Shown here: piece after piece, positions 1 to 64,000 of the stretch
Layout of the letters: each line of letters starts with the position of its first letter
Position numbering within the stretch: the first letter of the stretch is position 1
NCBI RefSeq assembly: GCF_000022085.1
Contig: NC_011894.1
Span: 646,501-710,500, forward strand
Direction of reading: 5' to 3'
Length of the DNA stretch: 64,000 nt
From: Methylobacterium nodulans ORS 2060
Lineage (GTDB): Bacteria; Pseudomonadota; Alphaproteobacteria; Rhizobiales; Beijerinckiaceae
Made by a program: the position numbers and the translations under genes
The notes under the pieces: generated by a model
What the model saw: only the letters and a program-made list of their open reading frames with translations
Database searches by the model: none
What the model was told of the DNA's origin: nothing

Positions 1-628
1 TACCGAACAGCGAGCCGGCCGCAGGCGACCCGACCGTGAGGGTCGTGTTGTAGACGACGAAGCTCGCCTGCGCCTGGGCTGAGAAGGCATACGGATAGCC
101 AATCCCGGCTGGAACGTCCGGCAACGCGAAGTCGATAAAGCCGAACTGAACATTTGCCGTATAGACAAACAGCCCCGCACAGAACGTTCCAACCCCGGGC
201 TGCGGCGAATTCTCGGCCGTGCCGAGGAATGACATGCGTCTGTTGAACGGGATATAGCCCGGCGCCGCCGCTGATTTCTGCACGCCGCTGAAAATCACGT
301 TGGCGTATAAGTTGGTCTTCTGCTTCAGCGTGACGTCGGAGAGAAGACGGAACTCGGTCGCGCTCATCCCCATGGCGGCGATGGCCGCGTCGAGCGAGCG
401 CTTGGGCGTGTCGGCTGTCTTGCCGTCGTTGGTGTCCGAGCCGTCGATCTCGTCGATCCAGACGACCTCGTAAGCGGAGCGGTTGATGAATTGATTGACG
501 ATGTTCGTCGTTTGCGTCACGTTCTGATTATAGGGCGCGAGCAGTTGCGATTTCAGACCAAGCACATCCGCGACGGCTTGCTCAAGCGCCGTCGTGGCGT
601 TTTCGAGACCTTCAACGACTGTCGTCAT
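1..628 (-). CDS. Tail fibre-like protein, N-terminal part (cut by window edge)
   Basis: The reading frame opens at an ATG at 628, just past the end of the preceding fibre gene, and is still open at base 1, so only about 209 residues are visible. The first ~45 residues look helical. They are followed by DGSDTNDGKT and a run of beta-rich sequence, the pattern seen at the start of phage beta-helix receptor-binding proteins, where a 'DGSD.NDG' motif opens the helix. Last visible gene of the tail operon. Fibre assignment is inferred from position and this motif; no catalytic domain is visible. Confidence 0.6.
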   Translation of the reverse strand, partial: MTTVVEGLENATTALEQAVADVLGLKSQLLAPYNQNVTQTTNIVNQFINRSAYEVVWIDEIDGSDTNDGKTADTPKRSLDAAIAAMGMSATEFRLLSDVTLKQKTNLYANVIFSGVQKSAAAPGYIPFNRRMSFLGTAENSPQPGVGTFCAGLFVYTANVQFGFIDFALPDVPAGIGYPYAFSAQAQASFVVYNTTLTVGSPAAGSLFG

Positions 629-640
629 TGGTGGGGATCC

Positions 641-1210
641 TCAATAAATGCCGTGGGCGCACATGCGCTGCTCTTGAGCGAGGTCGGCGGAGAAGGTGCG
701 GGCTGCGGTCGCGAGCAGTTCGGCGATCGTCGCTGCCCACTCGGGGATCTCCGGGTCCAGCACCGTGAGCGTGAGAGAGCCGGTCGGGATCTGATCGAGC
801 ACCAAGTCTAACGAGAGCGCGACGTCCGAGAGCGCCGTCTTGGACGCCAAGACAAAGCCCGGGGTCGGGTCCGACCACAGCGCAAGCAGGGTGCCGTCCG
901 TGAGGAAGAACCCGACCTCGCGGATCGCATACTCGGCGGGCGATGAGGTCTTGGGGACCTCGGCCAGGACCCGGAAGCGGGCCTCGCCCGGAGCACCGAG
1001 CTTGGAGCCCGAGATCAGCGGGACGCGGATCACCTCGTTCTGGAGCGACGTCGCGTCCTTGCTTGGTGTGTAGCCGCCATACGTGCCGGCCGTGTTGAGC
1101 CCGCGCCCGACCGCGACGCGATCGACCACGGCCTGGAGGCCGTCGCCTTGGGCGCGCACGCAGGCCGCGAGGCCGGGGCGCGTCAGGGTGATGACGAGAG
1201 GGTCAGACAT
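641..1210 (-). CDS. Phage tail fibre/collar protein
   Basis: 189 residues. The N-terminus (SDPLVITLTRPGLAA) and the segment EYAIREVGFFLTDGTLLALWS match the N-terminal domain of tail-collar fibre proteins (P2 gpH-like, DUF3751 type), which docks the fibre to the baseplate. It follows the gpI-like gene with an 8-base overlap, which is the I-H order of P2-type phages. It is much shorter than gpH, so the distal fibre is probably supplied by the next gene. Ends in CAHGIY. Confidence 0.65.
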   Translation of the reverse strand: MSDPLVITLTRPGLAACVRAQGDGLQAVVDRVAVGRGLNTAGTYGGYTPSKDATSLQNEVIRVPLISGSKLGAPGEARFRVLAEVPKTSSPAEYAIREVGFFLTDGTLLALWSDPTPGFVLASKTALSDVALSLDLVLDQIPTGSLTLTVLDPEIPEWAATIAELLATAARTFSADLAQEQRMCAHGIY

Positions 1211-1889
1211 CGGGCGGGCTCACCATTGCGACGCGGACCATCGAGCGGGCGACGGCCACGCCCGCGGCACCGAGGGTTGAGGCAAAGGCTTCGCTGTTGT
1301 CCGCGTAGACCGGGACGCGGACCGTCGAGCGGGCGACACCGATGCCGGCCGCGCCGAGGGCGCCGGGCATGTTTGCGGCGACCGTCAGGTCAAATGCGCG
1401 CGAGAGCGGCTTGGTCCGCATCACGGTCGCAAACACGACCTTGATCAGGCGGGCGTCGAGAAGGACGTGCCCGTAGATCGGAGAACGGGCATGCGCGACG
1501 ACCGAGAAGGTATAGGGCTGCGAGAAGGTATAGGGCTGCCCCTGCGGGTTTGCCTGCCACCACTCGGTGACATCCGCCTGGACCTGGAGGGCCGCGAGCG
1601 CGGTTTTGACGGCGTAGGCAGTGCCCTTGTAGGCGTGGACGGTCGGCGCCGCCGTGATGACCGCCCGCTTGACTGCCTCCGGCCACGCCGGGTCCCAGAC
1701 GTCGACCGAGCGCTCCCAGGCGAGATACGGCAGCAGGTCGACCGGGCAGGTGGTCGGGTCCTTCCGCGCCGTGATCGCCCTGGCCTCTGCGAGGCGGTCA
1801 TCGAGCCGCCCGTCCGTATCCGCGTGCGCCTTCTCTCTTGCCGTGGCGCCCTGCGGGAGCAGGTTGACGCGCTTGACCGGGTCAGCCAT
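1203..1889 (-). CDS. Phage tail protein I
   Basis: 228 residues. The core has the P2 gpI features: LLPYLAWERSVDVWDPAWPE, followed by KRAVITAAPTVHAYKGTAYAV, the conserved 'W...W...R..I..A...H..KGT' block. gpI is a baseplate periphery component. The second half carries two near-copies of a 'GALGAAGIGVARSTVRVPVYADNSEAFAS' type unit, at about residues 175-200 and 205-228, an internal duplication. Overlaps the 3' end of J by 8 bases. Confidence 0.8.
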   Translation of the reverse strand: MADPVKRVNLLPQGATAREKAHADTDGRLDDRLAEARAITARKDPTTCPVDLLPYLAWERSVDVWDPAWPEAVKRAVITAAPTVHAYKGTAYAVKTALAALQVQADVTEWWQANPQGQPYTFSQPYTFSVVAHARSPIYGHVLLDARLIKVVFATVMRTKPLSRAFDLTVAANMPGALGAAGIGVARSTVRVPVYADNSEAFASTLGAAGVAVARSMVRVAMVSPPDV

Positions 1890-2097
1890 CGCCGACCTCG
1901 ACGGTCACGACGATCTCGGTGCAGTACGGCGCACAGTAGGCGGGGCCGGGATTGTCCGGGCTGATCACGCCGCCATTGACGTCGGACGCCGGGCTGATCA
2001 GGTCGAAGTCGCTCACGACGATCGCGCCATCGCTCCCGGGCACGCAGGCGGCGCCTGCGAGCATCTGGCGCTTTTGCGCGGCGCCCGGTCTGTGCTA

Positions 2098-3155
2098 GAG
2101 CCGCTCCCGATCAGGTTGAAGCGTAAGCATCATCCTCGTATCCAGCAGCTGTGAAGTAGTTGCGGCACTCAGCCGGCGAGAAGCATTTGAAGGCTTGGTG
2201 GATCGCCGCCCAGAGTTCACTGACACTGCGGGCCGCCGCCCTGCGCAACAGCGCTTTCAGCTTGGCGAAGGCCTGCTCAATCGGGTTGAACTCAGGTGAG
2301 TACGGAGGAAGATAAAGCAGCCGGGCCCCGGTTGCCGCGATCGCCTCGCGCACGCCGGCCACCTTGTGAGCGCCCAGATTGTCCAGGATCACGGTGTCGC
2401 CGGGTCTCAGGGTGGGGACCAGGGTGTCGGTCACGTAGGCGCGGAAGCGTTCGCCCGTCACAGGGCCGTCCAGCAGAGCGATCGCGTCAGGCCCGCTCGT
2501 GCGCAGCCCGGCAATCACAGTGGTGGTTTTCCAGTGCCCTGCGGGTGCCGCGAGGCGGCAACGCTCGCCGCGCGGGGCCCAGCCGTAGCGGCGGACCATG
2601 CTGGTGGTGGCGGCGGTCTCATCCAGGAACACCAGTCGCTCCGGATCCAGCTCAAGCTGGCCGGCAAACCACGCCTCACGAGCCGCCTTTACATCCTCCC
2701 GCTCCTGCTCAGCTGCGTACGTCGCCCTTTTTTCCGCGTGATGCGGTGCCGGGCGAAGAAGCGCGACAGGCTACTGCGGCTGACCGGAACGCCTTGCTCC
2801 TGGAGCGTCTCGCAGAGCTCATGCAGGAAGCTCTGCGGGTGGGCTTGGTAGGTCTGCAGGATGAGCTCGGCATGAGCCTCGATGCGCTGCGAGCGCTGGT
2901 CGCCGCCCATGGGCTTGGGCGTGACATCTCCCTGGCCCTCCTGCTGCCTGGACCAGCGGCTGACGCTGGCCACGCTGACCCCGAAGCGCGCGGCGGCCTG
3001 ATGGCAGGAGGCGCCTTCTGCAACGGCCGAGACGACGCGCTGGCGCAGGTCGACAGACAAAGCTGAGGGCATGGGCCACCTCCGTTGAGCCGCCCCCCCG
3101 GGGACCGGCCAACGCGTTGCCATCACCACGGTTTCAACCCGCTCGGACCCCGCTC
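2098..3155 (-). mobile_element. IS630-family element, copy 1
   Basis: A 1,058-bp element flanked by TA dinucleotides (2096-2097 and 3156-3157), the standard IS630 target duplication. Imperfect terminal inverted repeats begin GAGCCGCTCCC on one side and GAGCGGGGTCC on the other. No difference was noticed from the second copy at 37317-38374 in the translated frames or at the ends, which points to recent transposition within this genome. It lies in the baseplate J gene. Confidence 0.9.
2111..3072 (-). CDS. IS630-family transposase (two frames, -1 frameshift)
   Basis: Frame A (2689-3072) gives an HTH protein that starts MPSALSVDLRQRVV. Frame B (2111-2632 and upstream in the -1 frame) carries the catalytic DDE core: FLDETAATTSM, VILDNLGAHK and PPYSPEFNPIE. 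The frames overlap at a run of six A followed by GGG on the coding strand (about 2733-2725). This is an A_AAA_AAG-type slippery site, so the full transposase of about 320 residues is probably made by -1 frameshifting. Confidence 0.85.
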
Positions 3156-3976
3156 TAGAGCCTGGCCTGGGCCGCAAACCGCTTCTCGGCCGCCGCTTTG
3201 ACGATCGCCCGGTCCGCGCCGCCGCCGACGTAGAGCACCGCCTCGATCCGGTAGGGGATGATCGTGGCCGCCGAGGCAGTGACGAAATCCGCGATCGGCC
3301 GGCGATCATCCGGCCGCAACGCGGCCTGGACCGCGGCGACCAGGGCGTCCGAGGCGGTGCCGTCGCCGTCGGTACCGACGATCGGAACGTGGACATGGCC
3401 GAGCGGCGTGAACGGGTTGTCCGGCGTGCCCCCAAAGCTCATCGGGCCGTAGCAGCTCGCGGCCCTGATCCCCGCAACGCCGAGCGCGAACGACAGGTAG
3501 GCGCCCTCCGGGCCAGCGCCGCTCAACTCCTCGGGCGCGAGCTGGATGCGGGCCCGGAAATCATCGTCCTCCTCCCAATCGCTGACGCTGTCCGTCCCGA
3601 ACACGTAGGGGCGCGGGCGGTCGACCAGCGGCAGGCGCGCCACGGGCGGGGTCTGCGTCGCGCCGAGATGGTCGAGGTACGGGCCCCAGCTCGTCGCCAG
3701 CAGGACGGCCCGGGAGGCATCGTCATGAGCCGTATAGACCAGCTCCTCGCGGTAGGCGCCGGCCCCCTGGATGATCGCAACGGTGTCGGCCTTGAGGTTG
3801 GTGACGTTGTAAGGGATGCCGGCCTTGTTGAGCCGCGCGGCAACGTCGGCCATGCGCGCCGCATAGATCGTGTCGAAGCCCGGCACCGCGGGCAGCGGCG
3901 GCAGGCGCGACAGGTCGATGTCCGCAAACCTCTTCGAGGGGACCATGCGAGGCTCCAAAGTGGCGAGAGGCCAGGA

Positions 3977-4399
3977 TCAAGCGACGCGCGCAAGCTGGAC
4001 GCGGAGCGTCTTGCCATCCGGAGAGAAGATATTGAGGGCGCGGGGGCCGCCCTCGACTGTATAATCTCCGAGATGGCCGCGCGGGCGGTAGTAACAGATC
4101 GCCGTGAACTTGAGATGGCCCAGCGCAATAGCGTCCGTGGAGTTGCCGGTGCCGTCGATCTTCACGACCTGGAGGCGGGGCTCCCAGGTCGCAATGGCGA
4201 GCGCGAGCAGCATCCGGTAGCTGCGCAGGAGGGCCGGCGTGATGCGCCGGCCGAGCAGTTCGGCGAGCCCGCCGCCGAACCAGCGCAGCATGACCCGCTC
4301 GCCCAGGCGCGTCGTGAAGATCGTCTGAACGGCCTGGGCGACGTGGGCGAGATCGAACAGCGGCTCGCCCGTGTCGCGATCCAGGCCGCAGGAGGCCAT
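3977..4399 (-). CDS. Baseplate protein W (GPW/gp25 family)
   Basis: 140 residues with the gp25/GPW pattern: VAQAVQTIFTTRLGERVMLRWFGG near the start, then LRSYRMLLALAIATWEPRL. gpW is a small wedge component of contractile-tail baseplates with a lysozyme-like fold but no lytic role. It lies between V and J, as in P2-like operons. Start chosen at the ATG 3 bp downstream of the preceding stop. Confidence 0.8.
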   Translation of the reverse strand: MASCGLDRDTGEPLFDLAHVAQAVQTIFTTRLGERVMLRWFGGGLAELLGRRITPALLRSYRMLLALAIATWEPRLQVVKIDGTGNSTDAIALGHLKFTAICYYRPRGHLGDYTVEGGPRALNIFSPDGKTLRVQLARVA

Positions 4400-4402
4400 G
4401 GC

Positions 4403-4768
4403 TCAGGCGTCGGGCTCGGCCGGAATTGCGGTGCTGGCGAGGGTGACCTCCCGCTCCACCCCATCGGCCGGCAGATCGATTCCCGTTAGCGGAACTCCTG
4501 TGCCCTCGCTCCAGCGCCCCTCGCCGACCGCATATTCGACTGGTCCGTCGCCGAGCAGCTCCAGAGGCGGCAGCGCCGCCCGCTCGGCCTCGGTGAGGCC
4601 AACGAGCGGCTGCGCCTCCCCTTCGACCGTCGTCGGCACAATGTGCCCGAGGTCGCGCTCGTAGCGTGCCTCAGCCTCGCTCAGAGACAGCAGGTCGCCG
4701 GGGGCGACCCGGCGGCCGTGCACGCGCGGGGGCGCCGCCTCGGTGACGCGGTAGAGAGCTTTCGTCAT
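4403..4768 (-). CDS. Conserved phage hypothetical between V and W
   Basis: 121 residues starting MTKALYRVTEAAPPRVHG; the residues before this in the open frame are out of character. It contains PGDLLSLSEAEARYERDLGHIVP, a small acidic domain like those seen in head/tail accessory proteins. Function not recognised. It sits 16 bases after the V gene and 3 bases before W, so it is cotranscribed with the baseplate genes. Confidence 0.65.
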   Translation of the reverse strand: MTKALYRVTEAAPPRVHGRRVAPGDLLSLSEAEARYERDLGHIVPTTVEGEAQPLVGLTEAERAALPPLELLGDGPVEYAVGEGRWSEGTGVPLTGIDLPADGVEREVTLASTAIPAEPDA

Positions 4769-4784
4769 GGGGGCCTCGCGGGGG

Positions 4785-5354
4785 TTAGGCGTCCGGCACG
4801 TCCGTCTTGAGGTTGCCCGTCTGGACGCCCCCGTGAACGTGATCCTTGCCGATGTTCTTGCCGTCGTGCTTGATCTTGTCGCCTTGGAAGACGTGTTCCT
4901 TACCGTCGAAGGTGTACGACTTACCATCGACTTCCCAGGTGATTTTCTTTTTTGTCTTGATGTGGACAGTTCCGTCCTTGATCGATATCGTCACATCATC
5001 CCGGTTGAACAGGACCGTCGTGTCCGCGTCGGGTGCCGGATCCCGCTTCTGATCGGAATGGGTCAGCGGCCAGAACGCGCCCTGCTCCTGGTCGCCGTTG
5101 GGAGAGAGGAGCCAGCCCTGCTCGCCCTCGCGGGGCAGATAGCTCATCACGCCCGAGTGGTCGGAGGACTTGACCCAGGTCGACTTGTTCGGCTCCTCGT
5201 CAGTGCCCCCGCCGAGGTCGATGCGCACGCCCTTCTCGTGGTCGCGGTCTGTGACCTTGCCGGGGCGGATCAGATTCGCGACGCGGGTCTTCAGGGCCTC
5301 GTGCTCGCGGCGCAGCTCCAGGACCGCGTCCAGGAGGTCGGAGAAGTCGCTCAC
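4785..5354 (-). CDS. Baseplate assembly protein V (tail spike)
   Basis: 189 residues. It has the gpV/Mu gp45 architecture: an N-terminal helix with LRREHEALKTRVANLI, an OB-fold region, then a repetitive C-terminal beta-prism (TVLFNRDDVTISIKDGTVHI ... VHGGVQTG). The ending with histidines in KDHVHGGVQ resembles the metal-binding tip of P2 gpV, the needle that pierces the outer membrane. Overlaps the preceding gene by 4 bases (ATGA). Confidence 0.8.
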   Translation of the reverse strand: MSDFSDLLDAVLELRREHEALKTRVANLIRPGKVTDRDHEKGVRIDLGGGTDEEPNKSTWVKSSDHSGVMSYLPREGEQGWLLSPNGDQEQGAFWPLTHSDQKRDPAPDADTTVLFNRDDVTISIKDGTVHIKTKKKITWEVDGKSYTFDGKEHVFQGDKIKHDGKNIGKDHVHGGVQTGNLKTDVPDA

Positions 5355-6127
5355 GGCACCGGCTCCAGGGTCTCGACGATGTCCCCTCGATCCGTGGTGA
5401 TCGTGACCTGCGAGACCGGCGGCTCGGCCTCGGCGCCGTGCAGGGCACTCAGGCCGACCGCGTCCATCACGGCGCGGGTCTGCCCAAGCTGCGCCTGCAC
5501 CGCCTGCCAGGGCGGCAGGGTCGAGCCGGTGAGGAGCGTCGCGAGGAGGTCGCCATAGGGCTCCAGCTCCGCGTCCGCCCGCATCTGCGCCACGAGCCCA
5601 TCCCAGGGCGTCGGGATCGCGTCACGCCCCCGCTCGGGCTCCTGCAGCGGATCGACCGTGATGATGATCTGGCGCGCGGCGAAGCGAACCCCGTCCTCGG
5701 TGCTGGCGCCGCGGCGGGTGAGGATCTTGCGCACCTCGCCCCGGAAGGTCCGGTAGAGCTCCGCCCAGGGATTCGTCGGATCCTTCAGCGCCGCCCGCAC
5801 CTGCCAGGCCATGATGTCGAGGGTGGCCTCCATGCCCGCATCCGTATGGGGCATCTCCAGGCGGACCGTCCCATCGTCGATGGCGACCGCGGTCGCGAGC
5901 GCCATCTCGATCACGACGTCGAGCTCCCGCCTGCGGTCGCGCGGAGTGCGCACCTCGGCCTGCCGCAGATCGTCGTCGGTCGAGACGATGAGGAGCGGCT
6001 GGGGCGTGTCCGCGGCGAGGAGGTCGAGCGGCGTGATCAGGCTGTCCTTGACCCGGTCCTCTGCGAGCGTGGCACCCCGCAGCGCCCGCTTGAGGCAGGT
6101 GCGGATGGCAAAGCCGGTGAGGCTCAT
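5351..6127 (-). CDS. Putative head-tail/tail completion protein
   Basis: 258 residues from the ATG at 6127, which overlaps the previous stop as ATGA. It has a conserved-looking start (SLTGFAIRTCLKRALRGATLAEDRV) and the block DVVIEMALATAVAID. Position between head genes and baseplate V suggests a tail-terminator or minor tail role, as lambda gpU-type proteins have. Family not recognised, so the function is positional inference. Confidence 0.6.
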   Translation of the reverse strand: MSLTGFAIRTCLKRALRGATLAEDRVKDSLITPLDLLAADTPQPLLIVSTDDDLRQAEVRTPRDRRRELDVVIEMALATAVAIDDGTVRLEMPHTDAGMEATLDIMAWQVRAALKDPTNPWAELYRTFRGEVRKILTRRGASTEDGVRFAARQIIITVDPLQEPERGRDAIPTPWDGLVAQMRADAELEPYGDLLATLLTGSTLPPWQAVQAQLGQTRAVMDAVGLSALHGAEAEPPVSQVTITTDRGDIVETLEPVP

Positions 6128-6537
6128 CAGGTCGCTCGCACGAGGGGGACAGTGGCGTCGTCGAGATCGGTCGGGCCGCGCTTGACGATCGTGTAGACAG
6201 GCTGGCCTGGCCGCTCGGTCAGCGTGATCCGGTCGTCGGGCTTGAGTGCGTAACCGAGGCCCGCCAGCACGCTCGCCTCGAACCACACCTGCGCTGGGGC
6301 GACCGCGACCCGCGTCATCCCGTTGAGTTCGGTGCCGCGGCGGACGCCCTGCAGCGTGTCCTCGCCCGGCCGCAGGGTGAACACGCCCCGCACCTCCCGC
6401 TCGGGCCGGGCGGGATCGGGCGTGCGAGCTGCCATCTCGCCCTCGCCCGCCATCGGCGTGATCCGGATGGCCTCGCCGAAGGTCGCGGTGCGCACGGTGT
6501 GGGCCTTCTGCATCGCCAGGGCGAAGGGCGATGGCAT
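6127..6537 (-). CDS. Putative head completion protein
   Basis: 136 residues. MPSPFALAMQKAHTVRTATFGEAIRITPM at the start, and a closing beta-rich half (DDRITLTERPGQPVYTIVKRG), fit the lambda gpFII-like head-tail connector group by position and by an all-beta look. Sits directly after the capsid and FI-position genes, with a 4-base overlap to the next gene. The assignment is positional. Confidence 0.55.
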   Translation of the reverse strand: MPSPFALAMQKAHTVRTATFGEAIRITPMAGEGEMAARTPDPARPEREVRGVFTLRPGEDTLQGVRRGTELNGMTRVAVAPAQVWFEASVLAGLGYALKPDDRITLTERPGQPVYTIVKRGPTDLDDATVPLVRAT

Positions 6538-6540
6538 GGC

Positions 6541-6905
6541 TCAGATCCGGGCTGACTGGCGCGACCGCCCGGCCGCCGTCGGCGCTGGCGATTCCGGCGC
6601 GGGGCGCGGTTCGGCGGCATCGAGCGATAACGCCGCCTGCCCGGCCGCGGCTTGCGCAATCGACGGCTCTGCCGCATCTGCGGGCGCTGGACCGACCGCT
6701 TCGTCGGGCGCGTCACCCGCCCCCTCCCCTTCGATGGCCTGAGCGGACGGACCCGCCACCCCCCGAGGAAGACAGCGCACCCGGCCGCCAGCGCCTGCGC
6801 GGCGATCGCCTCCGGCTCGTCGAAAACCCGCCCACGCGGCAGGGTGCGTTCGCGCCCCGACAAGTCGAGCGGATAGGTGAAGTCAGCCAGCATCCGGATC
6901 AGCAT
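6541..6905 (-). pseudogene. Capsid-adjacent protein (lambda FI position) with a frameshift at a G6 run
   Basis: The 5' frame starts MLIRMLADFTYPLDLSG and reads through GCAVFLGG, then runs off into low-complexity sequence. The 3' frame continues sensibly as VAGPSAQAIEGEGAGDAPDEAV and stops at 6541, three bases before the next gene. The frames meet at six G on the coding strand (C run 6759-6764); one extra G would make one continuous protein of about 121 residues. This may be a true deletion, programmed slippage or an assembly error. Confidence 0.55.
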
Positions 6906-6923
6906 CGGGCGCTTCCTCCTGCG

Positions 6924-7961
6924 TCAGTTCGAAGTGCCCTTGACGAGCAGAGCCGGGCGCTTGCACAGCGGCAGCGGGTTCGACTCGGTGTGGATCTCGA
7001 TGCCCTTGTCGAATTTCATCCGCTCTTGCTTGGCGTAGATCAGCTGGCCCGGCTTCGGCGCCATGTTGGCCTCGTCGACCGAGTCCGGCGGCGCGATGTA
7101 GGTGGCGAAGGTCTGTTGCGTCCCTTCCGGGTAGAACTGCGCCGTGCCCTGGTCGATGAACCGGGTGCGGGTCTGCGAGTTGTCGGCTTCGAGATAGGTT
7201 GCCGAGCCGCGGTACTCCTCCCAGGAGATGCCCTTGAATTCGAAGCCCTTGCGCACGTCGTTGCGCAGCGGCTCCTGGGCAGAGGTGTAGAACTGGTAGG
7301 CCTTCTGGACGCTCGGGTGGCCGACGAAGCTCGCGAAGAACTCCTGCGAGCAAAGGGCGCGCACGCTCGTCATCACTTCGCCCTGGAGGTTGTCCTCCAG
7401 ATAACCCTTGAGCTCACGAGCCTTTGCGCCAACATCGAAGTTCGGGTCGGAGAAGGTGAAAGCGAACACCTTCGCGGTGATCCCGAACTCCTGAAAGAGG
7501 TCGTAGATCAGCGAGCCATCGGCATCAAGGATCTGCCCCTTGATCGCGCCGACCCGCAGATGTTCCAGCGTGATGAAGTGCTTGGCCGTCATGTCCGCGA
7601 GCTTCTCGGTCATCGCGTCCATCATCGGCGTCAGTACGTCGTTGGTGCCGAAGGTGATCCGGTTCTGGAGATCCGTCGCCATCAGCGCGTCATCGTGCGG
7701 GATGTGCGGGATCTCGAACGTGCGCTTGTCCCGGCGCCCGCGCAGACCCTGGCTGCCCGCAGTCCCGCGCTCGCGCGTCGGCAGCAGGTTGAGGATGCCG
7801 TTACGGTACTCGATCGTGACGTAGGTGGTCGGGACCGGACGGATCGGGAAGACGTTGAGCTGCTCAAGGCGGTGATAGCGGTTCGGGACGGCGTTGACCC
7901 CATCCGTGAGCGCCCGCGCCGAAAAGTGCGGGCTCTGGAAGACGTCGAGGATGGTCGGCAT
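6924..7961 (-). CDS. Major capsid protein (lambda gpE family)
   Basis: 345 residues, the usual length for gpE-type capsid proteins (lambda E is 341). Motifs seen: the start MPTILDVFQSPHFSARALTDGVN, then LLPTRERGT, FEIPHIPHDDAL, and FIDQGTAQFYPEGT toward the C-terminus. It forms the icosahedral shell. It lies after decoration protein D as in lambda. Confidence 0.9.
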   Translation of the reverse strand: MPTILDVFQSPHFSARALTDGVNAVPNRYHRLEQLNVFPIRPVPTTYVTIEYRNGILNLLPTRERGTAGSQGLRGRRDKRTFEIPHIPHDDALMATDLQNRITFGTNDVLTPMMDAMTEKLADMTAKHFITLEHLRVGAIKGQILDADGSLIYDLFQEFGITAKVFAFTFSDPNFDVGAKARELKGYLEDNLQGEVMTSVRALCSQEFFASFVGHPSVQKAYQFYTSAQEPLRNDVRKGFEFKGISWEEYRGSATYLEADNSQTRTRFIDQGTAQFYPEGTQQTFATYIAPPDSVDEANMAPKPGQLIYAKQERMKFDKGIEIHTESNPLPLCKRPALLVKGTSN

Positions 7962-7967
7962 GGCGGA

Positions 7968-8357
7968 TCAGGCCCCCTGGCGAGCGATGATGCCGTGGCT
8001 CGCGAGCGCGGCGAGTGCGGCGGAGATCTGGGCCGCTGTGGCGCCGGCCGGGAACTCGATGGCGTTGCGCACCACCGTGGCGTGGCGCGCGATGACGGCG
8101 ATGGGCTGGGTTGCAGCCTTGACCTGCGTCTGGCTGGCCGAGAGCCCGACCACCACGCCCGTGGAGTCGTTCGCGCCGGGCACCCAGGGCACGAACTGGC
8201 CGGAGCCATCGGCGGCGAGCGCCAGTGGCGTGGCAAACTCCAGGGCCGCCGCATTGGCCGCGAGCGTGCCCTGGTCGAGGCTGTAGGTCGGCTGGTGGTA
8301 GCGCAGGACGTCGGAGAGCCGCTTGGGCTCACGAGCGAGATACGAGGCGGGAGGCAT
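7968..8357 (-). CDS. Head decoration protein (lambda gpD family)
   Basis: 129 residues, with YLAREPKRLSDVLRYHQPTYS then a beta-rich middle and the C-terminal HGIIARQGA. Proteins of this family bind as trimers on the expanded capsid. Order protease-D-E is the lambda order. Start is the ATG at 8357. Confidence 0.75.
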   Translation of the reverse strand: MPPASYLAREPKRLSDVLRYHQPTYSLDQGTLAANAAALEFATPLALAADGSGQFVPWVPGANDSTGVVVGLSASQTQVKAATQPIAVIARHATVVRNAIEFPAGATAAQISAALAALASHGIIARQGA

Positions 8358-8386
8358 CGGCAGTTACTCCTGGCAGTCAGGCAGGT

Positions 8387-8770
8387 TCAGGCGGCGGGCA
8401 GGTCGAAGCGGGCGCGCATGCGGTCCGCGAGGCTCGGCCCCTGGTCGGCGCCATGGGAGCGGCCCGTCCCGAGGTCGGGATTGGGCTGGGCACGCATGGC
8501 GGCCAGGAAATCGGCGCCCTCCGCCGCTGCCGGTGCCATCTTCGGCGCCTTTGCCAGCACCGCCACCGCGGCCTCGGCCGCCATGTCGGTGTCGAAGGCG
8601 AGGTGTTCCGCGAGATCCTGGCGGCCCTTGGCCTCGTCGGAGCCGAGGATGGCCTTGATGCGGACTTTGGCGGCGGTGGCACCGACCGCCTCGCCAGCCG
8701 TGCGGCCGGCCGCTTCCCCGTCGGCGCGCGCGGCGGCGACGGCGGCCTCGTGGGCCTCCGGAGTGATCAT
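8387..8770 (-). CDS. Nested capsid scaffold (internal start in protease gene)
   Basis: Within the protease frame an ATG at 8770 (MITPEAHEAAVAAARADG) is preceded on the coding strand by AGAGGA about 10 bases upstream. The remaining 127 residues are Ala/Glu-rich and helical, the layout of lambda Nu3 inside C. An independent scaffold product is inferred from this family precedent. Confidence 0.5.
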   Translation of the reverse strand: MITPEAHEAAVAAARADGEAAGRTAGEAVGATAAKVRIKAILGSDEAKGRQDLAEHLAFDTDMAAEAAVAVLAKAPKMAPAAAEGADFLAAMRAQPNPDLGTGRSHGADQGPSLADRMRARFDLPAA

Positions 8771-9649
8771 GCTGGGGTCCTCTGCGGTGGGGGTGAGTTC
8801 GGCCGCGAAGGCGGCCACGGCGTCGTCGAGCGCGCCGACGGCATCGGCGAGCCCAGTGCGGATGGCTTCGTCGGCCGCGTAGGTCAGCGCCTTCGTGGCG
8901 CGGACCGCCGTCTCCTTCAGGCTGCGGTTGCGGGCGACCGCCGCCACGAAGATGTCGTAGAGTCCGTCGATCCGGGCCTGGATCCGATCCTTGACCTCGG
9001 GCGGGAGCGGCTCGGCCGAGTTGCCGTCGACCTTGTGCTCACCTGCGAAAATGAAGGTGACCTTGAGCCCGGCCTGGGCGAGCGCGCCCGACGCATCGAT
9101 ATGGGCCGTGACGACGCCGATCGACCCGACCCCGCCGGTGCGCGAGACGATAATCCGGTCCGCCGCGCTCGCGATGGAGTAGGCTGCCGAGTATGCACCT
9201 TCGTGGGCGAAGGCGCGCACCGGCTTCGCCCCACGGGCGGCATACAGCACGTCCACGAGGTCGAAGTTGCCTGCCACCTCCCCGCCGGGACTGTCGCAGA
9301 TCAGAGCAATGCCCCGGACCTCCGGGTCGGCCATGCCGCGCTCGAAGGCGCGCCGGATGTAGACGTAGCCCGTGACGAGCGAGCCGACCGCAAAGGAGAA
9401 GTCGTGCAGCAGCACGCCCTTGACGGGAATCTGCAGCACGCCGCCGGTCACCACGTAGGGCCGATAGGCCGCCCGCCACGACCCGGGCTCCGGCCAGAAC
9501 CCATCCTCGGCCGCCGCCCCCTCTCGCACCATCTCCGGGCCGTGCTCGGCGGCCATGACGGCGGCGAGGCAGGCTTCGAAGCGGTCGCGCGCATGCGGTG
9601 CGACGAGGGCGGGCTCGCCCGCGAAGCGTGCGAGAAGAGGGTTCGACAT
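8387..9649 (-). CDS. Head maturation protease, S49 (lambda gpC type)
   Basis: 420 residues. Residues ~70-290 are a SppA/S49 protease: ALICDSPGGEV, then the nucleophile motif EGAYSAAY (Ser154) and GEHKVDG (Lys206 as likely general base). Residues ~294-420 are Ala/Glu-rich and scaffold-like. It cleaves scaffold and portal during prohead maturation. Lies between portal and decoration genes. Confidence 0.9.
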   Translation of the reverse strand: MSNPLLARFAGEPALVAPHARDRFEACLAAVMAAEHGPEMVREGAAAEDGFWPEPGSWRAAYRPYVVTGGVLQIPVKGVLLHDFSFAVGSLVTGYVYIRRAFERGMADPEVRGIALICDSPGGEVAGNFDLVDVLYAARGAKPVRAFAHEGAYSAAYSIASAADRIIVSRTGGVGSIGVVTAHIDASGALAQAGLKVTFIFAGEHKVDGNSAEPLPPEVKDRIQARIDGLYDIFVAAVARNRSLKETAVRATKALTYAADEAIRTGLADAVGALDDAVAAFAAELTPTAEDPSMITPEAHEAAVAAARADGEAAGRTAGEAVGATAAKVRIKAILGSDEAKGRQDLAEHLAFDTDMAAEAAVAVLAKAPKMAPAAAEGADFLAAMRAQPNPDLGTGRSHGADQGPSLADRMRARFDLPAA

Positions 9650-9678
9650 GGCGGGGTCTCGGCGGGTGGGGCGGAGCC

Positions 9679-11277
9679 TCAGTCTCGGGCGTCGGCGGTC
9701 TTTCGCGGGCGTTGATCGCCCTCACCGGAGTCGGCGGCCTTGACTTCCGGCGCATGCACGTCGGGCAGGCCGAGCTCCGCGGCATATTTGCGCTCGCGCG
9801 CCCGCTGCTGAAGCACCTCCTGCCAGTCGGTGCCCTGGTCGGCGCATTCGCGCTCGAGCGTCGAGAAGCTGTTGGCAATGCGAAGGCTCGCGGCCTGCGC
9901 CTCCTTCAGCGGATCGACCCAGCCGCGACCGGGGCCGATCCAGCGCCCGGCGCAATAGGCGGCCTTGAAGTGGCGGAACGGCTTGCTCTTGAGCTTGGAC
10001 GGCAGCCGCAGACGCCCGGTTTCGATCCCCTCCTCCAGCACTGCGGCGTACCAGGGAAAGAGGAAACCGCTGCCGAAGAAGCCTTGGCGTGCCGTGAAGC
10101 CCCGCCATACCTCGATCAGCGCGGCCCGGGCGCTCGAATAGTTCACCTGGCTCCAGTCGGAACTCAGCTGCTCATAGGTCGTCCCCAGCGCGGTCGCGAT
10201 GTTGCGCAGGGCCACCCGCTCGAACATCTCGAAGCCCGGATTCGGCCGCTGGGCCTGAGAGAACGTGACCTTCTCGCCTGGAAACAGGAAGTTGAGCTTC
10301 ACCCCCGGCAGCTGGACCGGGGCTGCATCCCAGTAGTTCAGACGCGCCGCGTTGTACTTGTCGAGATCGTCGCCCCCGCCGTTCATGGCATCAGCGAGCG
10401 CCTGGTGGTCAAACGGGCTCTCGACGAAGGCCGCGAGCAGCGCATTGAGCACTGCGGCCTGCACCTCGGCCTCGTCGTAGCGTCCGAGCATGCGCAGCTT
10501 CTTCACGATCTGCGCGAACTTCGAGACGCCCCGGTACTGATCGGCCCGCTCTGGCTCGAAGTGATGCAGCACCTTGCGGCGCCCCCACGGGGTCTCGCGC
10601 TCGATCCGCTCCCAGGCGAGCACCGAGGTCGTCGCCTTGAGGTCGCCCGGGTGACGGGTGCGGATGTGGTAGGCGATCGGCTCGCCGTAGGCGCCGAGCT
10701 CGACCCCGTCCTGCAGCGTCTCGCTGTCCATGCGGCTCGGCGGCGAGGACAGGCGGTCGGGGTCGATCAGGCGCAGTGCCGTCGCGGTCGGACCGCCGCG
10801 CTCCAGCCAGAGCAGGGTGCCGAGCGCTTCGCCGTCCCAGACGAAGTGGCGGAACGCGAGGGCGAGCAGTCCGCCGACCGTGAAGCGACGCCCCGCATCG
10901 CACCAGCAGTCCGGATCGGTGGCGTAGTCTTGCCAGTACGCCTCGAAGGTCTCGCCGAGCGTTGCGGCTTCGTCCGACTCAAGGCCAAGCGTGCGCGCGT
11001 TTGGGGTCGACGAAAGACGCCAGCCCGAGCCGATGATGGCATCGACGAGGCGCGACACCCCTCCCGAGGCCCAGCCATCGTTGCGCGCCATGTCGTGGAT
11101 GCGCGCCGACAGCAGATCGCGGTCGTAGGAGATCGCGCTCTGGGCCGAGAAGTTGAAGGGCGCGAAGCGGGCGAGGTCCGTGTGGCGGCGAGAGGCCCCC
11201 TCATAGGCGGTGTCGGAGGCGACGACCCGCTGGGCCGGCGTGCCGTCCGGGCCGAGGATCTGCGGCAGTCCTGGCAT
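9679..11277 (-). CDS. Portal protein (lambda gpB family)
   Basis: 532 residues, typical for gpB (533 in lambda). Signature stretches: YDRDLLSARIHDMARNDGWA at the start, LRLIDPDRLSSP in the middle, and WSQVNYSSARAALIEVWRGF, the conserved portal block. It forms the dodecameric DNA gate at one capsid vertex and binds the terminase. Its start overlaps the gpW-like stop at 11277 (ATGA). Confidence 0.92.
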   Translation of the reverse strand: MPGLPQILGPDGTPAQRVVASDTAYEGASRRHTDLARFAPFNFSAQSAISYDRDLLSARIHDMARNDGWASGGVSRLVDAIIGSGWRLSSTPNARTLGLESDEAATLGETFEAYWQDYATDPDCWCDAGRRFTVGGLLALAFRHFVWDGEALGTLLWLERGGPTATALRLIDPDRLSSPPSRMDSETLQDGVELGAYGEPIAYHIRTRHPGDLKATTSVLAWERIERETPWGRRKVLHHFEPERADQYRGVSKFAQIVKKLRMLGRYDEAEVQAAVLNALLAAFVESPFDHQALADAMNGGGDDLDKYNAARLNYWDAAPVQLPGVKLNFLFPGEKVTFSQAQRPNPGFEMFERVALRNIATALGTTYEQLSSDWSQVNYSSARAALIEVWRGFTARQGFFGSGFLFPWYAAVLEEGIETGRLRLPSKLKSKPFRHFKAAYCAGRWIGPGRGWVDPLKEAQAASLRIANSFSTLERECADQGTDWQEVLQQRARERKYAAELGLPDVHAPEVKAADSGEGDQRPRKTADARD

Positions 11278-11504
11278 CAGAACAGCACCCGGCGGGCGGG
11301 CGTGCGCGTCCCGCCGCTCCAGTCCGTCGCCGGCAGACCGAGCGCGGTCTCCAGCTGGTTGATGTAGCGGCGCAGCTCCGCGAGGCTGGCGGCGTGCCAG
11401 CGCACGGTGCCATTCCCGTCCTGCCGCGCCTCCTGCACGCCCTGGCCGGTGACGATCTGGTGATAGGCCGCGCGGGCTTCGTCGAGCATCGCCTGCGTGA
11501 CCAT
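11277..11504 (-). CDS. Head-tail joining protein gpW-like
   Basis: 75 residues from the ATG at 11504. The pattern MLDEARAAYHQIVTGQ...WHAASLAELRRYINQLETALG matches the lambda gpW family (68 residues), which caps the portal after packaging. Position between TerL and portal is the lambda position. Confidence 0.8.
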   Translation of the reverse strand: MVTQAMLDEARAAYHQIVTGQGVQEARQDGNGTVRWHAASLAELRRYINQLETALGLPATDWSGGTRTPARRVLF

Positions 11505-11508
11505 GGGA

Positions 11509-13671
11509 TCACCTTCGGTTGAGGGCGGCGAGAGCGGCGATGCCGCGTTTCGCGGGCGGTGGTGACGACGGGTCGGCAGTTGAGGGCTTCGCGAGTCCGA
11601 ACAGGCGCGGTGTGGCCCTCGCGGTGGCTGGACCGGCCGGCGCCTCCGGCTGGGCATGCGTCGCTGCCTGATCCGTGAACAGGTCGGGCTCCGGCAGCAG
11701 GATCGCCCGCTCCCGCCAGAGCTGTGCCCACCGCTCCGGCGTGTAGGAATCGACCCCGAGGCCGAAGGCGAGCGCGCGAGCGCCGACGACGATGTCGAGC
11801 GCCTCGTTGGCCTGCCCTGCCTTCTTCATCCACACCCGCTGGTCGCCCGAGCGTTGATGCAGGCTGCGGCGGGCCTTGCCCTTGGCCTCCTCGCGCGGGT
11901 CGACCAGGATCTCGGCGGTGAGCTGCTTGCACTGCGCCTCATCCACGAGATCGGCGCACAGGTGCAGCGTCTCGGGTCGCCAGCGCCCGCTCGCGTCACG
12001 GCCCGCAACGAGGTTGGCGAGGCCTTGGTAGATCCGACCTTTCAGGCCGAAATTGCCGATGTGGTGCAACTCGACCGCCCCAATGTCGCGTCCGAACTTG
12101 TCGCGGATCTTCACCACCGTAGCGGTGATCGGGATCGCGTCCGACTTGTTGGCCCCCTTGCAGGCCTTCAGGCGATGCGAGCGCCCGCGGATGCGCAGGT
12201 ACAGGTCCGGGCCGTGAAAGCCGGTGTCGATGCCCACGACGTCGATCGGGATCTCCGCGCCGCCCTGTGTCGGATAGGTGCGCGCCAGAAGTTCGTCGAC
12301 CGCGACCCACGCCTCATCCACCTCGGAGGGGTACGGGATCACGCCCCGGTCGATGAGCCATCCTTCGAGCCGCGGCCCCCAGGCCCACACACCCCATTCG
12401 AGGCGGTTGCCCTGCACGTCGATGAAGGCCGTGAGCACGGCCGCGGGATAGGGCACCACGCGCGGCGCGAATGCCTCGCGGGCCGCGAACAGCGCCTCCC
12501 AGGCGGGTGCGTCCGATTTCGCCTCGTAGGCCTCCCCGAGGTCCTGCTGGACATGGCTCTTGAGCAGGATCGGAGAGGCTGCCGCCTTGTCACCGCGGCG
12601 CCAGATGTCGGTCCAGGATTCGAGCGGCGAGTAGGCGGCCCAGATCGCATAGCTCGGCTGCCGCTCCCGAACTCGACCGGTACAGGGCGGGCACAGCCAT
12701 TGGGCAAGCTCTGCCGCCGGGATGACCTCCGGAACCGGTCGTGCGCCGGCCGGCACCCAGGTCGGGATCCACTCCGCCCTGGCCAGCATCTCGGCCCGGT
12801 CGACCTGGTCAATGAGCTGGCCGCAGGACTGGCACGCGAAGGTCGCTCGCCACCCGGTCGCCTCGGACGGCGCCTGCAGGTTCGCGGGCGTCAGCACCTG
12901 GAAGTCGCCGCAGTGCGGACAGGGCACGTAGCGGCGGCGACGGTCCCCTGCCTCGAACAGATCCGAGATGCGGCAGAAGCCGGCAAGCCCCGGTGTGGAG
13001 CAGTTCAACTCCTTGGCGAGGCCGAGCCCCGAGAAGGTCTTGAGGCGCGCCCGCGACTGCTCGACGGGATCGCCGCGCCCGTCGGTGTCGAACGGGTACT
13101 CCGAGATCTCGTCGCGCGCCATGTAGCGGATCGACACCATCTGCAGCCCCTTCGACGATGAGGCCGTGACGATCTGGTTGAAGCCGCCCGAGAAGCGCTT
13201 GAAGGAAGTCGTCGATGCCGCCTCATCGCGGGAGTTCTCCGGCCGCACCCGGTGCCGAATGCGAGGGCTCGCATCGATGGTCGGCTGCAGCTTGACCCGG
13301 TTGAACTTCACCGCCTCGTCGAGCGACGGCAGCATCGTCATCATCGGCCCGGGCGCCCGGTCGACGATGTAGCCGAACCAGTTGACGATAATCTCGGACT
13401 TGCCGACCTGGGCCGAACACTTGAGCGTGATGGTGGCCGCCGGGTGATCCGGGTGCAGGCAGTCCATCGGCTCGCGCAGATGCGGCATCCGGTCCGTGCG
13501 CCAGGGCCCCGGGAAGGGCGAGCCCGATTCCGCGGCGACGATGCGGTAGCGGTCGGCCCACTCCGAAACGGTCAGTTCCTCCACCGGCTCGCAAGCCTCG
13601 GCCAGTGCCGCGAACAGGATGCTGCGCCCGGTGGCGTGGCGGGGCTCCTCGGCCAGGATGGATGTGGTCAT
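11509..13671 (-). CDS. Terminase large subunit (GpA family)
   Basis: 720 residues. N-terminal ATPase with the divergent Walker A SAQVGKS (residues 86-92), preceded by the family hallmark ...SPFPGPWRTDRMPHLREPMD. A zinc-binding segment follows (YVPCPHCGDFQVL ... CQSCGQL). The C-terminal nuclease region includes AVLTAFIDVQGNRLEWGVWAW and DVVGIDTGFHG. It packages and cuts concatemeric DNA with the small subunit encoded 8 bases upstream. Confidence 0.93.
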   Translation of the reverse strand: MTTSILAEEPRHATGRSILFAALAEACEPVEELTVSEWADRYRIVAAESGSPFPGPWRTDRMPHLREPMDCLHPDHPAATITLKCSAQVGKSEIIVNWFGYIVDRAPGPMMTMLPSLDEAVKFNRVKLQPTIDASPRIRHRVRPENSRDEAASTTSFKRFSGGFNQIVTASSSKGLQMVSIRYMARDEISEYPFDTDGRGDPVEQSRARLKTFSGLGLAKELNCSTPGLAGFCRISDLFEAGDRRRRYVPCPHCGDFQVLTPANLQAPSEATGWRATFACQSCGQLIDQVDRAEMLARAEWIPTWVPAGARPVPEVIPAAELAQWLCPPCTGRVRERQPSYAIWAAYSPLESWTDIWRRGDKAAASPILLKSHVQQDLGEAYEAKSDAPAWEALFAAREAFAPRVVPYPAAVLTAFIDVQGNRLEWGVWAWGPRLEGWLIDRGVIPYPSEVDEAWVAVDELLARTYPTQGGAEIPIDVVGIDTGFHGPDLYLRIRGRSHRLKACKGANKSDAIPITATVVKIRDKFGRDIGAVELHHIGNFGLKGRIYQGLANLVAGRDASGRWRPETLHLCADLVDEAQCKQLTAEILVDPREEAKGKARRSLHQRSGDQRVWMKKAGQANEALDIVVGARALAFGLGVDSYTPERWAQLWRERAILLPEPDLFTDQAATHAQPEAPAGPATARATPRLFGLAKPSTADPSSPPPAKRGIAALAALNRR

Positions 13672-13679
13672 CGGGCGTG

Positions 13680-14246
13680 TCAGGCAGCGTCGGCGCGCGC
13701 GGCCTCACTCTCCCCAGCCTCCAGGGCCGTCGTGAGTGTGCGCCGGAACGCATCGAGTGCCGCCTCCTTCAGCTTGCGCAGATGGGGGCGGATGGTGCGC
13801 GGGTCGTGGCTGGGCTGGGCCGCCAGCCGCTCCGCACAATCGGCGACGGCGAGGTCGAAGGCGGCGCTGAGCGCTGTCATGGCCTCGCGTGCCGCCTCCG
13901 CGACCTGGGCCGTGGAGGTGAGTTGGTTGCGGGCCTTGGCGAGCTCGATCTCCCGCAGGGCCGCATCCGCCTCCTCCTTGCGCGCCTTGGCAGCGGCGTT
14001 TCGGCGGGGCTCCTCGTAACTCCGCGCCGGAGTGGCGCCGGCCGGTAGGTTGATGTTCTCGGCCCGGTGCCGGACGAAGGCGCTGTAGGAGACCAGGGTG
14101 TCGCGCCCCTGGCTCACCGGATTGAGGGCGTCGGCGTAGCGCGTGACGTAGCGCGAGAGCGTCGACCGGTTGATCGTGACGCCATCCGCGGTCAATCGCC
14201 GATGCAACTCGCTGATCGAGACCAGATCTGTGCAATCTGTGCTCAT
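13680..14246 (-). CDS. Terminase small subunit (Nu1-like)
   Basis: 188 residues. The N-terminus VSISELHRRLTADGVTINRSTLSRYV is a helix-turn-helix for pac/cos recognition, followed by a charged helical stretch (RRNAAAKARKEEADAALREIELAK) and a C-terminal portion that would meet TerL. Located directly before TerL. Its 5' end carries three copies of an octamer that may be the packaging site. Confidence 0.8.
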   Translation of the reverse strand: MSTDCTDLVSISELHRRLTADGVTINRSTLSRYVTRYADALNPVSQGRDTLVSYSAFVRHRAENINLPAGATPARSYEEPRRNAAAKARKEEADAALREIELAKARNQLTSTAQVAEAAREAMTALSAAFDLAVADCAERLAAQPSHDPRTIRPHLRKLKEAALDAFRRTLTTALEAGESEAARADAA

Positions 14247-14254
14247 ATCTGTGC
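14226..14254. repeat. Three direct ATCTGTGC octamers at the terS start
   Basis: Copies start at 14226, 14235 and 14247 on the plus strand (GCACAGAT on the coding strand), spanning the terS start codon. Small terminases often bind repeated sites in or beside their own gene, so this is a candidate pac/cos-proximal binding site. Binding is inference. Confidence 0.4.
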
Positions 14255-14352
14255 AGTCTTGTGCATCGGTTTGAGAACCGACCTACTAGAAAAATCCCGG
14301 ATGCTTGGCGCCCGCGAGACCCGCCGCCCGGGGAAGGACCCAAGGGCAGCCC

Positions 14353-14883
14353 CTACGGCAGCAGGCGGGCGAGCCGCTTGAGGACGGCCGCCTCGACCAG
14401 CCCCGGCGCCGTCGCTTCGAAGTGCGCCGCGACCCGATCCTTGATGATCTCTTTGGGGATCGCCGGGCCGTAGAGAGCGCGGATCGGAAACCGCTCCGGG
14501 CCGAGGCGGGCGCGCAGCAGGCCCTTGGCGCTCGTCTTGAACGAGCGGGCGAAGGTGTGGGCGACGCCCCAAGGCTGCGCCGTCACGGGTGAGCGCGCCG
14601 CCGCGCGCACCGGAAACTCCTTGATCGGCAGACCCTTGCCGGTGCCGTCGATCGCGTATTCGAGGTGACCCGGATAGGCGCGGCGGGTCTTGGTGCGGCT
14701 GACGATCGTGCCGTAGCGCAGGACGTTGGTCTGCTCGCGCAGGTCGCGCCGCACGGGCGTGCGGGTCTTGTCGCCACCCTCGTTGAGCCCTTCGGCCATC
14801 GCCCGCTGCGCCTTGGCCGGGAGTGTGCCGATGGCCGTTGCGAAACCGGAGAGGCCCGCGCCGACCGAGACCGTGAGGCTCAT
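14353..14883 (-). CDS. Prophage tail/virion morphogenesis protein (gpZ-like)
   Basis: 176 residues from the ATG at 14883. It starts MSLTVSVGAGLSGFATAIGTLPAKAQRAMAEGLNEGGDK, the helical opening of minor tail protein Z/tail-completion families, and has the RRAYPGHLEYAIDGTG block. A tail gene upstream of the terminase is unusual; normally it would follow the head genes. It ends with TAG, whereas the neighbours checked end mainly with TGA. Confidence 0.55.
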   Translation of the reverse strand: MSLTVSVGAGLSGFATAIGTLPAKAQRAMAEGLNEGGDKTRTPVRRDLREQTNVLRYGTIVSRTKTRRAYPGHLEYAIDGTGKGLPIKEFPVRAAARSPVTAQPWGVAHTFARSFKTSAKGLLRARLGPERFPIRALYGPAIPKEIIKDRVAAHFEATAPGLVEAAVLKRLARLLP

Positions 14884-14910
14884 GGCGCTACATCTCCGCA
14901 TTCCCCAACG

Positions 14911-14938
14911 AAAAACCCCGGCGGGGTGCGCCGGGGTT
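14911..14938 (-). terminator. Rho-independent terminator, minus strand
   Basis: Perfect 10-bp stem AACCCCGGCG / CGCCGGGGTT around a 5-base loop, with a T run downstream on the minus strand. It separates the replication-side gene ending at 15003 from the packaging/structural operon that starts at 14883. Confidence 0.85.
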
Positions 14939-15002
14939 CGTCTAGTCCCTTCTGAGGGTAGCCGGAGGATCACCAAATCCCAGCCGCGCTGTCAATCTCC
15001 CC

Positions 15003-15908
15003 TCAGGCGGAGGCATAAGTCACGTGATGGACAGGAGAATTGTGCCTTGGCGCCCGCCCGCGCGGACGCGGCGGCGGTGCACGAAGCGGTGCGACGACCA
15101 TCAATCGGCTGTGGATAACGCGGCGCTTGGGCCGATCCCCCGTCTCCCACGGGCGAATGGGCCGGTCGCAGGGCTCCAGAGCGTAGCCAGTCAGGTGGTC
15201 CCGCAGATCCTCGCACAGCAGGTCGAGGGCCGAGCGCCAGAGCTCGTACTGGCCGCGCCCCACGATGGTGTCGACGGGGCACGGATCGAGGTACGGTTTC
15301 TGGTAGGCGTCCGGGAGCGGGTAGCCCCGCTTGCCCATGCCGTTGACCTCGATCTCATACGGCCCGGCCTCCCCCATAATCGTTTCCCGCCGAAACCACG
15401 CCGGCTTGCCGTTGGCGCCGAGCACGAGCCGCACCACCGGCTTGTCGCCCTCCCAGATCGGGCAGCCGCCGAGGAGCGCATAGCGGCGCACCAGCGCGGC
15501 CGGCGTGTGAGCGGCGCGCAGCCTGCGGGCGCCCTCCGCATCGATGTGGGTCAGGGCTGCGACCCCCTGCCCAACCGCTGCCGTTCCGAGCGCGCCGAGG
15601 TCGCCGAGATCCCGGATCGGGTTCCAGCCCTCCGGCAGGTCGAAGGTGCAGGCATCGAGCGCCTGGACGGCCTCCGCCGCCAGGATCGCGTCCGGATGGG
15701 CATCGTCGCGGGCGTAGCGGTCAGGCACGACCCCATAGCGGTTCTCGGTCGCGTCGACCCGCGTGCCGAGTGTGCCGACCTGGAGCACGCCGCCCCAAGG
15801 TCCGCCGTAGCCGGCCGGCCCCTCCAGAGCGCCCTCCGCCTGCACCTTCGGGAGTTCGTCCCGATAGGCCCAGCGCAGGAAGTCTTCGATCCCGATCCGC
15901 TTCCGCAT
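15003..15908 (-). CDS. Conserved phage hypothetical
   Basis: 301 residues from the ATG at 15908, which has GAAGGG about 8 bases upstream; an in-frame GTG five codons earlier is less likely. It starts MRKRIGIEDFLRWAYRDELPK and contains the tidy C-terminal block RGQYELWRSALDLLCEDLRDHL. No catalytic motif recognised. Last gene of the early operon, followed by the terminator. A role in early lysogeny or late regulation would be guesswork. Confidence 0.65.
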   Translation of the reverse strand: MRKRIGIEDFLRWAYRDELPKVQAEGALEGPAGYGGPWGGVLQVGTLGTRVDATENRYGVVPDRYARDDAHPDAILAAEAVQALDACTFDLPEGWNPIRDLGDLGALGTAAVGQGVAALTHIDAEGARRLRAAHTPAALVRRYALLGGCPIWEGDKPVVRLVLGANGKPAWFRRETIMGEAGPYEIEVNGMGKRGYPLPDAYQKPYLDPCPVDTIVGRGQYELWRSALDLLCEDLRDHLTGYALEPCDRPIRPWETGDRPKRRVIHSRLMVVAPLRAPPPRPRGRAPRHNSPVHHVTYASA

Positions 15909-16052
15909 GACGCAACCCTTCACGATGAGAGGATCCGAGAGGCAGGGAGTGCGACCGTTCCCCTGTCGAAATCTCGCATGGACGCCTTAACGGGTTGATA
16001 CGGAAAGGTTTTTCGTTGTGGCGGCGGCCATTCGGGCGCGACGCGTCGCTGG

Positions 16053-16360
16053 CTGTCCCACCTGTCCTACCTTCTTCTTCTTCAGAAAAAAAGTAGGACA
16101 TGTCTAACCCGTTGATTTCATTGGCAGTGTCCTACCTGTCCTACCTGTCCTACCTGTCCTACCTGCTCCTCCCGTGAGTCGGATTTTTCGTCCGCCACCG
16201 GATCGGATCCGCGGGAGACCGGGGAGGAAGGGGGGATCGCGCGCGTGCGCGCGTGTGGGGCAAAAAGGTAGGACAGGTGGGACAGGTAGGACAGACCCTT
16301 TGTTTTCAAGGGCTTAGCTCTGTCCCACCTCGCCAGCTGTCCCACCTCAAGGTAGGACAC
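16053..16360. repeat. Iteron-like array of TGTCCYACC in both orientations (candidate origin)
   Basis: A 9-bp unit, TGTCCTACC or TGTCCCACC, occurs about a dozen times. There is a pair at ~16054-16072, four exact tandem copies at ~16128-16165, the reverse complement (GGTAGGACA/GGTGGGACA) at ~16266-16294 and 16351-16359, and forward copies near 16321 and 16338. No convincing gene lies in 16000-16391. Placement right behind the DUF5906 helicase gene suggests the replication origin; that is inference. Confidence 0.6.
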
Positions 16361-16391
16361 GAGGTTGTTGGCCCCCTTCCTTCCCGATCTC

Positions 16392-17873
16392 TCACGGCTC
16401 CGAATCGCGGTCCCAGGCCACGGCCTGGTTGATCTCGCGCTCGAAGACCTCGCGGCACTCATTCAGGGGCGGGAGCAGGTAGCACCACAGCCGCCGGCTC
16501 TCCATGTGGCCCACGGAGACGCTCAGGCGCTGGCGCTTCAGGTCCGGGATGAGGCGGCGCATCTTGATGCCGAAGGCGGTCATCTCGGATTTGCGCCGCA
16601 CGCCGATCTTGTCGGCGCTGGCGATGTAGTCGTCGAACAGATCATCGACAGGGACGTCGTGCTTCCAGAATTCCAGCTTCGTGGTGGGGGCGCCGGCCGC
16701 GAGCCGCTCGAACCACCAGGACTCGACGGTGTCGAGGGAGCGCAGCTTCTGCTCCAGGAGCGCCTCGGTGCGCGGAATCTGACGCAGGTTCACCTTCGAC
16801 AGGTCAACCTGCAGCAGGTCATGCAGCAACGCTTCCCGCCCCCCGTCGTCCAGCTCGCGGTACATCTCGCCGAAGTACTCGGCGTTCTGAGCGCAGGCCG
16901 AGCCGACGTCGATGACGCAGAAGCGCCGCTCATCCTTACCCGCCGGGATCACCCAATCCTCGTTCGAGGTGATGAGGAGGCGCACGTAGTTCTTGAGCCG
17001 GATCGGATCGACGCCCTTGGCCTCGATCATCTGCGTCTCGGCCGTCACAAGGCCCTTGAGGCGGCCTTCCGCCGCCTTGTCGCCGGCCCAGAAGCCTTCG
17101 TCAGCCTGCAGCAGCAGGCAACTCGCCATGTGGGCGTTGAATTGCCCTACGAGGTAGCGGGGGTCGTCGACCAGGAAGAAGTGGCTCGCGATCAGCGAGC
17201 CGAAGACGTCGCCGACGACGATCTTGCCGCGGAACACGAGTGCGGTGCCGATGCGCTCGCGCGGGCGCTGCATGATGTGGGCAAACCACCCGAACACCCA
17301 GTCGAAAAGCGGCTTCGAGCCGCCGCAGACATTGGTGAGGAGATGATCGCGAAAAATAGCGTAGCCGTTTGGCTTCGCGCGCGGCGTGGCCGCGAAGCCC
17401 TGCCAGAGGTTGAAGTAGCCGGGCGTGTTGGCGGCGTTGTCCGGATCAGGGAAGAACTCGATGCCGCGATACTGTCGGCGCTCGCGACTGACCAACCACC
17501 GCGCGGCCCAAGTCGTGCGCTTGATCTTGCCGTCTTTGTCGAGGAATTCGGTCGGGCGGTTGAGAAACCATGCTCGGAAGGCGTCGAGGGTGAGGAGCTT
17601 GACCCGATCCTCGATCGGGCCGCCCTCCTGCTGCTGCATGATGACGGCCTTCGAGCCCATCAGCACCAGCGCATAAGAGCGGTTCATCTCGTCGACGTCG
17701 AAGCCAAGCAGACGCGGCTGGGGCGGGTCGTCGCCGTCGTCATCGGGCAGAATCTCGCTGTCCCCGTCATCGCTCTCGTCGAAGGGCGCCTGCAGGGCGT
17801 GGATGGCCTCCGGCTCGCCGAAGGCGGGGGTGGTGAAGGCCTGAGCGATACGCTCGGCAGGATCGTCGGACAC
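16392..17873 (-). CDS. DUF5906 primase-helicase (phage/plasmid replication)
   Basis: 493 residues from a GTG at 17873 (SDDPAERIAQAFTTPAF). The ATPase core shows FNAHMASCLLLQADEGFW, KNYVRLLITSNEDWVIPAG and DERRFCVIDV, typical of DUF5906 phage replication helicases. The Walker A loop, expected after GTALVFRGK, is not there: the sequence goes straight to IVVGDVFGSL, as if about five codons were deleted. Divergent from the toxin gene at 18082. If the P-loop is really missing the enzyme is probably inactive. Confidence 0.8.
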   Translation of the reverse strand: MSDDPAERIAQAFTTPAFGEPEAIHALQAPFDESDDGDSEILPDDDGDDPPQPRLLGFDVDEMNRSYALVLMGSKAVIMQQQEGGPIEDRVKLLTLDAFRAWFLNRPTEFLDKDGKIKRTTWAARWLVSRERRQYRGIEFFPDPDNAANTPGYFNLWQGFAATPRAKPNGYAIFRDHLLTNVCGGSKPLFDWVFGWFAHIMQRPRERIGTALVFRGKIVVGDVFGSLIASHFFLVDDPRYLVGQFNAHMASCLLLQADEGFWAGDKAAEGRLKGLVTAETQMIEAKGVDPIRLKNYVRLLITSNEDWVIPAGKDERRFCVIDVGSACAQNAEYFGEMYRELDDGGREALLHDLLQVDLSKVNLRQIPRTEALLEQKLRSLDTVESWWFERLAAGAPTTKLEFWKHDVPVDDLFDDYIASADKIGVRRKSEMTAFGIKMRRLIPDLKRQRLSVSVGHMESRRLWCYLLPPLNECREVFEREINQAVAWDRDSEP

Positions 17874-18023
17874 GGCTCTACTCGGCGGCAGGACAACGAA
17901 GGCGACGAGACGGGACGCGGCGGGCCGATGACCCCCTACGCTCCGGTCTCTCTCGACGTGCGAATTCGGGCGCGACGGCGGGCGCGGTTCCGCCGCGGCG
18001 CAGGCGGATCGGATGCGCAAGAA

Positions 18024-18077
18024 TATCTCTTGGTTTTGCGATATCTCTTGCATTATCGCTATAAATGGCGATAATGC
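18024..18077 (+). promoter_or_regulatory. Candidate operator/promoter of the toxin-antitoxin pair
   Basis: A 10-bp inverted repeat GCATTATCGC (18050-18059) and GCGATAATGC (18068-18077) ends 4 bases before the toxin ATG. Just upstream ATATCTCTTG occurs twice (18024-18033 and 18041-18050). Such repeats are usual binding sites for the autoregulating antitoxin. The palindrome would also fold over the toxin start in mRNA. No clear Shine-Dalgarno is visible. Confidence 0.55.
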
Positions 18078-18081
18078 CCCC

Positions 18082-18324
18082 ATGAAGGCGATCACCTACA
18101 CCCCCGCGGCCCGCAAGAGCCTCGCCAAGCTGCCGGAGGCGGTGCGGGATCAGCTCCGCGCCAAGCTGCGGCGCTACGCCGAGACGGGCGCGGGCGACGT
18201 CAAGGCGCTCTCCGGCCGGTCGGGCCGGCGCCTGCGCAGCGGAGACTACCGGGTGATCTTCGAGGAGACCGATGACGCGATCGAGGTTGTCGCCCTCGGC
18301 CATCGACGCGACATCTACGAGTGA
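18082..18324 (+). CDS. RelE/ParE-family toxin
   Basis: 80 residues, MKAITYTPAARKSLAKLPEAV...LRSGDYRVIFEETDDAIEVVALGHRRDIYE. This is the RelE fold with the family's closing 'GDYRV.....V....V.HR.DIY' strand pattern. RelE proteins cut ribosome-bound mRNA; ParE proteins inhibit gyrase, and the sequence alone does not settle which. Start at the ATG at 18082. Lies against the direction of the surrounding phage genes, followed 12 bases later by its antitoxin. Confidence 0.85.
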   Translation: MKAITYTPAARKSLAKLPEAVRDQLRAKLRRYAETGAGDVKALSGRSGRRLRSGDYRVIFEETDDAIEVVALGHRRDIYE

Positions 18325-18336
18325 GGGAGGGACCGG

Positions 18337-18753
18337 ATGACGATCCAGATCATCACCACCGAGGGCGGCGAGGAGTTCGTGGTGCTCCCGCGCCGCGCCT
18401 ACGAGGCGCTGCGGGCCGAAGCCGACGCGCTGCGCGCCCGGCTCGGGGACGAGGCGGCGGAGGACCGCATGACGGCCCGGATCCTCGACGCGCACGCGGC
18501 CGACAAGGCGGCGGGCCGCGCCGTGCTGCTGCCGGAGTGGCTGGTCGACGCGACCCTGGACGGCACATCCCCGCTGCGGGCCATCCGCAAGCACAAGGGC
18601 CTCACGCAGCAGCAGCTCCAGGACGCGACGGGCTTGCCGCAGAGCTACATCAGCGAGATCGAGAGCAGCACCAAGCGCGCGAGCGCCGAGGCGAAGGCCA
18701 AGCTCGCGCAGGCCCTCGGCTGCGATGTGGCCTGGTTGGAGGAGATCAACTGA
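18337..18753 (+). CDS. XRE-family antitoxin (HTH)
   Basis: 138 residues. The N-terminal ~60 residues (MTIQIITTEGGEEFVVLPRRAYEAL) resemble a toxin-neutralising antitoxin segment. The C-terminal half is a lambda-repressor-type HTH: LRAIRKHKGLTQQQLQDATGLPQSYISEIE. Toxin-first order with an HTH antitoxin is the HigBA-like arrangement. It probably represses the pair through the upstream repeats. Confidence 0.85.
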   Translation: MTIQIITTEGGEEFVVLPRRAYEALRAEADALRARLGDEAAEDRMTARILDAHAADKAAGRAVLLPEWLVDATLDGTSPLRAIRKHKGLTQQQLQDATGLPQSYISEIESSTKRASAEAKAKLAQALGCDVAWLEEIN

Positions 18754-18818
18754 CATTCCGGGCGGTCACGTGCAGGCCGGCGCGAAGGTGCGCTCGGCGC
18801 CATCGCCGGGTGCGCGGG

Positions 18819-19163
18819 CTACGCATGACGCCCCTCCGGCATCTGGCTGAACAGGTCTCCCGTGCGGCGGCAAGGTCGCGCACGGCGTGGCGGAGGCGGG
18901 CCATTGTCGTGAGCCGTGCAGACCGGCTGCCCATCCTCGCCATACTGCCACTGGCGCGGATAGCCGCGCTCGGCGATGTCGTGAGCCATGGCCCGCAAGG
19001 GGATCTGGCAGCGCGAGCGCTTGTGGCAGTCCGAGCACCAAGTGGCGGCGAAGATGTCGCCCTCGGTGCCGTTGCTGGGCCGGTAGGGCTCGCCTGCATG
19101 ATCAGAGAGGCGCGAGGCGTGCTCGGGCGGATAGATGGCGCGTAAAAGCTGAGCCACGATCAC
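18819..19163 (-). CDS. Phage hypothetical with Cys-rich patch
   Basis: 114 residues from a GTG at 19163 that overlaps the previous stop (GTGA). It contains TWCSDCHKRSRCQIPLRAMAHD, a CxxC...C arrangement that could bind zinc. It lies in the minus-strand early operon, convergent with the toxin-antitoxin pair. Function not recognised. Confidence 0.55.
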   Translation of the reverse strand: MIVAQLLRAIYPPEHASRLSDHAGEPYRPSNGTEGDIFAATWCSDCHKRSRCQIPLRAMAHDIAERGYPRQWQYGEDGQPVCTAHDNGPPPPRRARPCRRTGDLFSQMPEGRHA

Positions 19164-19312
19164 ACCCCCACCGTTGCCCCGCCGCGCCCGGCAGCGAGGT
19201 CGAGCCAATCCGCCATCACCGCCGCCGGCATCCGCCAGACGGCAGCGACCAGCAGCTCGATGGCCGCGGCAGCGATGCTGATGAGATCGAAGAGGGAGAG
19301 GCGGTCAGGCAT
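19160..19312 (-). CDS. Small phage membrane-associated peptide
   Basis: 50 residues: MPDRLSLFDLISIAAAAIELLVAAVWRMPAAVMADWLDL. One hydrophobic helix at about residues 8-28. The start overlaps the previous gene by 8 bases and the stop overlaps the next start. Function unknown. Confidence 0.5.
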   Translation of the reverse strand: MPDRLSLFDLISIAAAAIELLVAAVWRMPAAVMADWLDLAAGRGGATVGV

Positions 19313-19580
19313 GCTCCGCCTCCGCCTGCTTGGCGTCTTCGGCCTGGGTGCAGGCTGGGCACAGATGTTCGAGGCCTGAGCCTTCACCAGCGACCGAGCA
19401 GCTGTCGACGGTCACGGTCTGCCGCGGCGCGAGGTGGATCTCCCCGCCGCGCACCGCGTCGGTGGCGAGGTCCATCAGATCCCAGCCTTCGGGGATCGCA
19501 TCGCCGGTCTCCATGCGGACCTTGAAGTCCTTCCGGCAGCGGTCGCACTCGACGTGCGCGATCACGTTCTTGATGGTCAC
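19305..19580 (-). CDS. Small zinc-ribbon-like phage protein
   Basis: 91 residues from a GTG at 19580. HVECDRCRKDFKV near the start and HLCPACTQAEDA near the end give two CxxC pairs that would make a zinc ribbon. The middle (IHLAPRQTVTVDSC) is beta-rich. Early-operon gene of unknown role. A 22-codon open frame upstream (19585-19653, starting GTG ACC) could be a further tiny gene. Confidence 0.55.
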   Translation of the reverse strand: MTIKNVIAHVECDRCRKDFKVRMETGDAIPEGWDLMDLATDAVRGGEIHLAPRQTVTVDSCSVAGEGSGLEHLCPACTQAEDAKQAEAEHA

Positions 19581-19652
19581 GGCATCACGCTCCTGTGGAT
19601 GAGGGATCGGGGCGCCCTGAGGGCGGGGTGAGGCGGGAGAGGGCGGCGGTCA

Positions 19653-20017
19653 CGGCCTCACACCACCAATGAGCAGTAGGTCGCTAGCCAAGGTGGAGGT
19701 AAGTTTATCAGCGGGCCAGGGCCAGACACATGCAGCCTTTGACCAAGACTCGAAGCCAGATAGAGAAAGCGATCATCCACATTGTCCGTAACGTTCCGGG
19801 CAGCGAAAACATAAGATATTTTCGACTTATTGCGTCCACCGAATGTAATGAAGATCCTGGTGTCATTCTGTGTTTCGAGAATGGCGACGAGGCGGATTAT
19901 CAGCTTCTTATTGGGGCGATCCACCAGCTGGCACTCACAATGTTCCAGGTTTACGATGTGAAAGACGACTAGGCTCGCGCCGTCTGCGAACAGGTCCGTG
20001 AGGCGGGCGGAGGTCAT
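19653..20017 (-). pseudogene. Phage gene split by a plus-strand cassette
   Basis: On the minus strand an ATG at 20017 opens MTSARLTDLFADGA, in the GC-rich style of the early operon, and then runs into low-GC sequence. Past the cassette the reading ...DLLLIGGVRP with a TGA near 19650 looks like a native C-terminus and overlaps a following GTG. The small gene at 19730-19972 appears to have replaced the middle. Weak evidence. Confidence 0.35.
19730..19972 (+). CDS. Low-GC cargo gene of unknown function
   Basis: 80 residues: MQPLTKTRSQIEKAIIHIVRN...FRLIASTECNEDPGVILCFENGDEADYQLLIGAIHQLALTMFQVYD. Its base composition is visibly lower in GC than the flanking phage genes and it faces the opposite way, as expected for a moron acquired from elsewhere. 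No family recognised. The acidic, small, alpha/beta look would fit an inhibitor or immunity-type protein, but nothing proves it. Confidence 0.55.
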   Translation: MQPLTKTRSQIEKAIIHIVRNVPGSENIRYFRLIASTECNEDPGVILCFENGDEADYQLLIGAIHQLALTMFQVYDVKDD

Positions 20018-20916
20018 GGCCGCACCTCGAAGAGCTGCGCCTGAGCGAGCACGCTGCCGAAGGCGGAGAGGCGGGCAGCCGCACGCGGGTTGATCCACAG
20101 CACCTCAGTGCGCGCCCGGGCGCCGTCGGCGTGGGCGGCCCGCTCGACCCGGGTCCAGCCCGGCAGCGCCGCGTCGTAGACCGGCGACGGGTAGCCGGAG
20201 AGCACCACCATACCCCTGAGACCGCGCAGCGCGTCGAGGAGACGCGCGTGGTCCGCGGCCGTCAGCTCGTGACGCTAGACGTGAAACTTGCCGCCGGCTC
20301 GCCGCGACTTCTGGGACCTGGTCTCCGGCAGGTACGGTGGGTCGACGTAGTGCAGGCTCTCGGGGCTGTCGTGCTGGGCCAGGACCTCGACTGCGTCGCG
20401 GTTCTCGATCACCACGCCACGCAGCCGCTCCACTGCGAGGCAGAGCGCGTCGGGAAGCCCGGCCCAATCCTGCGCCGGCGTGGTGCCGGAGCGATGAGCG
20501 TTCGCCCTGAAGCCGGTGGTGACGTCCCGGTTGAAGCCGTCCGAGCCGAAGCCCATGAACGAGCGCACGATGAGCCGCCGGGCCTCCTCGACCGGATCCG
20601 CCGCAACCTCATAGGCCCAATCGAATTCGGCCCGGGCGAAGGGCGTCATCCGGAGGGCCGCGATCAGGTCCGGCGCGCGGTCCGAGCGCAGCACCCGGAA
20701 CAGGTTGACCACGTCGTCGTCGAGGTCGTTGTAGATCTCGGCGTAGGACCTCGGCTTACGCAGCAGGACGCTGGCCGCTCCGCCGAACGCCTCGGTGTAG
20801 AGGCGGTGGGGGGCGAAGTGCCGGACGATCCAGGGGGCGAGGCGCCACTTGCCGCCGTGCCAGCGCAGGACGGGACGCGGCGGCTCGGGCGTGGGCGCGA
20901 GGGCGGCGGAGGTCAT
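20014..20916 (-). pseudogene. DNA adenine methylase (Dam/D12 class) with an internal amber codon
   Basis: The frame holds a complete D12-class N6-adenine methyltransferase: LRWHGGKWRLAPWI (SAM-binding motif), TEAFGGAASVLL, and the catalytic DPPY in LHYVDPPYLPETR. At codon 214 (20275-20277 on the plus strand) is TAG, directly after GGKFHV. The frame then continues RHELTAADHARLLDALRGL and MVVLSGYPSPVYD to 20014, which is normal Dam sequence. A TAC-to-TAG change (Tyr to stop) explains it. The truncated product keeps DPPY but loses 86 residues. Confidence 0.85.
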
Positions 20917-20975
20917 GGGGACACCGCCGCATTTTCTGTTGCGGACAGAAGCTTGGCTGCGCGAGAAGTCAGCGC

Positions 20976-21857
20976 ATGAACTGGCGTGTCTCGCTCTTCA
21001 CCGTCGCTCTGTTCGCCTTCGTGATTGCCTGGGGCTGGGCGACGTCCAGCACAGGGCTGTGTGACCTGCAGGTCGCACGGGTCGCTTCGACTACATGCCC
21101 AATCGAGGATGCGGATAAAGATAAGGTGGCGTGCGCCAAAGATGGAGCCACAAGCTGCACTGAATTCTGGATTAATCGCTACCAGAGCTCCATTGCTGCA
21201 TTTGTTGCAGTGTTGGCCGCTATCTTGGCATGGGTCGGCGTTCAGCAGCAAGTAGACGCAGCTCGCCAGCAGGTTGACATCGCAAGTCGTCAGTTTGCTG
21301 CAAGTGCACTTGCCCCGCTTCAACAGCGGGCACAATCTTTGCGCGCCTTGCTTTCTGCCATGAGCGATGCTTTTCATAATGTAGAGAGAGCCACCAACAG
21401 AGTACGACAAGCGGTTTTGGTCATAGATGTTTTCGTTGACACAAGCGCATACGGCCTCGATGGCAAAATCAGTGCTGAAATAGATATGCTGCAAAACCAT
21501 AATAAACAATTTGCTCAGTATATCGAGCACTACCAGAACTCCGTACTGGATCTGGGCCTTCTTATGGAACAGCAGGTATTCGAAAGTTCGATAAAAGACG
21601 AAACCGAAAATAATCTCAAAAACCTTGCGAACTACCTGGACACTCTCAAAAAAACTGCAGACGTCTTTCACTTTCTGGAAATTTTGCGCGAGAAGAGAGA
21701 TGATACCGATGTTAGAGAATTTTGGAAAAAACAATACAACATCAAACAAATTATGCGAGAAGTCCAATGTCCAAAGCCAGACTACCGACTTATTTCGGCT
21801 GGAATATGTAATATAGATCGAGCGATTGATCGCACATTGAAGATGACCAAGGTCTAA
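20976..21857 (+). CDS. Two-TM coiled-coil membrane protein, low-GC prophage cargo
   Basis: 293 residues. TM1 at ~6-23 (LFTVALFAFVIAWGWA), a short loop with several Cys (CDLQ, TTCP, VACA, SCTEF), TM2 at ~70-88 (IAAFVAVLAAILAWVGV), then about 200 residues of charged helix (QQQVDAARQQVDIASRQF onward). Strongly lower GC than its neighbours and opposite in orientation. Membrane-anchored helical morons of this layout often act in superinfection exclusion, but no specific family was recognised. It interrupts the minus-strand gene that starts at 21983. Confidence 0.65.
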   Translation: MNWRVSLFTVALFAFVIAWGWATSSTGLCDLQVARVASTTCPIEDADKDKVACAKDGATSCTEFWINRYQSSIAAFVAVLAAILAWVGVQQQVDAARQQVDIASRQFAASALAPLQQRAQSLRALLSAMSDAFHNVERATNRVRQAVLVIDVFVDTSAYGLDGKISAEIDMLQNHNKQFAQYIEHYQNSVLDLGLLMEQQVFESSIKDETENNLKNLANYLDTLKKTADVFHFLEILREKRDDTDVREFWKKQYNIKQIMREVQCPKPDYRLISAGICNIDRAIDRTLKMTKV

Positions 21858-21983
21858 AATAACATAGCTCGTGTTCTGCCCGACGCCCATCAAGTGGAGG
21901 TCGAGCCAGACCGTGCCGTCCCGGTCGCGGATCGGCGTCAGGGTGTAGATCTCAATGCGGTAAGGGACGGCGGAGACGACCAT
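21858..21983 (-). pseudogene. 5' remnant of an early phage gene cut by the cargo gene
   Basis: ATG at 21983 (overlapping the previous stop) opens MVVSAVPYRIEIYTLTPIRD and RDGTVWLDLHLMG, GC-rich and phage-like, then enters the low-GC cargo gene. The native 3' end is probably ...TENAAVSP ending at 20913, overlapping the Dam start. By chance the frame stays open all the way through the antisense of the cargo gene. Confidence 0.4.
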
Positions 21984-22201
21984 CAGTGCAGCCCTCCGGC
22001 GGCGGGCTGGTCGGCGACGCCAATGGGTGACCGGCGCTCTCGCTCTTTCCGAGCGATCGTCGCCGAGATCGCGCAGCAGGCACCGCTCATGAAGGCGAGG
22101 AAGATCACCCAAGGCGATCCGGCCCAGCATGACTGGATAAGGCCAAGCACGCAGGCTGATCCGTTGAGGGCCAGCGATGCGACCGTGCTGATATCGGCCA
22201 T
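21983..22201 (-). CDS. Small phage membrane protein
   Basis: 72 residues, MADISTVASLALNGSACVLGL...GSPWVIFLAFMSGACCAISATIARKERERRS. Two hydrophobic stretches (about 8-25 and 30-50) followed by a basic tail give an integral inner-membrane topology. ATGA overlaps on both sides place it firmly in the early operon. Function unknown. Confidence 0.55.
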   Translation of the reverse strand: MADISTVASLALNGSACVLGLIQSCWAGSPWVIFLAFMSGACCAISATIARKERERRSPIGVADQPAAGGLH

Positions 22202-22782
22202 CAGCGGGCGCCCTCCCCGTCCAGTACCGCGGCAAGCGCCGCCTCCCGTCCGATGCAGCGTTCGAGGACGGCGACGATCGCCTCCGCCTTGGCGTGGTCC
22301 ACCCGCGCCTTGGCCACGAAGCTCGCGATGCAGTGCGGGGTGGCGTGATCGAGGGTCGGATCGTTGCGGGTGGCGCGATCCTCGAAGCGGCCGGAGGCGA
22401 GATCCTCGGCGTGCTCGAGCGTGATCTTGGCGCGGCGAAGCACGTCGAGGGCGTGGGCGTAGAGCTGGGCCAGGGTGAAGCCGCCGAGGGCATCGGCGAG
22501 ATCGCGGCGCGGGGCGATCCGGATCGGGGCCGGCTCTGGCCCCACGGGGAGCACGGCCTCGGCGCCCGCCCGGCGCATCCGCGCCTCGTCGATCGCCTGC
22601 CGCGCCAGCGGACCAAGGCCCGGCAGCACGGCGGAAAAGGCGGGCGCCGGCGCGGTCGCGCGCGTCCCCTCGCCTGCCCCAGGCCGCGGCCCCGCCCGAC
22701 GGACCGCAACGCCGCACCCGACCGGGGCCGGCAGCCGGTCGAGCGCCAGGGTGGTGGGGACGGGCGGGGCGAACAGGGCCAT
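22201..22782 (-). CDS. Phage early hypothetical
   Basis: 193 residues from the ATG at 22782 (ATGA overlap with the primase). Pro/Ala-rich N-terminal half. The C-terminal half is helical: DALGGFTLAQLYAHALDVLRRAKITLEHAEDL and HCIASFVAKARVDHAKAEAIVAVLERCIGRE. No catalytic motif recognised. Translational coupling suggests a partner of the primase. Confidence 0.55.
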   Translation of the reverse strand: MALFAPPVPTTLALDRLPAPVGCGVAVRRAGPRPGAGEGTRATAPAPAFSAVLPGLGPLARQAIDEARMRRAGAEAVLPVGPEPAPIRIAPRRDLADALGGFTLAQLYAHALDVLRRAKITLEHAEDLASGRFEDRATRNDPTLDHATPHCIASFVAKARVDHAKAEAIVAVLERCIGREAALAAVLDGEGAR

Positions 22783-23987
22783 CAGGCGGCGCTCCTCAGC
22801 ATGTCGTTGAAGTCCTGGCCCGGATCGGCAGGGGCGATGCCGATGGTCAGGCCGGGGCGGGCGTAGCGGCGGGCGGCCCGCTCCATGGCGAGGCGTGTGG
22901 CGAAGGGGTCGGAATCGCCGTCCTGGCAGAGCCAGAGCTCGGTGACGGTGGGAGGGATCGGGATCGCGGGACCGGGATCGTCGGCCGGGATGCCGTTCCC
23001 GACGCGGACCGGCCGGGTGCGGCCGCGGCGGTCGGTGAGCGTCTGGGTGGGATGGGGCACGGTGTCGGCGGCGCGCCCCGCGATGTTGCCGAGGCTGACG
23101 CCACCCCAGAACGCACAGCCCTCGACGAAGGCGGGCCGGTGCACCCGCAGCGCGCCCCATGCGGACAACACGGTCTCGTTGCCCTCGCCGAGCACGAGGC
23201 GCACCGGGTCGGGCACGCGCACGAGCTCGATGCGTCCGCCGCCGATCGAACCGCGGGCCTTGCGCGCGGGTACGCACTCGCCGGTCTTCGGGTCGGCGAG
23301 CCGGAGCTTGCCGTCCGGGGCCGTGAGGTCGATCCAGGTGGCGTGCAGCCCGGTGAACCGCCCCTCCGGCGAGAGGATCGCGGCGAGCAGCGCGGGACCT
23401 ACGTGGATCACCTCGGCCCGCCGGCCGCCATGCGCATAGAGCGGATGATGCGGAGCGCAGCGCAGGTGGGCGCTGGGCGGGGCCGCGACGCGGCGCAGGG
23501 CGAGGTAGGCTTCGGCCGGCGAGCCTGCGACAGGGCCGGCCGCGCGCCAGAGCTGGTAGAGGCGCCGCCGCTCGGCCTCGCGGAAGCGGGCGGAGGCCTC
23601 GGCCTCCGCCTTGGCTTTCGCAGCGGCTTCGGCTTCGCGCGCCGCCTTGGCCGCCCGGCGGGCCGTGGCCTCTTCTGCCGTCTCGGGCTCGTGGCCGGGT
23701 GCGGAGCGGCCCGTCAGAATCGCGCAGGCTGCCAGGAAGTCGCAGCCCTCGACGTGCTGGACGAGGGCGATGATGTCGCCGCCGATCGGTGAGCCGCCGC
23801 CCTGACGGCAGGACCAGAGCTTTTTGCTGACATTGATCCCGAAACGGTCGCGGCCGCCGCAGCCGGGGCATGGGCCCGTCCACTCGGTGGTCGAGCGGTG
23901 CAGGCGGGGCGAACGCGCGCGGGCGTAGGCCACGAGGTCAACGCCCCGCGCCTCCTCCACCCACGCATCGAACGCCGCCGTGCGCAT
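22782..23987 (-). CDS. CHC2/Toprim DNA primase, phage type
   Basis: 401 residues from the ATG at 23987 (MRTAAFDAWVEEARGVDLVAY); upstream codons in the open frame are not protein-like. Zinc-finger region GPCPGCGGRDRFGINV...WSCRQ leads into GGDIIALVQHVEGCDF. The Toprim-like domain shows LVLGEGNETVLSAWGAL and LWLCQDGDSDPFATRLAM, ending PADPGQDFNDML. The fourth zinc Cys expected in 'CxxC' after WSCRQ is absent. It primes phage DNA replication. Confidence 0.85.
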   Translation of the reverse strand: MRTAAFDAWVEEARGVDLVAYARARSPRLHRSTTEWTGPCPGCGGRDRFGINVSKKLWSCRQGGGSPIGGDIIALVQHVEGCDFLAACAILTGRSAPGHEPETAEEATARRAAKAAREAEAAAKAKAEAEASARFREAERRRLYQLWRAAGPVAGSPAEAYLALRRVAAPPSAHLRCAPHHPLYAHGGRRAEVIHVGPALLAAILSPEGRFTGLHATWIDLTAPDGKLRLADPKTGECVPARKARGSIGGGRIELVRVPDPVRLVLGEGNETVLSAWGALRVHRPAFVEGCAFWGGVSLGNIAGRAADTVPHPTQTLTDRRGRTRPVRVGNGIPADDPGPAIPIPPTVTELWLCQDGDSDPFATRLAMERAARRYARPGLTIGIAPADPGQDFNDMLRSAA

Positions 23988-23991
23988 CGCC

Positions 23992-24861
23992 TCAGACCTC
24001 CATGCAGGCGAGGGCCGGCGAGGAGCCGGACGCGCGGGCGACGGCGGCGCGCAGGGCGTCGCCGTTGATCGGGAGCCCGTCCGTGGGCGGGACCTGCACC
24101 TCGGGGTAGAGGGTCGAGCAGTGGTCGTAGAGGTCGGCGAGGGCGAGGAGATCCTGCGCTGCGCAGACCTTGAGGCGGCGCTGCGCTGCGAGCGCCATCG
24201 CGCGCTGGTCATCGCCTCCGTCGTCGAGGCCGGTGGCGGACGGCAGGGCGCCGGCCCTGAGGCGCAGCAGCGCGGCGAACATGCGCGCGCCCTTTCCGCC
24301 CGGCGGGGGCGCGAGCAGAAAGGCGTCGGCATTCGGAAAGTCGGAGGCGACCCGACCGCGGCGGACTGCCGCCTGGACGGTCACGACCGGGCGGTCCGCT
24401 GCTGCCGGGGTTGCGGGACGAGCGAGCGCGGCGAGCTGCTGCGCCTCGGCCTTGGCGACAATCGTCGCGCCGGTCGTCGGGACGGTGGCGCTCGGGCGGC
24501 GCTGGGGCCGGGCCGACGCCTTCGGTGACGCCGCGGCCTGGCGCTTGGCGGTTGCCTTCTCCCGCCTGCAGGTTGCCTCCCGCTTCTTCCGGGTGGCGGG
24601 GGCATCCTGTTGGGGAGGCGCTGGTTCGGCAGTCCGGACGGCGCTCTCATTCAGAGCTACGCCAGCGTCAGCCTTCTGCATTTCCTGCAGGGCAACACCC
24701 TGACAGAAGGCGGCGACGATCGTGGCCCAGGTCTCGGCGTAGGACTCGGGCACTCCGGGCGGGAGCGGGACGGTCATGGCCGGAACGGCCCCTGCGGGCG
24801 CCGGCCTCGGTGCCGTGCGGCGGATGTCCTTCGGGGACCAGGCGGGGCGCGGGCGGGCCAT
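23992..24861 (-). CDS. Phage early hypothetical, low-complexity N-terminus
   Basis: 289 residues. Long Ala/Pro/Lys/Arg-rich N-terminal half (KKREATCRREKATAKRQAAA), likely disordered. The C-terminal domain (GKGARMFAALLRLRAGALPS...CAAQDLLALADLYDHCSTLY) contains the phrase LLALADLY, which also occurs as LQALADLY in the next upstream gene, so the two share a small domain. Ends ALACMEV five bases before the primase start. Confidence 0.55.
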   Translation of the reverse strand: MARPRPAWSPKDIRRTAPRPAPAGAVPAMTVPLPPGVPESYAETWATIVAAFCQGVALQEMQKADAGVALNESAVRTAEPAPPQQDAPATRKKREATCRREKATAKRQAAASPKASARPQRRPSATVPTTGATIVAKAEAQQLAALARPATPAAADRPVVTVQAAVRRGRVASDFPNADAFLLAPPPGGKGARMFAALLRLRAGALPSATGLDDGGDDQRAMALAAQRRLKVCAAQDLLALADLYDHCSTLYPEVQVPPTDGLPINGDALRAAVARASGSSPALACMEV

Positions 24862-24863
24862 GA

Positions 24864-25235
24864 TCAGCCCCGCGCGAACAGGCTGGTCGGCCGGCCTTCG
24901 CCGACCGCGATCAGCAGATGGCCGGCGACCGGGAGTCGAGCACGCTGACCTGCCGGCGGCGCCGCCCGCGGGTCGTCGCGGTAGGGCGTCGGGCTGCCCC
25001 GGTAGAGGTCGGCGAGGGCCTGGAGGTCCTGGGCCGCGGCCGCGAGGTAATCCCGCTCCTCCGCTGCCTCATCGGTGAGGCCGCGCTGGGCGGTGCCGTA
25101 GCGGCGCAGGAGGTAGTCCGCCTCATCCGCGAGAAGAGCGGCGAAGGCCGGCGCCTCGGGCGAGCCGGGCCGCGGGGCGCACGACAGGAGCGACGCGGTA
25201 ACGACCACGCGCCGGGGAAACGCTTGGGTTGTCAT
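24864..25235 (-). CDS. Phage early hypothetical, first gene of the operon
   Basis: 123 residues from the ATG at 25235 (MTTQAFPRRVVVTASLLSC). It shares the motif QDLQALADLYRGSPTPYRDD with the neighbouring gene's QDLLALADLYDHCSTLY, suggesting a duplicated domain. First minus-strand gene after the divergent region at 25236-25463. Function unknown. Confidence 0.55.
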   Translation of the reverse strand: MTTQAFPRRVVVTASLLSCAPRPGSPEAPAFAALLADEADYLLRRYGTAQRGLTDEAAEERDYLAAAAQDLQALADLYRGSPTPYRDDPRAAPPAGQRARLPVAGHLLIAVGEGRPTSLFARG

Positions 25236-25463
25236 CCGAGACCTCTGCGAACGCCCCGCACTCCGGTGCGGGCGGCGGTGGCCGTCAGGTGTTGGGCGCG
25301 GGCGGGTCGGCCGGCGCCGTGGTTGGGGGATCGGGCGGACCGGTCCCGGGAGGAACAACTCTGACGCCGAGCGCGCGCAGCTCCTCAAGGAGGCGCTGGA
25401 TCTCAACGACGATTTCTTCGCTACGCTCGTTGGTCTCGGCGCGCCTGTAAAAGGACCCACTTC
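25236..25463. promoter_or_regulatory. Divergent intergenic region between early and lysis genes
   Basis: 228 bases between the early operon (minus) and the lysis cassette (plus). A hairpin CCCCGCACTCCGGTGCGGGC sits near 25254-25274. A short minus-strand open frame here (reading ERSEEIVVEIQRLLEEL and ending ADPPAPNT) has no ATG, GTG or TTG start and is not called. Promoters for both directions are expected but no clear box was identified. Confidence 0.35.
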
Positions 25464-25721
25464 ATGTTCCGCAAACTCCCGCTCGCGGCGCTGTCGCTCG
25501 CCTGCGTCGCCGCATTTTCCGTGTCGGCATTTTCCGCCCCCGCCCCTGGCGCGGTTTTCTGCGTGTCCGACGCACACAACTCATTCTGTGCCTCCGCAAC
25601 GCGCGATGGTGGCATCAGCCTCACCCCTTACGACCACAAGGCAGTCGGCACCGTCGCGGTCTACCTGGTGCCCGCGCCTGTCCCTATGCCCGACCCGGAC
25701 GCGCAGAAGCCTTCCAACTGA
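25464..25721 (+). CDS. Small secreted protein
   Basis: 85 residues. A classic Sec signal peptide (FRKLPLAALSLACVAAFSVSAFSAPAP, cleavage about residue 25) precedes a short domain with two Cys (VFCVSDAHNSFCASA) that could form a disulfide, and a Pro-rich tail. First gene on the lysis side. Could be a host-surface or lysis accessory factor; not recognised. Confidence 0.6.
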   Translation: MFRKLPLAALSLACVAAFSVSAFSAPAPGAVFCVSDAHNSFCASATRDGGISLTPYDHKAVGTVAVYLVPAPVPMPDPDAQKPSN

Positions 25722-25769
25722 CCTGCCGACGGCGACGCTGCGGCGCACAGCCTGACACCGGAGACCACC

Positions 25770-26414
25770 ATGGCCGCGTCATCCTACGACCGGGCGCTGT
25801 CGCTCGTCCTGGCGCACGAGGGAGGGTATGTCGATCACCCCGACGATCCCGGCGGGCCGACCAACCTCGGGGTGACCCTCGGCACGCTCTCCGCCGTGCT
25901 CGGGCGGCCCGCCACCCGCGCCGACGTGAAGGCGCTGACGCCCGCCAAGGTCGCTCCGATCTACCGCGCCCGCTACTGGGACGCGGTGCGCGGCGACGAC
26001 CTCCCGGCGGGCGTCGACTACGCCGTGTTCGACTTCGCGGTGAACAGCGGGCCAACCCGGGCGGCCATCGCCCTCCAGCGCCTCGTTGGCGTGGCGGATG
26101 ACGGCGTGATCGGAGCGGTGACCCTGGCGGCGGTCGCGCGGACGGATCAGCGCTGGCTCATCAACGGGCTTTGCGACAGCCGGGTGGTCTTCATGAAGTC
26201 GCTGACGAAGAGCTGGCCGGTCTTCGGGAAGGGCTGGACGAAGCGGGTGGCCGGCGTCCGGACGGAAGCGCTCGCCATGGTCAAGGCACCGGTCGTCGCG
26301 ACCGCAACCACCATGGCGCGGCCCGAAGGCGGTGCGCCGCCGAAGGCGGGCCTGGTGCAGACCGGCGGCCTGCTGCGGGCGCTCAAGCGCCTGTGGCGCG
26401 GCAAGGCCGCCTGA
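25770..26414 (+). CDS. Endolysin, glycoside hydrolase family 108
   Basis: 214 residues. The N-terminus carries the GH108 catalytic motif HEGGYVDHPDDPGGPTNLGVT (Glu17 in EGGY), followed by YRARYWDAVRGDDLPAGVDYAVFDFAVNSG, the standard N-acetylmuramidase core. A peptidoglycan-binding-like stretch follows (VGVADDGVIGAVTL). The last ~60 residues are a linker with a basic tail. It cleaves cell-wall glycan at lysis; no signal peptide, so it needs a holin. Confidence 0.92.
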   Translation: MAASSYDRALSLVLAHEGGYVDHPDDPGGPTNLGVTLGTLSAVLGRPATRADVKALTPAKVAPIYRARYWDAVRGDDLPAGVDYAVFDFAVNSGPTRAAIALQRLVGVADDGVIGAVTLAAVARTDQRWLINGLCDSRVVFMKSLTKSWPVFGKGWTKRVAGVRTEALAMVKAPVVATATTMARPEGGAPPKAGLVQTGGLLRALKRLWRGKAA

Positions 26415-26576
26415 TCGAACTACCGCAAAATCCGCGGCAGTTCACCACCGCCTTAAGCCGTTGATTTCGCTACGTTACGGGAATTCCCGTTTCGATCTCG
26501 TCACCACCCGAGCCGGCCGGGCCCGCCGCGCGCACGCCCCCTCTCAGAAACAGGAGAGGGGTGGAGACCTCCTCAC

Positions 26577-27140
26577 ATGGATTGGCTTCAACTCGCCGGG
26601 CAGCTCGCGCAGGTCGGGCTGCCCTCGCTCGGCACGCTCCTCGGCACCACGCTGGGCGGTCCGATCGGCGGCGGCATCGGCGCGGCCGCCGGTAAGACGG
26701 CAGCAGCCGCGATCGGCGCGGCGCTTGGCGTGCCGGCCACCCCACAGGCCATCAGCCAGGCGGTGCAGGCCGACCCGTCCGGCGCGCAGCTGAAGCTCGC
26801 CGAGATCGAGGCCGCCGCGAAACTCCAGGTGGCCGAGCTCGGCGACCTCGCCAACGCCCGCCAGATGCATCTCGGGCTGGTGCAGGCCACTCACTGGACC
26901 GCTTCCATGCCGGCGATCGTCACGCTGGCGATCCTCACCGCCTGGGCGCTGCTGACCAGCGCGCTCTACTTCATCCAGGGCGAGATCCCCGAGCGCGTCT
27001 ACCAGCTCTTGAGCCAAGCCTATGGCGCAGCCAACCTCGCGCTGGGCACCGCCATCGCCTTCTGGCTCGGCTCCTCGCGCTCGAGCCAGCAGAAGGACGC
27101 GCAACTCAGCGCCATCCTGCCGAGCGTGGTGAAGCGCTGA
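26577..27140 (+). CDS. Holin-like membrane protein
   Basis: 187 residues. Gly/Ala-rich N-terminus (GTLLGTTLGGPIGGGIGAAAG) then two TM helices: ~108-128 (MPAIVTLAILTAWALLTSALYF) and ~148-165 (ANLALGTAIAFWLGSS). Ends basic. This topology with the position right after the endolysin is that of prophage '3TM holin' proteins that release the endolysin. Assignment from topology and context. Confidence 0.7.
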   Translation: MDWLQLAGQLAQVGLPSLGTLLGTTLGGPIGGGIGAAAGKTAAAAIGAALGVPATPQAISQAVQADPSGAQLKLAEIEAAAKLQVAELGDLANARQMHLGLVQATHWTASMPAIVTLAILTAWALLTSALYFIQGEIPERVYQLLSQAYGAANLALGTAIAFWLGSSRSSQQKDAQLSAILPSVVKR

Positions 27141-27143
27141 GCC

Positions 27144-27551
27144 GTGACGGCCGTCGAACTCGCCGGTCTCCTTAAGGACTACGGTCCGTGGGGGCTGCTC
27201 GCGCTCGCGCTCCTGGCGGTCTCCTACCTTCAGCGACGCTCCGATGCCGTGACCGAGAAGTACCAGCGCAACCTGGAGGCTCTGGTCGAGAAGCTCGCCG
27301 TCACGGTCGAGCGGAACAATGGCACGAACGCCGCGGTTACGGCAGCGTTGGAGAGCAGGACCGGCATCTTCGAACGCCTGCATGAGGCGGTCGAGCAGGC
27401 CAAAGCCGAGACGCGCAGCCTGATCACCGACCTGAAGCAGCACGGGGTCACCAACGACCAGTGGACGCGGGAGAAGCTCGTCGCGGCGGTGGGGCGAATC
27501 GAGACGATCCTTCAGCGCATCGAAGACCTCCGGAGGGAGGTGGGCAAATGA
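27144..27551 (+). CDS. Membrane-anchored coiled-coil protein of the lysis cassette
   Basis: 135 residues from a GTG. One N-terminal TM (GPWGLLALALLAVSYL) followed by ~100 residues of charged heptad-type helix (EKYQRNLEALVEKLAVTVER ... FERLHEAVEQAKAETRSL). This is the inner-membrane spanin-like layout, but no outer-membrane lipoprotein partner is visible. It starts 3 bases after the holin stop. Confidence 0.6.
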   Translation: MTAVELAGLLKDYGPWGLLALALLAVSYLQRRSDAVTEKYQRNLEALVEKLAVTVERNNGTNAAVTAALESRTGIFERLHEAVEQAKAETRSLITDLKQHGVTNDQWTREKLVAAVGRIETILQRIEDLRREVGK

Positions 27552-27763
27552 ACCCGTTCCGATGGTTCCGGCCGCAGCAGGATGAGCCCCGGATCGAGCC
27601 GTCCCAGGGTGCCCGCCTGCGGCTGGCTCGGGCTGAGCGCCAGCATCGGCGCTCGAGCTGCGATCTTATTCGGGTCGCTCTGGACGAGGTTGATCGCGCG
27701 GCCGAGTTGATGCGCCGTTATCAGGGAGCGCACGGCGGGCGGTCCAGGGATGCCCGACCATGA
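27548..27763 (+). CDS. Small basic protein, end of lysis cassette
   Basis: 71 residues starting MNPFRWFRPQQDEPRIEP, overlapping the previous stop by ATGA. Rich in Arg, no TM and no Cys, with one helical segment (DLIRVALDEVDRAAELMRR). Function unknown; the coupling places it in the lysis operon. Confidence 0.5.
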   Translation: MNPFRWFRPQQDEPRIEPSQGARLRLARAERQHRRSSCDLIRVALDEVDRAAELMRRYQGAHGGRSRDARP

Positions 27764-27815
27764 TCCGGCCATACGCCTCTGGCGCTTCCTGATCCGCCCG
27801 ATCCTGATGCTCTGA
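27750..27815 (+). CDS. Putative 21-residue peptide before the terminator
   Basis: A frame overlapping the end of the previous gene reads MPDHDPAIRLWRFLIRPILML and stops with the TGA whose last base is the first base of the terminator. The same kind of Leu/Trp/Arg-rich mini-protein (LFASLLHLWRLKRIQW) occurs at 28768. It may be membrane-active or may be noise. Confidence 0.3.
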   Translation: MPDHDPAIRLWRFLIRPILML

Positions 27816-27846
27816 GCCCGCCCGGCCCCGCCGCGGCGGGCTTTTT
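27815..27846 (+). terminator. Rho-independent terminator of the lysis cassette
   Basis: Stem GCCCGCC (27816-27822) and GGCGGGC (27835-27841) with a GC-rich loop, followed by TTTTT. Marks the end of prophage transcription on the plus strand. Confidence 0.85.
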
Positions 27847-28438
27847 GTCGTTTCCGACATCGCGCCCGGCCCCGCCGCACCTTAAGTTCTAAAATCACAC
27901 TCTAGGTTTGAATGGTGGCTCCCGCATTTCCTAAATCGCTAAATCGCTAAATCCCTAAACTCCTAAACCTCTAATACCAACAACTCCTAAGGTCAGCATC
28001 GTACAACCGGCGTGATCTCACATAGGCCATTCGGCCTAAGCCGGCGGCGCGGGCGGAGTCGGGATCTCGTATGGTGGGGTCAACCGATTGAGATAAAAAG
28101 ATAATTCGTTTCGCCCGGCCCGGCCGGGTCCGGTGTCGGTTTTCCAGCGTTACTTGCAGGAGCTATATCGACACCACCCTATACTGTGGTAACGTTGTGT
28201 CAGCGGCTCAACGGCAGGTGGTGTAGAGCCGGCCGAAGGCACCCGCTGTCGCATCTCCTGCTGCGTCAGCTGGTGCAGAGGTCCGGATCTGCGCCGCACC
28301 CCCTACTTGCTCTGGCCGTGCATTGCCCGTCCGGGTATCTACACCGAGGTCGCCGTATATTATGTCGATCGCCGTCTCCCGGCGCGCGTTCGCGCGTCGT
28401 TGCTTCCAGCACTTCGAATTCCGCGGGGGCGAAACGCT
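27847..28438. other. Non-coding junction with CTAAA repeats
   Basis: No gene is convincing. Holds an irregular tandem of CTAAATCG/CTAAATC/CTAAACT/CTAAACC units (27931-27973), a small palindrome TAGGCCATTCGGCCTA (~28022-28037) and a mixed-composition stretch at 28090-28200 with a possible promoter for the Tat gene at 28439. The prophage right attachment site is most likely in this interval, but without the left end no core repeat can be identified. Confidence 0.4.
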
Positions 28439-28771
28439 ATGAGCGCCCCGCACGATCGTCGCGCATTCCTGCGCGGCTTGGTGGGCCTCCCGCTGATCGG
28501 CGGTGGCATCACCCTCATCGGCAACCCGACCGCCGCGGCCGAGCCGGTCACGTCCGACCTCCTCAAGGTTTATTCGACCTGGCTCTGGGGCGAGCGCGTC
28601 CGGGTCGAGCAAGAGCTCGGTCGCGAGGGTGATCGCATCCGCGGGGTGACGACGAACGCCGGCTACTGGTACCACCATGCGGTACCCGAGCACAGGAACC
28701 CGCCGCCGTCGACCCGCGCAGCCGTGGTGCTGAGTGCGGTCGGGTGCGACTGGCGCGGAGGCCGGCCATGA
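28439..28771 (+). CDS. Tat-signal secreted small protein
   Basis: 110 residues. The N-terminus DRRAFLRGLVGLPLIGGGITLIG is a twin-arginine signal (RRxFL), with cleavage probably after TAAAE. The mature part (TSDLLKVYSTWLWGERVRVEQEL ... GYWYHHAVPEH) is short and has no recognised domain. Overlaps the following mini-gene by ATGA. Confidence 0.6.
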   Translation: MSAPHDRRAFLRGLVGLPLIGGGITLIGNPTAAAEPVTSDLLKVYSTWLWGERVRVEQELGREGDRIRGVTTNAGYWYHHAVPEHRNPPPSTRAAVVLSAVGCDWRGGRP

Positions 28772-28866
28772 ACCTCTTCGCCTCACTCCTGCACCTCTGG
28801 CGCCTCAAGCGCATCCAGTGGGCCATGGCGGCGCTCCGGCGCCGCGTCGCAGCTATGCGACGATGA
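28768..28866 (+). CDS. Mini-protein, 32 residues
   Basis: Reads MNLFASLLHLWRLKRIQWAM and ends AALRRRVAAMRR. Its ATG overlaps the preceding stop, so it would be translationally coupled. Amphipathic, basic; resembles the 21-residue frame at 27750 in composition. Function unknown. Confidence 0.35.
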   Translation: MNLFASLLHLWRLKRIQWAMAALRRRVAAMRR

Positions 28867-28968
28867 GGGTGGCGCGGACGAGCGCTGAAGCCGAACCGGA
28901 GTCACGCCGGTCGCGCATCGGGCGAGCCCCGTCCCGGTCCGTCCGGCGCGACCACCATACGGGCCATC

Positions 28969-29190
28969 TCACTTTGGGCGACGCCGGCGGGCGACCGGAC
29001 GCGCATTCGGTCGCCGCACCTCCTGGAGAGGAGGCAGCCGGTGCTTGGCCAAGAGGAGGCTCCAGGCCTGCACGCCCAACTCCTGGAGCGTCAGACCCAG
29101 ATCGATCCGCAAATGGTGCAGGCGCTTGCGGTCCTCCTCTGTGATCGTGGTCACGACCGCCACTTCCTTCGGCGCATTCGACGTACTCAT
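28969..29190 (-). CDS. Ribbon-helix-helix-like small protein
   Basis: 73 residues from the ATG at 29190. VVTTITEEDRKRLHHLRIDLGLTLQELGVQAWSLLL has the strand-helix-helix pattern of ParG/antitoxin-type DNA-binding proteins, with a basic Pro/Arg-rich tail (RRPNARPVARRRRPK). No toxin or partition ATPase lies beside it, so it is an orphan, possibly left from a plasmid-like element. Confidence 0.55.
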   Translation of the reverse strand: MSTSNAPKEVAVVTTITEEDRKRLHHLRIDLGLTLQELGVQAWSLLLAKHRLPPLQEVRRPNARPVARRRRPK

Positions 29191-29528
29191 TCCCACAACC
29201 CAAGGTTTGCGCCTCCACCGATCTGTCTTAGCTAATACATTTCGGTGTGGCATCGACTGATAGAGCCGTTGCGCCGCATACATTACCTTGGGCCATGATG
29301 GCAAATGACCTTCCGGCATGTGCCAGATAGGCGCTTGCGCGGCTGGAAATATGATGAAAAGCTTCGGCGGCCTGTGGTCGATCGGGCTCCCTGCGTTTCA
29401 GGCCTTCTCATCCGGCCACGGCACGTCCCGGCCGACCCATCGGCAGCGACGCCCTCCGGCCGCTTGCGGCAGCGGGGCTCCAGCTCTCCGCCTCGCAGAA
29501 GAGCCTCCGCCTGCTCAAAGAAGGCTTG

Positions 29529-30950
29529 ATGAAGCTGATCTGCAGCACGCGGGTACGGCTGGTGAAGCGCGCGGGCTGGCACGAGACTGCGTTCGTGCTC
29601 CCCAACCGCACCATTGGCGCCATTGGCGAGCAGGTGGTGTACGACGGCCGCGCCGAGGCCGCTCGCTACGCCAGCAGCGGCAGCCTGCAGGGCTGGATCG
29701 ACCAAGTCGCGCGGCCCGCCTCCGGCAACTCGCGCTTGGTGATGGCGATCTCGGCTGCCTTTGCCGGCCCGCTCAACGATCTGCTGAAGGGAGAAGGAGG
29801 CGGTCTGCACCTGGTCGGCGGCTCCTCCCTCGGCAAGAGTACGGCGTTGGTTGCTGCGGGCAGCGTCTGGGGCGGCGGGAGCCGTGCTGGCTTCTGCCAG
29901 ACTTGGCGGGCGACCGACAACGGCGTCGAGAGCGTCGCCCGGGCTCATTCCGGCACCATCCTGGTGCTCGACGAACTGGGCGAGTCCGGCGCGCGCGAGG
30001 CGGGCTCAATCGCCTACATGCTGATGAACGGGGTCGCCAAGCTGCGCGCCACGCGCGATGCGGAGGCGCGCCGCCGTGACGAGTGGCGCCTGATGCTGTT
30101 GTCAGCCGGCGAGGTCGGGCTGGGTGACAAGATCGCGGAGGGCGGTCGCGCGGCTAAGGCTGGGCAGTTGGTGCGCATCGTCGATGTCCCGGCTGACGCG
30201 CAGGCGGGCTTCGGCCTGTTCGAGAACTGTAAGGGAGAGGAACCCGCGCAATTCGCCAGGAGCATCAAGGAGGCGGCGCTGCGGGTCTATGGCACTGCAG
30301 GTCCGGCCTTCGTTGAGGCGCTCGCGAAGGACCTCGCGGCAGCCGAGCAGGAGGGTCGAGCCAAGATCCGCGCGATGACCAAGCAGGTTCTCGGCGGCGC
30401 TGAAAGTGCAGACGGTCAGCTGATCCGGGTGGCCGAGCGCTTCGCCCTGATTGCGACGGCCGGCGAGATGGCCCGGGCTGCGCTCGGGCTGCCTTGGGCC
30501 GAGGGTGAGGCAGAGAAAGCGGCGCAGACGTGCTTCGGGGCTTGGCGCGCTCTGCGCGGCGGCGATGATCCCGGCGAGATCATGGCCGCCATGCAGGCGA
30601 TCCGCGCAACCATCGAGCGAGACGGTGAGGCACACTTCCGCAAACTGATTGAGGACGAGCCAGATCTACTTCTGCCGCCCGTGCGAGACCTTCTGGGCTA
30701 CCGAATCAAGCGTGAGGGTGAAGTGTGCTACGCTTTCACCGCGACTGGCTGGCGGGAGACGTTGGCCGGCATCGGTGATCCTCGCATGATCGCTGCAATC
30801 CTACACCAGCGCGGGGTGCTGATCAGCGGAAAGGACCGGAGCCAGCGCTTGTTCCTGAAGGTGGACGGCCGGTCCGTCGCAACCTACGCTGTGCGATACG
30901 GGGCACTGTTCAAAGACGAGGAAAAGGGTGACGCGATTACCTCACCCTAA
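29529..30950 (+). CDS. DUF927 helicase-like protein, 5'-truncated
   Basis: 473 residues from the ATG at 29529, which has AGAAGG about 6 bases upstream. DUF927 core: VRLVKRAGWHETAFVLPNRTIG, Walker A GGSSLGKST, Walker B TILVLDELGES. Reading back in frame to a TGA at 29355-29357, the codons still look like the family (PLAAAGLQLSASQKSLRLLKEG), so the true gene was longer and has lost its 5' end, including any primase domain. These proteins act in replication of phages, plasmids and satellites. Confidence 0.75.
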   Translation: MKLICSTRVRLVKRAGWHETAFVLPNRTIGAIGEQVVYDGRAEAARYASSGSLQGWIDQVARPASGNSRLVMAISAAFAGPLNDLLKGEGGGLHLVGGSSLGKSTALVAAGSVWGGGSRAGFCQTWRATDNGVESVARAHSGTILVLDELGESGAREAGSIAYMLMNGVAKLRATRDAEARRRDEWRLMLLSAGEVGLGDKIAEGGRAAKAGQLVRIVDVPADAQAGFGLFENCKGEEPAQFARSIKEAALRVYGTAGPAFVEALAKDLAAAEQEGRAKIRAMTKQVLGGAESADGQLIRVAERFALIATAGEMARAALGLPWAEGEAEKAAQTCFGAWRALRGGDDPGEIMAAMQAIRATIERDGEAHFRKLIEDEPDLLLPPVRDLLGYRIKREGEVCYAFTATGWRETLAGIGDPRMIAAILHQRGVLISGKDRSQRLFLKVDGRSVATYAVRYGALFKDEEKGDAITSP

Positions 30951-30973
30951 TGTTTCCATCTCGGTCGCTTCTA

Positions 30974-31097
30974 GAGCATTTTCAGCTTAATCCTGATCGC
31001 GTCTCGCCAGGTGAGGCCGCAGGCGCGCCGGCAGGCTGCGACGGGTGCAGCCCAGGATACGATCTAAAGGCTGACCCGGATTTCACTGAAAATGCTC
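30974..31097. repeat. MITE, IS630/mariner-like ends
   Basis: 124 bp between TA dinucleotides (30972-30973 and 31098-31099). The perfect 12-bp terminal repeat GAGCATTTTCAG extends imperfectly to about 20 bp. Too short for a transposase. Structure and TA target are those of IS630-mobilised miniature elements. The terminal repeat does not match the two full IS630 copies here, so it would need another transposase. Confidence 0.75.
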
Positions 31098-31100
31098 TAA

Positions 31101-31312
31101 CGCGTGACCTGCGTGACCGCGTGACCTCGAATAAACTCAGACACTTTGGCGGCGCCTCCAGCAATAGGGCGTGTGTGACCTGCGTGACCAGAGTCGCCAA
31201 GACCCTCTGCAGTGACGCGGACGCTGGATACGGTGCGCAGACCGTGTGACAAGAAAACATGAAGGAGGCCATATACTTAGCTGCCTTGGTCACGCAGTCA
31301 CGCAGTCACACA
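31101..31312. repeat. Second iteron-like array (GTGACC/GGTCAC) behind the DUF927 gene
   Basis: GCGTGACC occurs repeatedly: three copies at 31101-31126, two at 31172-31190, then inverted GTCACGCA copies at 31288-31312. Spacing is 8-9 bp. As with the array at 16.05-16.36 kb it lies just downstream of a replication ATPase gene and has copies in both orientations. Candidate replication origin or initiator binding region; inference. Confidence 0.5.
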
Positions 31313-31372
31313 CGAATAGCGAAATAAGCGCCTCGTGCGGCCCGATAACCGAGATGGTGAAGTGGGCTGTAT

Positions 31373-31636
31373 TCACGCCCGACCCAGCGCACCGAGCGGG
31401 ATGAGGCGCCTCTCGCTGCTGGAGGAGATGCGGGGGCACTCGTCCTCCCGCAGCTCGTCCTCGCTGAATTTCATCACACACACGAACAGGTCAGTCTCGT
31501 GCGCCTCGCCCGCTGCAATCAGGGCAGCGATCTGCCGATCGTGCTCCTCCTGCGTGCGGCCGATCGTGGTCACAATCTGCTGCTCTGGCCTGGAGGCCAG
31601 CTCAAGGCGGCGTAGGCGGCTTCGCAATCGGTTCAC
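31373..31636 (-). CDS. Hypothetical protein, helical
   Basis: About 87 residues from a GTG at 31636 (NRLRSRLRRLELASRPEQQIV); an ATG 13 codons upstream is an alternative. Contains TTIGRTQEEHDRQIAALIAAGEAHETDLFVCVMKF. The 'RLRRLE' opening is common in small proteins of mobile elements in these bacteria. Downstream of the DUF5681 gene on the same strand. Confidence 0.45.
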   Translation of the reverse strand: MNRLRSRLRRLELASRPEQQIVTTIGRTQEEHDRQIAALIAAGEAHETDLFVCVMKFSEDELREDECPRISSSSERRLIPLGALGRA

Positions 31637-31690
31637 AGGAAGGCCTCCGAATCCGAACCAGTGCGCGCGGATCACCCGATTTAAGCGCGA

Positions 31691-32140
31691 TCAGGCTTGA
31701 CGCGCTTGCATCTCCTCCAGCCGAGCCAGGCGCTCGGCGACCTCGGTCAGCTCGACGGCGCGCACGTGCGCATCGACCGCCCTGCCGATGTCCGAAGCTT
31801 CAGATGGCGTGAGGTCCCCCGCGGCGACGGCCTGCAGAAGTGCGTGGGTTGCCTTCGGCAGATCCGCCTGGGTCTTGATGGCCGGCATGCTGAAGTGCAC
31901 GGGTCGGTCCTTGCGCGGCGGGCAGATCCGCTCCAGGCAGAGGCGGAGCGCGACGGTGTCGCCGCCGATGGCCAGCTCGACGGCCTTGCGGGTCAGGGCC
32001 TCGGCCTCTCCGTCCAGGAGCGCCGCAACGGCCAGCGAGGTCTTGTTGCGTGATCCGCGGGGCCGGCCCGGATTGCCTGCCGTGAACGGCCTACCCCGGG
32101 GCTTTCCTGCCTGCGTACCTTCCGCGCTCTTTCGCGACAT
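31691..32140 (-). CDS. DUF5681 protein
   Basis: 149 residues. The start RGRPFTAGNPGRPRGSRNK is the DUF5681 signature, often seen in phage- or plasmid-associated proteins. A helical C-terminal half (DLPKATHALLQAVAAGDLTPSEASDIG) follows, ending in a possible coiled coil (VAERLARLEEMQARQA). Role unknown; the motif looks nucleic-acid binding. Confidence 0.75.
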   Translation of the reverse strand: MSRKSAEGTQAGKPRGRPFTAGNPGRPRGSRNKTSLAVAALLDGEAEALTRKAVELAIGGDTVALRLCLERICPPRKDRPVHFSMPAIKTQADLPKATHALLQAVAAGDLTPSEASDIGRAVDAHVRAVELTEVAERLARLEEMQARQA

Positions 32141-32323
32141 GGATGCTCCTCCCGAAGGGCTTCGGCTAGCACAAATACGGTGCTATGGTACCACATCAAG
32201 TGAGGTATCGCGGAGGATCACCGTGGGCGAATCGCAGGAAATCGACAGAGCAACGTGCAGGTATAACCGCCCGATCGCAGGCGGCTCTGCACCCAAGCAC
32301 GTCGCCCGACTGGAGCGACATGC

Positions 32324-32545
32324 GTGACGAGCGTGGCTTTGCGGCGCCGTCTCGCTCGCGTTGAGCGAACCCAATCACGTCACGCCCCCTCCCCTCTCGT
32401 TGCGGTGTTCGATAGGGCTGAGGCCCAGGCCGTTCGCTCCGCTTGGCACGCCGCGGGCTGTCCGGGCGGCAAGGCCATCATCGTGGTGACCGGGGTGCCG
32501 CGTCCTGCGTCCTTCCGGGAGGTTGGCAGGCTCGCGTGGCGCTGA
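32324..32545 (+). CDS. Small hypothetical protein
   Basis: 73 residues from a GTG at 32324. MTSVALRRRLARVERTQSRHAP resembles the opening of the gene at 31373-31636; the rest is FDRAEAQAVRSAWHAAGCPGGKAIIVVTGVPRP. Function not recognised. Confidence 0.4.
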   Translation: MTSVALRRRLARVERTQSRHAPSPLVAVFDRAEAQAVRSAWHAAGCPGGKAIIVVTGVPRPASFREVGRLAWR

Positions 32546-32581
32546 ACTTAGCGGCGCTCTCCTCGACATGCTGAAGCGCAT

Positions 32582-32796
32582 TGATCAGCCCCCAGGAGGT
32601 GGCTCTTCGCGAAGTTTGATACTGCTGGCGAAGTCGGCCCCGAAGCACCGGCCCACAGCCTGAGCGCCGGATTCCAACGCTCCCATGGCACCTTCTCGGC
32701 TGCAAAGAGGCGGCCTGGACGATGCGGATTGAGAGCGCATCGGACTTCGTCAGCAGTATCAAACTACGCGATGAGCCACTCCGGTGGGGCTGATCA
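32582..32796. repeat. Non-autonomous inverted-repeat element A
   Basis: 215 bp bounded by TGATCAGCCCC and its complement GGGGCTGATCA. The arms stay alike for about 45 bp, including GTGGCTC, and AGTTTGATACTGCTG on one side matches CAGCAGTATCAAACT on the other. Not enough room for a transposase. Arm sequence is related to element B at 34.7-34.9 kb. No clear target duplication. Confidence 0.6.
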
Positions 32797-32914
32797 CCTT
32801 CCGCGAGATATCAATGACGAGATTATGGTATCATATTACCACAATCTCGGCTTGAGCTCGATAGTCAGGGGTTTGCGGTTCTCAGTCGCAGATCGACTGA
32901 GCCCGGATTGATCC

Positions 32915-33190
32915 ATGCTCGTCGCCCAAATGGCTGCGGCTCACATAGCGACGATGATCTTCATCTGCCGCCTCGCGCAGGCAGAGACCGTCCTGCAGCA
33001 GGACAGCGCCGAGCAAGCCTTCAAGCTGGCGCGGACCTTCACGGCGCAGGTTGAGGCCGTGAAGCGATACCGCAGCGATGGGCGGCAGATAGTTCGGGTC
33101 GAGCGCGTCACCGTCGAGGCCAGTGGGCAGGCAATCGTGGGCGCTGTGAGCCCGCGGCTGGGAGGGGGTGGGGCTTGCAATGGAGAGTGA
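32915..33190 (+). CDS. Conserved small hypothetical
   Basis: 91 residues. QDSAEQAFKLARTFTAQVEAVKRYRSDGRQIVRVERVTVEASGQAIVGAV has a helix then strand pattern ('...LARTFTAQVEALKRYR..GGQ..V.V..V.V..GGQAIVG') that I associate with conserved small proteins of Hyphomicrobiales mobile regions. It precedes an HGG-type gene, a common pairing. Function unknown. Confidence 0.55.
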   Translation: MLVAQMAAAHIATMIFICRLAQAETVLQQDSAEQAFKLARTFTAQVEAVKRYRSDGRQIVRVERVTVEASGQAIVGAVSPRLGGGGACNGE

Positions 33191-33200
33191 GGGCAACCCC

Positions 33201-33448
33201 ATGCGCAGTAACCTCGCCATGCACCTGTCGCCCCTCTACGGAGCCAAGACGCGGGCCGGCGCCCCCTGCCGCGGCCCCGGGATGCGGAACGGTCGGTGTC
33301 GGTTGCACGGAGGCGCTTCGCCTGAGGCGCCAAGGGGCAAGGAAATGGCATGTACCGCCACGGCGCTACTCGGCAGAGGCAATTAACGAGCAGAGAGAAC
33401 TCAGAGGGTTGCTTCGAATGATGCGCCCTGCCGCCGAAAACATTTGCA
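33201..33448 (+). pseudogene. HGG-motif small protein, double frameshift
   Basis: Frame 1 reads MRSNLAMHLSPLYGAKTRAG then APCRGPGMRNGRCRLHGGAS and PEAPRG, the usual start of these small proteins. The expected continuation (GN.NAYRHG..SAEAI..R) is found as GNGMYRHG in a second frame and RRYSAEAINEQRELRGLLRMMR in the third. Two small indels near 33340 and 33365 would explain this. Confidence 0.6.
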
Positions 33449-33566
33449 AATTCGACTGCTTCAGGTCTTCAATCATACACGCTGGTCGATTTCGGAAGCA
33501 CAAGTCATGCGTGCGGTGGTGTGGGTTATGGTCGAGGCGGCGGCGGCTCTGACGAGCGGGCGGTTT

Positions 33567-34376
33567 ATGCGAATATTCTTCATATTGATGTTTCTAAATC
33601 TTGCCTTATTTCCAAATAACCTATCCGCTCAGACAGGTGCTGAGAATGGTTTTGCGCACGCAAAGAGATTCTTTGATATAGAATATCCTGTAGACAGTAG
33701 AATAATCATACAAGTTATGCTGGTTGCGTCCGGCTATCAAGGAAGCATCCCGACTCCATCGCTTACGAAAGAGAGTTATCATGCTATAAAGAAATTTTCG
33801 GACGAGCAGAAGTATAAATTTGATAGACTCATACCCAATGCTGATATGTTAAGCTTAATAAGAAAGTCGGAATCTCTCCTCAACAAGTGGAAGTTCGAGA
33901 GGGTATCTCACCCTTGGGGTAGAAGACCTCTGTGGATTCCCATGGGCATAACATCCAACCAAGAAATTACCAGTGATGGGCTGATTTTTAGCGACAGCAA
34001 TAAGAGAACGATAATTGCATACAACTACTTCAATGGAAAAAGATTGAAGCACTTCGCCCGACGCCTGCTATCTGCCATCAAGCGCAATAACGAAGAGATT
34101 ATTTACACAGCTACAACCGAGAGTAAGATTTCCATATTTTCATTAGATGCTGACGGGAAATACAAATACGTCAGATACTATCAGGACAAATACGGCATAA
34201 TAGGATTTACCTTTGTATGGAACAAGTCAGATACTGAAATATATGGCCAGAGGATTGCGACATTGATGTCCGCGTCTCTCGTCTCATCAGTTTACAATCA
34301 GCCGACTCTAGATCCAAAACTATACCGTACTATCCTTACGAGGATAACGAATTCCAATGAAAAACCTGATCCATGA
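33567..34376 (+). CDS. Low-GC secreted protein of unknown function
   Basis: 269 residues from the ATG at 33567. Signal peptide RIFFILMFLNLALFPNNLSAQ. The mature part is rich in Ile, Lys, Asn and Tyr, with AT-rich codons unlike anything else in the window. It includes QVMLVASGYQGSIPTPSLTKESYHAIKKF, a peptidoglycan-binding-like LxxxGY-G-x-P-G arrangement. The rest is not recognised. Composition implies transfer from a low-GC donor. Confidence 0.65.
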   Translation: MRIFFILMFLNLALFPNNLSAQTGAENGFAHAKRFFDIEYPVDSRIIIQVMLVASGYQGSIPTPSLTKESYHAIKKFSDEQKYKFDRLIPNADMLSLIRKSESLLNKWKFERVSHPWGRRPLWIPMGITSNQEITSDGLIFSDSNKRTIIAYNYFNGKRLKHFARRLLSAIKRNNEEIIYTATTESKISIFSLDADGKYKYVRYYQDKYGIIGFTFVWNKSDTEIYGQRIATLMSASLVSSVYNQPTLDPKLYRTILTRITNSNEKPDP

Positions 34377-34385
34377 TAGTAGGAT

Positions 34386-34491
34386 CTGGAGCAATTTTCG
34401 ACTAAGCGAATACCGGTTCGTCGCAGAAAAATGCGAAAAGCCAAGAACCAAAAGCGGGATCCGATTCGGTAGGAGCGGATCCTGCTCTATA
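34386..34491. repeat. Interspersed repeat with TAGAGC-type ends
   Basis: Starts with degenerate GGAGCAATTTTCGAC and ends GGATCCTGCTCTA, with the interior GCGGGATCCGATTCGGTAGG. The ends resemble those of the MITE at 30974. I recall similar copies as widely dispersed in this bacterial group. A relic, since the left end is mutated. Confidence 0.5.
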
Positions 34492-34704
34492 CGCTGCGCG
34501 CAGCCCAAATCATCATTGAGAGCTGTAGGCGGCATTCCAACCGGGTTTGGCCGCATGTCTCACTGGGCTGTCGGCCACCCGCCCCGGAGGTGTTCATGCC
34601 CGTCTTGACCGCTTGGCCGGTTGCGCTCGCCCGACCGGCTCCGCCGACTAAGCTATCCGTGGTGGACAGGCCAACCTTCTAATATTCAAACCGGGCCACC
34701 CGGT

Positions 34705-34900
34705 GGGCTCTTCGCCAACTTTCGTGGAAATGGTGGGCAGAAGGTCGAAGCCCAGATCCCGCCGGTCGCGCCGCAAAGGCCTGCCCTCCGCAGACGCAGA
34801 GCCGGTCCTCGTAGACGCAGAGAGGGTCCCACCGGGCGTGTGCAGAAGCTCTATGTCTTGAATGGCTTAAGCCGCTCCACGAAAGTTGGCGAAGAGCCAC
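34705..34900. repeat. Non-autonomous inverted-repeat element B
   Basis: A 23-bp arm GGCTCTTCGCCAACTTTCGT... at 34706-34728 is repeated exactly in inverted form at 34876-34898. The right side continues into CACCCGGTGGGGGGCTGATCA, matching the outer end of element A; the left outer end is degraded. About 200 bp, no coding sequence. Confidence 0.55.
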
Positions 34901-35198
34901 CCGGTGGGGGGCTGATCACGAGGCCCATGGCGCGCCCGCTATCGCGGCGCAGGTGGGCGACGATGACGAGCTGGTCGGAACGGCAGATGCGTGGTCAACG
35001 GCGCAGCCAAGCAGGGACGAGGGCAGGATCATGCCCACCGCGAATCAGTCCGCGACGACTTCGGCGCCGTGACCCGTCCACGCAAAGTGTTGGTGAGTCA
35101 CCAACTCGAGAGAGCATCACTGCTCTGACATTGAAATGCGATCACGTGGTAAAATCATCGCAATGCCTATTCCTAGGCGGGAAGATAGAGGTGATACG
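34901..35198. other. Intergenic stretch without a supported gene
   Basis: Contains the right edge of element B and GC-rich sequence. Open frames here have no family resemblance and are not called. Confidence 0.3.
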
Positions 35199-35365
35199 AT
35201 GACGAAAAAGCCGCACAAGCCACCCTGGAAGTTGGGTCTGACGCTTGGAAGACGTTCGTCGCTGATGCTATCGCTAAGCCGCCTAAACGGCGCACGGAAG
35301 CAGAAAAGGAGGCTATCGCGGTTGCGATGGCTGAGCTCGAAAGCCAGAGCGCTCGCAAGCACTGA
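35199..35365 (+). pseudogene. Small frameshifted protein
   Basis: ATG at 35199 gives MTKKPHKPPWKLG. The continuation that makes sense, GSDAWKTFVADAIAKPPKRR then TEAEKEAIAVAMAELES, lies in another frame and stops at 35363-35365. A small indel near 35235 is the likely cause. No function recognised. Confidence 0.4.
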
Positions 35366-35469
35366 TCCGACGGGCTCATAAATTCCTACTTGATCTCAAC
35401 CCCACGCTCGCCGGCCTCAATCGCGAATATATCCCAGGTCGCTGACCATAATGCCGCTCGTGGGCGCAT

Positions 35470-35800
35470 CATCGAGGACGCAATCTATCTCCCGCCGCGC
35501 GCTTCGCCTGCTCAGGGTTGAGGCGCCGGCTGCATGACAGCAGACAGCGGCTGCGGGCAGAGGCAAGACACGATCCGTTGTTCCTGCGACCGCGCTCAAG
35601 CCTCTTGACAGCTAGACCCGCTCCATTGGGGTTAAGTTCGGGGACGTAGACCGGATAGGGCACGAGCTTGATCGTGTCCGGCACGACCAGCGTCTTCGCG
35701 CCATGCCAGATCGTCTGAACCAGCACGAGGACGGCGTGCTGCTCGGCCGGAAGTGTGCGGGCGACCTCGGCTAAGACCGTATCAGGATCATCTACTAACT
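35470..35800 (-). pseudogene. IS630-type transposase remnant
   Basis: Minus-strand reading ELVDDPDTVLAEVARTLPAE then HAVLVLVQTIWHGAKTLVVP and PYPVYVPELNPNGA contains a decayed form of the IS630 catalytic 'PPYSPELNPVE' motif (the E is lost). It stops early. Related only distantly to the two full IS630 copies, so it represents an older insertion at the 3' end of the PT operon. Confidence 0.6.
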
Positions 35801-37316
35801 CGAGGGGGCCTTTGCTCGTCCTAGGCCTCCAAAATGTCAGGGTCGAGCGCCTTTAGAGCGGGCTGGACCTTTTCCCACGGCGGTTCCGGCTGTCCCTCTT
35901 TGAACATGCCAGTTGCCAAGAGCGTCGCCTCGAACTCCACTTGACCTTCTCGCAAGTTATCATCCGGAGACAAATAGCGGGACTTGAAGTAGATAGGCGT
36001 CGACTGCGGCTCACGTCGATCCATGCTCACCTTCTGGCGGCCGAGGTCGACCCGCACGCGCTCAATGATGAACGGGACCGGCTTCTCGATATCGTCGCAT
36101 ACAACCATCGTGACGCGCGGCCCCTCCAGGTCGATGTCGACGAAGTCCGCAGCGTCCACGCCGCCTTGCAGCACTTCGGCACAGCCGACCATTACGCGCA
36201 GGCGAGCGGGAAGACAGGGCAGAGCCGACGACCGGAAGCGGAAGGACTTCTCCGCTCGGATGCCACCGAGCCTCATGGCGGCGGCGGCCTCGGCGTCTGC
36301 CCGCACGCCCGAGCGGTCACCCGCCGCGAAGAGCAGTCTTCGCCCCTCCTCCAGGCCCGCAGCGTGCGTGCGGAAGAAGGCGCGTATGTCCGCTTGGATA
36401 GACTGGGGTAGCGTCTTGTACTTGGGTGCGCCCGGAACCTGAGTCAGTGCTAAATGGACCAGAAGGTCCTGACGACGAGACTGAGACGACTGTGCGAATT
36501 CCGCGTCGCCGGCCAGGTCTTCACCAAGAAGTTCCAAGGCGCGTTGGGTGCCGACCCGCTGGGTCGAGAGAGAGGCAAGTTCTTCGCCGGGTATCTCTTC
36601 CGCCTCGGGGAGTCTCCCGAGTCGCAGAGCCAGCGCGCGCAGTCTGTGCAGCAGCGGTGCGATCCGCTCCCGCAGCGGGCTGCGTTCGACGATCGCGCGC
36701 TCTTTACGCATTCGCGGCGCCCCAACGGGCCGTTCGCGCAACGGCGGTCGCGGCAGGGCCCCGGACACCAGGCTCCCCGATCGGCGGCGCAACAGGACCT
36801 CCTGTTCGAGGTCCTTGTCCCGGAACGCGACGACGATTCCGGGAGCTAGGGAGAGCGGAGCCTCGCCGGTCGCGCCCTGGACAACAGCGCGAAGCTCCTG
36901 CTGATCGAAGTACTTCTGGAACGTGCCGCGCGAGGTCACGAAGCCGTCGCGGTAAGGGCGGTGACCGGCAGTGGATGCCTTACCCAGCGACATCACTGCC
37001 ACGCACAGGGCCCGCTGCGCGAAACCCCACGCCGCCTTCAGGGTTTCGACCCGTTCGCGCAGGTCCTCGATCACATTGATGACGAAGCCGAGGTTCACGA
37101 CGTCTGCCGGCTTACGCGGGCCCGATGGCGCATGGTGAGGGTCCCAACCGAATGCGTCAAACCCCTGCGAAGTCAGCGCCTCGACGTCTGCGCCCTGCCC
37201 ACAGCCGTAGTCGAACACACTGCGATCGGCGGCAATGATGCCGTAGCGCATGAGAAGCTGCATCGGCTGCGACAGGTCGCGTCGGAAGATCGCGGTCTTG
37301 TGCCGCTCGGTCTCTA

Positions 37317-38374
37317 GAGCGGGGTCCGAGCGGGTTGAAACCGTGGTGATGGCAACGCGTTGGCCGGTCCCCGGGGGGGCGGCTCAACGGAGGTGGCCCA
37401 TGCCCTCAGCTTTGTCTGTCGACCTGCGCCAGCGCGTCGTCTCGGCCGTTGCAGAAGGCGCCTCCTGCCATCAGGCCGCCGCGCGCTTCGGGGTCAGCGT
37501 GGCCAGCGTCAGCCGCTGGTCCAGGCAGCAGGAGGGCCAGGGAGATGTCACGCCCAAGCCCATGGGCGGCGACCAGCGCTCGCAGCGCATCGAGGCTCAT
37601 GCCGAGCTCATCCTGCAGACCTACCAAGCCCACCCGCAGAGCTTCCTGCATGAGCTCTGCGAGACGCTCCAGGAGCAAGGCGTTCCGGTCAGCCGCAGTA
37701 GCCTGTCGCGCTTCTTCGCCCGGCACCGCATCACGCGGAAAAAAGGGCGACGTACGCAGCTGAGCAGGAGCGGGAGGATGTAAAGGCGGCTCGTGAGGCG
37801 TGGTTTGCCGGCCAGCTTGAGCTGGATCCGGAGCGACTGGTGTTCCTGGATGAGACCGCCGCCACCACCAGCATGGTCCGCCGCTACGGCTGGGCCCCGC
37901 GCGGCGAGCGTTGCCGCCTCGCGGCACCCGCAGGGCACTGGAAAACCACCACTGTGATTGCCGGGCTGCGCACGAGCGGGCCTGACGCGATCGCTCTGCT
38001 GGACGGCCCTGTGACGGGCGAACGCTTCCGCGCCTACGTGACCGACACCCTGGTCCCCACCCTGAGACCCGGCGACACCGTGATCCTGGACAATCTGGGC
38101 GCTCACAAGGTGGCCGGCGTGCGCGAGGCGATCGCGGCAACCGGGGCCCGGCTGCTTTATCTTCCTCCGTACTCACCTGAGTTCAACCCGATTGAGCAGG
38201 CCTTCGCCAAGCTGAAAGCGCTGTTGCGCAGGGCGGCGGCCCGCAGTGTCAGTGAACTCTGGGCGGCGATCCACCAAGCCTTCAAATGCTTCTCGCCGGC
38301 TGAGTGCCGCAACTACTTCACAGCTGCTGGATACGAGGATGATGCTTACGCTTCAACCTGATCGGGAGCGGCTC
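37317..38374 (+). mobile_element. IS630-family element, copy 2
   Basis: 1,058 bp with TA at 37315-37316 and 38375-38376. Same ends and length as copy 1 at 2098-3155, in the opposite orientation, and no difference was noticed in the encoded frames. Two such alike copies 34 kb apart in inverse orientation could support recombination and inversion of the segment between them. Confidence 0.92.
37400..38361 (+). CDS. IS630-family transposase (two frames, -1 frameshift)
   Basis: Start at the ATG at 37400 with GGAGGTGG upstream. Frame A (37400-37783) is the HTH half. The A6 run at 37739-37744 before GGG is the probable -1 slip site. The shifted frame reads KKRATYAAEQEREDVKAARE into LDPERLVFLDET and on to 38361. 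DDE residues in FLDET, ILDNLGAH and FNPIEQ. Same protein as copy 1. Confidence 0.87.
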
Positions 38375-41300
38375 TAGGTGCTCCTCGTCGGCTCGCAGGA
38401 GCCTCCCGTTTCTCAGCACTAGGCCGGCAGCCTCGATACGCGCGTTCCAGGCGGCGCGCGTGCCAATCTTATTCGTTTCGTCAAACAGCCCATGCTCCTC
38501 CGCCGCAGCCGTTAGTGCCCTGAACTTGGGGAGCCTCGGATCGTCAGGTGGAAGCAGGAGTTCCTTCCGGTGCAGGATCGGCGGGTTCGCGCGGCCCGCG
38601 TAGTCCGTCGACGCCACGGCCCCGGACTTCAAGTCGACCTTCGTCGAGCGCAGCAGTGCAGGGAAGTCGACATCGAACGATTCGTAGAGCAGCAGGGAGA
38701 TCGTAGACCTCTCGATCTTCGCGACGCTCCATTCCGCCGAGGGGACACGGGCCTCCGCCTCGGCGACGCGCTCCCGCTCCCCACCGAGGAGCCCGACCGC
38801 TTCGCGATGGATATATAGGGCTCCCCCAACCCGCTTGCCCACCGCGTCGCTCGCGCGGGCTCGCTTCGCCACGGCCTATCTCCCCTTCCAGTAGTTCCCG
38901 ATCGCCAGCGCCAGATCGAACGCCAGGTCGTCGTCGAGGAACGGGGCCTGACCGTATATCAGGCTCTTCTGGTTGGCCGGCTGCTCATTTGCGAGCTTCG
39001 CCGCAAAATGGCCCTTGCCCAACAGCATCTCGGCGCCGCCCTCTTCGAGGATGATGCGCGAGTTGGTCGCCGAGGACACGCGCAGGCAGACCTTATTGTT
39101 CATGTTCGCCTTGATCGGCCCTGGCAGCGCATCCTTGTCCGGCCGTTGCAGGATCAGGAAGAGGTGGATGCCCGCCGCGCGTGCCTTCATGCCGAGACGG
39201 GCGACATAGCTGCCGACTGCCTCACGGTAATCCTTGTTGTCCTTGTCCGCCATCCAGTCACCTAGCTCGTCGTGGAAGACGTAGATGCGCGGCATTCGCT
39301 CTTCGGGAGGCAGCTTCGCGTTATAACGGTCGATGTTGGACGTTGTCTGGGTGATTCTTGCGTACCTCTCCTCCATCTCCTCGACGAGTTGCTTGAGCGT
39401 CTCCGTCGCGTCGGGCTGTGTCGTGACTAGGCCACCATCAAGGTGGGGCAGGCTCCCAATCCAGGGATAGTCGCCACCGCTCTTCGGGTCGATCATCCGG
39501 ATGCGTGCGTTCCGCGGCGAGTTCGTTGAGCAGATGTCCAAGATGATGTTCCGGGTCAGCACGCCCTTGCCGCTGCCGGTCTCGCCCGCAATTAGCGTGT
39601 GCGGCCCGTGCTGCGGCTGTCCATTGAATCCGTTCGCCAGGTTCAGATAGACCATGTTTCCGTCGCTCTCCCGCTCCCCGAGCAGGAACGACGCGTTCAC
39701 CTCGGGAATGGTGTCCGCGAACTTCCGCCTCAGCCAGACATCAGGGAGGTCGGGGAACGCGCGTTCCGGACGCGCCACCATGACCACTACCTCGCCTGGG
39801 GCGGGATGGACCGCGATTACCGCAAGGCTGTGCGAGGTGAGCAGCACTTCCTGCTTCTTTTCAACGTCGGCTACGGTCAGCCGGTCGCTTCCCTTGAAGC
39901 GCACCAGGGCCGCGTTCGGCGTTAGGCGTTCGCCGAGCACCTCAGCGTCGAAGCCGTAGTTCCTCAGGGCAGCCCTTAGCTTCTTGCGGGCCGCGGCTAA
40001 CCACTCCAAGCCATCTGACTCGGCCTTCGGAGACGCGTGGTCCATCAGGAACTCGATGACCGGACCGGGAAGAGCGCCGGGGGCGCCTAGGACCGGCGCT
40101 GACGTCGGCGGCGCCTGCAGAGCCGGACGCTCGGGAGTGGGCGTCCCCGTCGGTGGTGCGGGCTGGGGAGCGGGCTCAGCCTGCGGCGGCTCGTCAAGGA
40201 ACCCGCCGGTCGGTGCGGCGCCGCCGCCGCTGATAGAAGGCGGCAGGACGAGGGCCGGCGGAAGGACCGTTTCACCCCTTACGAAGCGTATCAGCTTCGC
40301 GACGTCGCTCCGGTCGAAGAGGACCTCCCTCTGCTCCTCGGCCTTGCCGACGGCGGCCTCGCCCCACCCGTCGCGGCGGTCGTGCGTAAAGACGAGCGCC
40401 ACGCCGCAGATGCGGAGGATCGCACCATCAGAGCGCAAGGCGGCGGCCCATGCTGCGGCGTCCCGGCCGCCGACTGGCCCATCGAATGAGCCCTGTTCTG
40501 CGATCAGGTCCGCTAGCCTGGACAGCCACGTCTGGCGGTTCAAGGCATCCTTGTCGAGGACAAGGCTGTCGCGGAAGTGGTCCGTCGTCGCTTTGAGCTG
40601 CGCAAGGGCGTCCTTCGCTTCCTGCGTCTCGGCGCTTTGGGCCACGAACTTGCTCTCGACGACGACCAGGTCAACGATCGGACGCCCATCCTCCTCGACT
40701 AGGCCGACGACGAGGATGTCCGCGCGCTTGCCGGGCGGGTGCCCCACGAGGTCCGCGAAGTCGTCGACGAGCAGCCACGCGACGGGCGTGGACCGGTCTT
40801 GCAGCGCCTTGGCGACAAGGGCCTGGCTGAGGACCAGGCCCACTAGCTCGTTGGCGTTCTGCTCGCTGCGTGCCGCGTGCAGCACGACTTTGCCCGAGAT
40901 GCGCGCTGCCTCGTCGACGAACAGCTTCGCCGCCGCTGACGCATCGGCGGCCGGGAGGTCGGCGATATGCCCGAGGATTTCCTCCAGGCGGTTCGTCAAC
41001 GTATGCTCGTGCTTGTTCGTAGAGACGATGACGCTGTGCCGCGTCCCCGGCTTCGCCACGAACCGGATCACACTGACCCCATTCGCGAGTAGAAGTTGCT
41101 TGTCCGCGATCGCGTCGAAGGTCACGACCCAGTTGCCGACTTTGTGAGCCTTCTCGATCACCTGGCCCACTCCTGCGTCATCAAACACAATCTCACGCAC
41201 TGGGGCGAAGCTGAAGAACTGATCGTCCTGCTCGTCCTGCTCCAGGTCGTGAACAAGATTCAGATAACTCTGGACCTCGGACGGCCGCTCATTCGCAACG

Positions 41301-43986
41301 AGGAAGACCTCGGTCTTGCGGGCACCGGTCTCGAAGGGACGCCGCCTCGTCGACTGCTCGCCGTCCGGCTCACAGAAGTCGGCGTAGGTGACGTCCACCG
41401 GATCGACACGGCGCCAGGACGTCTTGGCACTGCGCGCGATGACGTCGTGCAGGAATACGATGTCCACGCGACTCCTGCCTTCCGACTCCTGCGCGACGGT
41501 CTCCGCATCGAGGAACCCAACCCTGAGGCGCGACAGGAACGACCGCGCGGCTTCGCTCGCGATCGCGCCGTCGAGTTCGCGGCTGATGGCGACGTTCTGC
41601 TCGGCGTAGATCTGGCGCAGCCTCTGCTGGTCCGTGTGGGTCAAGATCAGGTCGCAACGCAGGTCCGGCTCCGTCTCGATCTTGCGCGCGAGGCGCTCCG
41701 CGATACGCGAAGGCAGCTCACGATTATCCGCATTGAACAAGGACACCGAGAAATTGGCTCGCTCGTGGGGCTGGAGCGACAGGTACTCCGCCGCCATCGC
41801 CATCAGCTCGGAGGCGGCCTCGCGCGAGTAGCCGTCGAAGGCGGTGTTGCCGCCCTCGCCCGTGTTCGGGGACTCGAGCAGGCTGAACTCAAACGATGTG
41901 TCGGTCTCCACGAACAGGCGCCGCGTCGGCCCGTCCATCCGGACGGCGACCGCTGGGTGCCACGGCGTTTCGAGCCCTTCCGCCACCCCCGTCGCGAACC
42001 GGCGAATACTGGCTTCCGACGCGCCGTTCGGAGCGAGGATCCTGCGCACCGCAGCTACGACGCGCCGCGTTTTGGCGGCCGCCTCAGCCAGCCGGAAAGG
42101 ATGCCACGGCGTAATGATGGCGACCTCGGGTCGGTCCTCCGACAGGGCGGTCCCGATGAGAAGGATCGGTTCCCACAGCTCCTTCCGGCACAAGTCCTGG
42201 CGCGCAGTCTTGCGTAGCAGCTCGAGGAGCGCACCGAACCTGTGCGCCTGCTCGAACAGCGTGTCGGAAACGAGGCCGTCGCCCGAGACCATCGCGGAGA
42301 TTGCCTCGGCGTAGTACTTCCGGAACTCGGCCAGCGACATCCGGATGGCCTCCACGACGTCCGAGGGGAGAAAGCTCGACACCTTCACCAAGCCCTGCTC
42401 GAATAGCGCGGCAGCGTTCAGCGACGGCTGGTTAGTGTCGAAAAGCATGCCGTCCGGATTGCCGTGCACGTCCTGGATTGAGCCTCGGTTTCCGAGGTCG
42501 ATGCCTTCCTCGACGATCCTCTCGGACCGTTGGGCGCGAGCGAACCGTCCGATCGGCAGGTGTCCCATTGGCGCGGCGGCCGCGATGTCCGCAAGATTGG
42601 CACTGTAGGCAACCCCCATGCAATTCGCCGGTATGGACCAGATCAGTTGCCGGCTGTGGGCAGCCTTGAGGGCATCCGGTTTCGGGCGCCCGTCCTGGAA
42701 GTCCGCGGCGCCGAGGAGGTGCAAGTCGACCTTGAACTGCCTTGCGCTCGGCCCGGTTTTGGGCGATCCGTTGCCCGGTGTGCGCCCGGCCTCCCACAGG
42801 AGGCCGAAGTCGAGGATCACACCAGCTGGCGCTAGGGCCTTGTCGAGCCCCCGGAACCGGTCCCGCAGGTACGCCGAAATCTCCGAGTTCTTGTTCTTCC
42901 AATACGACTGAGCGTCCGCATTCGCCAGTCGCGCGAAAACCTTAGGCTCGGACGGTACGACATCGGCCTCGAGGACGAGGTCGCGGATGGCGGAAAGGAG
43001 GCCGACTAGGAGGTCCGAGTGTTCATTGCTCGAACTGAAGACGTACGACTCCCAGCGCTTCAGAAGCTTCTTGTCCTCGGCGAACTCGTCGCGATGGTCG
43101 TGGAAAAAGACCTTCTCGTCTTCCTCAGGGCCATTCTCCTCGCTGACGATCGTTTCTAGCAATTCCTTTTCGGCCTTTGACAGGGCGCGCGGAAAGTTCG
43201 CGTTGAAGAATTCGAGCGTCTCATCGCCGAGGCTCTTTCTCCTCGCCTTCTTTGGCGACTTGAAGACCGGCTCAACCTTGTCCCAGGAGAGCTGGACCAC
43301 CGCCTCTTGGGTCGGGCGCCACTCGGAGCCCGGCTCGATCGCCCGGTCGGCAACGAGGCTGCGCAGCGTCTCAGCATCGGTCTCCTCTAGCCGTCCCGAT
43401 GTTGCGAGTCTATCGATCTGCTCCTTGATCGTCTTGCGGTCTAGTTCAACGCCGCGATCGTTGACGAGGTGCACGACGTCGTCGGTCTGCTTCTGCAGGT
43501 CCCTGAGTATCTCCGCCCACTTGGCCGGCGTGCGAAGCCGGCCCTTCTGGCCCGGCTCCTTGAAGCGCCCCGCGCAACGGCAGATTCTCAGCGCAGGAAG
43601 CGACTCGTCGATCGCGCGCTCAAGAGGTTTATCGCCCCGGTTCTTGTTCAGCGTTAGGAAGAAGTTCGCGAGCATGCGGAGGCCGCCGACCACCACGCCC
43701 GACGCGTGGAGTCCGACGACGAAGTTCCTCAGTTCGGCCCTTTGCCGTCCCCCGAGGTCCGCGAGGTTCGAGCAGGCTTCTATCCAGAGGTCCGGATCGG
43801 TCGCGAGCTTCTCGAATGAGATGGCGGAGATTTCGCCTGCCGTCGCCCCGACGACATCGAGGTCCCGCGTCGGCGTCGCAAATACTATGCAGCCGCCGCC
43901 AGCGCCTCGCGGCATGTTGCGGAAATCGGTCGTGTTCCACGTAGTCCTCAGGCGATCGTCGAGGGTCCCGTCGTCCAGCGATATGT

Positions 43987-45405
43987 GTAATTACCCACGC
44001 CCGTGGCGGTAGGATCAGGCGCGGATGATGTTGAGGATAGTGGCGAAGGTGCCGGCCCCCGAGAGGCGGGCCGTGTCGACGACGGTGCGCACGTCCGCCT
44101 CACCCGCGGCCGCCCACATGGCCCGATAGCCGTTCGTCACCTTCCGCTGCACCACTGCCGGGCGCAGCGCGCGCTCGCAAGCGTTGTTGGTGACCGCCAC
44201 GCGGCCGGGATGGTCGAGGAAGACCAGGAGCTGGTCGCGGGCTCGGCCGATCTTGGCTTGCAGAGCGCGGGTCAGATCGCAGCGGCTTGGTGCAGCGAGG
44301 ATGGCGGACAGCTGCCGATCCAGGGCCCGGCGCTTGGCCGAGAGCGTCGAGGCGGCCAGGTCGGTGACGCGCTCGGCCAGGCTGAACACGCTTCCCAGCC
44401 AGAGTTGTAGGCGCAGCGGCACGGGGTCGTCGCTGACCTCGACCGCGTAGGCGACGTCACGGGCCAAATGCGCCAGGCAGGTCTGGTGATGCTCACCGTG
44501 GCCCTGCTGGGCGGTGTAGCGGTCCGACAGCCACACGGACGGCCGGTGTCCGTCCATCATCGCGTGCACCACCGCGGCGGCCCGCGTCGAGGCCGCGTGA
44601 TGAACGACCGCTGCGTCCGAGCGGAACACCCAATGATACGAGTTGCTGCCCTCGATGCGCACGCCGGTCTCATCCGAGGCGACTACCGCGGCCCGGCGCA
44701 GCGCCGAGACCGCAGCTTCGCGATCGGCACGGAACTGCCTCTGGGCCCGACGCAGCAGGTTCATCAGCCCGCCCTGGCTCAAGGTGAGCCCGAACAGGTC
44801 CGACAACGCGGCCTGCAGCCGCTCGTAGGACAGAGCCTGGAAGGTCTTCAGATACACCGCCACCGCGTGCAGGCGCGGGCCGAACGGCGTGCCGCGTGCG
44901 GCCTGCGGCACTGGAGCGACGACGCGCGTGCCACAAGCCGGGCAGCGGACGGCGAGCCGTTGATGCTGGGTGACCATCGGTGCCACCGCGGGCAAGTCGA
45001 TCTGCTCGCACACGCTGACGATCTCGGCCGGCAGATCCGGAGCCAGAACACCTCCGCAGCAGGGGCAGTGACCCGGGCGGTGAGCGACGATCTCGTCGGG
45101 ATCGGGGCTGAGCGTTCGGCTATGTCCCTCGTGACCCGGCTTGGCGCCGCCGGGCTTGGCCTGCTCGCGCCGCTCCTTGCGGTCGGTCGAGGGCGGCTTG
45201 GACGAGGTGCGCGAGGTCTTCTCGGGGCGCTGCAGCCGCAGCACCAGCTCGATCAGCTCCTGCTTGCTCAGGCGTTCCAGCTCGCTGCGGCCCATCCCAC
45301 GAGGGAATCAGCCAAATCGCCTCCCGGCAAGAGGCGCGGCGAACTCCCTCTAGCGGCCTCGCTTGTGGGTCACGCCGCGCTCGCGCGCACCCCGTGGGTA
45401 ATTAC
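43987..45405 (-). mobile_element. IS66-family element (single-ORF type)
   Basis: 1,419 bp. Terminal inverted repeat GTAATTACCCACG at both ends and an 8-bp direct repeat CGATATGT outside (43979-43986 and 45406-45413), the IS66 duplication length. Only the tnpC-like gene is present, no tnpA/tnpB, as in the ISBst12 subgroup. Inserted in sspH. Confidence 0.93.
44015..45295 (-). CDS. IS66-family transposase
   Basis: 426 residues. N-terminal leucine-rich coiled coil (ELERLSKQELIELVLRLQR), then the disordered TSRTSSKPPSTDRKERREQ stretch and a zinc ribbon (GHCPCCGGVL ... VRCPACGTRV) typical of IS66 TnpC. The catalytic region has VVASDETGVRIEG, HHQTCLAHLARD and TNNACERALRP. The subgroup lacks the helper genes. 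Confidence 0.93.
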   Translation of the reverse strand: MGRSELERLSKQELIELVLRLQRPEKTSRTSSKPPSTDRKERREQAKPGGAKPGHEGHSRTLSPDPDEIVAHRPGHCPCCGGVLAPDLPAEIVSVCEQIDLPAVAPMVTQHQRLAVRCPACGTRVVAPVPQAARGTPFGPRLHAVAVYLKTFQALSYERLQAALSDLFGLTLSQGGLMNLLRRAQRQFRADREAAVSALRRAAVVASDETGVRIEGSNSYHWVFRSDAAVVHHAASTRAAAVVHAMMDGHRPSVWLSDRYTAQQGHGEHHQTCLAHLARDVAYAVEVSDDPVPLRLQLWLGSVFSLAERVTDLAASTLSAKRRALDRQLSAILAAPSRCDLTRALQAKIGRARDQLLVFLDHPGRVAVTNNACERALRPAVVQRKVTNGYRAMWAAAGEADVRTVVDTARLSGAGTFATILNIIRA

Positions 45406-45623
45406 CGATATGTGCACCCTGACCATGGAGTCTCGGACCTCAGCGTCGATCCTCCTAGCGATGGCGCACGTCAAGGTCTTATCCAGGCCGACTATCGAGA
45501 ACAGGCTCTTGACGCCAGGGTTCGCCTCAAGCGCAGCGGCTACGCGCGCGACGGCCACCCTAGTCGCGAGATCCTCGACCTCGGGCAGTTTCTTGTCGAG
45601 GGGCTCCAACTTAAACGCGACGT

Positions 45624-47240
45624 TCATAGTGTAGCCCCGTTATGACGATGAAAGGGATTGATCACGAAGGCGCAGTCGTCTGATAGACGCTTGGATAGAC
45701 CGAGAATCCTAAGGCGATCCTCGAATATGCGCTGGTTTGCCTTGAAATGTTCGTAGTTTGCTTCGGGGTATTCCTGGCGGGCTGCCTCTGTCCCGATCAC
45801 AAAGCCGTAGCGGCGCCACAATTTGTCGAGAAAGCCTTCCAGCTCCATCGGCGCTCCGACGTTGGCCAGGACCAACGCCTCAAGGAACCCGTCGGAGGCG
45901 GCGTACCAGCGCCCGTTGCCACGCCGCGCCACTGCGAAACCGATCTGCTCCGCATAGAACCCGACTACCCTCCCGAGATGCTGGTCGTGGTTGTCGATAG
46001 CGGCGTTTGTGACCTCCTCTGCCATCATCTCCGCAGTGTGAGCCCACGGTTCGTACTTGAACACCTCCTCGCAGAGCTTCTTCAGCGCCTTCTCTGCGTT
46101 CGTCTGGCACTGGGCAGCCTTCCATTCATTTGATTCGACGAGGGCCTGGACGAGCTTGCGGATTGCCTTCCGGCTGAGTTCCTTATGTCGCGCAAAGGCA
46201 TCCTTCGCCTGCTTGTGCACATTCGCCGTCTCGGCCGCCAACATGTCGATCGGATATGGTGGACGTCTCTCGCCGATCATGTCCGCTGAACGATCAACGA
46301 TGTACTGGAGGACACCCAACCCCGAGAGGCGCATCAAGGGCTCGGGCACGCTGTCGTCGGGAAGTCCTTCGAGCGAGAGAAGCGAGTACCAATCTTCGGC
46401 CACGCGGTCGTAGGCAGGATGGCGCGCCAAAGGCAAGTAGCCGAAGGTGTCCATCGAGACCTTCTTCTCCTCCACCCCGGATTGAAGTGCCTTCGCTAGC
46501 TTGTTCCAGCGGCTGTTCTCCCCGATGAAGCGCTTTCGGACGACGGCTTCCAATTTTTTCCGGCTCTCGCTCCGGTTCAGCATGAGATAGAGAAGCTCGC
46601 CGCCGCGTGCGAAGAACCGACGGTCCTTGTTCACCCCGTCGTTTCTGCTCTCCCCATAGTCCGCCGTCAGCATGTCGACGCCACGCGGGGCGAGGTGCCT
46701 CGATGTCGGGCGCCGGTGCCGTTCGGACTCGACCTCGGCGCCGCGCAGCAGCGTCACCGCGTTCCGGAGCGCGGCGAAGCTGACGAACCGCTCCTGAAGA
46801 TATGCGAACCGATCCTTGCCGTCGGGCACGCGGGCGAACCATGCCGCCCACTGGCTAGGGTCAGCAATGGCCTGCGAAGACGCTATCTCGTCCAGGTCCC
46901 GATCGCGGAACAGCAGGTGGCGGAGATCGGACCTCTTTTGCATCTCGTAGGTGCGGTTTTCGTGGTTCTCCCCCAAACCGGGGAAGATCTCCTCGACGTT
47001 CCGGTCCGCCGCGAAAGCCGCCATGATGTTCAGGGCTTCGAGCAGTAAGAGCCACGGCGTCTGGTCGTTGTGGAACCGGTGCCCCCAAATGCGCTGTTCG
47101 AGCCAGATTTCCGTTTTTGGCGGCTGGTACTTCACGACGCGATTGCCCACGGTCAGGGCCGCGCTGGATCCGTCGTTGTGCAGCACCTGGGCGATTAGCC
47201 CGTCAGTCGGACTGAAAGGGGAGGTCTGAATCGCGGGCAT
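45624..47240 (-). CDS. sspG: SspG/DptG-like PT-dependent restriction component
   Basis: 538 residues from the ATG at 47240 (MPAIQTSPFSPTDGLIAQVL), one base after the SspF stop. No P-loop or nuclease motif stands out. Blocks such as WLEQRIWGHRFHND, GEHKNR-like GLGENHENRTYEMQKRSDL and LARHPAYDRVAEDWYSL are visible. Identity rests on its slot between the DptF-like and DptH-like genes and on size. Expected to work with SspF and SspH to attack unmodified DNA. Confidence 0.65.
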   Translation of the reverse strand: MPAIQTSPFSPTDGLIAQVLHNDGSSAALTVGNRVVKYQPPKTEIWLEQRIWGHRFHNDQTPWLLLLEALNIMAAFAADRNVEEIFPGLGENHENRTYEMQKRSDLRHLLFRDRDLDEIASSQAIADPSQWAAWFARVPDGKDRFAYLQERFVSFAALRNAVTLLRGAEVESERHRRPTSRHLAPRGVDMLTADYGESRNDGVNKDRRFFARGGELLYLMLNRSESRKKLEAVVRKRFIGENSRWNKLAKALQSGVEEKKVSMDTFGYLPLARHPAYDRVAEDWYSLLSLEGLPDDSVPEPLMRLSGLGVLQYIVDRSADMIGERRPPYPIDMLAAETANVHKQAKDAFARHKELSRKAIRKLVQALVESNEWKAAQCQTNAEKALKKLCEEVFKYEPWAHTAEMMAEEVTNAAIDNHDQHLGRVVGFYAEQIGFAVARRGNGRWYAASDGFLEALVLANVGAPMELEGFLDKLWRRYGFVIGTEAARQEYPEANYEHFKANQRIFEDRLRILGLSKRLSDDCAFVINPFHRHNGATL

Positions 47241-47241
47241 C

Positions 47242-49041
47242 TCAGCTCTCCAGCGCCACCACGCCGACCTTGTCAGCATTCAGCCGTCCCTCCGGGGACA
47301 GTCGCACGATCTGGATATCCTCGACTCCCTCGGAGTCGATCAGTCCGCGTTTCTCGAGCGACGCTATGACCCTGAGCCGGAACTGGCGCAGCTCCTCAGA
47401 GCACTGCCGCGAGAAGCTGCCCGGCAAGCTGCCGGCTTCCACCCGGAGCAGGTACTCGAACAGGAGCGGCTGTAGCGCGTTCGCCTCGACGACGTCCTTG
47501 CCCTCGCGGACGATCATCCGCAGCGTGCGGTGCGGGCCCAGTGCGTCGAAGTCAAGGTGGACCCTAACGGCCCGCCGCTCCCCAACCGGCATCTCTATGT
47601 CTAAGACCTGTCCGATGCGGCTCTGCGCGTTGGCGGCCGGCGCCGCAAACCACAAAGAGGCGCCGTCATCGCACATCATGCCGGTGTAGGTCCGGTTCAG
47701 GCCAATTGCGAGACGGTTCCTGATCCGCGCGTCTACTTGGCCGCGTCGCAGTGAGTCAGCGAACATGAGATATTCCCCACCGTGCATAAACACGGTCAGG
47801 CGCCAGGGGTCGAGGTCACTCTGGGACAGCGCCTGGGGCACCGGCAGCCTGAAGAACAAGCGTCTCCGCTGCTGCTCGATCGCGTGCCTGAACTCGTCCT
47901 GGTCGATGGCTTCACCGCGGCGGTACTGGCGCCGCATCGGTTCGAACAGGGCCTCTCCGAACAGTGGATCGTCCGCCACGAATTGAGAATGCGCTGCCTG
48001 TGGTTCCGCGTCGATTAGGACCCCGTCGATCAGGTTGTTGGTCTCGCGCCCAACCCCGAATGCAGCGAGGATCCCGAACGCGCGATAGGTGGACCGATCG
48101 GCCTCCAGGTTCAGGCCAAAGACGTTGTCGTACGGGTTCGACGATATCAGCTTGCCCTCACTTACGAGCGCCGCCGCAGACGAGCAGCTCATGAGCTTCG
48201 ACCGCAGGCCCCGCACCCCGAGCAACGTGTTGACGATCACTAGCAGCACCTGCCGGATCGGGAGATGCATGTCGTTGTCGGCGGCGATCCGAATCATGTC
48301 GCGCATTCGCGCGCGGAGTCCGACGGAACTCTTCTGCTTGAGGAGGTCCCGATTCCGCCGTATCGGGCAGCTAAGCGCGCTGCCACATGAAGCGCAACCT
48401 CCCCAACCTTCGTGATCGACAACGGCGTCGAGCAGTTTATCAAAAGTCTCGTCGTGCGGCTGCCGGCTCAGGTTCCATATGTCCAGCCGCAGCCCGGGCA
48501 CGCGACTGGCATCGTTCTTGAGCATATTGCGGATAGCCTCTTCGGCAGCCTTTCCGCTATCGTCCGCCTCCGCGTAACGGCGGAGTGTCCGCAGCAACTG
48601 GCCATCGTTAGCGGCGACGAGGTAGACCGTGCCGCACTCGCCGTACGCACTCCTACAGAGACCTCTGACGATCTCGTCCTGCTCCGGCTTCTCATTGTAC
48701 TGGCTGAGGTCCTTGATGATAACCAGCCGCCGCCCGTCGCGCAGTGTCTTGTCGATGCGACAGTCGGTCTTCCGCCATTCCTCCTCGGTACCTACGAGGG
48801 CAGTGAATACTTTTCGACAGTGCCAGGTCTTGCCATCGCCCGCGGTGCCTGTGAGGATCACCGAGCGCGGCTGCTCGCCCATGAGGGCGGACAGAATCCG
48901 ATCCACCTTGTCCGTGTTTACCGAGATCGGGCTGACCTCGAACCGCCGTGCGCCTTCGAGCACGTGTTCGTCGTACATGGATTGCGCCGCGGGTGTGGGG
49001 CCGTAGGTCGCGAGAAAATCGACAAGAGCCTTGGTTGACAT
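47242..49041 (-). CDS. sspF: SspF/DptF-like P-loop ATPase
   Basis: 599 residues. Walker A GTAGDGKT at 65-72 preceded by SVILT, then LVIIKDLSQYN, and a Cys cluster CASCGSALSCPIRR that may bind zinc. These match the DptF family of PT-dependent restriction proteins. The C-terminus IVRLSPEGRLNADKVGVVALES is intact. It starts 8 bases after the SspD stop. Confidence 0.8.
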   Translation of the reverse strand: MSTKALVDFLATYGPTPAAQSMYDEHVLEGARRFEVSPISVNTDKVDRILSALMGEQPRSVILTGTAGDGKTWHCRKVFTALVGTEEEWRKTDCRIDKTLRDGRRLVIIKDLSQYNEKPEQDEIVRGLCRSAYGECGTVYLVAANDGQLLRTLRRYAEADDSGKAAEEAIRNMLKNDASRVPGLRLDIWNLSRQPHDETFDKLLDAVVDHEGWGGCASCGSALSCPIRRNRDLLKQKSSVGLRARMRDMIRIAADNDMHLPIRQVLLVIVNTLLGVRGLRSKLMSCSSAAALVSEGKLISSNPYDNVFGLNLEADRSTYRAFGILAAFGVGRETNNLIDGVLIDAEPQAAHSQFVADDPLFGEALFEPMRRQYRRGEAIDQDEFRHAIEQQRRRLFFRLPVPQALSQSDLDPWRLTVFMHGGEYLMFADSLRRGQVDARIRNRLAIGLNRTYTGMMCDDGASLWFAAPAANAQSRIGQVLDIEMPVGERRAVRVHLDFDALGPHRTLRMIVREGKDVVEANALQPLLFEYLLRVEAGSLPGSFSRQCSEELRQFRLRVIASLEKRGLIDSEGVEDIQIVRLSPEGRLNADKVGVVALES

Positions 49042-49049
49042 CAGTCGCC

Positions 49050-49862
49050 TCAGAGATGGCAGATCGCGCAGCCGTCCTCGTCCGACTTCGCCTTGAGGGT
49101 GCGGCGCGACATCTTCTCAACGTCGTCGAGGGAGCGTCCGTCGACCCACGTGTAGTCACGCCCGCTGTGCGTCTCGTAGGTCTTCGCTCTCTCGAACAGG
49201 TTGGGATGGCGCTCCTTGAGCCCCTGCCATTCAGCGATCTGCTGGTAGAAACAGAAATAGCATCCCGACCGGCTGCGCCACTCGTAGTAGCGCGGAAGAC
49301 CGAGACCACTGTCGTCGAGCAATTTCTGTACGTCAGCAAATCCGAGGCCGTCGTCTTTGAAGGGATAGACTGGCACGATATTCGGCTCCTCCGATAGAAG
49401 GACGGGCTTGCCGCTACCTGTGTAGCCTTGTCGGTTCTCATCGGCGCGGATTGCAATATAGGAGTAGGCCGGCGCGCTGCCGATGTACTTTTCGTAGGGA
49501 TGGATCTTGAGCATCCGCGTGCACCAGCGCGACCGCGGGCTTGGCAAGTAGCCGTTGAAGTGGTCGTAAAGCACTACATCGAACGCTGAGCGCCCGGGCT
49601 TGGCGCGGACATCGAGCATTTCTAGCGCCGAGATGCGTGCGATTGCCTGTCCCAGCACGTGCTCCAGGCGGTCAAGATACTCGTAGGTCTCCGGCAGCTC
49701 TGCACCAGTGTCGCAGAAGACAAACTCGAATTCGAGATTCGGATAAGTCTGCGCGAGGTAGATTGACATCGCTGTTGAGTCCTTGCCGCCCGACAGCGGC
49801 ACGATATGTCGCCGCGACGCGTCCGCTGCGGCCTCTTTCATCTTTGCTGGTGTTACCGTCAT
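49050..49862 (-). CDS. sspD: SspD: PP-loop ATP pyrophosphatase/Fe-S sulfur transferase
   Basis: 270 residues, PAPS-reductase-like. PP-loop SGGKDS at 24-29 activates the DNA backbone with ATP, and cysteines at 114 (RWCTR), 201 and 204 (GCYFC), and 265 and 268 (GCAICHL) would hold the Fe-S cluster that passes sulfur from SspA. DndC/SspD signature FCDTGAELPETYEYLDRLE. The start ATG overlaps the SspC C-terminal fragment's stop as ATGA. Appears intact. Confidence 0.88.
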   Translation of the reverse strand: MTVTPAKMKEAAADASRRHIVPLSGGKDSTAMSIYLAQTYPNLEFEFVFCDTGAELPETYEYLDRLEHVLGQAIARISALEMLDVRAKPGRSAFDVVLYDHFNGYLPSPRSRWCTRMLKIHPYEKYIGSAPAYSYIAIRADENRQGYTGSGKPVLLSEEPNIVPVYPFKDDGLGFADVQKLLDDSGLGLPRYYEWRSRSGCYFCFYQQIAEWQGLKERHPNLFERAKTYETHSGRDYTWVDGRSLDDVEKMSRRTLKAKSDEDGCAICHL

Positions 49863-50163
49863 CGCTTCGCTCCGGCCACAGCTCGCCGCGGCTCCCCGTT
49901 TTCCTCAATGCGCGCGAGTACCGCCTGAAGCTCCGCGATCCGCTCTCGGATCACAGGTGCCAAACGCGGCGACGGCGCGTCTGTCGCGAGGGCCGCGTCC
50001 TCGATCCGTGTGCGGCACTCGCGCAACAACATCGCGTACTGTCCGGCCGTCCCGTCCTGCCACTGCTCGACACCCCGTTGCAGGAGGATCGAACTGACCG
50101 CGCGCGCCAGGCTCGCGGGCGTGTAGCGCCCGTTCACCGTGTCCCTCGCCGTCCTGAGAGTCC

Positions 50164-51592
50164 TTCTCTGATTGGGGTCGTTTAGGTCAAGCTGCTCGTT
50201 GTGGTTTCTCCGGCTTGTGTCGCCCCGTGGGTCACACGCTTCTCTTCGCGGTCGGCGCTTGGCCGCCGCATGATGGGGTCAGGAGGGCGAGGCGTCTCAA
50301 TCTGTTTCACGACCTTGCGGGTTTGCACCCGCAGGTTCTGGACTCTCAACGAGATCGCCAGGCCCATCGTCCCCACGGGAACGATCCGGTTCACCCTTTC
50401 GGGTTCATGCGTGGTGTTTTGCCCTCCTGTTTCGCGGTGACGGCGTCATCCTGCGAGCGTGGCACCCTCTGCGGGCTCCTTACCCCAGCGGAACGCGGTG
50501 CCGTCGCTCCACATGCGATGGAGGATGACGGCGAGCTTGCGGGCGACCGCGACGCGGGCGCGGGCCATGCCGCGACGCCTGGCGATCTTCATCCCCCAGG
50601 CGCGCAGGCTCGACCATTTCTGGCTCCGCACCAGCAGCGTATGCGCCGCCTCGTAGAGCGCGGTGCGCGCGAGTTCGTCGCCGCAACGGCTGATCTTGCC
50701 CTGGATGTCGGTCTCGCCGGACTGGTAGCGCGCCGGCGTCAGACCGAGATGGGCGCCGACGTCGCGCGAGCGCCTGAACCGGTCGGGCCGGTCGATCGTC
50801 GCCCGGAAGGCAAGCGCGGTGATGGGGCCGACGCCCGGCACGCTCATCAGCCGCTGGCAGACCGCCTCTTTCTTGACGAGATCCATGACCTGCTTCGTCA
50901 AGCCGGCGAGTGCGGTCAGCATGCTGGCCAGCACCTCCAGGAGCGGTTCGACGAGCTGCGTCATCAGGGGCACGCCCTCGGCCAGTTCGCGTACGCGGCC
51001 GGCGAAGGCTGCACGGCCAGGCGTGCCGAGCTTGAGCCCGGCTTCGCGCAGGATCCCCCGCACCACGTTCTCGATCGAACGCATCTCGTTGAGCACCGTG
51101 CGGCGCGCCACCAGCAGCGAACGCCACAGCCGGCACTGACGGCTCTTGACATGGACCTGCCGGAACCAGCCCGTCCGCATGATCTGCGCCAGGGCGCGTG
51201 CGTCGTTGCGGTCGGTCTTGTTGGGCATCGTCTTCATCGCGGCATTGGCCTGGCGCGTCTCGATGCAGATCGCCGGCAAGCCCGCCTCGCGCAGGCCGTC
51301 GTGCAGCCAGGCCGTCAGCGAGCACGCTTCCAGGCCGATGCGCTCCAGGGGCAGGCCGATCTGGTTCAGCGCCTGCACCAGCGCGCCAGGCTCACTCGCC
51401 GCCCGCGCCTCCCGCACGATCCGACCCGTATCGTCGACAACGCAGATCGCGGTCTCTTCCAGCGAAACGTCCAGTCCGGCATAATACTTCACGGCTGCTC
51501 CTTCCCGATGCTTGTGGCCGCTCAACACGGACCACGTTCCAACATCCCGAACGGAGCAGCCACCCTCGGCTAAGACCCCAATCACCCCATCT
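50164..51592 (-). mobile_element. IS110-family element (IS1111-like)
   Basis: About 1.43 kb. Subterminal inverted repeats TGATTGGGGTC near 50169 and GACCCCAATCA near 51575, as in the IS1111 subgroup; exact ends are inferred from the restored sspC frame and the start of the IS5 repeat at 51593. No target duplication is seen, normal for this family. It abuts the IS5 element. Confidence 0.75.
50446..51492 (-). CDS. IS110-family transposase
   Basis: 348 residues from the GTG at 51492 (KYYAGLDVSLEETAICVVDD). The RuvC-like DEDD domain starts with GLDVSLEET and includes NKTDRNDARALAQIMR. The C-terminal Transposase_20 half has LMSVPGVGPITALAFRATI and GDELARTALYEAAHTLL, the serine-containing helix-hairpin-helix region. 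Intact. Confidence 0.9.
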   Translation of the reverse strand: MKYYAGLDVSLEETAICVVDDTGRIVREARAASEPGALVQALNQIGLPLERIGLEACSLTAWLHDGLREAGLPAICIETRQANAAMKTMPNKTDRNDARALAQIMRTGWFRQVHVKSRQCRLWRSLLVARRTVLNEMRSIENVVRGILREAGLKLGTPGRAAFAGRVRELAEGVPLMTQLVEPLLEVLASMLTALAGLTKQVMDLVKKEAVCQRLMSVPGVGPITALAFRATIDRPDRFRRSRDVGAHLGLTPARYQSGETDIQGKISRCGDELARTALYEAAHTLLVRSQKWSSLRAWGMKIARRRGMARARVAVARKLAVILHRMWSDGTAFRWGKEPAEGATLAG

Positions 51593-52504
51593 GTTGGGAA
51601 AGGGTGGCCAAGAGAAAATGCGGGATGATAGAGCATGTCTGCTCGTCTCGAATGGATGAATGGCCCCTCCTTGGTCTGGACCGCTGCAAATCGGCCGCGC
51701 TATGATCGTCGCAGCCAGAGATACCCGAGTGATATGACGAACGACGAGTGGCTCACCCTGGAGCCACTGCTTCCTGTCGCGGAGGGGATCGGGCGGCCCC
51801 GGACCTATCCTATTCGGGACATCATGAACGGCATCCGCTACGTGCAGCGGTACGGCATTCCCTGGGATGCCATGCCAAAGGATCTGCCGCCCGCCAGTCT
51901 CTGCTACGATTACTGGCGGTTGCTCACCGATGGCGGCCACATGGACCGGATCAACCATCATCTCGTGATGAGGGATCGTGAGAAGTCCGGGAAAGAAGCC
52001 AGTCCAACGCTGGCGATTGTGGATGCCCAGGCGGTGAAGTGTGACGCCCCGCAAGGCGAGCGCGGGTACGATGCGGCGAAACAAGTGCTGGGGCGCAAGC
52101 GGCATCTGGCGGTCGACAGCGACGGACGCCTGCTTGCGGTGATGATCACTCCGGCCAACGTTCAGGATCAAGAGGGCGGGATCCCGCTCGTCAAGCGCTT
52201 GGTTCGTCTCTGTCCCTGGATCAAGACAATCGTGGTGGACGGTGGGTACAAGGCCCGTTTCATTGAGGCGGTTCAGGCTGGCACGAGCCGTGTCGTGGAA
52301 GTGGTCGTACGGCCGCAATTTGGGAAGGGCTTTGTGCTTCTGCCGAAACGATGGCGGATTGAGCAAAGCATCGGCGCTCTCACGGTGTCGCGCCGTCTCA
52401 AGCTGGATTACGATACGCTGCTTCACATCTCGGCGGCGGCTATGCTTTTCGCCTCTATAACTCGGCTTCTCGCGTCAATCACTATGAAATGACCCTTTCC
52501 CAAC
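51593..52504 (+). mobile_element. IS5-family element
   Basis: 912 bp with 13-bp terminal inverted repeats GTTGGGAAAGGGT. It is directly against the IS110 element on its left and the sspC coding sequence on its right. No target duplication remains because the other flank is now IS110 sequence, so one element probably inserted at the end of the other. Confidence 0.8.
51635..52492 (+). CDS. IS5-family transposase
   Basis: 285 residues; the start could also be the ATG at 51656. Opening MTNDEWLTLEPLLPVAEGIG (from ~34) and RNGIRYVQRYG-like NGIRYVQRYGIPWDAMP are typical. DDE core: LAIVDAQAV, KTIVVDGGYKARF and RRWRIEQSIGALTVSRRLK-type ending (WRIEQSIGALTVSRRLKL). Stops inside the right terminal repeat region. 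Confidence 0.9.
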   Translation: MSARLEWMNGPSLVWTAANRPRYDRRSQRYPSDMTNDEWLTLEPLLPVAEGIGRPRTYPIRDIMNGIRYVQRYGIPWDAMPKDLPPASLCYDYWRLLTDGGHMDRINHHLVMRDREKSGKEASPTLAIVDAQAVKCDAPQGERGYDAAKQVLGRKRHLAVDSDGRLLAVMITPANVQDQEGGIPLVKRLVRLCPWIKTIVVDGGYKARFIEAVQAGTSRVVEVVVRPQFGKGFVLLPKRWRIEQSIGALTVSRRLKLDYDTLLHISAAAMLFASITRLLASITMK

Positions 52505-55408
52505 GGACTCTGAGGATCGCCTTGTCGGTCAGGCGCAGGTCGTTGCGAGTCAGGAGTGAGTCCACGTCGAGGCAGGCGACCCAGGACTGCATCCCCTGTA
52601 CGGCATTGTCGTTTCCGATCCGGAACGCCTCGCCGAGGACGCGCACCGCCTCGTCCAGGTAGCCTTCCACTAGTCCGTCGATCTCATCACGCGCGGCCTC
52701 CACCACCGCTACGACGGCGTCGAAGTCGCGGCGCCCGCCGCCGAACAGGTCGGGCAGCACGCGCAGGAAGAAGGCAGCGGGATCGGATGCCTCAGCGGCT
52801 GCACGCAGGAGCGCCTGTGCGCCCTGTGACAGGCGATGCGAGCGCCGCGCTCCGTTGGGCAGGCCGGCCCACCATTGGGCGAACGCGTCGTGCGCAAAGC
52901 GCAGGGCCTCGACCTCCTCATCATTCTTGGCGTGCGCGAACACGTAGGCGAGTTCGTCGAGGTACAGCAGCGTCCCGTCGTCGGCCTCGTGCACCTCCAC
53001 CTCGTGGCGCTCGGGGTCGGCGAACATGCGGTTCGCGTCGAAGCCGAGGATATCGGCGACGTAGGCGCCGTCGGAGCGCAGCGACACGCATCGCGCGAAA
53101 GCCTGGTACCCTGCCATCACTATCACGGGGATCACGCCCGAGGGCGCGCCGATTGGCGGACCGGTCAGCACCGCGACGAGCCCTGACAACTTCTTCGGTT
53201 CGGCGGACGGCTCCTGAAAGAACGACTTCGCCGTCGTCCAAGCCAGCTTCAGACCCGGATCCTGCACCTTCTCGGGTTCCGCGAACCCCCACAAGCCGGC
53301 GGGACCCTCCCTGTGGAGGCCGGTGTTGGCGAGCACCGTACGGTACACCGATGCCTCGACGGACGTATCGTCTCGGCCGTAGCCCATCCAGGGCTTCTTC
53401 GCCGACTCCGTCATACGCATCAGGAGGCGCACGCGTGCGGTGTTCATCTGCTTCGAGACGCGCTGCCGCATAAGTTGGTCGTTCGCGATGAGCGGCGTCT
53501 TCGGATACCAGGCACCCATCATTTCCGAGGCGACGATCGTTGCAGGCCGCTCGCCTGTGACTGGGAGTTCGGCGCCGGCGTAGTACCACTTCGCGTCTGT
53601 CGGACGGTCGCTCGTCAGCCGGTGCACGGCGAGATCGAGTTGGCGGCGCGCGACTGACAGCAGTTCGTCGATCTCAACCGAGACAAGCGGGTCCTCCGCT
53701 AACAGATTGTCGTCGGCCCTAAGGGCCTCGAGACAAGCGACCTCCAGCGCGGCGTCAACCACCCGCAGCGGCCGCGAAGGGATGACGTAGAGCGTTCGCT
53801 CGCGGGGGGACGCCAGTGCAGCGCCCCGCGCTTTGGCGATCTCGACTTCGGATTCAGCGAGGACGTAGAGCACATCGCCCCACGGTCCCACCGGTGCGGC
53901 ATCCGGGGCGGATCCCTCCGCCTGCAGCTCCACCTCCTCCGAAAGGAGGTAGCGCCCACAGAGGTAGCGGGCCGTTCCGTATTCGATGTTGTGCCGCGTC
54001 GCGCGCACGATCGGCGCGGGACGGCGCTCCGCGAGGAAGGCTACGGCGTCGAACGCGTCGGCGCGCTTCGCGCGCTCCTCCGCCAGGCGGCTGGCGACGT
54101 CCACGTCAATGCCGTGCCACACTGACACATCGTCGACGACGCACCGGTGCAGGAGCAGCTTTCGCCCGATCAGCGCGTTGATTGCCGACGCGGCCTCCGC
54201 GAGCGGGATGCCTCGCGACGCAACCGCCACCTCCAATGCAGCGCGGGACAGTTTGCGGCGTTCGCCATCCGTCCCGAGTTGCAGCAGGCATGCCGCGGCG
54301 AGCGCCTCGCGCTCGACGTCGCTCTCGGCCTTGGCCCTCGCGCTCTCCGTCTCAATCCAGCGCTTGTGAGCGCCGCCGGCGCCAACATCGGAACGCATCG
54401 CGTCCGAGAACCCCCGGTAGAGCTCCTCGAAGCCGACGGGGCGTGACAGATCAACCTCTTCGACAAACGAGAATAGGCTCCGTTCGTTCTGGCCTATCCT
54501 CGCCGCTAAGCGCGGCAGACTTTGCAGCGCGCCGGCCGAGAGCGGCCAGGCCCCCTCGACGAGGTCTGCCACCTCGTTGACGTCGGCCGCGCCATCGAAC
54601 CAACCTGCCTCCATCGCGCGCTGGACGACAGCCCCTTTCAGCCGGGAATCCAGCGGCGGCGTCCCGCTTTCGCGGCGCTCACCGATGCGGTCGACGAGGA
54701 GCCGGTAGAGTTCTCGGCTGTCCTCGACGAACCGCAGCGTCCGGAAGCGCCCCTCGATCTTGCGCCACTCATTGCGCGACGTCTGGTTGAGACCGCCCGC
54801 GTAGGCCAACAGGTTCTGGTGCGAGAGTAGGGTGAGGCTCGCGGTAGGCGCCTCCGCGCGCGCTGCCCACTCTGCGAGGCGCTGAACGAAGTCCAGCTCG
54901 CGGGAGCGGCCTTCGGCGACAAGGCTTTCGAGGTGGCGTCCGAACTCGTCCCAGACTATCGCGAGATGCGCCGCGCTTGGGAGATTTGCAGACGCCCAGT
55001 TCAGCACCCGCTCCAGCGTCGAGAGTTTCTCGGGTGCGCCGAGCGCCGAGCCAATCTCGCGCGCGAGGTCTGCGATGTGGCCGGACAAGATGATGGCGCG
55101 CCCTTGGCCGCGCGCGGCGAAACGCTGCGATAATCTCTGGTGAGCCTCCGGGTCAACGCGCTGCACCTTCGGGAGGATACATTTGACGGCGTCGCGGGAG
55201 CGTGGGTCATTGATCGCGATCAGCGCTCCCACCCCCGCAGCGAGCGACTTGCCGCTGCCATAGGCCGCGATGACGAGCGTCGGATCGCGGCCAAGCACCG
55301 CCTCGATAATGGGAAGGGACCGGGTTGTCGGTTGGTAGTGGGAAAGCCTGTCAGGGACCTCGATGTCGGATTCAAGGTTCACTGCCCGGAAGAAGCTTCG
55401 GGCCTTGC

Positions 55409-56305
55409 TCATGCCTGCCTCTCAATCCGGCGGTAATGCCGCTCCAGCCACCAAGCCGGCGGCCTGTTCGGCACACTGAGGCGGCGCTCGGCGCCAAGTA
55501 GGACGTAAGTGACCCCGGATTTTGCGTAGATGCGGGCGCCCTCCTGCGCGGCGCGGTCAATCATCTCCGGACTGAGACCGAACAAGCGTCCAGGGCCGTG
55601 CCTGCGAGAAGCGAGGTCCATCACGGACAAGGTTTCCTCGCCATTGCTGCACGATGACGCTGCAGCGAGGACAGCCTCAATAGGCACCGGATCAACCGGC
55701 CTGACCTTCTCGAAGCGTCGCGTGTCGCGATGGTAGGTTACAAGGCGCAGTTCAATGAGCGGACAAATTGTTCCGTCCTCAGGATCCTGAGCCTCGGTTG
55801 GGTTGTAGGCGTAGCTCGCAAGGACGTTTGCGACATCGCGCTGAGTGGACTGTAGCGTCGGCGTCTTGGTCGCCCGCTGCTTTGCGTACCTCAGAAACGC
55901 CTCGACGCAGGCCGCGCGCTCGAAGCTGCGTTCGAGATAGTCATTGAAGAACCAAGCCGGCGCCGAGCCGTCGCGGCTCGCGATCGCAAGCTGCAAAAAC
56001 CAGAGCGTCCCCGGGTATTCCACGTACGCATCGTTCGCGTCGATGACGCGACCGATGTCGGACATATTCAGGCGCCGGGACCGCCCCTCCATAACGACGT
56101 CTGCAAGCCCGGATGCCTCAAGCCAGTACGCCAGAGAACGTACCATGCGGCTTCCGAGCCCGAGTTTGTCCGCAGTCGCTGTATCCGCAGCGAACCCCTC
56201 GGGCGAGCCGAGACGTTCAAGCCCCTTCCCGAGCCAGCCGTGCCGGATGGTGAAGGTTTCGTGGCGCCCGAACTCCATCCTGATGGGCTTCAGCGTCTGG
56301 TTCAT
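55409..56305 (-). CDS. sspB: SspB: DUF4007 nickase-type protein
   Basis: 298 residues. RMEFGRHETFTIRHGWLGKG at the start is the DUF4007 hallmark. DUF4007 proteins next to SspA/C/D are SspB, reported as a DNA-nicking component that opens a strand for sulfur insertion. Further blocks: GSRMVRSLAYWLEASGLAD and YPGTLWFLQLAIASRDGSAP. ATGA overlaps on both sides show a tight operon. Appears intact. Confidence 0.87.
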   Translation of the reverse strand: MNQTLKPIRMEFGRHETFTIRHGWLGKGLERLGSPEGFAADTATADKLGLGSRMVRSLAYWLEASGLADVVMEGRSRRLNMSDIGRVIDANDAYVEYPGTLWFLQLAIASRDGSAPAWFFNDYLERSFERAACVEAFLRYAKQRATKTPTLQSTQRDVANVLASYAYNPTEAQDPEDGTICPLIELRLVTYHRDTRRFEKVRPVDPVPIEAVLAAASSCSNGEETLSVMDLASRRHGPGRLFGLSPEMIDRAAQEGARIYAKSGVTYVLLGAERRLSVPNRPPAWWLERHYRRIERQA

Positions 56306-57465
56306 CTCGCGATTGCCTTGGCCAGTTCGGCCGCGATGTCCGCGGCTTCAACGGCCTCTTCGATTTTGTTGAGGATCGAAAACGAGAACCGGAGGCTGGA
56401 GAACGCCTCTTTTGTGGAGAGCCCCATAGCCGTCAGCGTCGATGAAGGTTCGGGGCGTCCGCTCGAACAGGCTGAGCCCTGCGACGCCATTACGCCTCTT
56501 GCGTCGAGAAGCGCGAGAAGTTGCATGCCATCAACATCGGCGAAGCGGACATTTGAGGTATTCGGCACGCGTGGCGCCACAGCGCCGTTGAAAGTGACCC
56601 GATTTCCGAGATGCTGCCTCAAGCGCCCTTCGAACTCGTCTCGAATCGCCCTGAGCGTCACAGATGCAGCCAGAAACTCCTCTGTACGACGCTCTGCAGC
56701 CACGCCGAAGCCTATGATGCCCGGCACGTTTTGCGTTCCTGACCGGAGACCGCGTTCTTGCCCTCCTCCGTAAAGTAGCGGCGACACGACCGCCTCTGAA
56801 TTGGCCAAAATCAACGCGCCTGTGCCTTGAGGGCCATGAAGCTTGTGGCCGGAGAACGAGATCGCGTCGGCACGCAATTTATTCAGTTCAAGGCGAACTC
56901 GGCCTACGGCTTGCGCCGCATCGAGCAGTATAAAAGCGCTGTCGTATGCCGACCTAAACTCTGTAACGATCTCTTCAACAGGTTGTATAACGCCCGTCTC
57001 GCTGTTCGCCGCCTGGATCGCGAGCACGTAAGTTTGTGCCCTTGGAGCAGCGCGGGCTCGGCGTCTAATGCCCTCCGCATCAATTCGTCCTGATGAATCG
57101 ACATCTAGCCAGATAACTCGGCCGTCCTGGTCCGCACGCTTCAAGGGCCTTGAGATTGAGGCATGCTCGCAACGCGCGGCAAAGAAGACTGCGGCGATTC
57201 TCTCATCAAAATGGCGCAGTACGGTGTTGTTGGCCTCGGTGCCGCCCGACACAAACGCGACATCCTCCGAAAATGCCCCGTCGATGAGCCGGCCCACCTG
57301 TTCGCGAGCCTTCTCTACCGCGCGGCGCGCCTCACCGCCGGCACGGTGGGCGCTCGCAGGATTACCTAAGCCCGACCGCATCGCCGACGCGACTGCCTCA
57401 ACAACCTCCGGGAGAGGCGCAGCTGTCGCGTTCGCGTCGACGTAGATTTTACGCTGAGTGCTCAT
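56302..57465 (-). CDS. sspA: SspA: cysteine desulfurase
   Basis: 387 residues, IscS/NifS-type PLP enzyme. YVDANATAAPLPEVVEAV at the start, PLP Lys208 in SFSGHKLHGPQG, His101 in CEHASI, and the persulfide Cys333 in SQGSACSSG. It takes sulfur from cysteine and hands it to SspD for DNA phosphorothioation. First gene of the operon, with two palindromes upstream. Appears complete. Confidence 0.9.
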   Translation of the reverse strand: MSTQRKIYVDANATAAPLPEVVEAVASAMRSGLGNPASAHRAGGEARRAVEKAREQVGRLIDGAFSEDVAFVSGGTEANNTVLRHFDERIAAVFFAARCEHASISRPLKRADQDGRVIWLDVDSSGRIDAEGIRRRARAAPRAQTYVLAIQAANSETGVIQPVEEIVTEFRSAYDSAFILLDAAQAVGRVRLELNKLRADAISFSGHKLHGPQGTGALILANSEAVVSPLLYGGGQERGLRSGTQNVPGIIGFGVAAERRTEEFLAASVTLRAIRDEFEGRLRQHLGNRVTFNGAVAPRVPNTSNVRFADVDGMQLLALLDARGVMASQGSACSSGRPEPSSTLTAMGLSTKEAFSSLRFSFSILNKIEEAVEAADIAAELAKAIAR

Positions 57466-57475
57466 TCGGCCCCAC

Positions 57476-57559
57476 GCTCCAAACGAGTGTTTATCGTTGG
57501 AGCACTACAGAATTTACTGATTAATGCTCAGCATATGGAGCAATGCTTGACCATATGCT
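57476..57559 (-). promoter_or_regulatory. Two palindromes upstream of sspA (candidate operators)
   Basis: GCTCCAA (57476-57482) pairs with TTGGAGC (57497-57503), and AGCATATGG (57530-57538) pairs with CCATATGCT (57551-57559). They lie 11-38 and 65-94 bases before the sspA start. The spacing suits dimeric repressor sites. No regulator gene is encoded nearby. Confidence 0.5.
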
Positions 57560-58010
57560 TCTACAACAGCAAGCTGTGTAGTTCAGTTGACTGCCCAGCC
57601 TCAAGTAGATCATGACGGAATTGGAGCGCCTCTTCAGTCATTATTGCCCCTCCTAAGAAATTAACTACCAATGGAGAGGAAATATTTTAGTTGAATTTCG
57701 CATACACGTTCAGCTCGGTCGCGACATTTGGTAAGCACCCCACAACGGCCCCACCCAGCGCAGGTGATGATCGAGCGGCTTGATTGCTGCTATACCTCAC
57801 ACCTCAATGTCTCGCGTATTTTGAGCCAGTCCCATTGTCAACCCACCCACTCATGCGCCGCAGATTTCTGTGCATTTAACCGCTACATGACTAGGCGGAC
57901 TTGATCATCCGGGAGGCCTGCGGCTAGCTTGGCTGTTTAAGTCCTTCGAACGACGTCATCTCCCCCGATCCGGCCGAACGGACCAGTTCACAATCCTCGC
58001 AGAGGCGAGG
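57560..58010. other. Intergenic stretch without a supported gene
   Basis: About 450 bases of mixed composition, lower in GC than its surroundings, with no convincing open frame. It probably holds the promoter of the PT operon on its left side. Confidence 0.4.
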
Positions 58011-58018
58011 TTCGCTTC

Positions 58019-58196
58019 GTGCGGAAGCACTGGAAGGATCGCTTGGTAATCAAGGGCCTGTTGCATCCAAAGGATGTGACTACGGCGCGGGAAGTTGGCG
58101 CGGACGGCGTCATTCTACCGAATCATGGAGGTCGCCAGCTGGACGGTGCAGTTTCGCCGATGCGGGCTCTCCCAGCCGCAGTGAAACTCGGACAAA
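58019..58196 (+). pseudogene. Fragment of an FMN-dependent hydroxy-acid dehydrogenase
   Basis: VRKHWKDRLVIKGLLHPKDV, GADGVILPNHGGRQLDGA and ALPAAVKLGQ are the C-terminal core of the lactate/glycolate oxidase family, with the catalytic His and Arg in NHGGRQLDG. Only about 59 codons remain; both ends are missing. The sequence changes abruptly to recombinase remnant near 58200, a break point. Confidence 0.7.
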
Positions 58197-58447
58197 TCTC
58201 GATAGCGTCTGAACGGGTCAGGGTGCACTGCCTTGCGAAGCGGACCGTCGATCCAATCGGGAAGGTTTTCCGGCTCGACCGCATCGTATTGACGGCGCGC
58301 CCGCTTGGCCTCGTAGTGGGTCCGCTCACGCCGCAGGCCCCATTGCCGCTCAAGCTGCTGCGCCTCCGCCTCGGTCTGGGCGAGCGCGGCAACGGCGATC
58401 GCGATCTGGTCGGGCGCGAGCGCGGCGAGCAGGACGCGCGCGACTAG

Positions 58448-59913
58448 GAGCCCGTCCGAGTAAGTACCTCGACGGCGGCGCTTTGGGATGATTCACTCGG
58501 CTCATGGCCAAGGTGTTTCGCTCCTGGGACGTCGATCAGGGCTGGCTGCTGCCACCCTCGCTGCATGAGTTCGTGCCGCCCGGGCACATGGCGCACTTCG
58601 TGCGCGATACGGTGCGCGAGGCGCTCGACCTCTCAGCCATTCTCGACACCTACACCGAGGAGCGCGGCTACCCGCCCTACCATCCCGGCATGATGGTGGC
58701 CCTGCTCCTCTACGGCTACAGCCGCGGTCTGTACTCGTCGCGTCAGCTCGCCCGCGCCTGCGAGGAGCGGGTTGACTTCATGGCCGTGACCGGCCTGAAC
58801 CGGCCCGACTTCCGCACCATCGCTGACTTCCGCAAGCGGCATCTGACGGCGCTCTCGGACCTGTTCGTGCAGGTGCTGCGGCTGTGCCGGGCGGCCGGGC
58901 TGGTCGGCTTTGCCCACGTGGCGGTGGACGGCACCAAGCTGAAGGCCAACGCCTCGCGCCACAAGGCGATGAGCTACGGCCGGATGAAGGCGGCCGAGTC
59001 GACGCTGGCCGCCGAGGTCGAGGCTTGGCTGGATCAAGCGCGCGAGGCCGACGCGGCGGAGGATCGGGCTCATGGGACCGACCATCGTGGCGACGAGACA
59101 CCGGCCTGGATGGCCGACAAGCAGCGGCGGCTGGAGACGATCCGCGCCGCCAAGGCCGCGTTGGAGGCAGAGGCTGCCGATCCGCCCGATCCGGAGGACG
59201 AGGACGGGCCGGGGGCCTCGTCGGGCATGCGCTGGCAAGGTCGGCCCTTGCGGGGCGAGGACGGCGGTCCGCCCGACCGGGCGCAGCGCAACTTCACCGA
59301 CCCGGACAGCCGCATCCTGCCCACGCGCGACGGGTTCGTGCAGGGCTACAACGGCCAGATTGCGGTTGATGCGGCCCATCAGGTGATCGTCGCGCATCGG
59401 CTCGTGACGAACCCCGCCGACTCGCGCGCTCTCGTGCCGCTCGTCGACGGCGTCTGCACCCATCTCGGGCGCAAGCCGCGGGAGGTCTCCGGAGATGCCG
59501 GCTTTGCCACCGAGGCGAACCTGGCCGCGCTGCAGGAGCGACGGATCACAGCCTATCTCGCTCCGGGCCGTGCCCGTCACGGCGAGGCGGATGCAGCAGG
59601 TCGCCGGAGGCTGACGAAGATGCCCCTGATGAGCGCGATGGCCGTCCGCCTGAAGCGGGCTGGGCGCCGGAGCCGTTACCGTCTCAGGAAGCAGGTCGTC
59701 GAGCCGGTGTTCGGGCAGATCAAGCAGGCCAGAGGCTTCCGACAGTTCCTGCTACGTGGGCTCGATCAGGTCCGCGGCGAGTGGGCGATGATCTGCACCG
59801 CCCATAACCTCCTGAAGCTGGCGCAGGCCGCGCGCTGAGCCTGTGGCGCAGGAGCCATCCGCCCAGATCTCAACCTTAGTCCCAACGCATCAAACCGTTA
59901 CTCGGACGGGCTC
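58448..59913 (+). mobile_element. IS1182-family element
   Basis: 1,466 bp. Terminal inverted repeats GAGCCCGTCCGAGTAA and TTACTCGGACGGGCTC, with CTAG duplicated outside (58444-58447 and 59914-59917). IS1182 elements favour short palindromic targets. Inserted in the serine recombinase remnant. Confidence 0.92.
58504..59838 (+). CDS. IS1182-family transposase
   Basis: 444 residues. MAKVFRSWDVDQGWLLPPSL at the start, the DUF772 domain (YPPYHPGMMVALLLYGYSRG ... RPDFRTIADFRKRH), VAVDGTKLKANASRHK, a charged helical insert, FVQGYNGQIAVDAAHQVIV, and a terminal RYRLRKQVVEPVFGQIKQARGF containing the DDE glutamate. Complete. Confidence 0.93.
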   Translation: MAKVFRSWDVDQGWLLPPSLHEFVPPGHMAHFVRDTVREALDLSAILDTYTEERGYPPYHPGMMVALLLYGYSRGLYSSRQLARACEERVDFMAVTGLNRPDFRTIADFRKRHLTALSDLFVQVLRLCRAAGLVGFAHVAVDGTKLKANASRHKAMSYGRMKAAESTLAAEVEAWLDQAREADAAEDRAHGTDHRGDETPAWMADKQRRLETIRAAKAALEAEAADPPDPEDEDGPGASSGMRWQGRPLRGEDGGPPDRAQRNFTDPDSRILPTRDGFVQGYNGQIAVDAAHQVIVAHRLVTNPADSRALVPLVDGVCTHLGRKPREVSGDAGFATEANLAALQERRITAYLAPGRARHGEADAAGRRRLTKMPLMSAMAVRLKRAGRRSRYRLRKQVVEPVFGQIKQARGFRQFLLRGLDQVRGEWAMICTAHNLLKLAQAAR

Positions 59914-60348
59914 CTAGATCATCGACCGGCTGAGCGCGGACCTCTTGGCAGAGCGGCCCGGTGCTCTGGTCGCGATCGCCCCGGCAGCCGTGGACCGGGT
60001 ACCGCATCGAGCTCACTGGCGAGAGCCTGCGCCGACGCCGGGCCCCGGACCCCGTTCCCGCTTGGCCTGCGCCGTTGCAGCACCGACCATCCCCCACGAC
60101 TTGGAGGAACAGCTCGCGGCGTCCGGCATCGCTTCGGAAAACGCGTCCGGCTTCATCGGAATCCGCGGTGATGCGGGTGAGGTGGCGTTCAATCGTGCTG
60201 CGCCGATCAGCAAGCGGTTCGTTCTTCAATGTAGCCCTGAACCGCCCGGACCAGGGCATACCGCCCGCGCTCCGCCTACGGGATCACGCCCGCAGCGGAA
60301 AGCGGCTGCACGTGCCGGGCGCACCCAACGCGGACTCCGGGGCGGGTT

Positions 60349-60810
60349 TTAGCTGAGCTGATGTTCCGCTCGACGGATCAGCACGGTAGCCAGTCCGACG
60401 GCCGCAGCATCTTCCGTCAGGCCTCGGGCCCAGTCCGAGGCGGAGCGCGTCGTTGCCCCCCGGAGGGCACGCCCCAATAGGGTGCCCACCACCGCTCCCG
60501 CCATACCCGCCAGGACGCCGCCGACCAGTGTCACATCCCGTCCCGCCAGTGCCGCGCCACCAACCGCACCGATTGCGAGCCGAGCTGCGAAGGAAGGCGG
60601 GATGCGACGGTCGGGCGCGAACGGCATCTTATCACCCGCCATCTCGGCCGCGGCGGCGGCCGTGGCCAAGCCGCGTGGCCCTGAACCAGACGGGATCCAC
60701 GCGATCCGCGTCCGTCCGAGCGAGGCAGCCCAGGTAAGTGCGGCACAGGCCGTCATGCTGCGCAGGCCGGTCACAAGACCGATGCCGAACGATGTCCCAA
60801 GCCCCTGCAT
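60349..60810 (-). CDS. DUF4126 family membrane protein
   Basis: 153 residues, mostly hydrophobic with Gly/Ala-rich helices: GTSFGIGLVTGLRSMTACAALTW at the start, then FAARLAIGAVGGAALAGRD and VGGVLAGMAGAVVGTLLG. The 'GLRSMT...A' opening is typical of DUF4126. Inner-membrane protein of unknown role. Likely resident chromosome rather than mobile DNA. Confidence 0.75.
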   Translation of the reverse strand: MQGLGTSFGIGLVTGLRSMTACAALTWAASLGRTRIAWIPSGSGPRGLATAAAAAEMAGDKMPFAPDRRIPPSFAARLAIGAVGGAALAGRDVTLVGGVLAGMAGAVVGTLLGRALRGATTRSASDWARGLTEDAAAVGLATVLIRRAEHQLS

Positions 60811-61390
60811 CCCGGCCTCCTTCGGGGTGTAACGGAACCATCACCGCGCCTCAGTATGCGGACCAACGTTGATCCGAACATGTTTTGGGTCAGGACCAAA
60901 TCACATTGATCATAGGTGCATCCGCTTCCGACCCGCCGCCGAGCCTCAAGGCGTGCGGGCCAACAGGTGCTCATGACCCCTTCCGGACGTTCGCGGCACG
61001 TGTCGGGAACGTCCGGTCGCGAGCGTTTTCCAGACATTTGATTTCCTGACAGGGTTTCCTGACACAGACGGCTGAGGGGGTGGAGCACCACGAGGGCCTC
61101 CGTTCGCGTGTAAAGTTTCTGGTCGTTTTCTGTACAAGCCGTCTCGCGATCTGACGACTGTGGCCTGTCTCGTTTGGGTCTAGATGAAGGCCTGGTGGGC
61201 AGTTGCGGGATGGCGTCGTGCTCGGCGCCCGACGACTTTCAGTGTCTCACGCCGCCGTCTCGCTTGGGCATACTCAAATGCGACATCGATCGACGTCTTG
61301 TCCGAGGGACGATGCTCACGATCGCGCTTCTACCTCCAGTCCTGGCCCGGCAACAGGAATGGTCTGGATGTACGAGCGAGAGGCCGCCTG
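60811..61390. other. Intergenic region without a supported gene
   Basis: About 580 bases. Contains TTTCCTGACA as a near-direct repeat (61041-61065), GTTCGCGGCACGTGTCGGGAACG around 60987-61009, and stretches with broken open frames. Probably gene debris plus a promoter for the DUF4126 gene. Confidence 0.3.
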
Positions 61391-61561
61391 ATGTGTCGAC
61401 GCGATCTCCTTACGGCCGGTGGCATTCTGGCCGCCTCATCGGCCCTGCCGCGGCTCACGGGGGCGCAGGAGGCCTTTGCGCCCAGTCCGGGCCTGGCGAC
61501 GCTGCGATGTCACCATGCACCTCACCCTGCCTGTGGGCCGCCCAGCCCAGGCCTGAGAGCC
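61391..61561 (+). pseudogene. Tat signal peptide fragment
   Basis: MCRRDLLTAGGILAASSALPRLTGAQEAFAPSP is cut here to its key parts: the twin-arginine motif CRRDLL and the hydrophobic GGILAASSALP followed by GAQ. After about 40 residues the sequence loses protein character. Likely the 5' end of a lost secreted oxidoreductase. Convergent with the LacI gene. Confidence 0.35.
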
Positions 61562-61570
61562 ACTTGCCAC

Positions 61571-62728
61571 TTAGGCCTTGCGAGCCTGACGGCGGCGCGG
61601 GGCGGGTCTACCCGTCGTATCCCGGATGATGAGTTCCGTCGGCAGGTGCACGACACTCACAGGCGCGTCGAGGTCGTCGATGCGTCTGACCAGGAGTTCG
61701 GCAGCGGTCTGCCCGATGAGCTTGCTCGGGACGGACACCGAGGTGAGGGCAGGCCGCCACAGCGTCGCCTCCGCGACGTCGTCGAACCCGACGACGGAAA
61801 AGTCGAGCCCAGGCGTCAAACTCCGCGCGCGCAGACCGAGCATGGCGCCAAAAGCGACCACGTCGTTGAAGCAGACGGTGGCGGTCGGAGGGTCCGGGAG
61901 ATCGAGGAGCGCGAAGACCTGCGACATGCCAGCATCTCGACTCGCCGGCCCGGACCGCACCAGTTGCGGCTCGAATTCGATCCCGCTCCGCGCCAGCGCC
62001 TGCTGGTATCCTTCCAGTCGCTCGCGCCCGGTCGAGATGTCCGTGTTCAGGCCAATAAACCCGATGCGCCTGTGGCCGAGGCTGATCAGATGCTCGGTCG
62101 CGCTCACCATCCCGGCGCGATGATCGGCCTGCACGAGGTCGGTCTCCGCACCCGGAACCGAGCGGGACACCATCACGAAGGGCAGCCGCCACGATCGCAG
62201 CAGGTCCGCGAACGCGGCATCGGTGCCCCGCGCAGGCACGACCAGCAGACCGTCCACGTTGTATTCCCGGATCGTCGCCGCGAAGGCGCTCTGCCGCTCG
62301 ACCGACTCGCCCGTGTTGGACAGGATGACGATGCGGTTCTGGGCCGTGAGCGCGTCCTCTATCGCCGCAGTGACCTCCGCGAAGTAGGGGTTGACCAGAT
62401 CGTTGATGGCGAGGCCGACGAGGCGCGTCTGCGTCGAGCGCAGGCTTGCCGCACCCCGGTTGTAGACGTAGCCGAGCTGTTCCGCGGCCGACAGGACGCG
62501 CCTGCGCGTCCGTTCCGGAATGCTCGGGTTGTTACGCAGGACGAGAGAGACGGTTGCCCTGGAAAGGCCCGTGGCTTGGGCGATGTCCTGAAGCGTGGGC
62601 CGTGCCTGTTGCTTATCTTCGCCCAAACGACCAACGCGCTCCATGCCGCCCGCCCCGCACCTGTTTGCGAGGCGGCCTCTCCCGTTCGTCACACCCCGGC
62701 GGGTCGGGGTCAAGCGCTGCGCCATCAC
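61571..62728 (-). CDS. LacI-family transcriptional regulator
   Basis: 385 residues if the ATG at 62728 is used (ATGA overlap with the upstream enzyme); 357 from the ATG at 62644. The HTH is TLQDIAQATGLSRATVSLVL, then RRRVLSAAEQLGYVYNRGA hinge. The sugar-binding domain has LVGLAINDLVNPYFAEVTAA, LGHRRIGFIGLN and VCFNDVVAFGAM. It probably represses the adjacent catabolic gene and responds to a sugar. Confidence 0.9.
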   Translation of the reverse strand: MMAQRLTPTRRGVTNGRGRLANRCGAGGMERVGRLGEDKQQARPTLQDIAQATGLSRATVSLVLRNNPSIPERTRRRVLSAAEQLGYVYNRGAASLRSTQTRLVGLAINDLVNPYFAEVTAAIEDALTAQNRIVILSNTGESVERQSAFAATIREYNVDGLLVVPARGTDAAFADLLRSWRLPFVMVSRSVPGAETDLVQADHRAGMVSATEHLISLGHRRIGFIGLNTDISTGRERLEGYQQALARSGIEFEPQLVRSGPASRDAGMSQVFALLDLPDPPTATVCFNDVVAFGAMLGLRARSLTPGLDFSVVGFDDVAEATLWRPALTSVSVPSKLIGQTAAELLVRRIDDLDAPVSVVHLPTELIIRDTTGRPAPRRRQARKA

Positions 62729-63891
62729 CCGATGCCGTGCAGCGCCAGCACGGTCCGCATGCGAGCGACGGCCATCTCGAGGTCTTGGAACAGGCCGATA
62801 GCCGCCGCGTGGCGGAACACGCGGGCGAAGTGGAGGATCGATCGGGCGCCTTGCTGTGCCCCGAGCATGACGAAGTGATCCTGGTGGCCGTTGAGATAGG
62901 CCAGGAACACGACGCCGGTCTTGTAGTACTGGGTCGGAGCCCGGAACAACTCGCGCGACAGCGGAACCGTGGGGTCCAGAATATCTCTGAACTCTCTCAC
63001 CCCGCCGGTCTCGAGCGCCGCCAGAGCCGCGGACGCCACCGGCGCGATGGGGTCGAAGATGCCCAGCAGCGCGTGGCTGTAGCCCACCTCGTCGCCGGCG
63101 ATCATCTCCGGGTAGTTGAAGTCGTCGCCGGTGTACATCTTGATCCCGCGTGGCAGACGGCGTCGCATGCCGACCTCAAGATCCTTGTCGAGCAGCGAAA
63201 TCTTGATGCCGTCGATCTTGGCCGCGTTCTCTCCCATCATGGCGAGGCACGCGTCCATGGCCGCCGGGACGGCGTGCGGCCCCCAATACCCCGCCAGGGC
63301 CGGGTCGAACATCTCGCCCAGCCAGTGCAGGACGACAGGCTGGTCCGCCTCCGCGAGGACGCGGCGGTACACGTCGGCGTAGTCGGCGGGGCTGCGCGCG
63401 GCACGGGCGAGCGCGCGGCTGGCCATGAGGATGACGCGGCCACCGAGGCCCTGAACGAAGCCGAGTTGGTCGAGGTAGGCGCGGACCACGTCATCGAGCG
63501 TCGCCCCGGCCGGATCGAGCTGGTCCGTGCCAACGCCGGAGAAGACGACGGCTCCCGGCCGGCGCCTGGCGCTCTCGACGGTGTTGCGGATCAGGATCTT
63601 GGCGGCCTCCCAGTCGAGCCCCATTCCGCGCTGGGCCGTGTCCATCGCCTCCGCGATGCCGAGACCGAGGTCCCAGAGGTGGTCACGGAAGCGCTGGGTC
63701 CTCTCGAAGTCGATGGCGACCTCTCCTCGCATGGGGGAGATGTCGGCCATCGGGTTCGCCACGACGTGACCCGCCGAGAGGGCGATCCGTGGGAGCGCCT
63801 GTCCGGCTCTGGCCGTGCGCCACGGCTTCGGCTCGGGGAGTTCGACGGTCTCGATCGTGCCGTTCGATGTCGGGAGTCGGATGGATGCCAT
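62725..63891 (-). CDS. DUF993 (dihydrodipicolinate synthase-like) enzyme
   Basis: 388 residues. TIM-barrel aldolase-like protein: RIALSAGHVVANPMADISPM, FSGVGTDQLDPAGATLDDVV, VVLHWLGEMFDPALAGYWG and the likely Schiff-base lysine region DGIKISLLDKDLE. DUF993 enzymes occur with Gfo/Idh oxidoreductases and sugar transporters in carbohydrate (inositol-like or ketose) breakdown. Coupled to the LacI gene by ATGA. Upstream bases 63892-64000 hold its promoter side. Confidence 0.85.
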   Translation of the reverse strand: MASIRLPTSNGTIETVELPEPKPWRTARAGQALPRIALSAGHVVANPMADISPMRGEVAIDFERTQRFRDHLWDLGLGIAEAMDTAQRGMGLDWEAAKILIRNTVESARRRPGAVVFSGVGTDQLDPAGATLDDVVRAYLDQLGFVQGLGGRVILMASRALARAARSPADYADVYRRVLAEADQPVVLHWLGEMFDPALAGYWGPHAVPAAMDACLAMMGENAAKIDGIKISLLDKDLEVGMRRRLPRGIKMYTGDDFNYPEMIAGDEVGYSHALLGIFDPIAPVASAALAALETGGVREFRDILDPTVPLSRELFRAPTQYYKTGVVFLAYLNGHQDHFVMLGAQQGARSILHFARVFRHAAAIGLFQDLEMAVARMRTVLALHGIG

Positions 63892-64000
63892 CGGATGGTG
63901 TCCTCGCTGTCGATGTGTCGTGATCCCGCCGAATCCGCCTCACCGCCTCGCTGGGCGGAAGGGCCGAGCGTCCGGCGTGAGGGCGGCGTGAGGGTTCGCG

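Follow-up and report, generated by a model that had tools for sequence, protein, structure and literature searches.

An SspABCD-SspFGH-type phosphorothioation operon of Methylobacterium nodulans with three genes split by insertion sequences

The ssp gene set of the analysed stretch of the Methylobacterium nodulans ORS 2060 genome (64,000 nucleotides, hereinafter the window) occupies positions 35821-57465 of the minus strand. Profile searches recognised all eight families of the original prediction, in one direction and in the usual order, namely, sspA, sspB, sspC, sspD, sspF, sspG, sspH, and a phosphorothioation (PT)-associated methyltransferase. Contrary to the earlier claim, however, the operon is not complete: insertion sequences that were overlooked earlier cut three of its eight genes, namely, sspC, sspH, and the methyltransferase gene. 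From the start of the operon, the features are:

56302..57465, minus strand, sspA, cysteine desulfurase, 387 aa (PADLOC SspA, 3.8e-95)
55409..56305, minus strand, sspB, DUF4007, 298 aa (PADLOC SspB, 3.1e-61)
52511..55412, minus strand, sspC 5' part, 967 codons plus one base (PADLOC SspC, 6.2e-126)
50155..52510, no strand assigned, insert in sspC, IS5-like element with nested IS110, one TCA copy included (element ends, duplications)
49859..50154, minus strand, sspC 3' part, last ~98 residues, 4-bp overlap with the sspD start (tblastn)
49050..49862, minus strand, sspD, PP-loop protein, 270 aa, SGGKDS motif (PADLOC SspD, 2.8e-90)
47242..49041, minus strand, sspF, 599 aa, Walker A GTAGDGKT (PADLOC SspF, 1.2e-173)
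45624..47279, minus strand, sspG, 551 aa as the longest frame (PADLOC SspG, 3.7e-148)
45406..45627, minus strand, sspH 5' part, 74 codons, start overlapping the sspG stop by 4 bp (match to relative)
43979..45405, minus strand, IS66 element in sspH, transposase 44015-45295 (ends, duplication)
38876..43978, minus strand, sspH 3' part, FtsK-type P-loop GETGSGKG (PADLOC SspH, E 0, 1457 bits)
38374..38872, minus strand, methyltransferase 5' part, N-terminal domain (TIGR04096, 75 bits)
37314..38373, plus strand, IS630 element at CTAG in the methyltransferase gene, one duplication copy included (ends, duplication)
35821..37313, minus strand, methyltransferase 3' part, SAM and C-terminal domains (TIGR04096, 323 bits)

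The predicted system type, SspABCD-SspFGH with a PT-associated methyltransferase, is borne out at the family level by matches to PADLOC models, PF13182, and TIGR04096. Genes of the SspA, SspB (DUF4007), SspC, and SspD families lie side by side, so that the gene set of the modification module is present (profile searches), and those of the SspF, SspG, and SspH families follow in order (PADLOC). The sspA, sspB, and sspD frames are open and match their own families. The two SspA residues singled out previously lie where expected, Lys208 within SGHKLHG and Cys333 within GSACSSG, and the gene at 55409-56305 is indeed a DUF4007 gene (PF13182, E 5.8e-46) that also matches SspB in the PDB (6juf, E 1.1e-13). 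The two results named beforehand as counting against the prediction, the lack of a DUF4007 match and the placement of these genes in an unrelated ATPase/sulfurtransferase system, were both looked for by profile search, and neither occurred. The description of three proteins as DptF-, DptG-, and DptH-like held only in part: the F, G, and H genes are present, but the models matched are SspF, SspG, and SspH, and none of the nine operon proteins scanned against PADLOC, which we take to contain DndF/G/H models, matched the DndF/G/H (DptFGH) family. The true start of sspG may lie further in, given that its model match sets in only at residue 56. Neither a second SspD or DUF4007 protein nor any DndC was found in the genome.

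The joints between the genes, described as 4-bp overlaps or near zero, conform to this at sspA/sspB and sspB/sspC (4-bp overlaps) but not at sspC/sspD, where a gap of ~2.6 kb between the frames holds the IS5-like element and IS110, nor between sspG and the long sspH frame, where a gap of ~1.7 kb holds IS66; the methyltransferase, too, is not one uninterrupted gene but is in two pieces with IS630 between them. The modification module is interrupted in sspC, by an element that we take to be IS5-like from its ends and TNA duplications (transposase frame on the plus strand, within 51635-52492), with IS110 (transposase 50446-51636, minus strand) nested in its right end. The open frame of the sspC 5' part extends a few codons into the IS5-like element; the 3' part is 33-58% identical to the SspC ends of five relatives (tblastn). 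A small ORF at 50137-49859 was rejected as a new operon gene: tblastn and alignment to relatives identify it as the end of sspC. Among observations that would speak against loss of function, the SspC 5' part retains its P-loop (AAYGSGKS) and ~91% of the length.

The restriction module is interrupted in sspH, which IS66 splits after codon 74 with an 8-bp target duplication (ACATATCG), one copy of which is counted within 43979..45405. The sspH 5' part matched a sole relative, with 57% identity over 46 residues to the start of Microvirga ossetica SspH; the PADLOC match of the 3' part starts at model position 104, and this part also matches FtsK_SpoIIIE (1.2e-24). In the plain ORF list, sspH appears as 43915-38876, a frame that opens at an internal ATG; the gene itself begins at 45627, and the automatic stop scan did not flag the split because the 5' piece is short. 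Possible translation of the 3' part from that ATG (43915) would likewise speak against loss. The 3' part of the methyltransferase, at 323 bits against a curated TIGR04096 cut-off of 150, agrees with the identity proposed originally, and the 5' part is 46-52% identical to the N-terminal parts in five relatives with sspFGH in tandem. The frames 52426-51392 (P0004) and 38176-37406 (P0012) were rejected as genes and are read as antisense to transposase frames.

Target duplications are found at all three split sites as well as around other genomic copies of the elements (IS66, 7/7; IS630, 7/7 fetched; IS5-like, 13/13 fetched places). The piece lengths sum to whole codons at each of the three sites, and none of the empty sites, with the flanks joined, contains a stop in the gene frame, although this stop test is weak alone, at least one wrong frame of the right flanks being open too. 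The case for split genes, made from sequence comparison, is carried by the consecutive alignment of the pieces to relatives. The elements, which are numerous throughout the genome, are identical or nearly so to the other genomic copies fetched (100% for IS66, IS630, and IS5-like, 99.86-100% for IS110), and therefore the damage appears to be recent.

The locus belongs, in damaged form, to a known type of anti-phage system, one that puts sulphur into DNA and attacks DNA lacking it. Contrary to the earlier statement that such systems are described from few hosts, the accessible text of PMC8092258 counts SspABCD-SspFGH in 196 strains; according to the same text, SspBCD with a cysteine desulfurase makes one-strand PT at CCA, SspFGH damages DNA without the PT mark, F, G, and H are each needed, and SspFGH alone is harmful to cells without PT. 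The system of Vibrio anguillarum FF-93 described there shares with the window the modification and restriction families and the order, with FGH beside the modification genes, but has intact sspC and sspH, compared to the three broken genes of the window; its desulfurase is IscS, and that text makes no mention of a methyltransferase gene. In Rhodococcus qingshengii RL1, TIGR04096 is likewise found beside PT modification genes but adjoins dndABCDE rather than Ssp (accessible text of PMC8416521). Type 4 BREX has SspB-, SspC-, and SspD-like parts in common with the window (accessible text of PMC12839542) but differs in that the window SspC scores 420 bits to SspC versus 187 to BrxC, and in that none of the nine operon proteins in the PADLOC scan matched PglZ or BrxL. 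A literature search, mostly without subscription journals, retrieved no paper on Methylobacterium nodulans and phosphorothioation together, and TIGR04096 by name in a single gene table only.

The SspABCD-SspFGH arrangement is already published, and uninterrupted operons that include the methyltransferase occur in relatives, including Methylobacterium. Uninterrupted plasmid operons are present in Methylobacterium indicum (L012), Microvirga ossetica (L008), Azospirillum sp. TSA2s (L009), Falsirhodobacter algicola (L011), Rhizobium leguminosarum (L058), and Sphingomonas sp. gentR (L010), the first five with the whole operon in open frames. All six resemble the window in carrying sspA-B-C-D-F-G-H and the methyltransferase in one direction, with SspD 56-72% identical to that of the window, and differ in that their genes are free of insertion sequences; in Sphingomonas sp. 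gentR, the methyltransferase is natively two genes, which the stop scan also flagged, and Microvirga ossetica has an extra small ORF between sspH and the methyltransferase.

We consider it probable that a once complete, tightly packed PT operon of this known kind was recently broken by four insertion sequences in three genes: the IS5-like element with the nested IS110 would have entered sspC, IS66 sspH, and IS630 the methyltransferase. The cut at codon 74 of SspH would have abolished restriction; because SspC is without its last ~98 residues, PT modification would have been lost or weakened, and the loss of sspC may have been tolerated because sspH is broken too. Judged from the genes, the system is most likely dead or, at best, capable of modification only. 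The locus apparently captures a PT system soon after breakage, its modification arm and its restriction arm having both been struck, and this reading guards against mistaking it for a complete PT defence system.

The view that the operon is complete and working, for which the presence of all eight families in the usual order could be cited, is practically discounted by the window sequence itself, with 3/8 genes split, and by the finding that deletion of sspH abolishes protection (accessible text of PMC8092258). A system that only modifies, in which the shortened SspC still works and PT marks are made while SspFGH restriction is absent, would accord with the open, family-matched sspA, sspB, and sspD, the P-loop kept in SspC, and the early cut in sspH; we find it unlikely, given that the missing SspC end is conserved in five relatives (33-58% identity) and that two elements, ~2.4 kb, sit between the operon start and sspD, so that sspD may not be expressed. 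It is very unlikely that the insertions are a product of the sequenced culture alone, atypical of the species: very young insertions would be as identical to other copies as these are, and the comparison is limited to one genome of the species, but four elements in three genes are much for a short time, and these elements abound all over the genome. Recent breakage of a complete operon remains the preferred reading.

As for the methyltransferase, the DNA amino-methylase motif [DNS]PP[YFW] is absent from its SAM domain in 36/36 relatives, and the best fold matches of this domain are METTL6/Trm9-type and small-molecule enzymes. The N-terminal domain, in which P-x-L-H-R-K-E is invariant in 34 sequences, had no match among solved folds. 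The enzyme more likely served the modification side. Tentatively, and with rather low confidence, it could belong, as a constant eighth component, to a separate SspABCD-SspFGH subtype and have as its target the PT mark itself or the PT enzymes instead of a DNA base, in which case the published account of SspFGH would be one part short for that subtype; the intact relatives, Methylobacterium phyllostachyos (L074) among them, provide an operon set with the methyltransferase after sspH, in which its role is open to a single-deletion test.

Loci with a methyltransferase behind sspH fall in one SspG branch (6/6 plasmid loci), with tree labels assigned by hand; outside that branch, a methyltransferase lies anywhere near in 2/20 plasmid loci. 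L092 and L115 count as tandem loci, but their SspG rows are too short for the tree. The survey took in 26 of 33 plasmid records with SspG; the remainder are an Agrobacterium and a Sphingopyxis record, each equal in length to one that was included, two Rhizobium strains close to an included strain, a second Sphingobium xenophagum plasmid, another Sinorhizobium americanum, and Agrobacterium sp. T29. Counted by record, the methyltransferase is also in 8 of the 33. The 80 genome loci (the best of at least 548, many clipped by contig ends) are uninformative on this frequency because the methyltransferase itself served to find them. In L062, the fetched stretch lacks sspABCD, SspD lying elsewhere on the plasmid; in L061 and L065, sspA or sspA/B is cut off where the fetched stretch ends, and no sspA was seen in the fetched locus of L017.

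Lesions among the 26 plasmid sspG loci affect sspF in L013 (IS5) and L063 (beside IS6100), sspH in L067, and, in L018, both sspD and sspH. Including the window, FGH lesions amount to 5/27 and ABCD lesions to 2/27, both ABCD cases also having an FGH lesion; L063 and L067 are closely related, and L018 may contain sequencing errors. Preferred damage of restriction genes, though it would fit the harm done by free SspFGH, was rejected on such small counts. The short sspH annotations of Microvirga ossetica and Agrobacterium K224 (L016) were rejected as lesions, their frames being open, and the single stops that the scan flagged in sspG of the Azospirillum operon (residue 522 of 530) and in sspA of L019 are both read as gene ends.

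Scans with Pfam, NCBIfam and PADLOC models recovered, on the minus strand, all eight families named in the original prediction: SspA, SspB (DUF4007), SspC, SspD, SspF, SspG, SspH and a methyltransferase (TIGR04096) whose family name in the NCBI library is already 'DNA phosphorothioation-associated'. SspA carries Lys208 and Cys333 at the positions predicted, and SspB has a solved structural relative, 6juf (E 1.1e-13). The module described as Dpt-like indeed consists of three FGH-type proteins; however, in PADLOC these match the SspF, SspG and SspH models and none of the DndF/G/H models, consistent with the lack of sequence homology between SspFGH and DndFGH noted in PMC8092258. The claim of a complete operon does not hold, because it overlooked four insertion sequences that interrupt sspC, sspH and the methyltransferase gene.

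Insertion sequences in the operon (minus strand, window 35821-57465)
sspC: IS5-like element, with an IS110 element (50155-51600) nested in its right end; target duplication TCA
sspH, after codon 74: IS66 element; 8-bp duplication ACATATCG
methyltransferase gene: IS630 element; CTAG target

The boundaries recur in other copies of these elements: the IS5-like element has the same ends and TNA duplications at all 13 other fetched places, 8-bp duplications flank IS66 in 7 of 7 other copies, and CTAG lies on both sides of IS630 in all eight fetched copies, the window copy included. At each of the three sites, the joined flanks are free of stops in the gene frame, and the pieces sum to whole codons (3,198, 5,325 and 1,992 bases). 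When compared with Methylobacterium indicum, the pieces are consecutive both in sspC (5-973, then 963-1056) and in the methyltransferase (10-169, then 167-584). The 5' piece of sspH, which starts at 45627 with a 4-bp overlap with the sspG stop, found a match in Microvirga ossetica alone, with 57% identity across 46 residues. The ORF 50137-49859 could be taken for a separate gene but is the end of sspC, as indicated by its identity to the SspC ends of relatives (M. ossetica, 58%; Sphingomonas gentR, 51%; M. indicum, 49%; Azospirillum, 39%; Falsirhodobacter, 32%).

The same arrangement, sspA-B-C-D-F-G-H plus methyltransferase in one direction, is present on plasmids of M. ossetica, Azospirillum TSA2s, S. 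gentR, Falsirhodobacter algicola, M. indicum and Rhizobium leguminosarum. These six operons contain no split genes, except that the S. gentR methyltransferase is natively two overlapping genes. The methyltransferase gene follows sspH after 0-50 bp in four operons; the gap widens to about 0.6-0.9 kb in R. leguminosarum and in M. ossetica, where it contains another ORF. On two other plasmids, sspF is broken at an insertion sequence and sspABCD is open (L013:11296-14016, IS5; L063:12343-13950, beside IS6100), and a Rhodobacteraceae SC52 plasmid (L073:10933-19416) carries sspABCD and the methyltransferase without FGH, amid insertion sequences.

Judging from the sequences, the operon was intact until recently, because the element copies are identical or nearly so and the remainder of every split gene is still open. 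Across 1,416 bp, IS66 does not differ from the 7 further copies fetched; identity is likewise complete for IS630 (7 others, 1,056 bp) and the IS5-like element (13 other places, 915 bp), and IS110 shows 99.86-100% identity to 5 other copies.

SspC itself is required for phosphorothioate (PT) modification, and here ~98 residues of ~1065 are missing from its C-terminal end; SspH is interrupted at codon 74. The SspH cut would abolish restriction, and loss of the SspC end would abolish or weaken PT; the best reading is that restriction is lost and PT is lost or weakened. In relatives, as described in PMC8092258, SspBCD with a desulfurase produces one-strand PT at CCA, with SspB nicking, whereas SspFGH damages PT-free DNA, with F, G and H each required, and is harmful to a cell without PT. 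Breakage of sspC would be safe only with the restriction side broken too; both are broken here. The same source counts SspABCD-SspFGH in 196 strains, 40 of them Rhizobiales, and this locus is a damaged representative of that already known system type.

The host genome (8,839,022 bases, 8 contigs) encodes one SspD, one DUF4007 protein and no detectable DndC; hence, the searches gave no sign of another PT system of these kinds. Across the genus, 4 of 111 genomes have an SspD match better than E 1e-80; at E 0.001 there are 26, the other 22 being at E 1e-16 or weaker and probably representing other PP-loop enzymes. SspG was matched in 5 of 149 relatives searched (host genome counted, one match weak). 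This patchy spread suggests horizontal gain.

Among 80 methyltransferase loci on genome contigs, sspH lies at most 1.2 kb before the methyltransferase on the same strand in 11, including Methylobacterium phyllostachyos; any FGH gene is present in 14, sspB/C/D without an FGH gene in 22, and neither, by the thresholds applied, in 44, of which 22 have a desulfurase. In the tree of 38 SspG proteins, 16 loci labelled as tandem, with the methyltransferase behind sspH, and one with it nearby (L114) form a single branch (support 100/99). Among plasmid loci, which alone were counted as they were located via SspG and not via the methyltransferase, this gene follows sspH in 6 of 6 inside the branch and occurs anywhere in the fetched flanks in 2 of 20 outside it (Fisher p 1.2e-4, kinship ignored). 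The portions of the papers searched that were available did not mention such a branch-wide link. The SspD tree gives a similar, non-identical grouping, with a 17-row branch (100/100) of 15 tandem loci plus L079 and L126, which have sspABCD and the methyltransferase, FGH being absent from the fetched stretch. Together with the SC52 plasmid and the 22 loci that have sspB/C/D but lack FGH, these two suggest that the methyltransferase is partnered with the modification side. A Stygiobacter (Ignavibacteriota) metagenome bin (L076) with sspF-G-H-methyltransferase falls in the mostly alphaproteobacterial SspG branch, reflecting either cross-phylum transfer or a misbinned contig.

The N-terminal domain of the methyltransferase (window 38374-38872; L074:9995-10492 in M. 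phyllostachyos) has a high-confidence predicted structure and an invariant P-x-L-H-R-K-E motif. It matched no solved fold and may be duplicated at the C-terminus.

All six fetched IS110 copies (in the window and within L036-L041) are flanked by ACAG and a right-hand TCTNAG, which looks like the IS5-like element's outer end joined to its target; this member of an RNA-guided family appears to target IS5-like element ends. A further identical IS630 copy lies at 2097-3160, and within 58019-59838 an IS1182 is located upstream of sspA, preceded by a fragment of an FMN-dependent dehydrogenase. A DUF927 protein (29526-30950) is encoded close to a region whose G+C content is lower (about 54-59% at 32-36 kb) and which may mark an edge of an acquired island.
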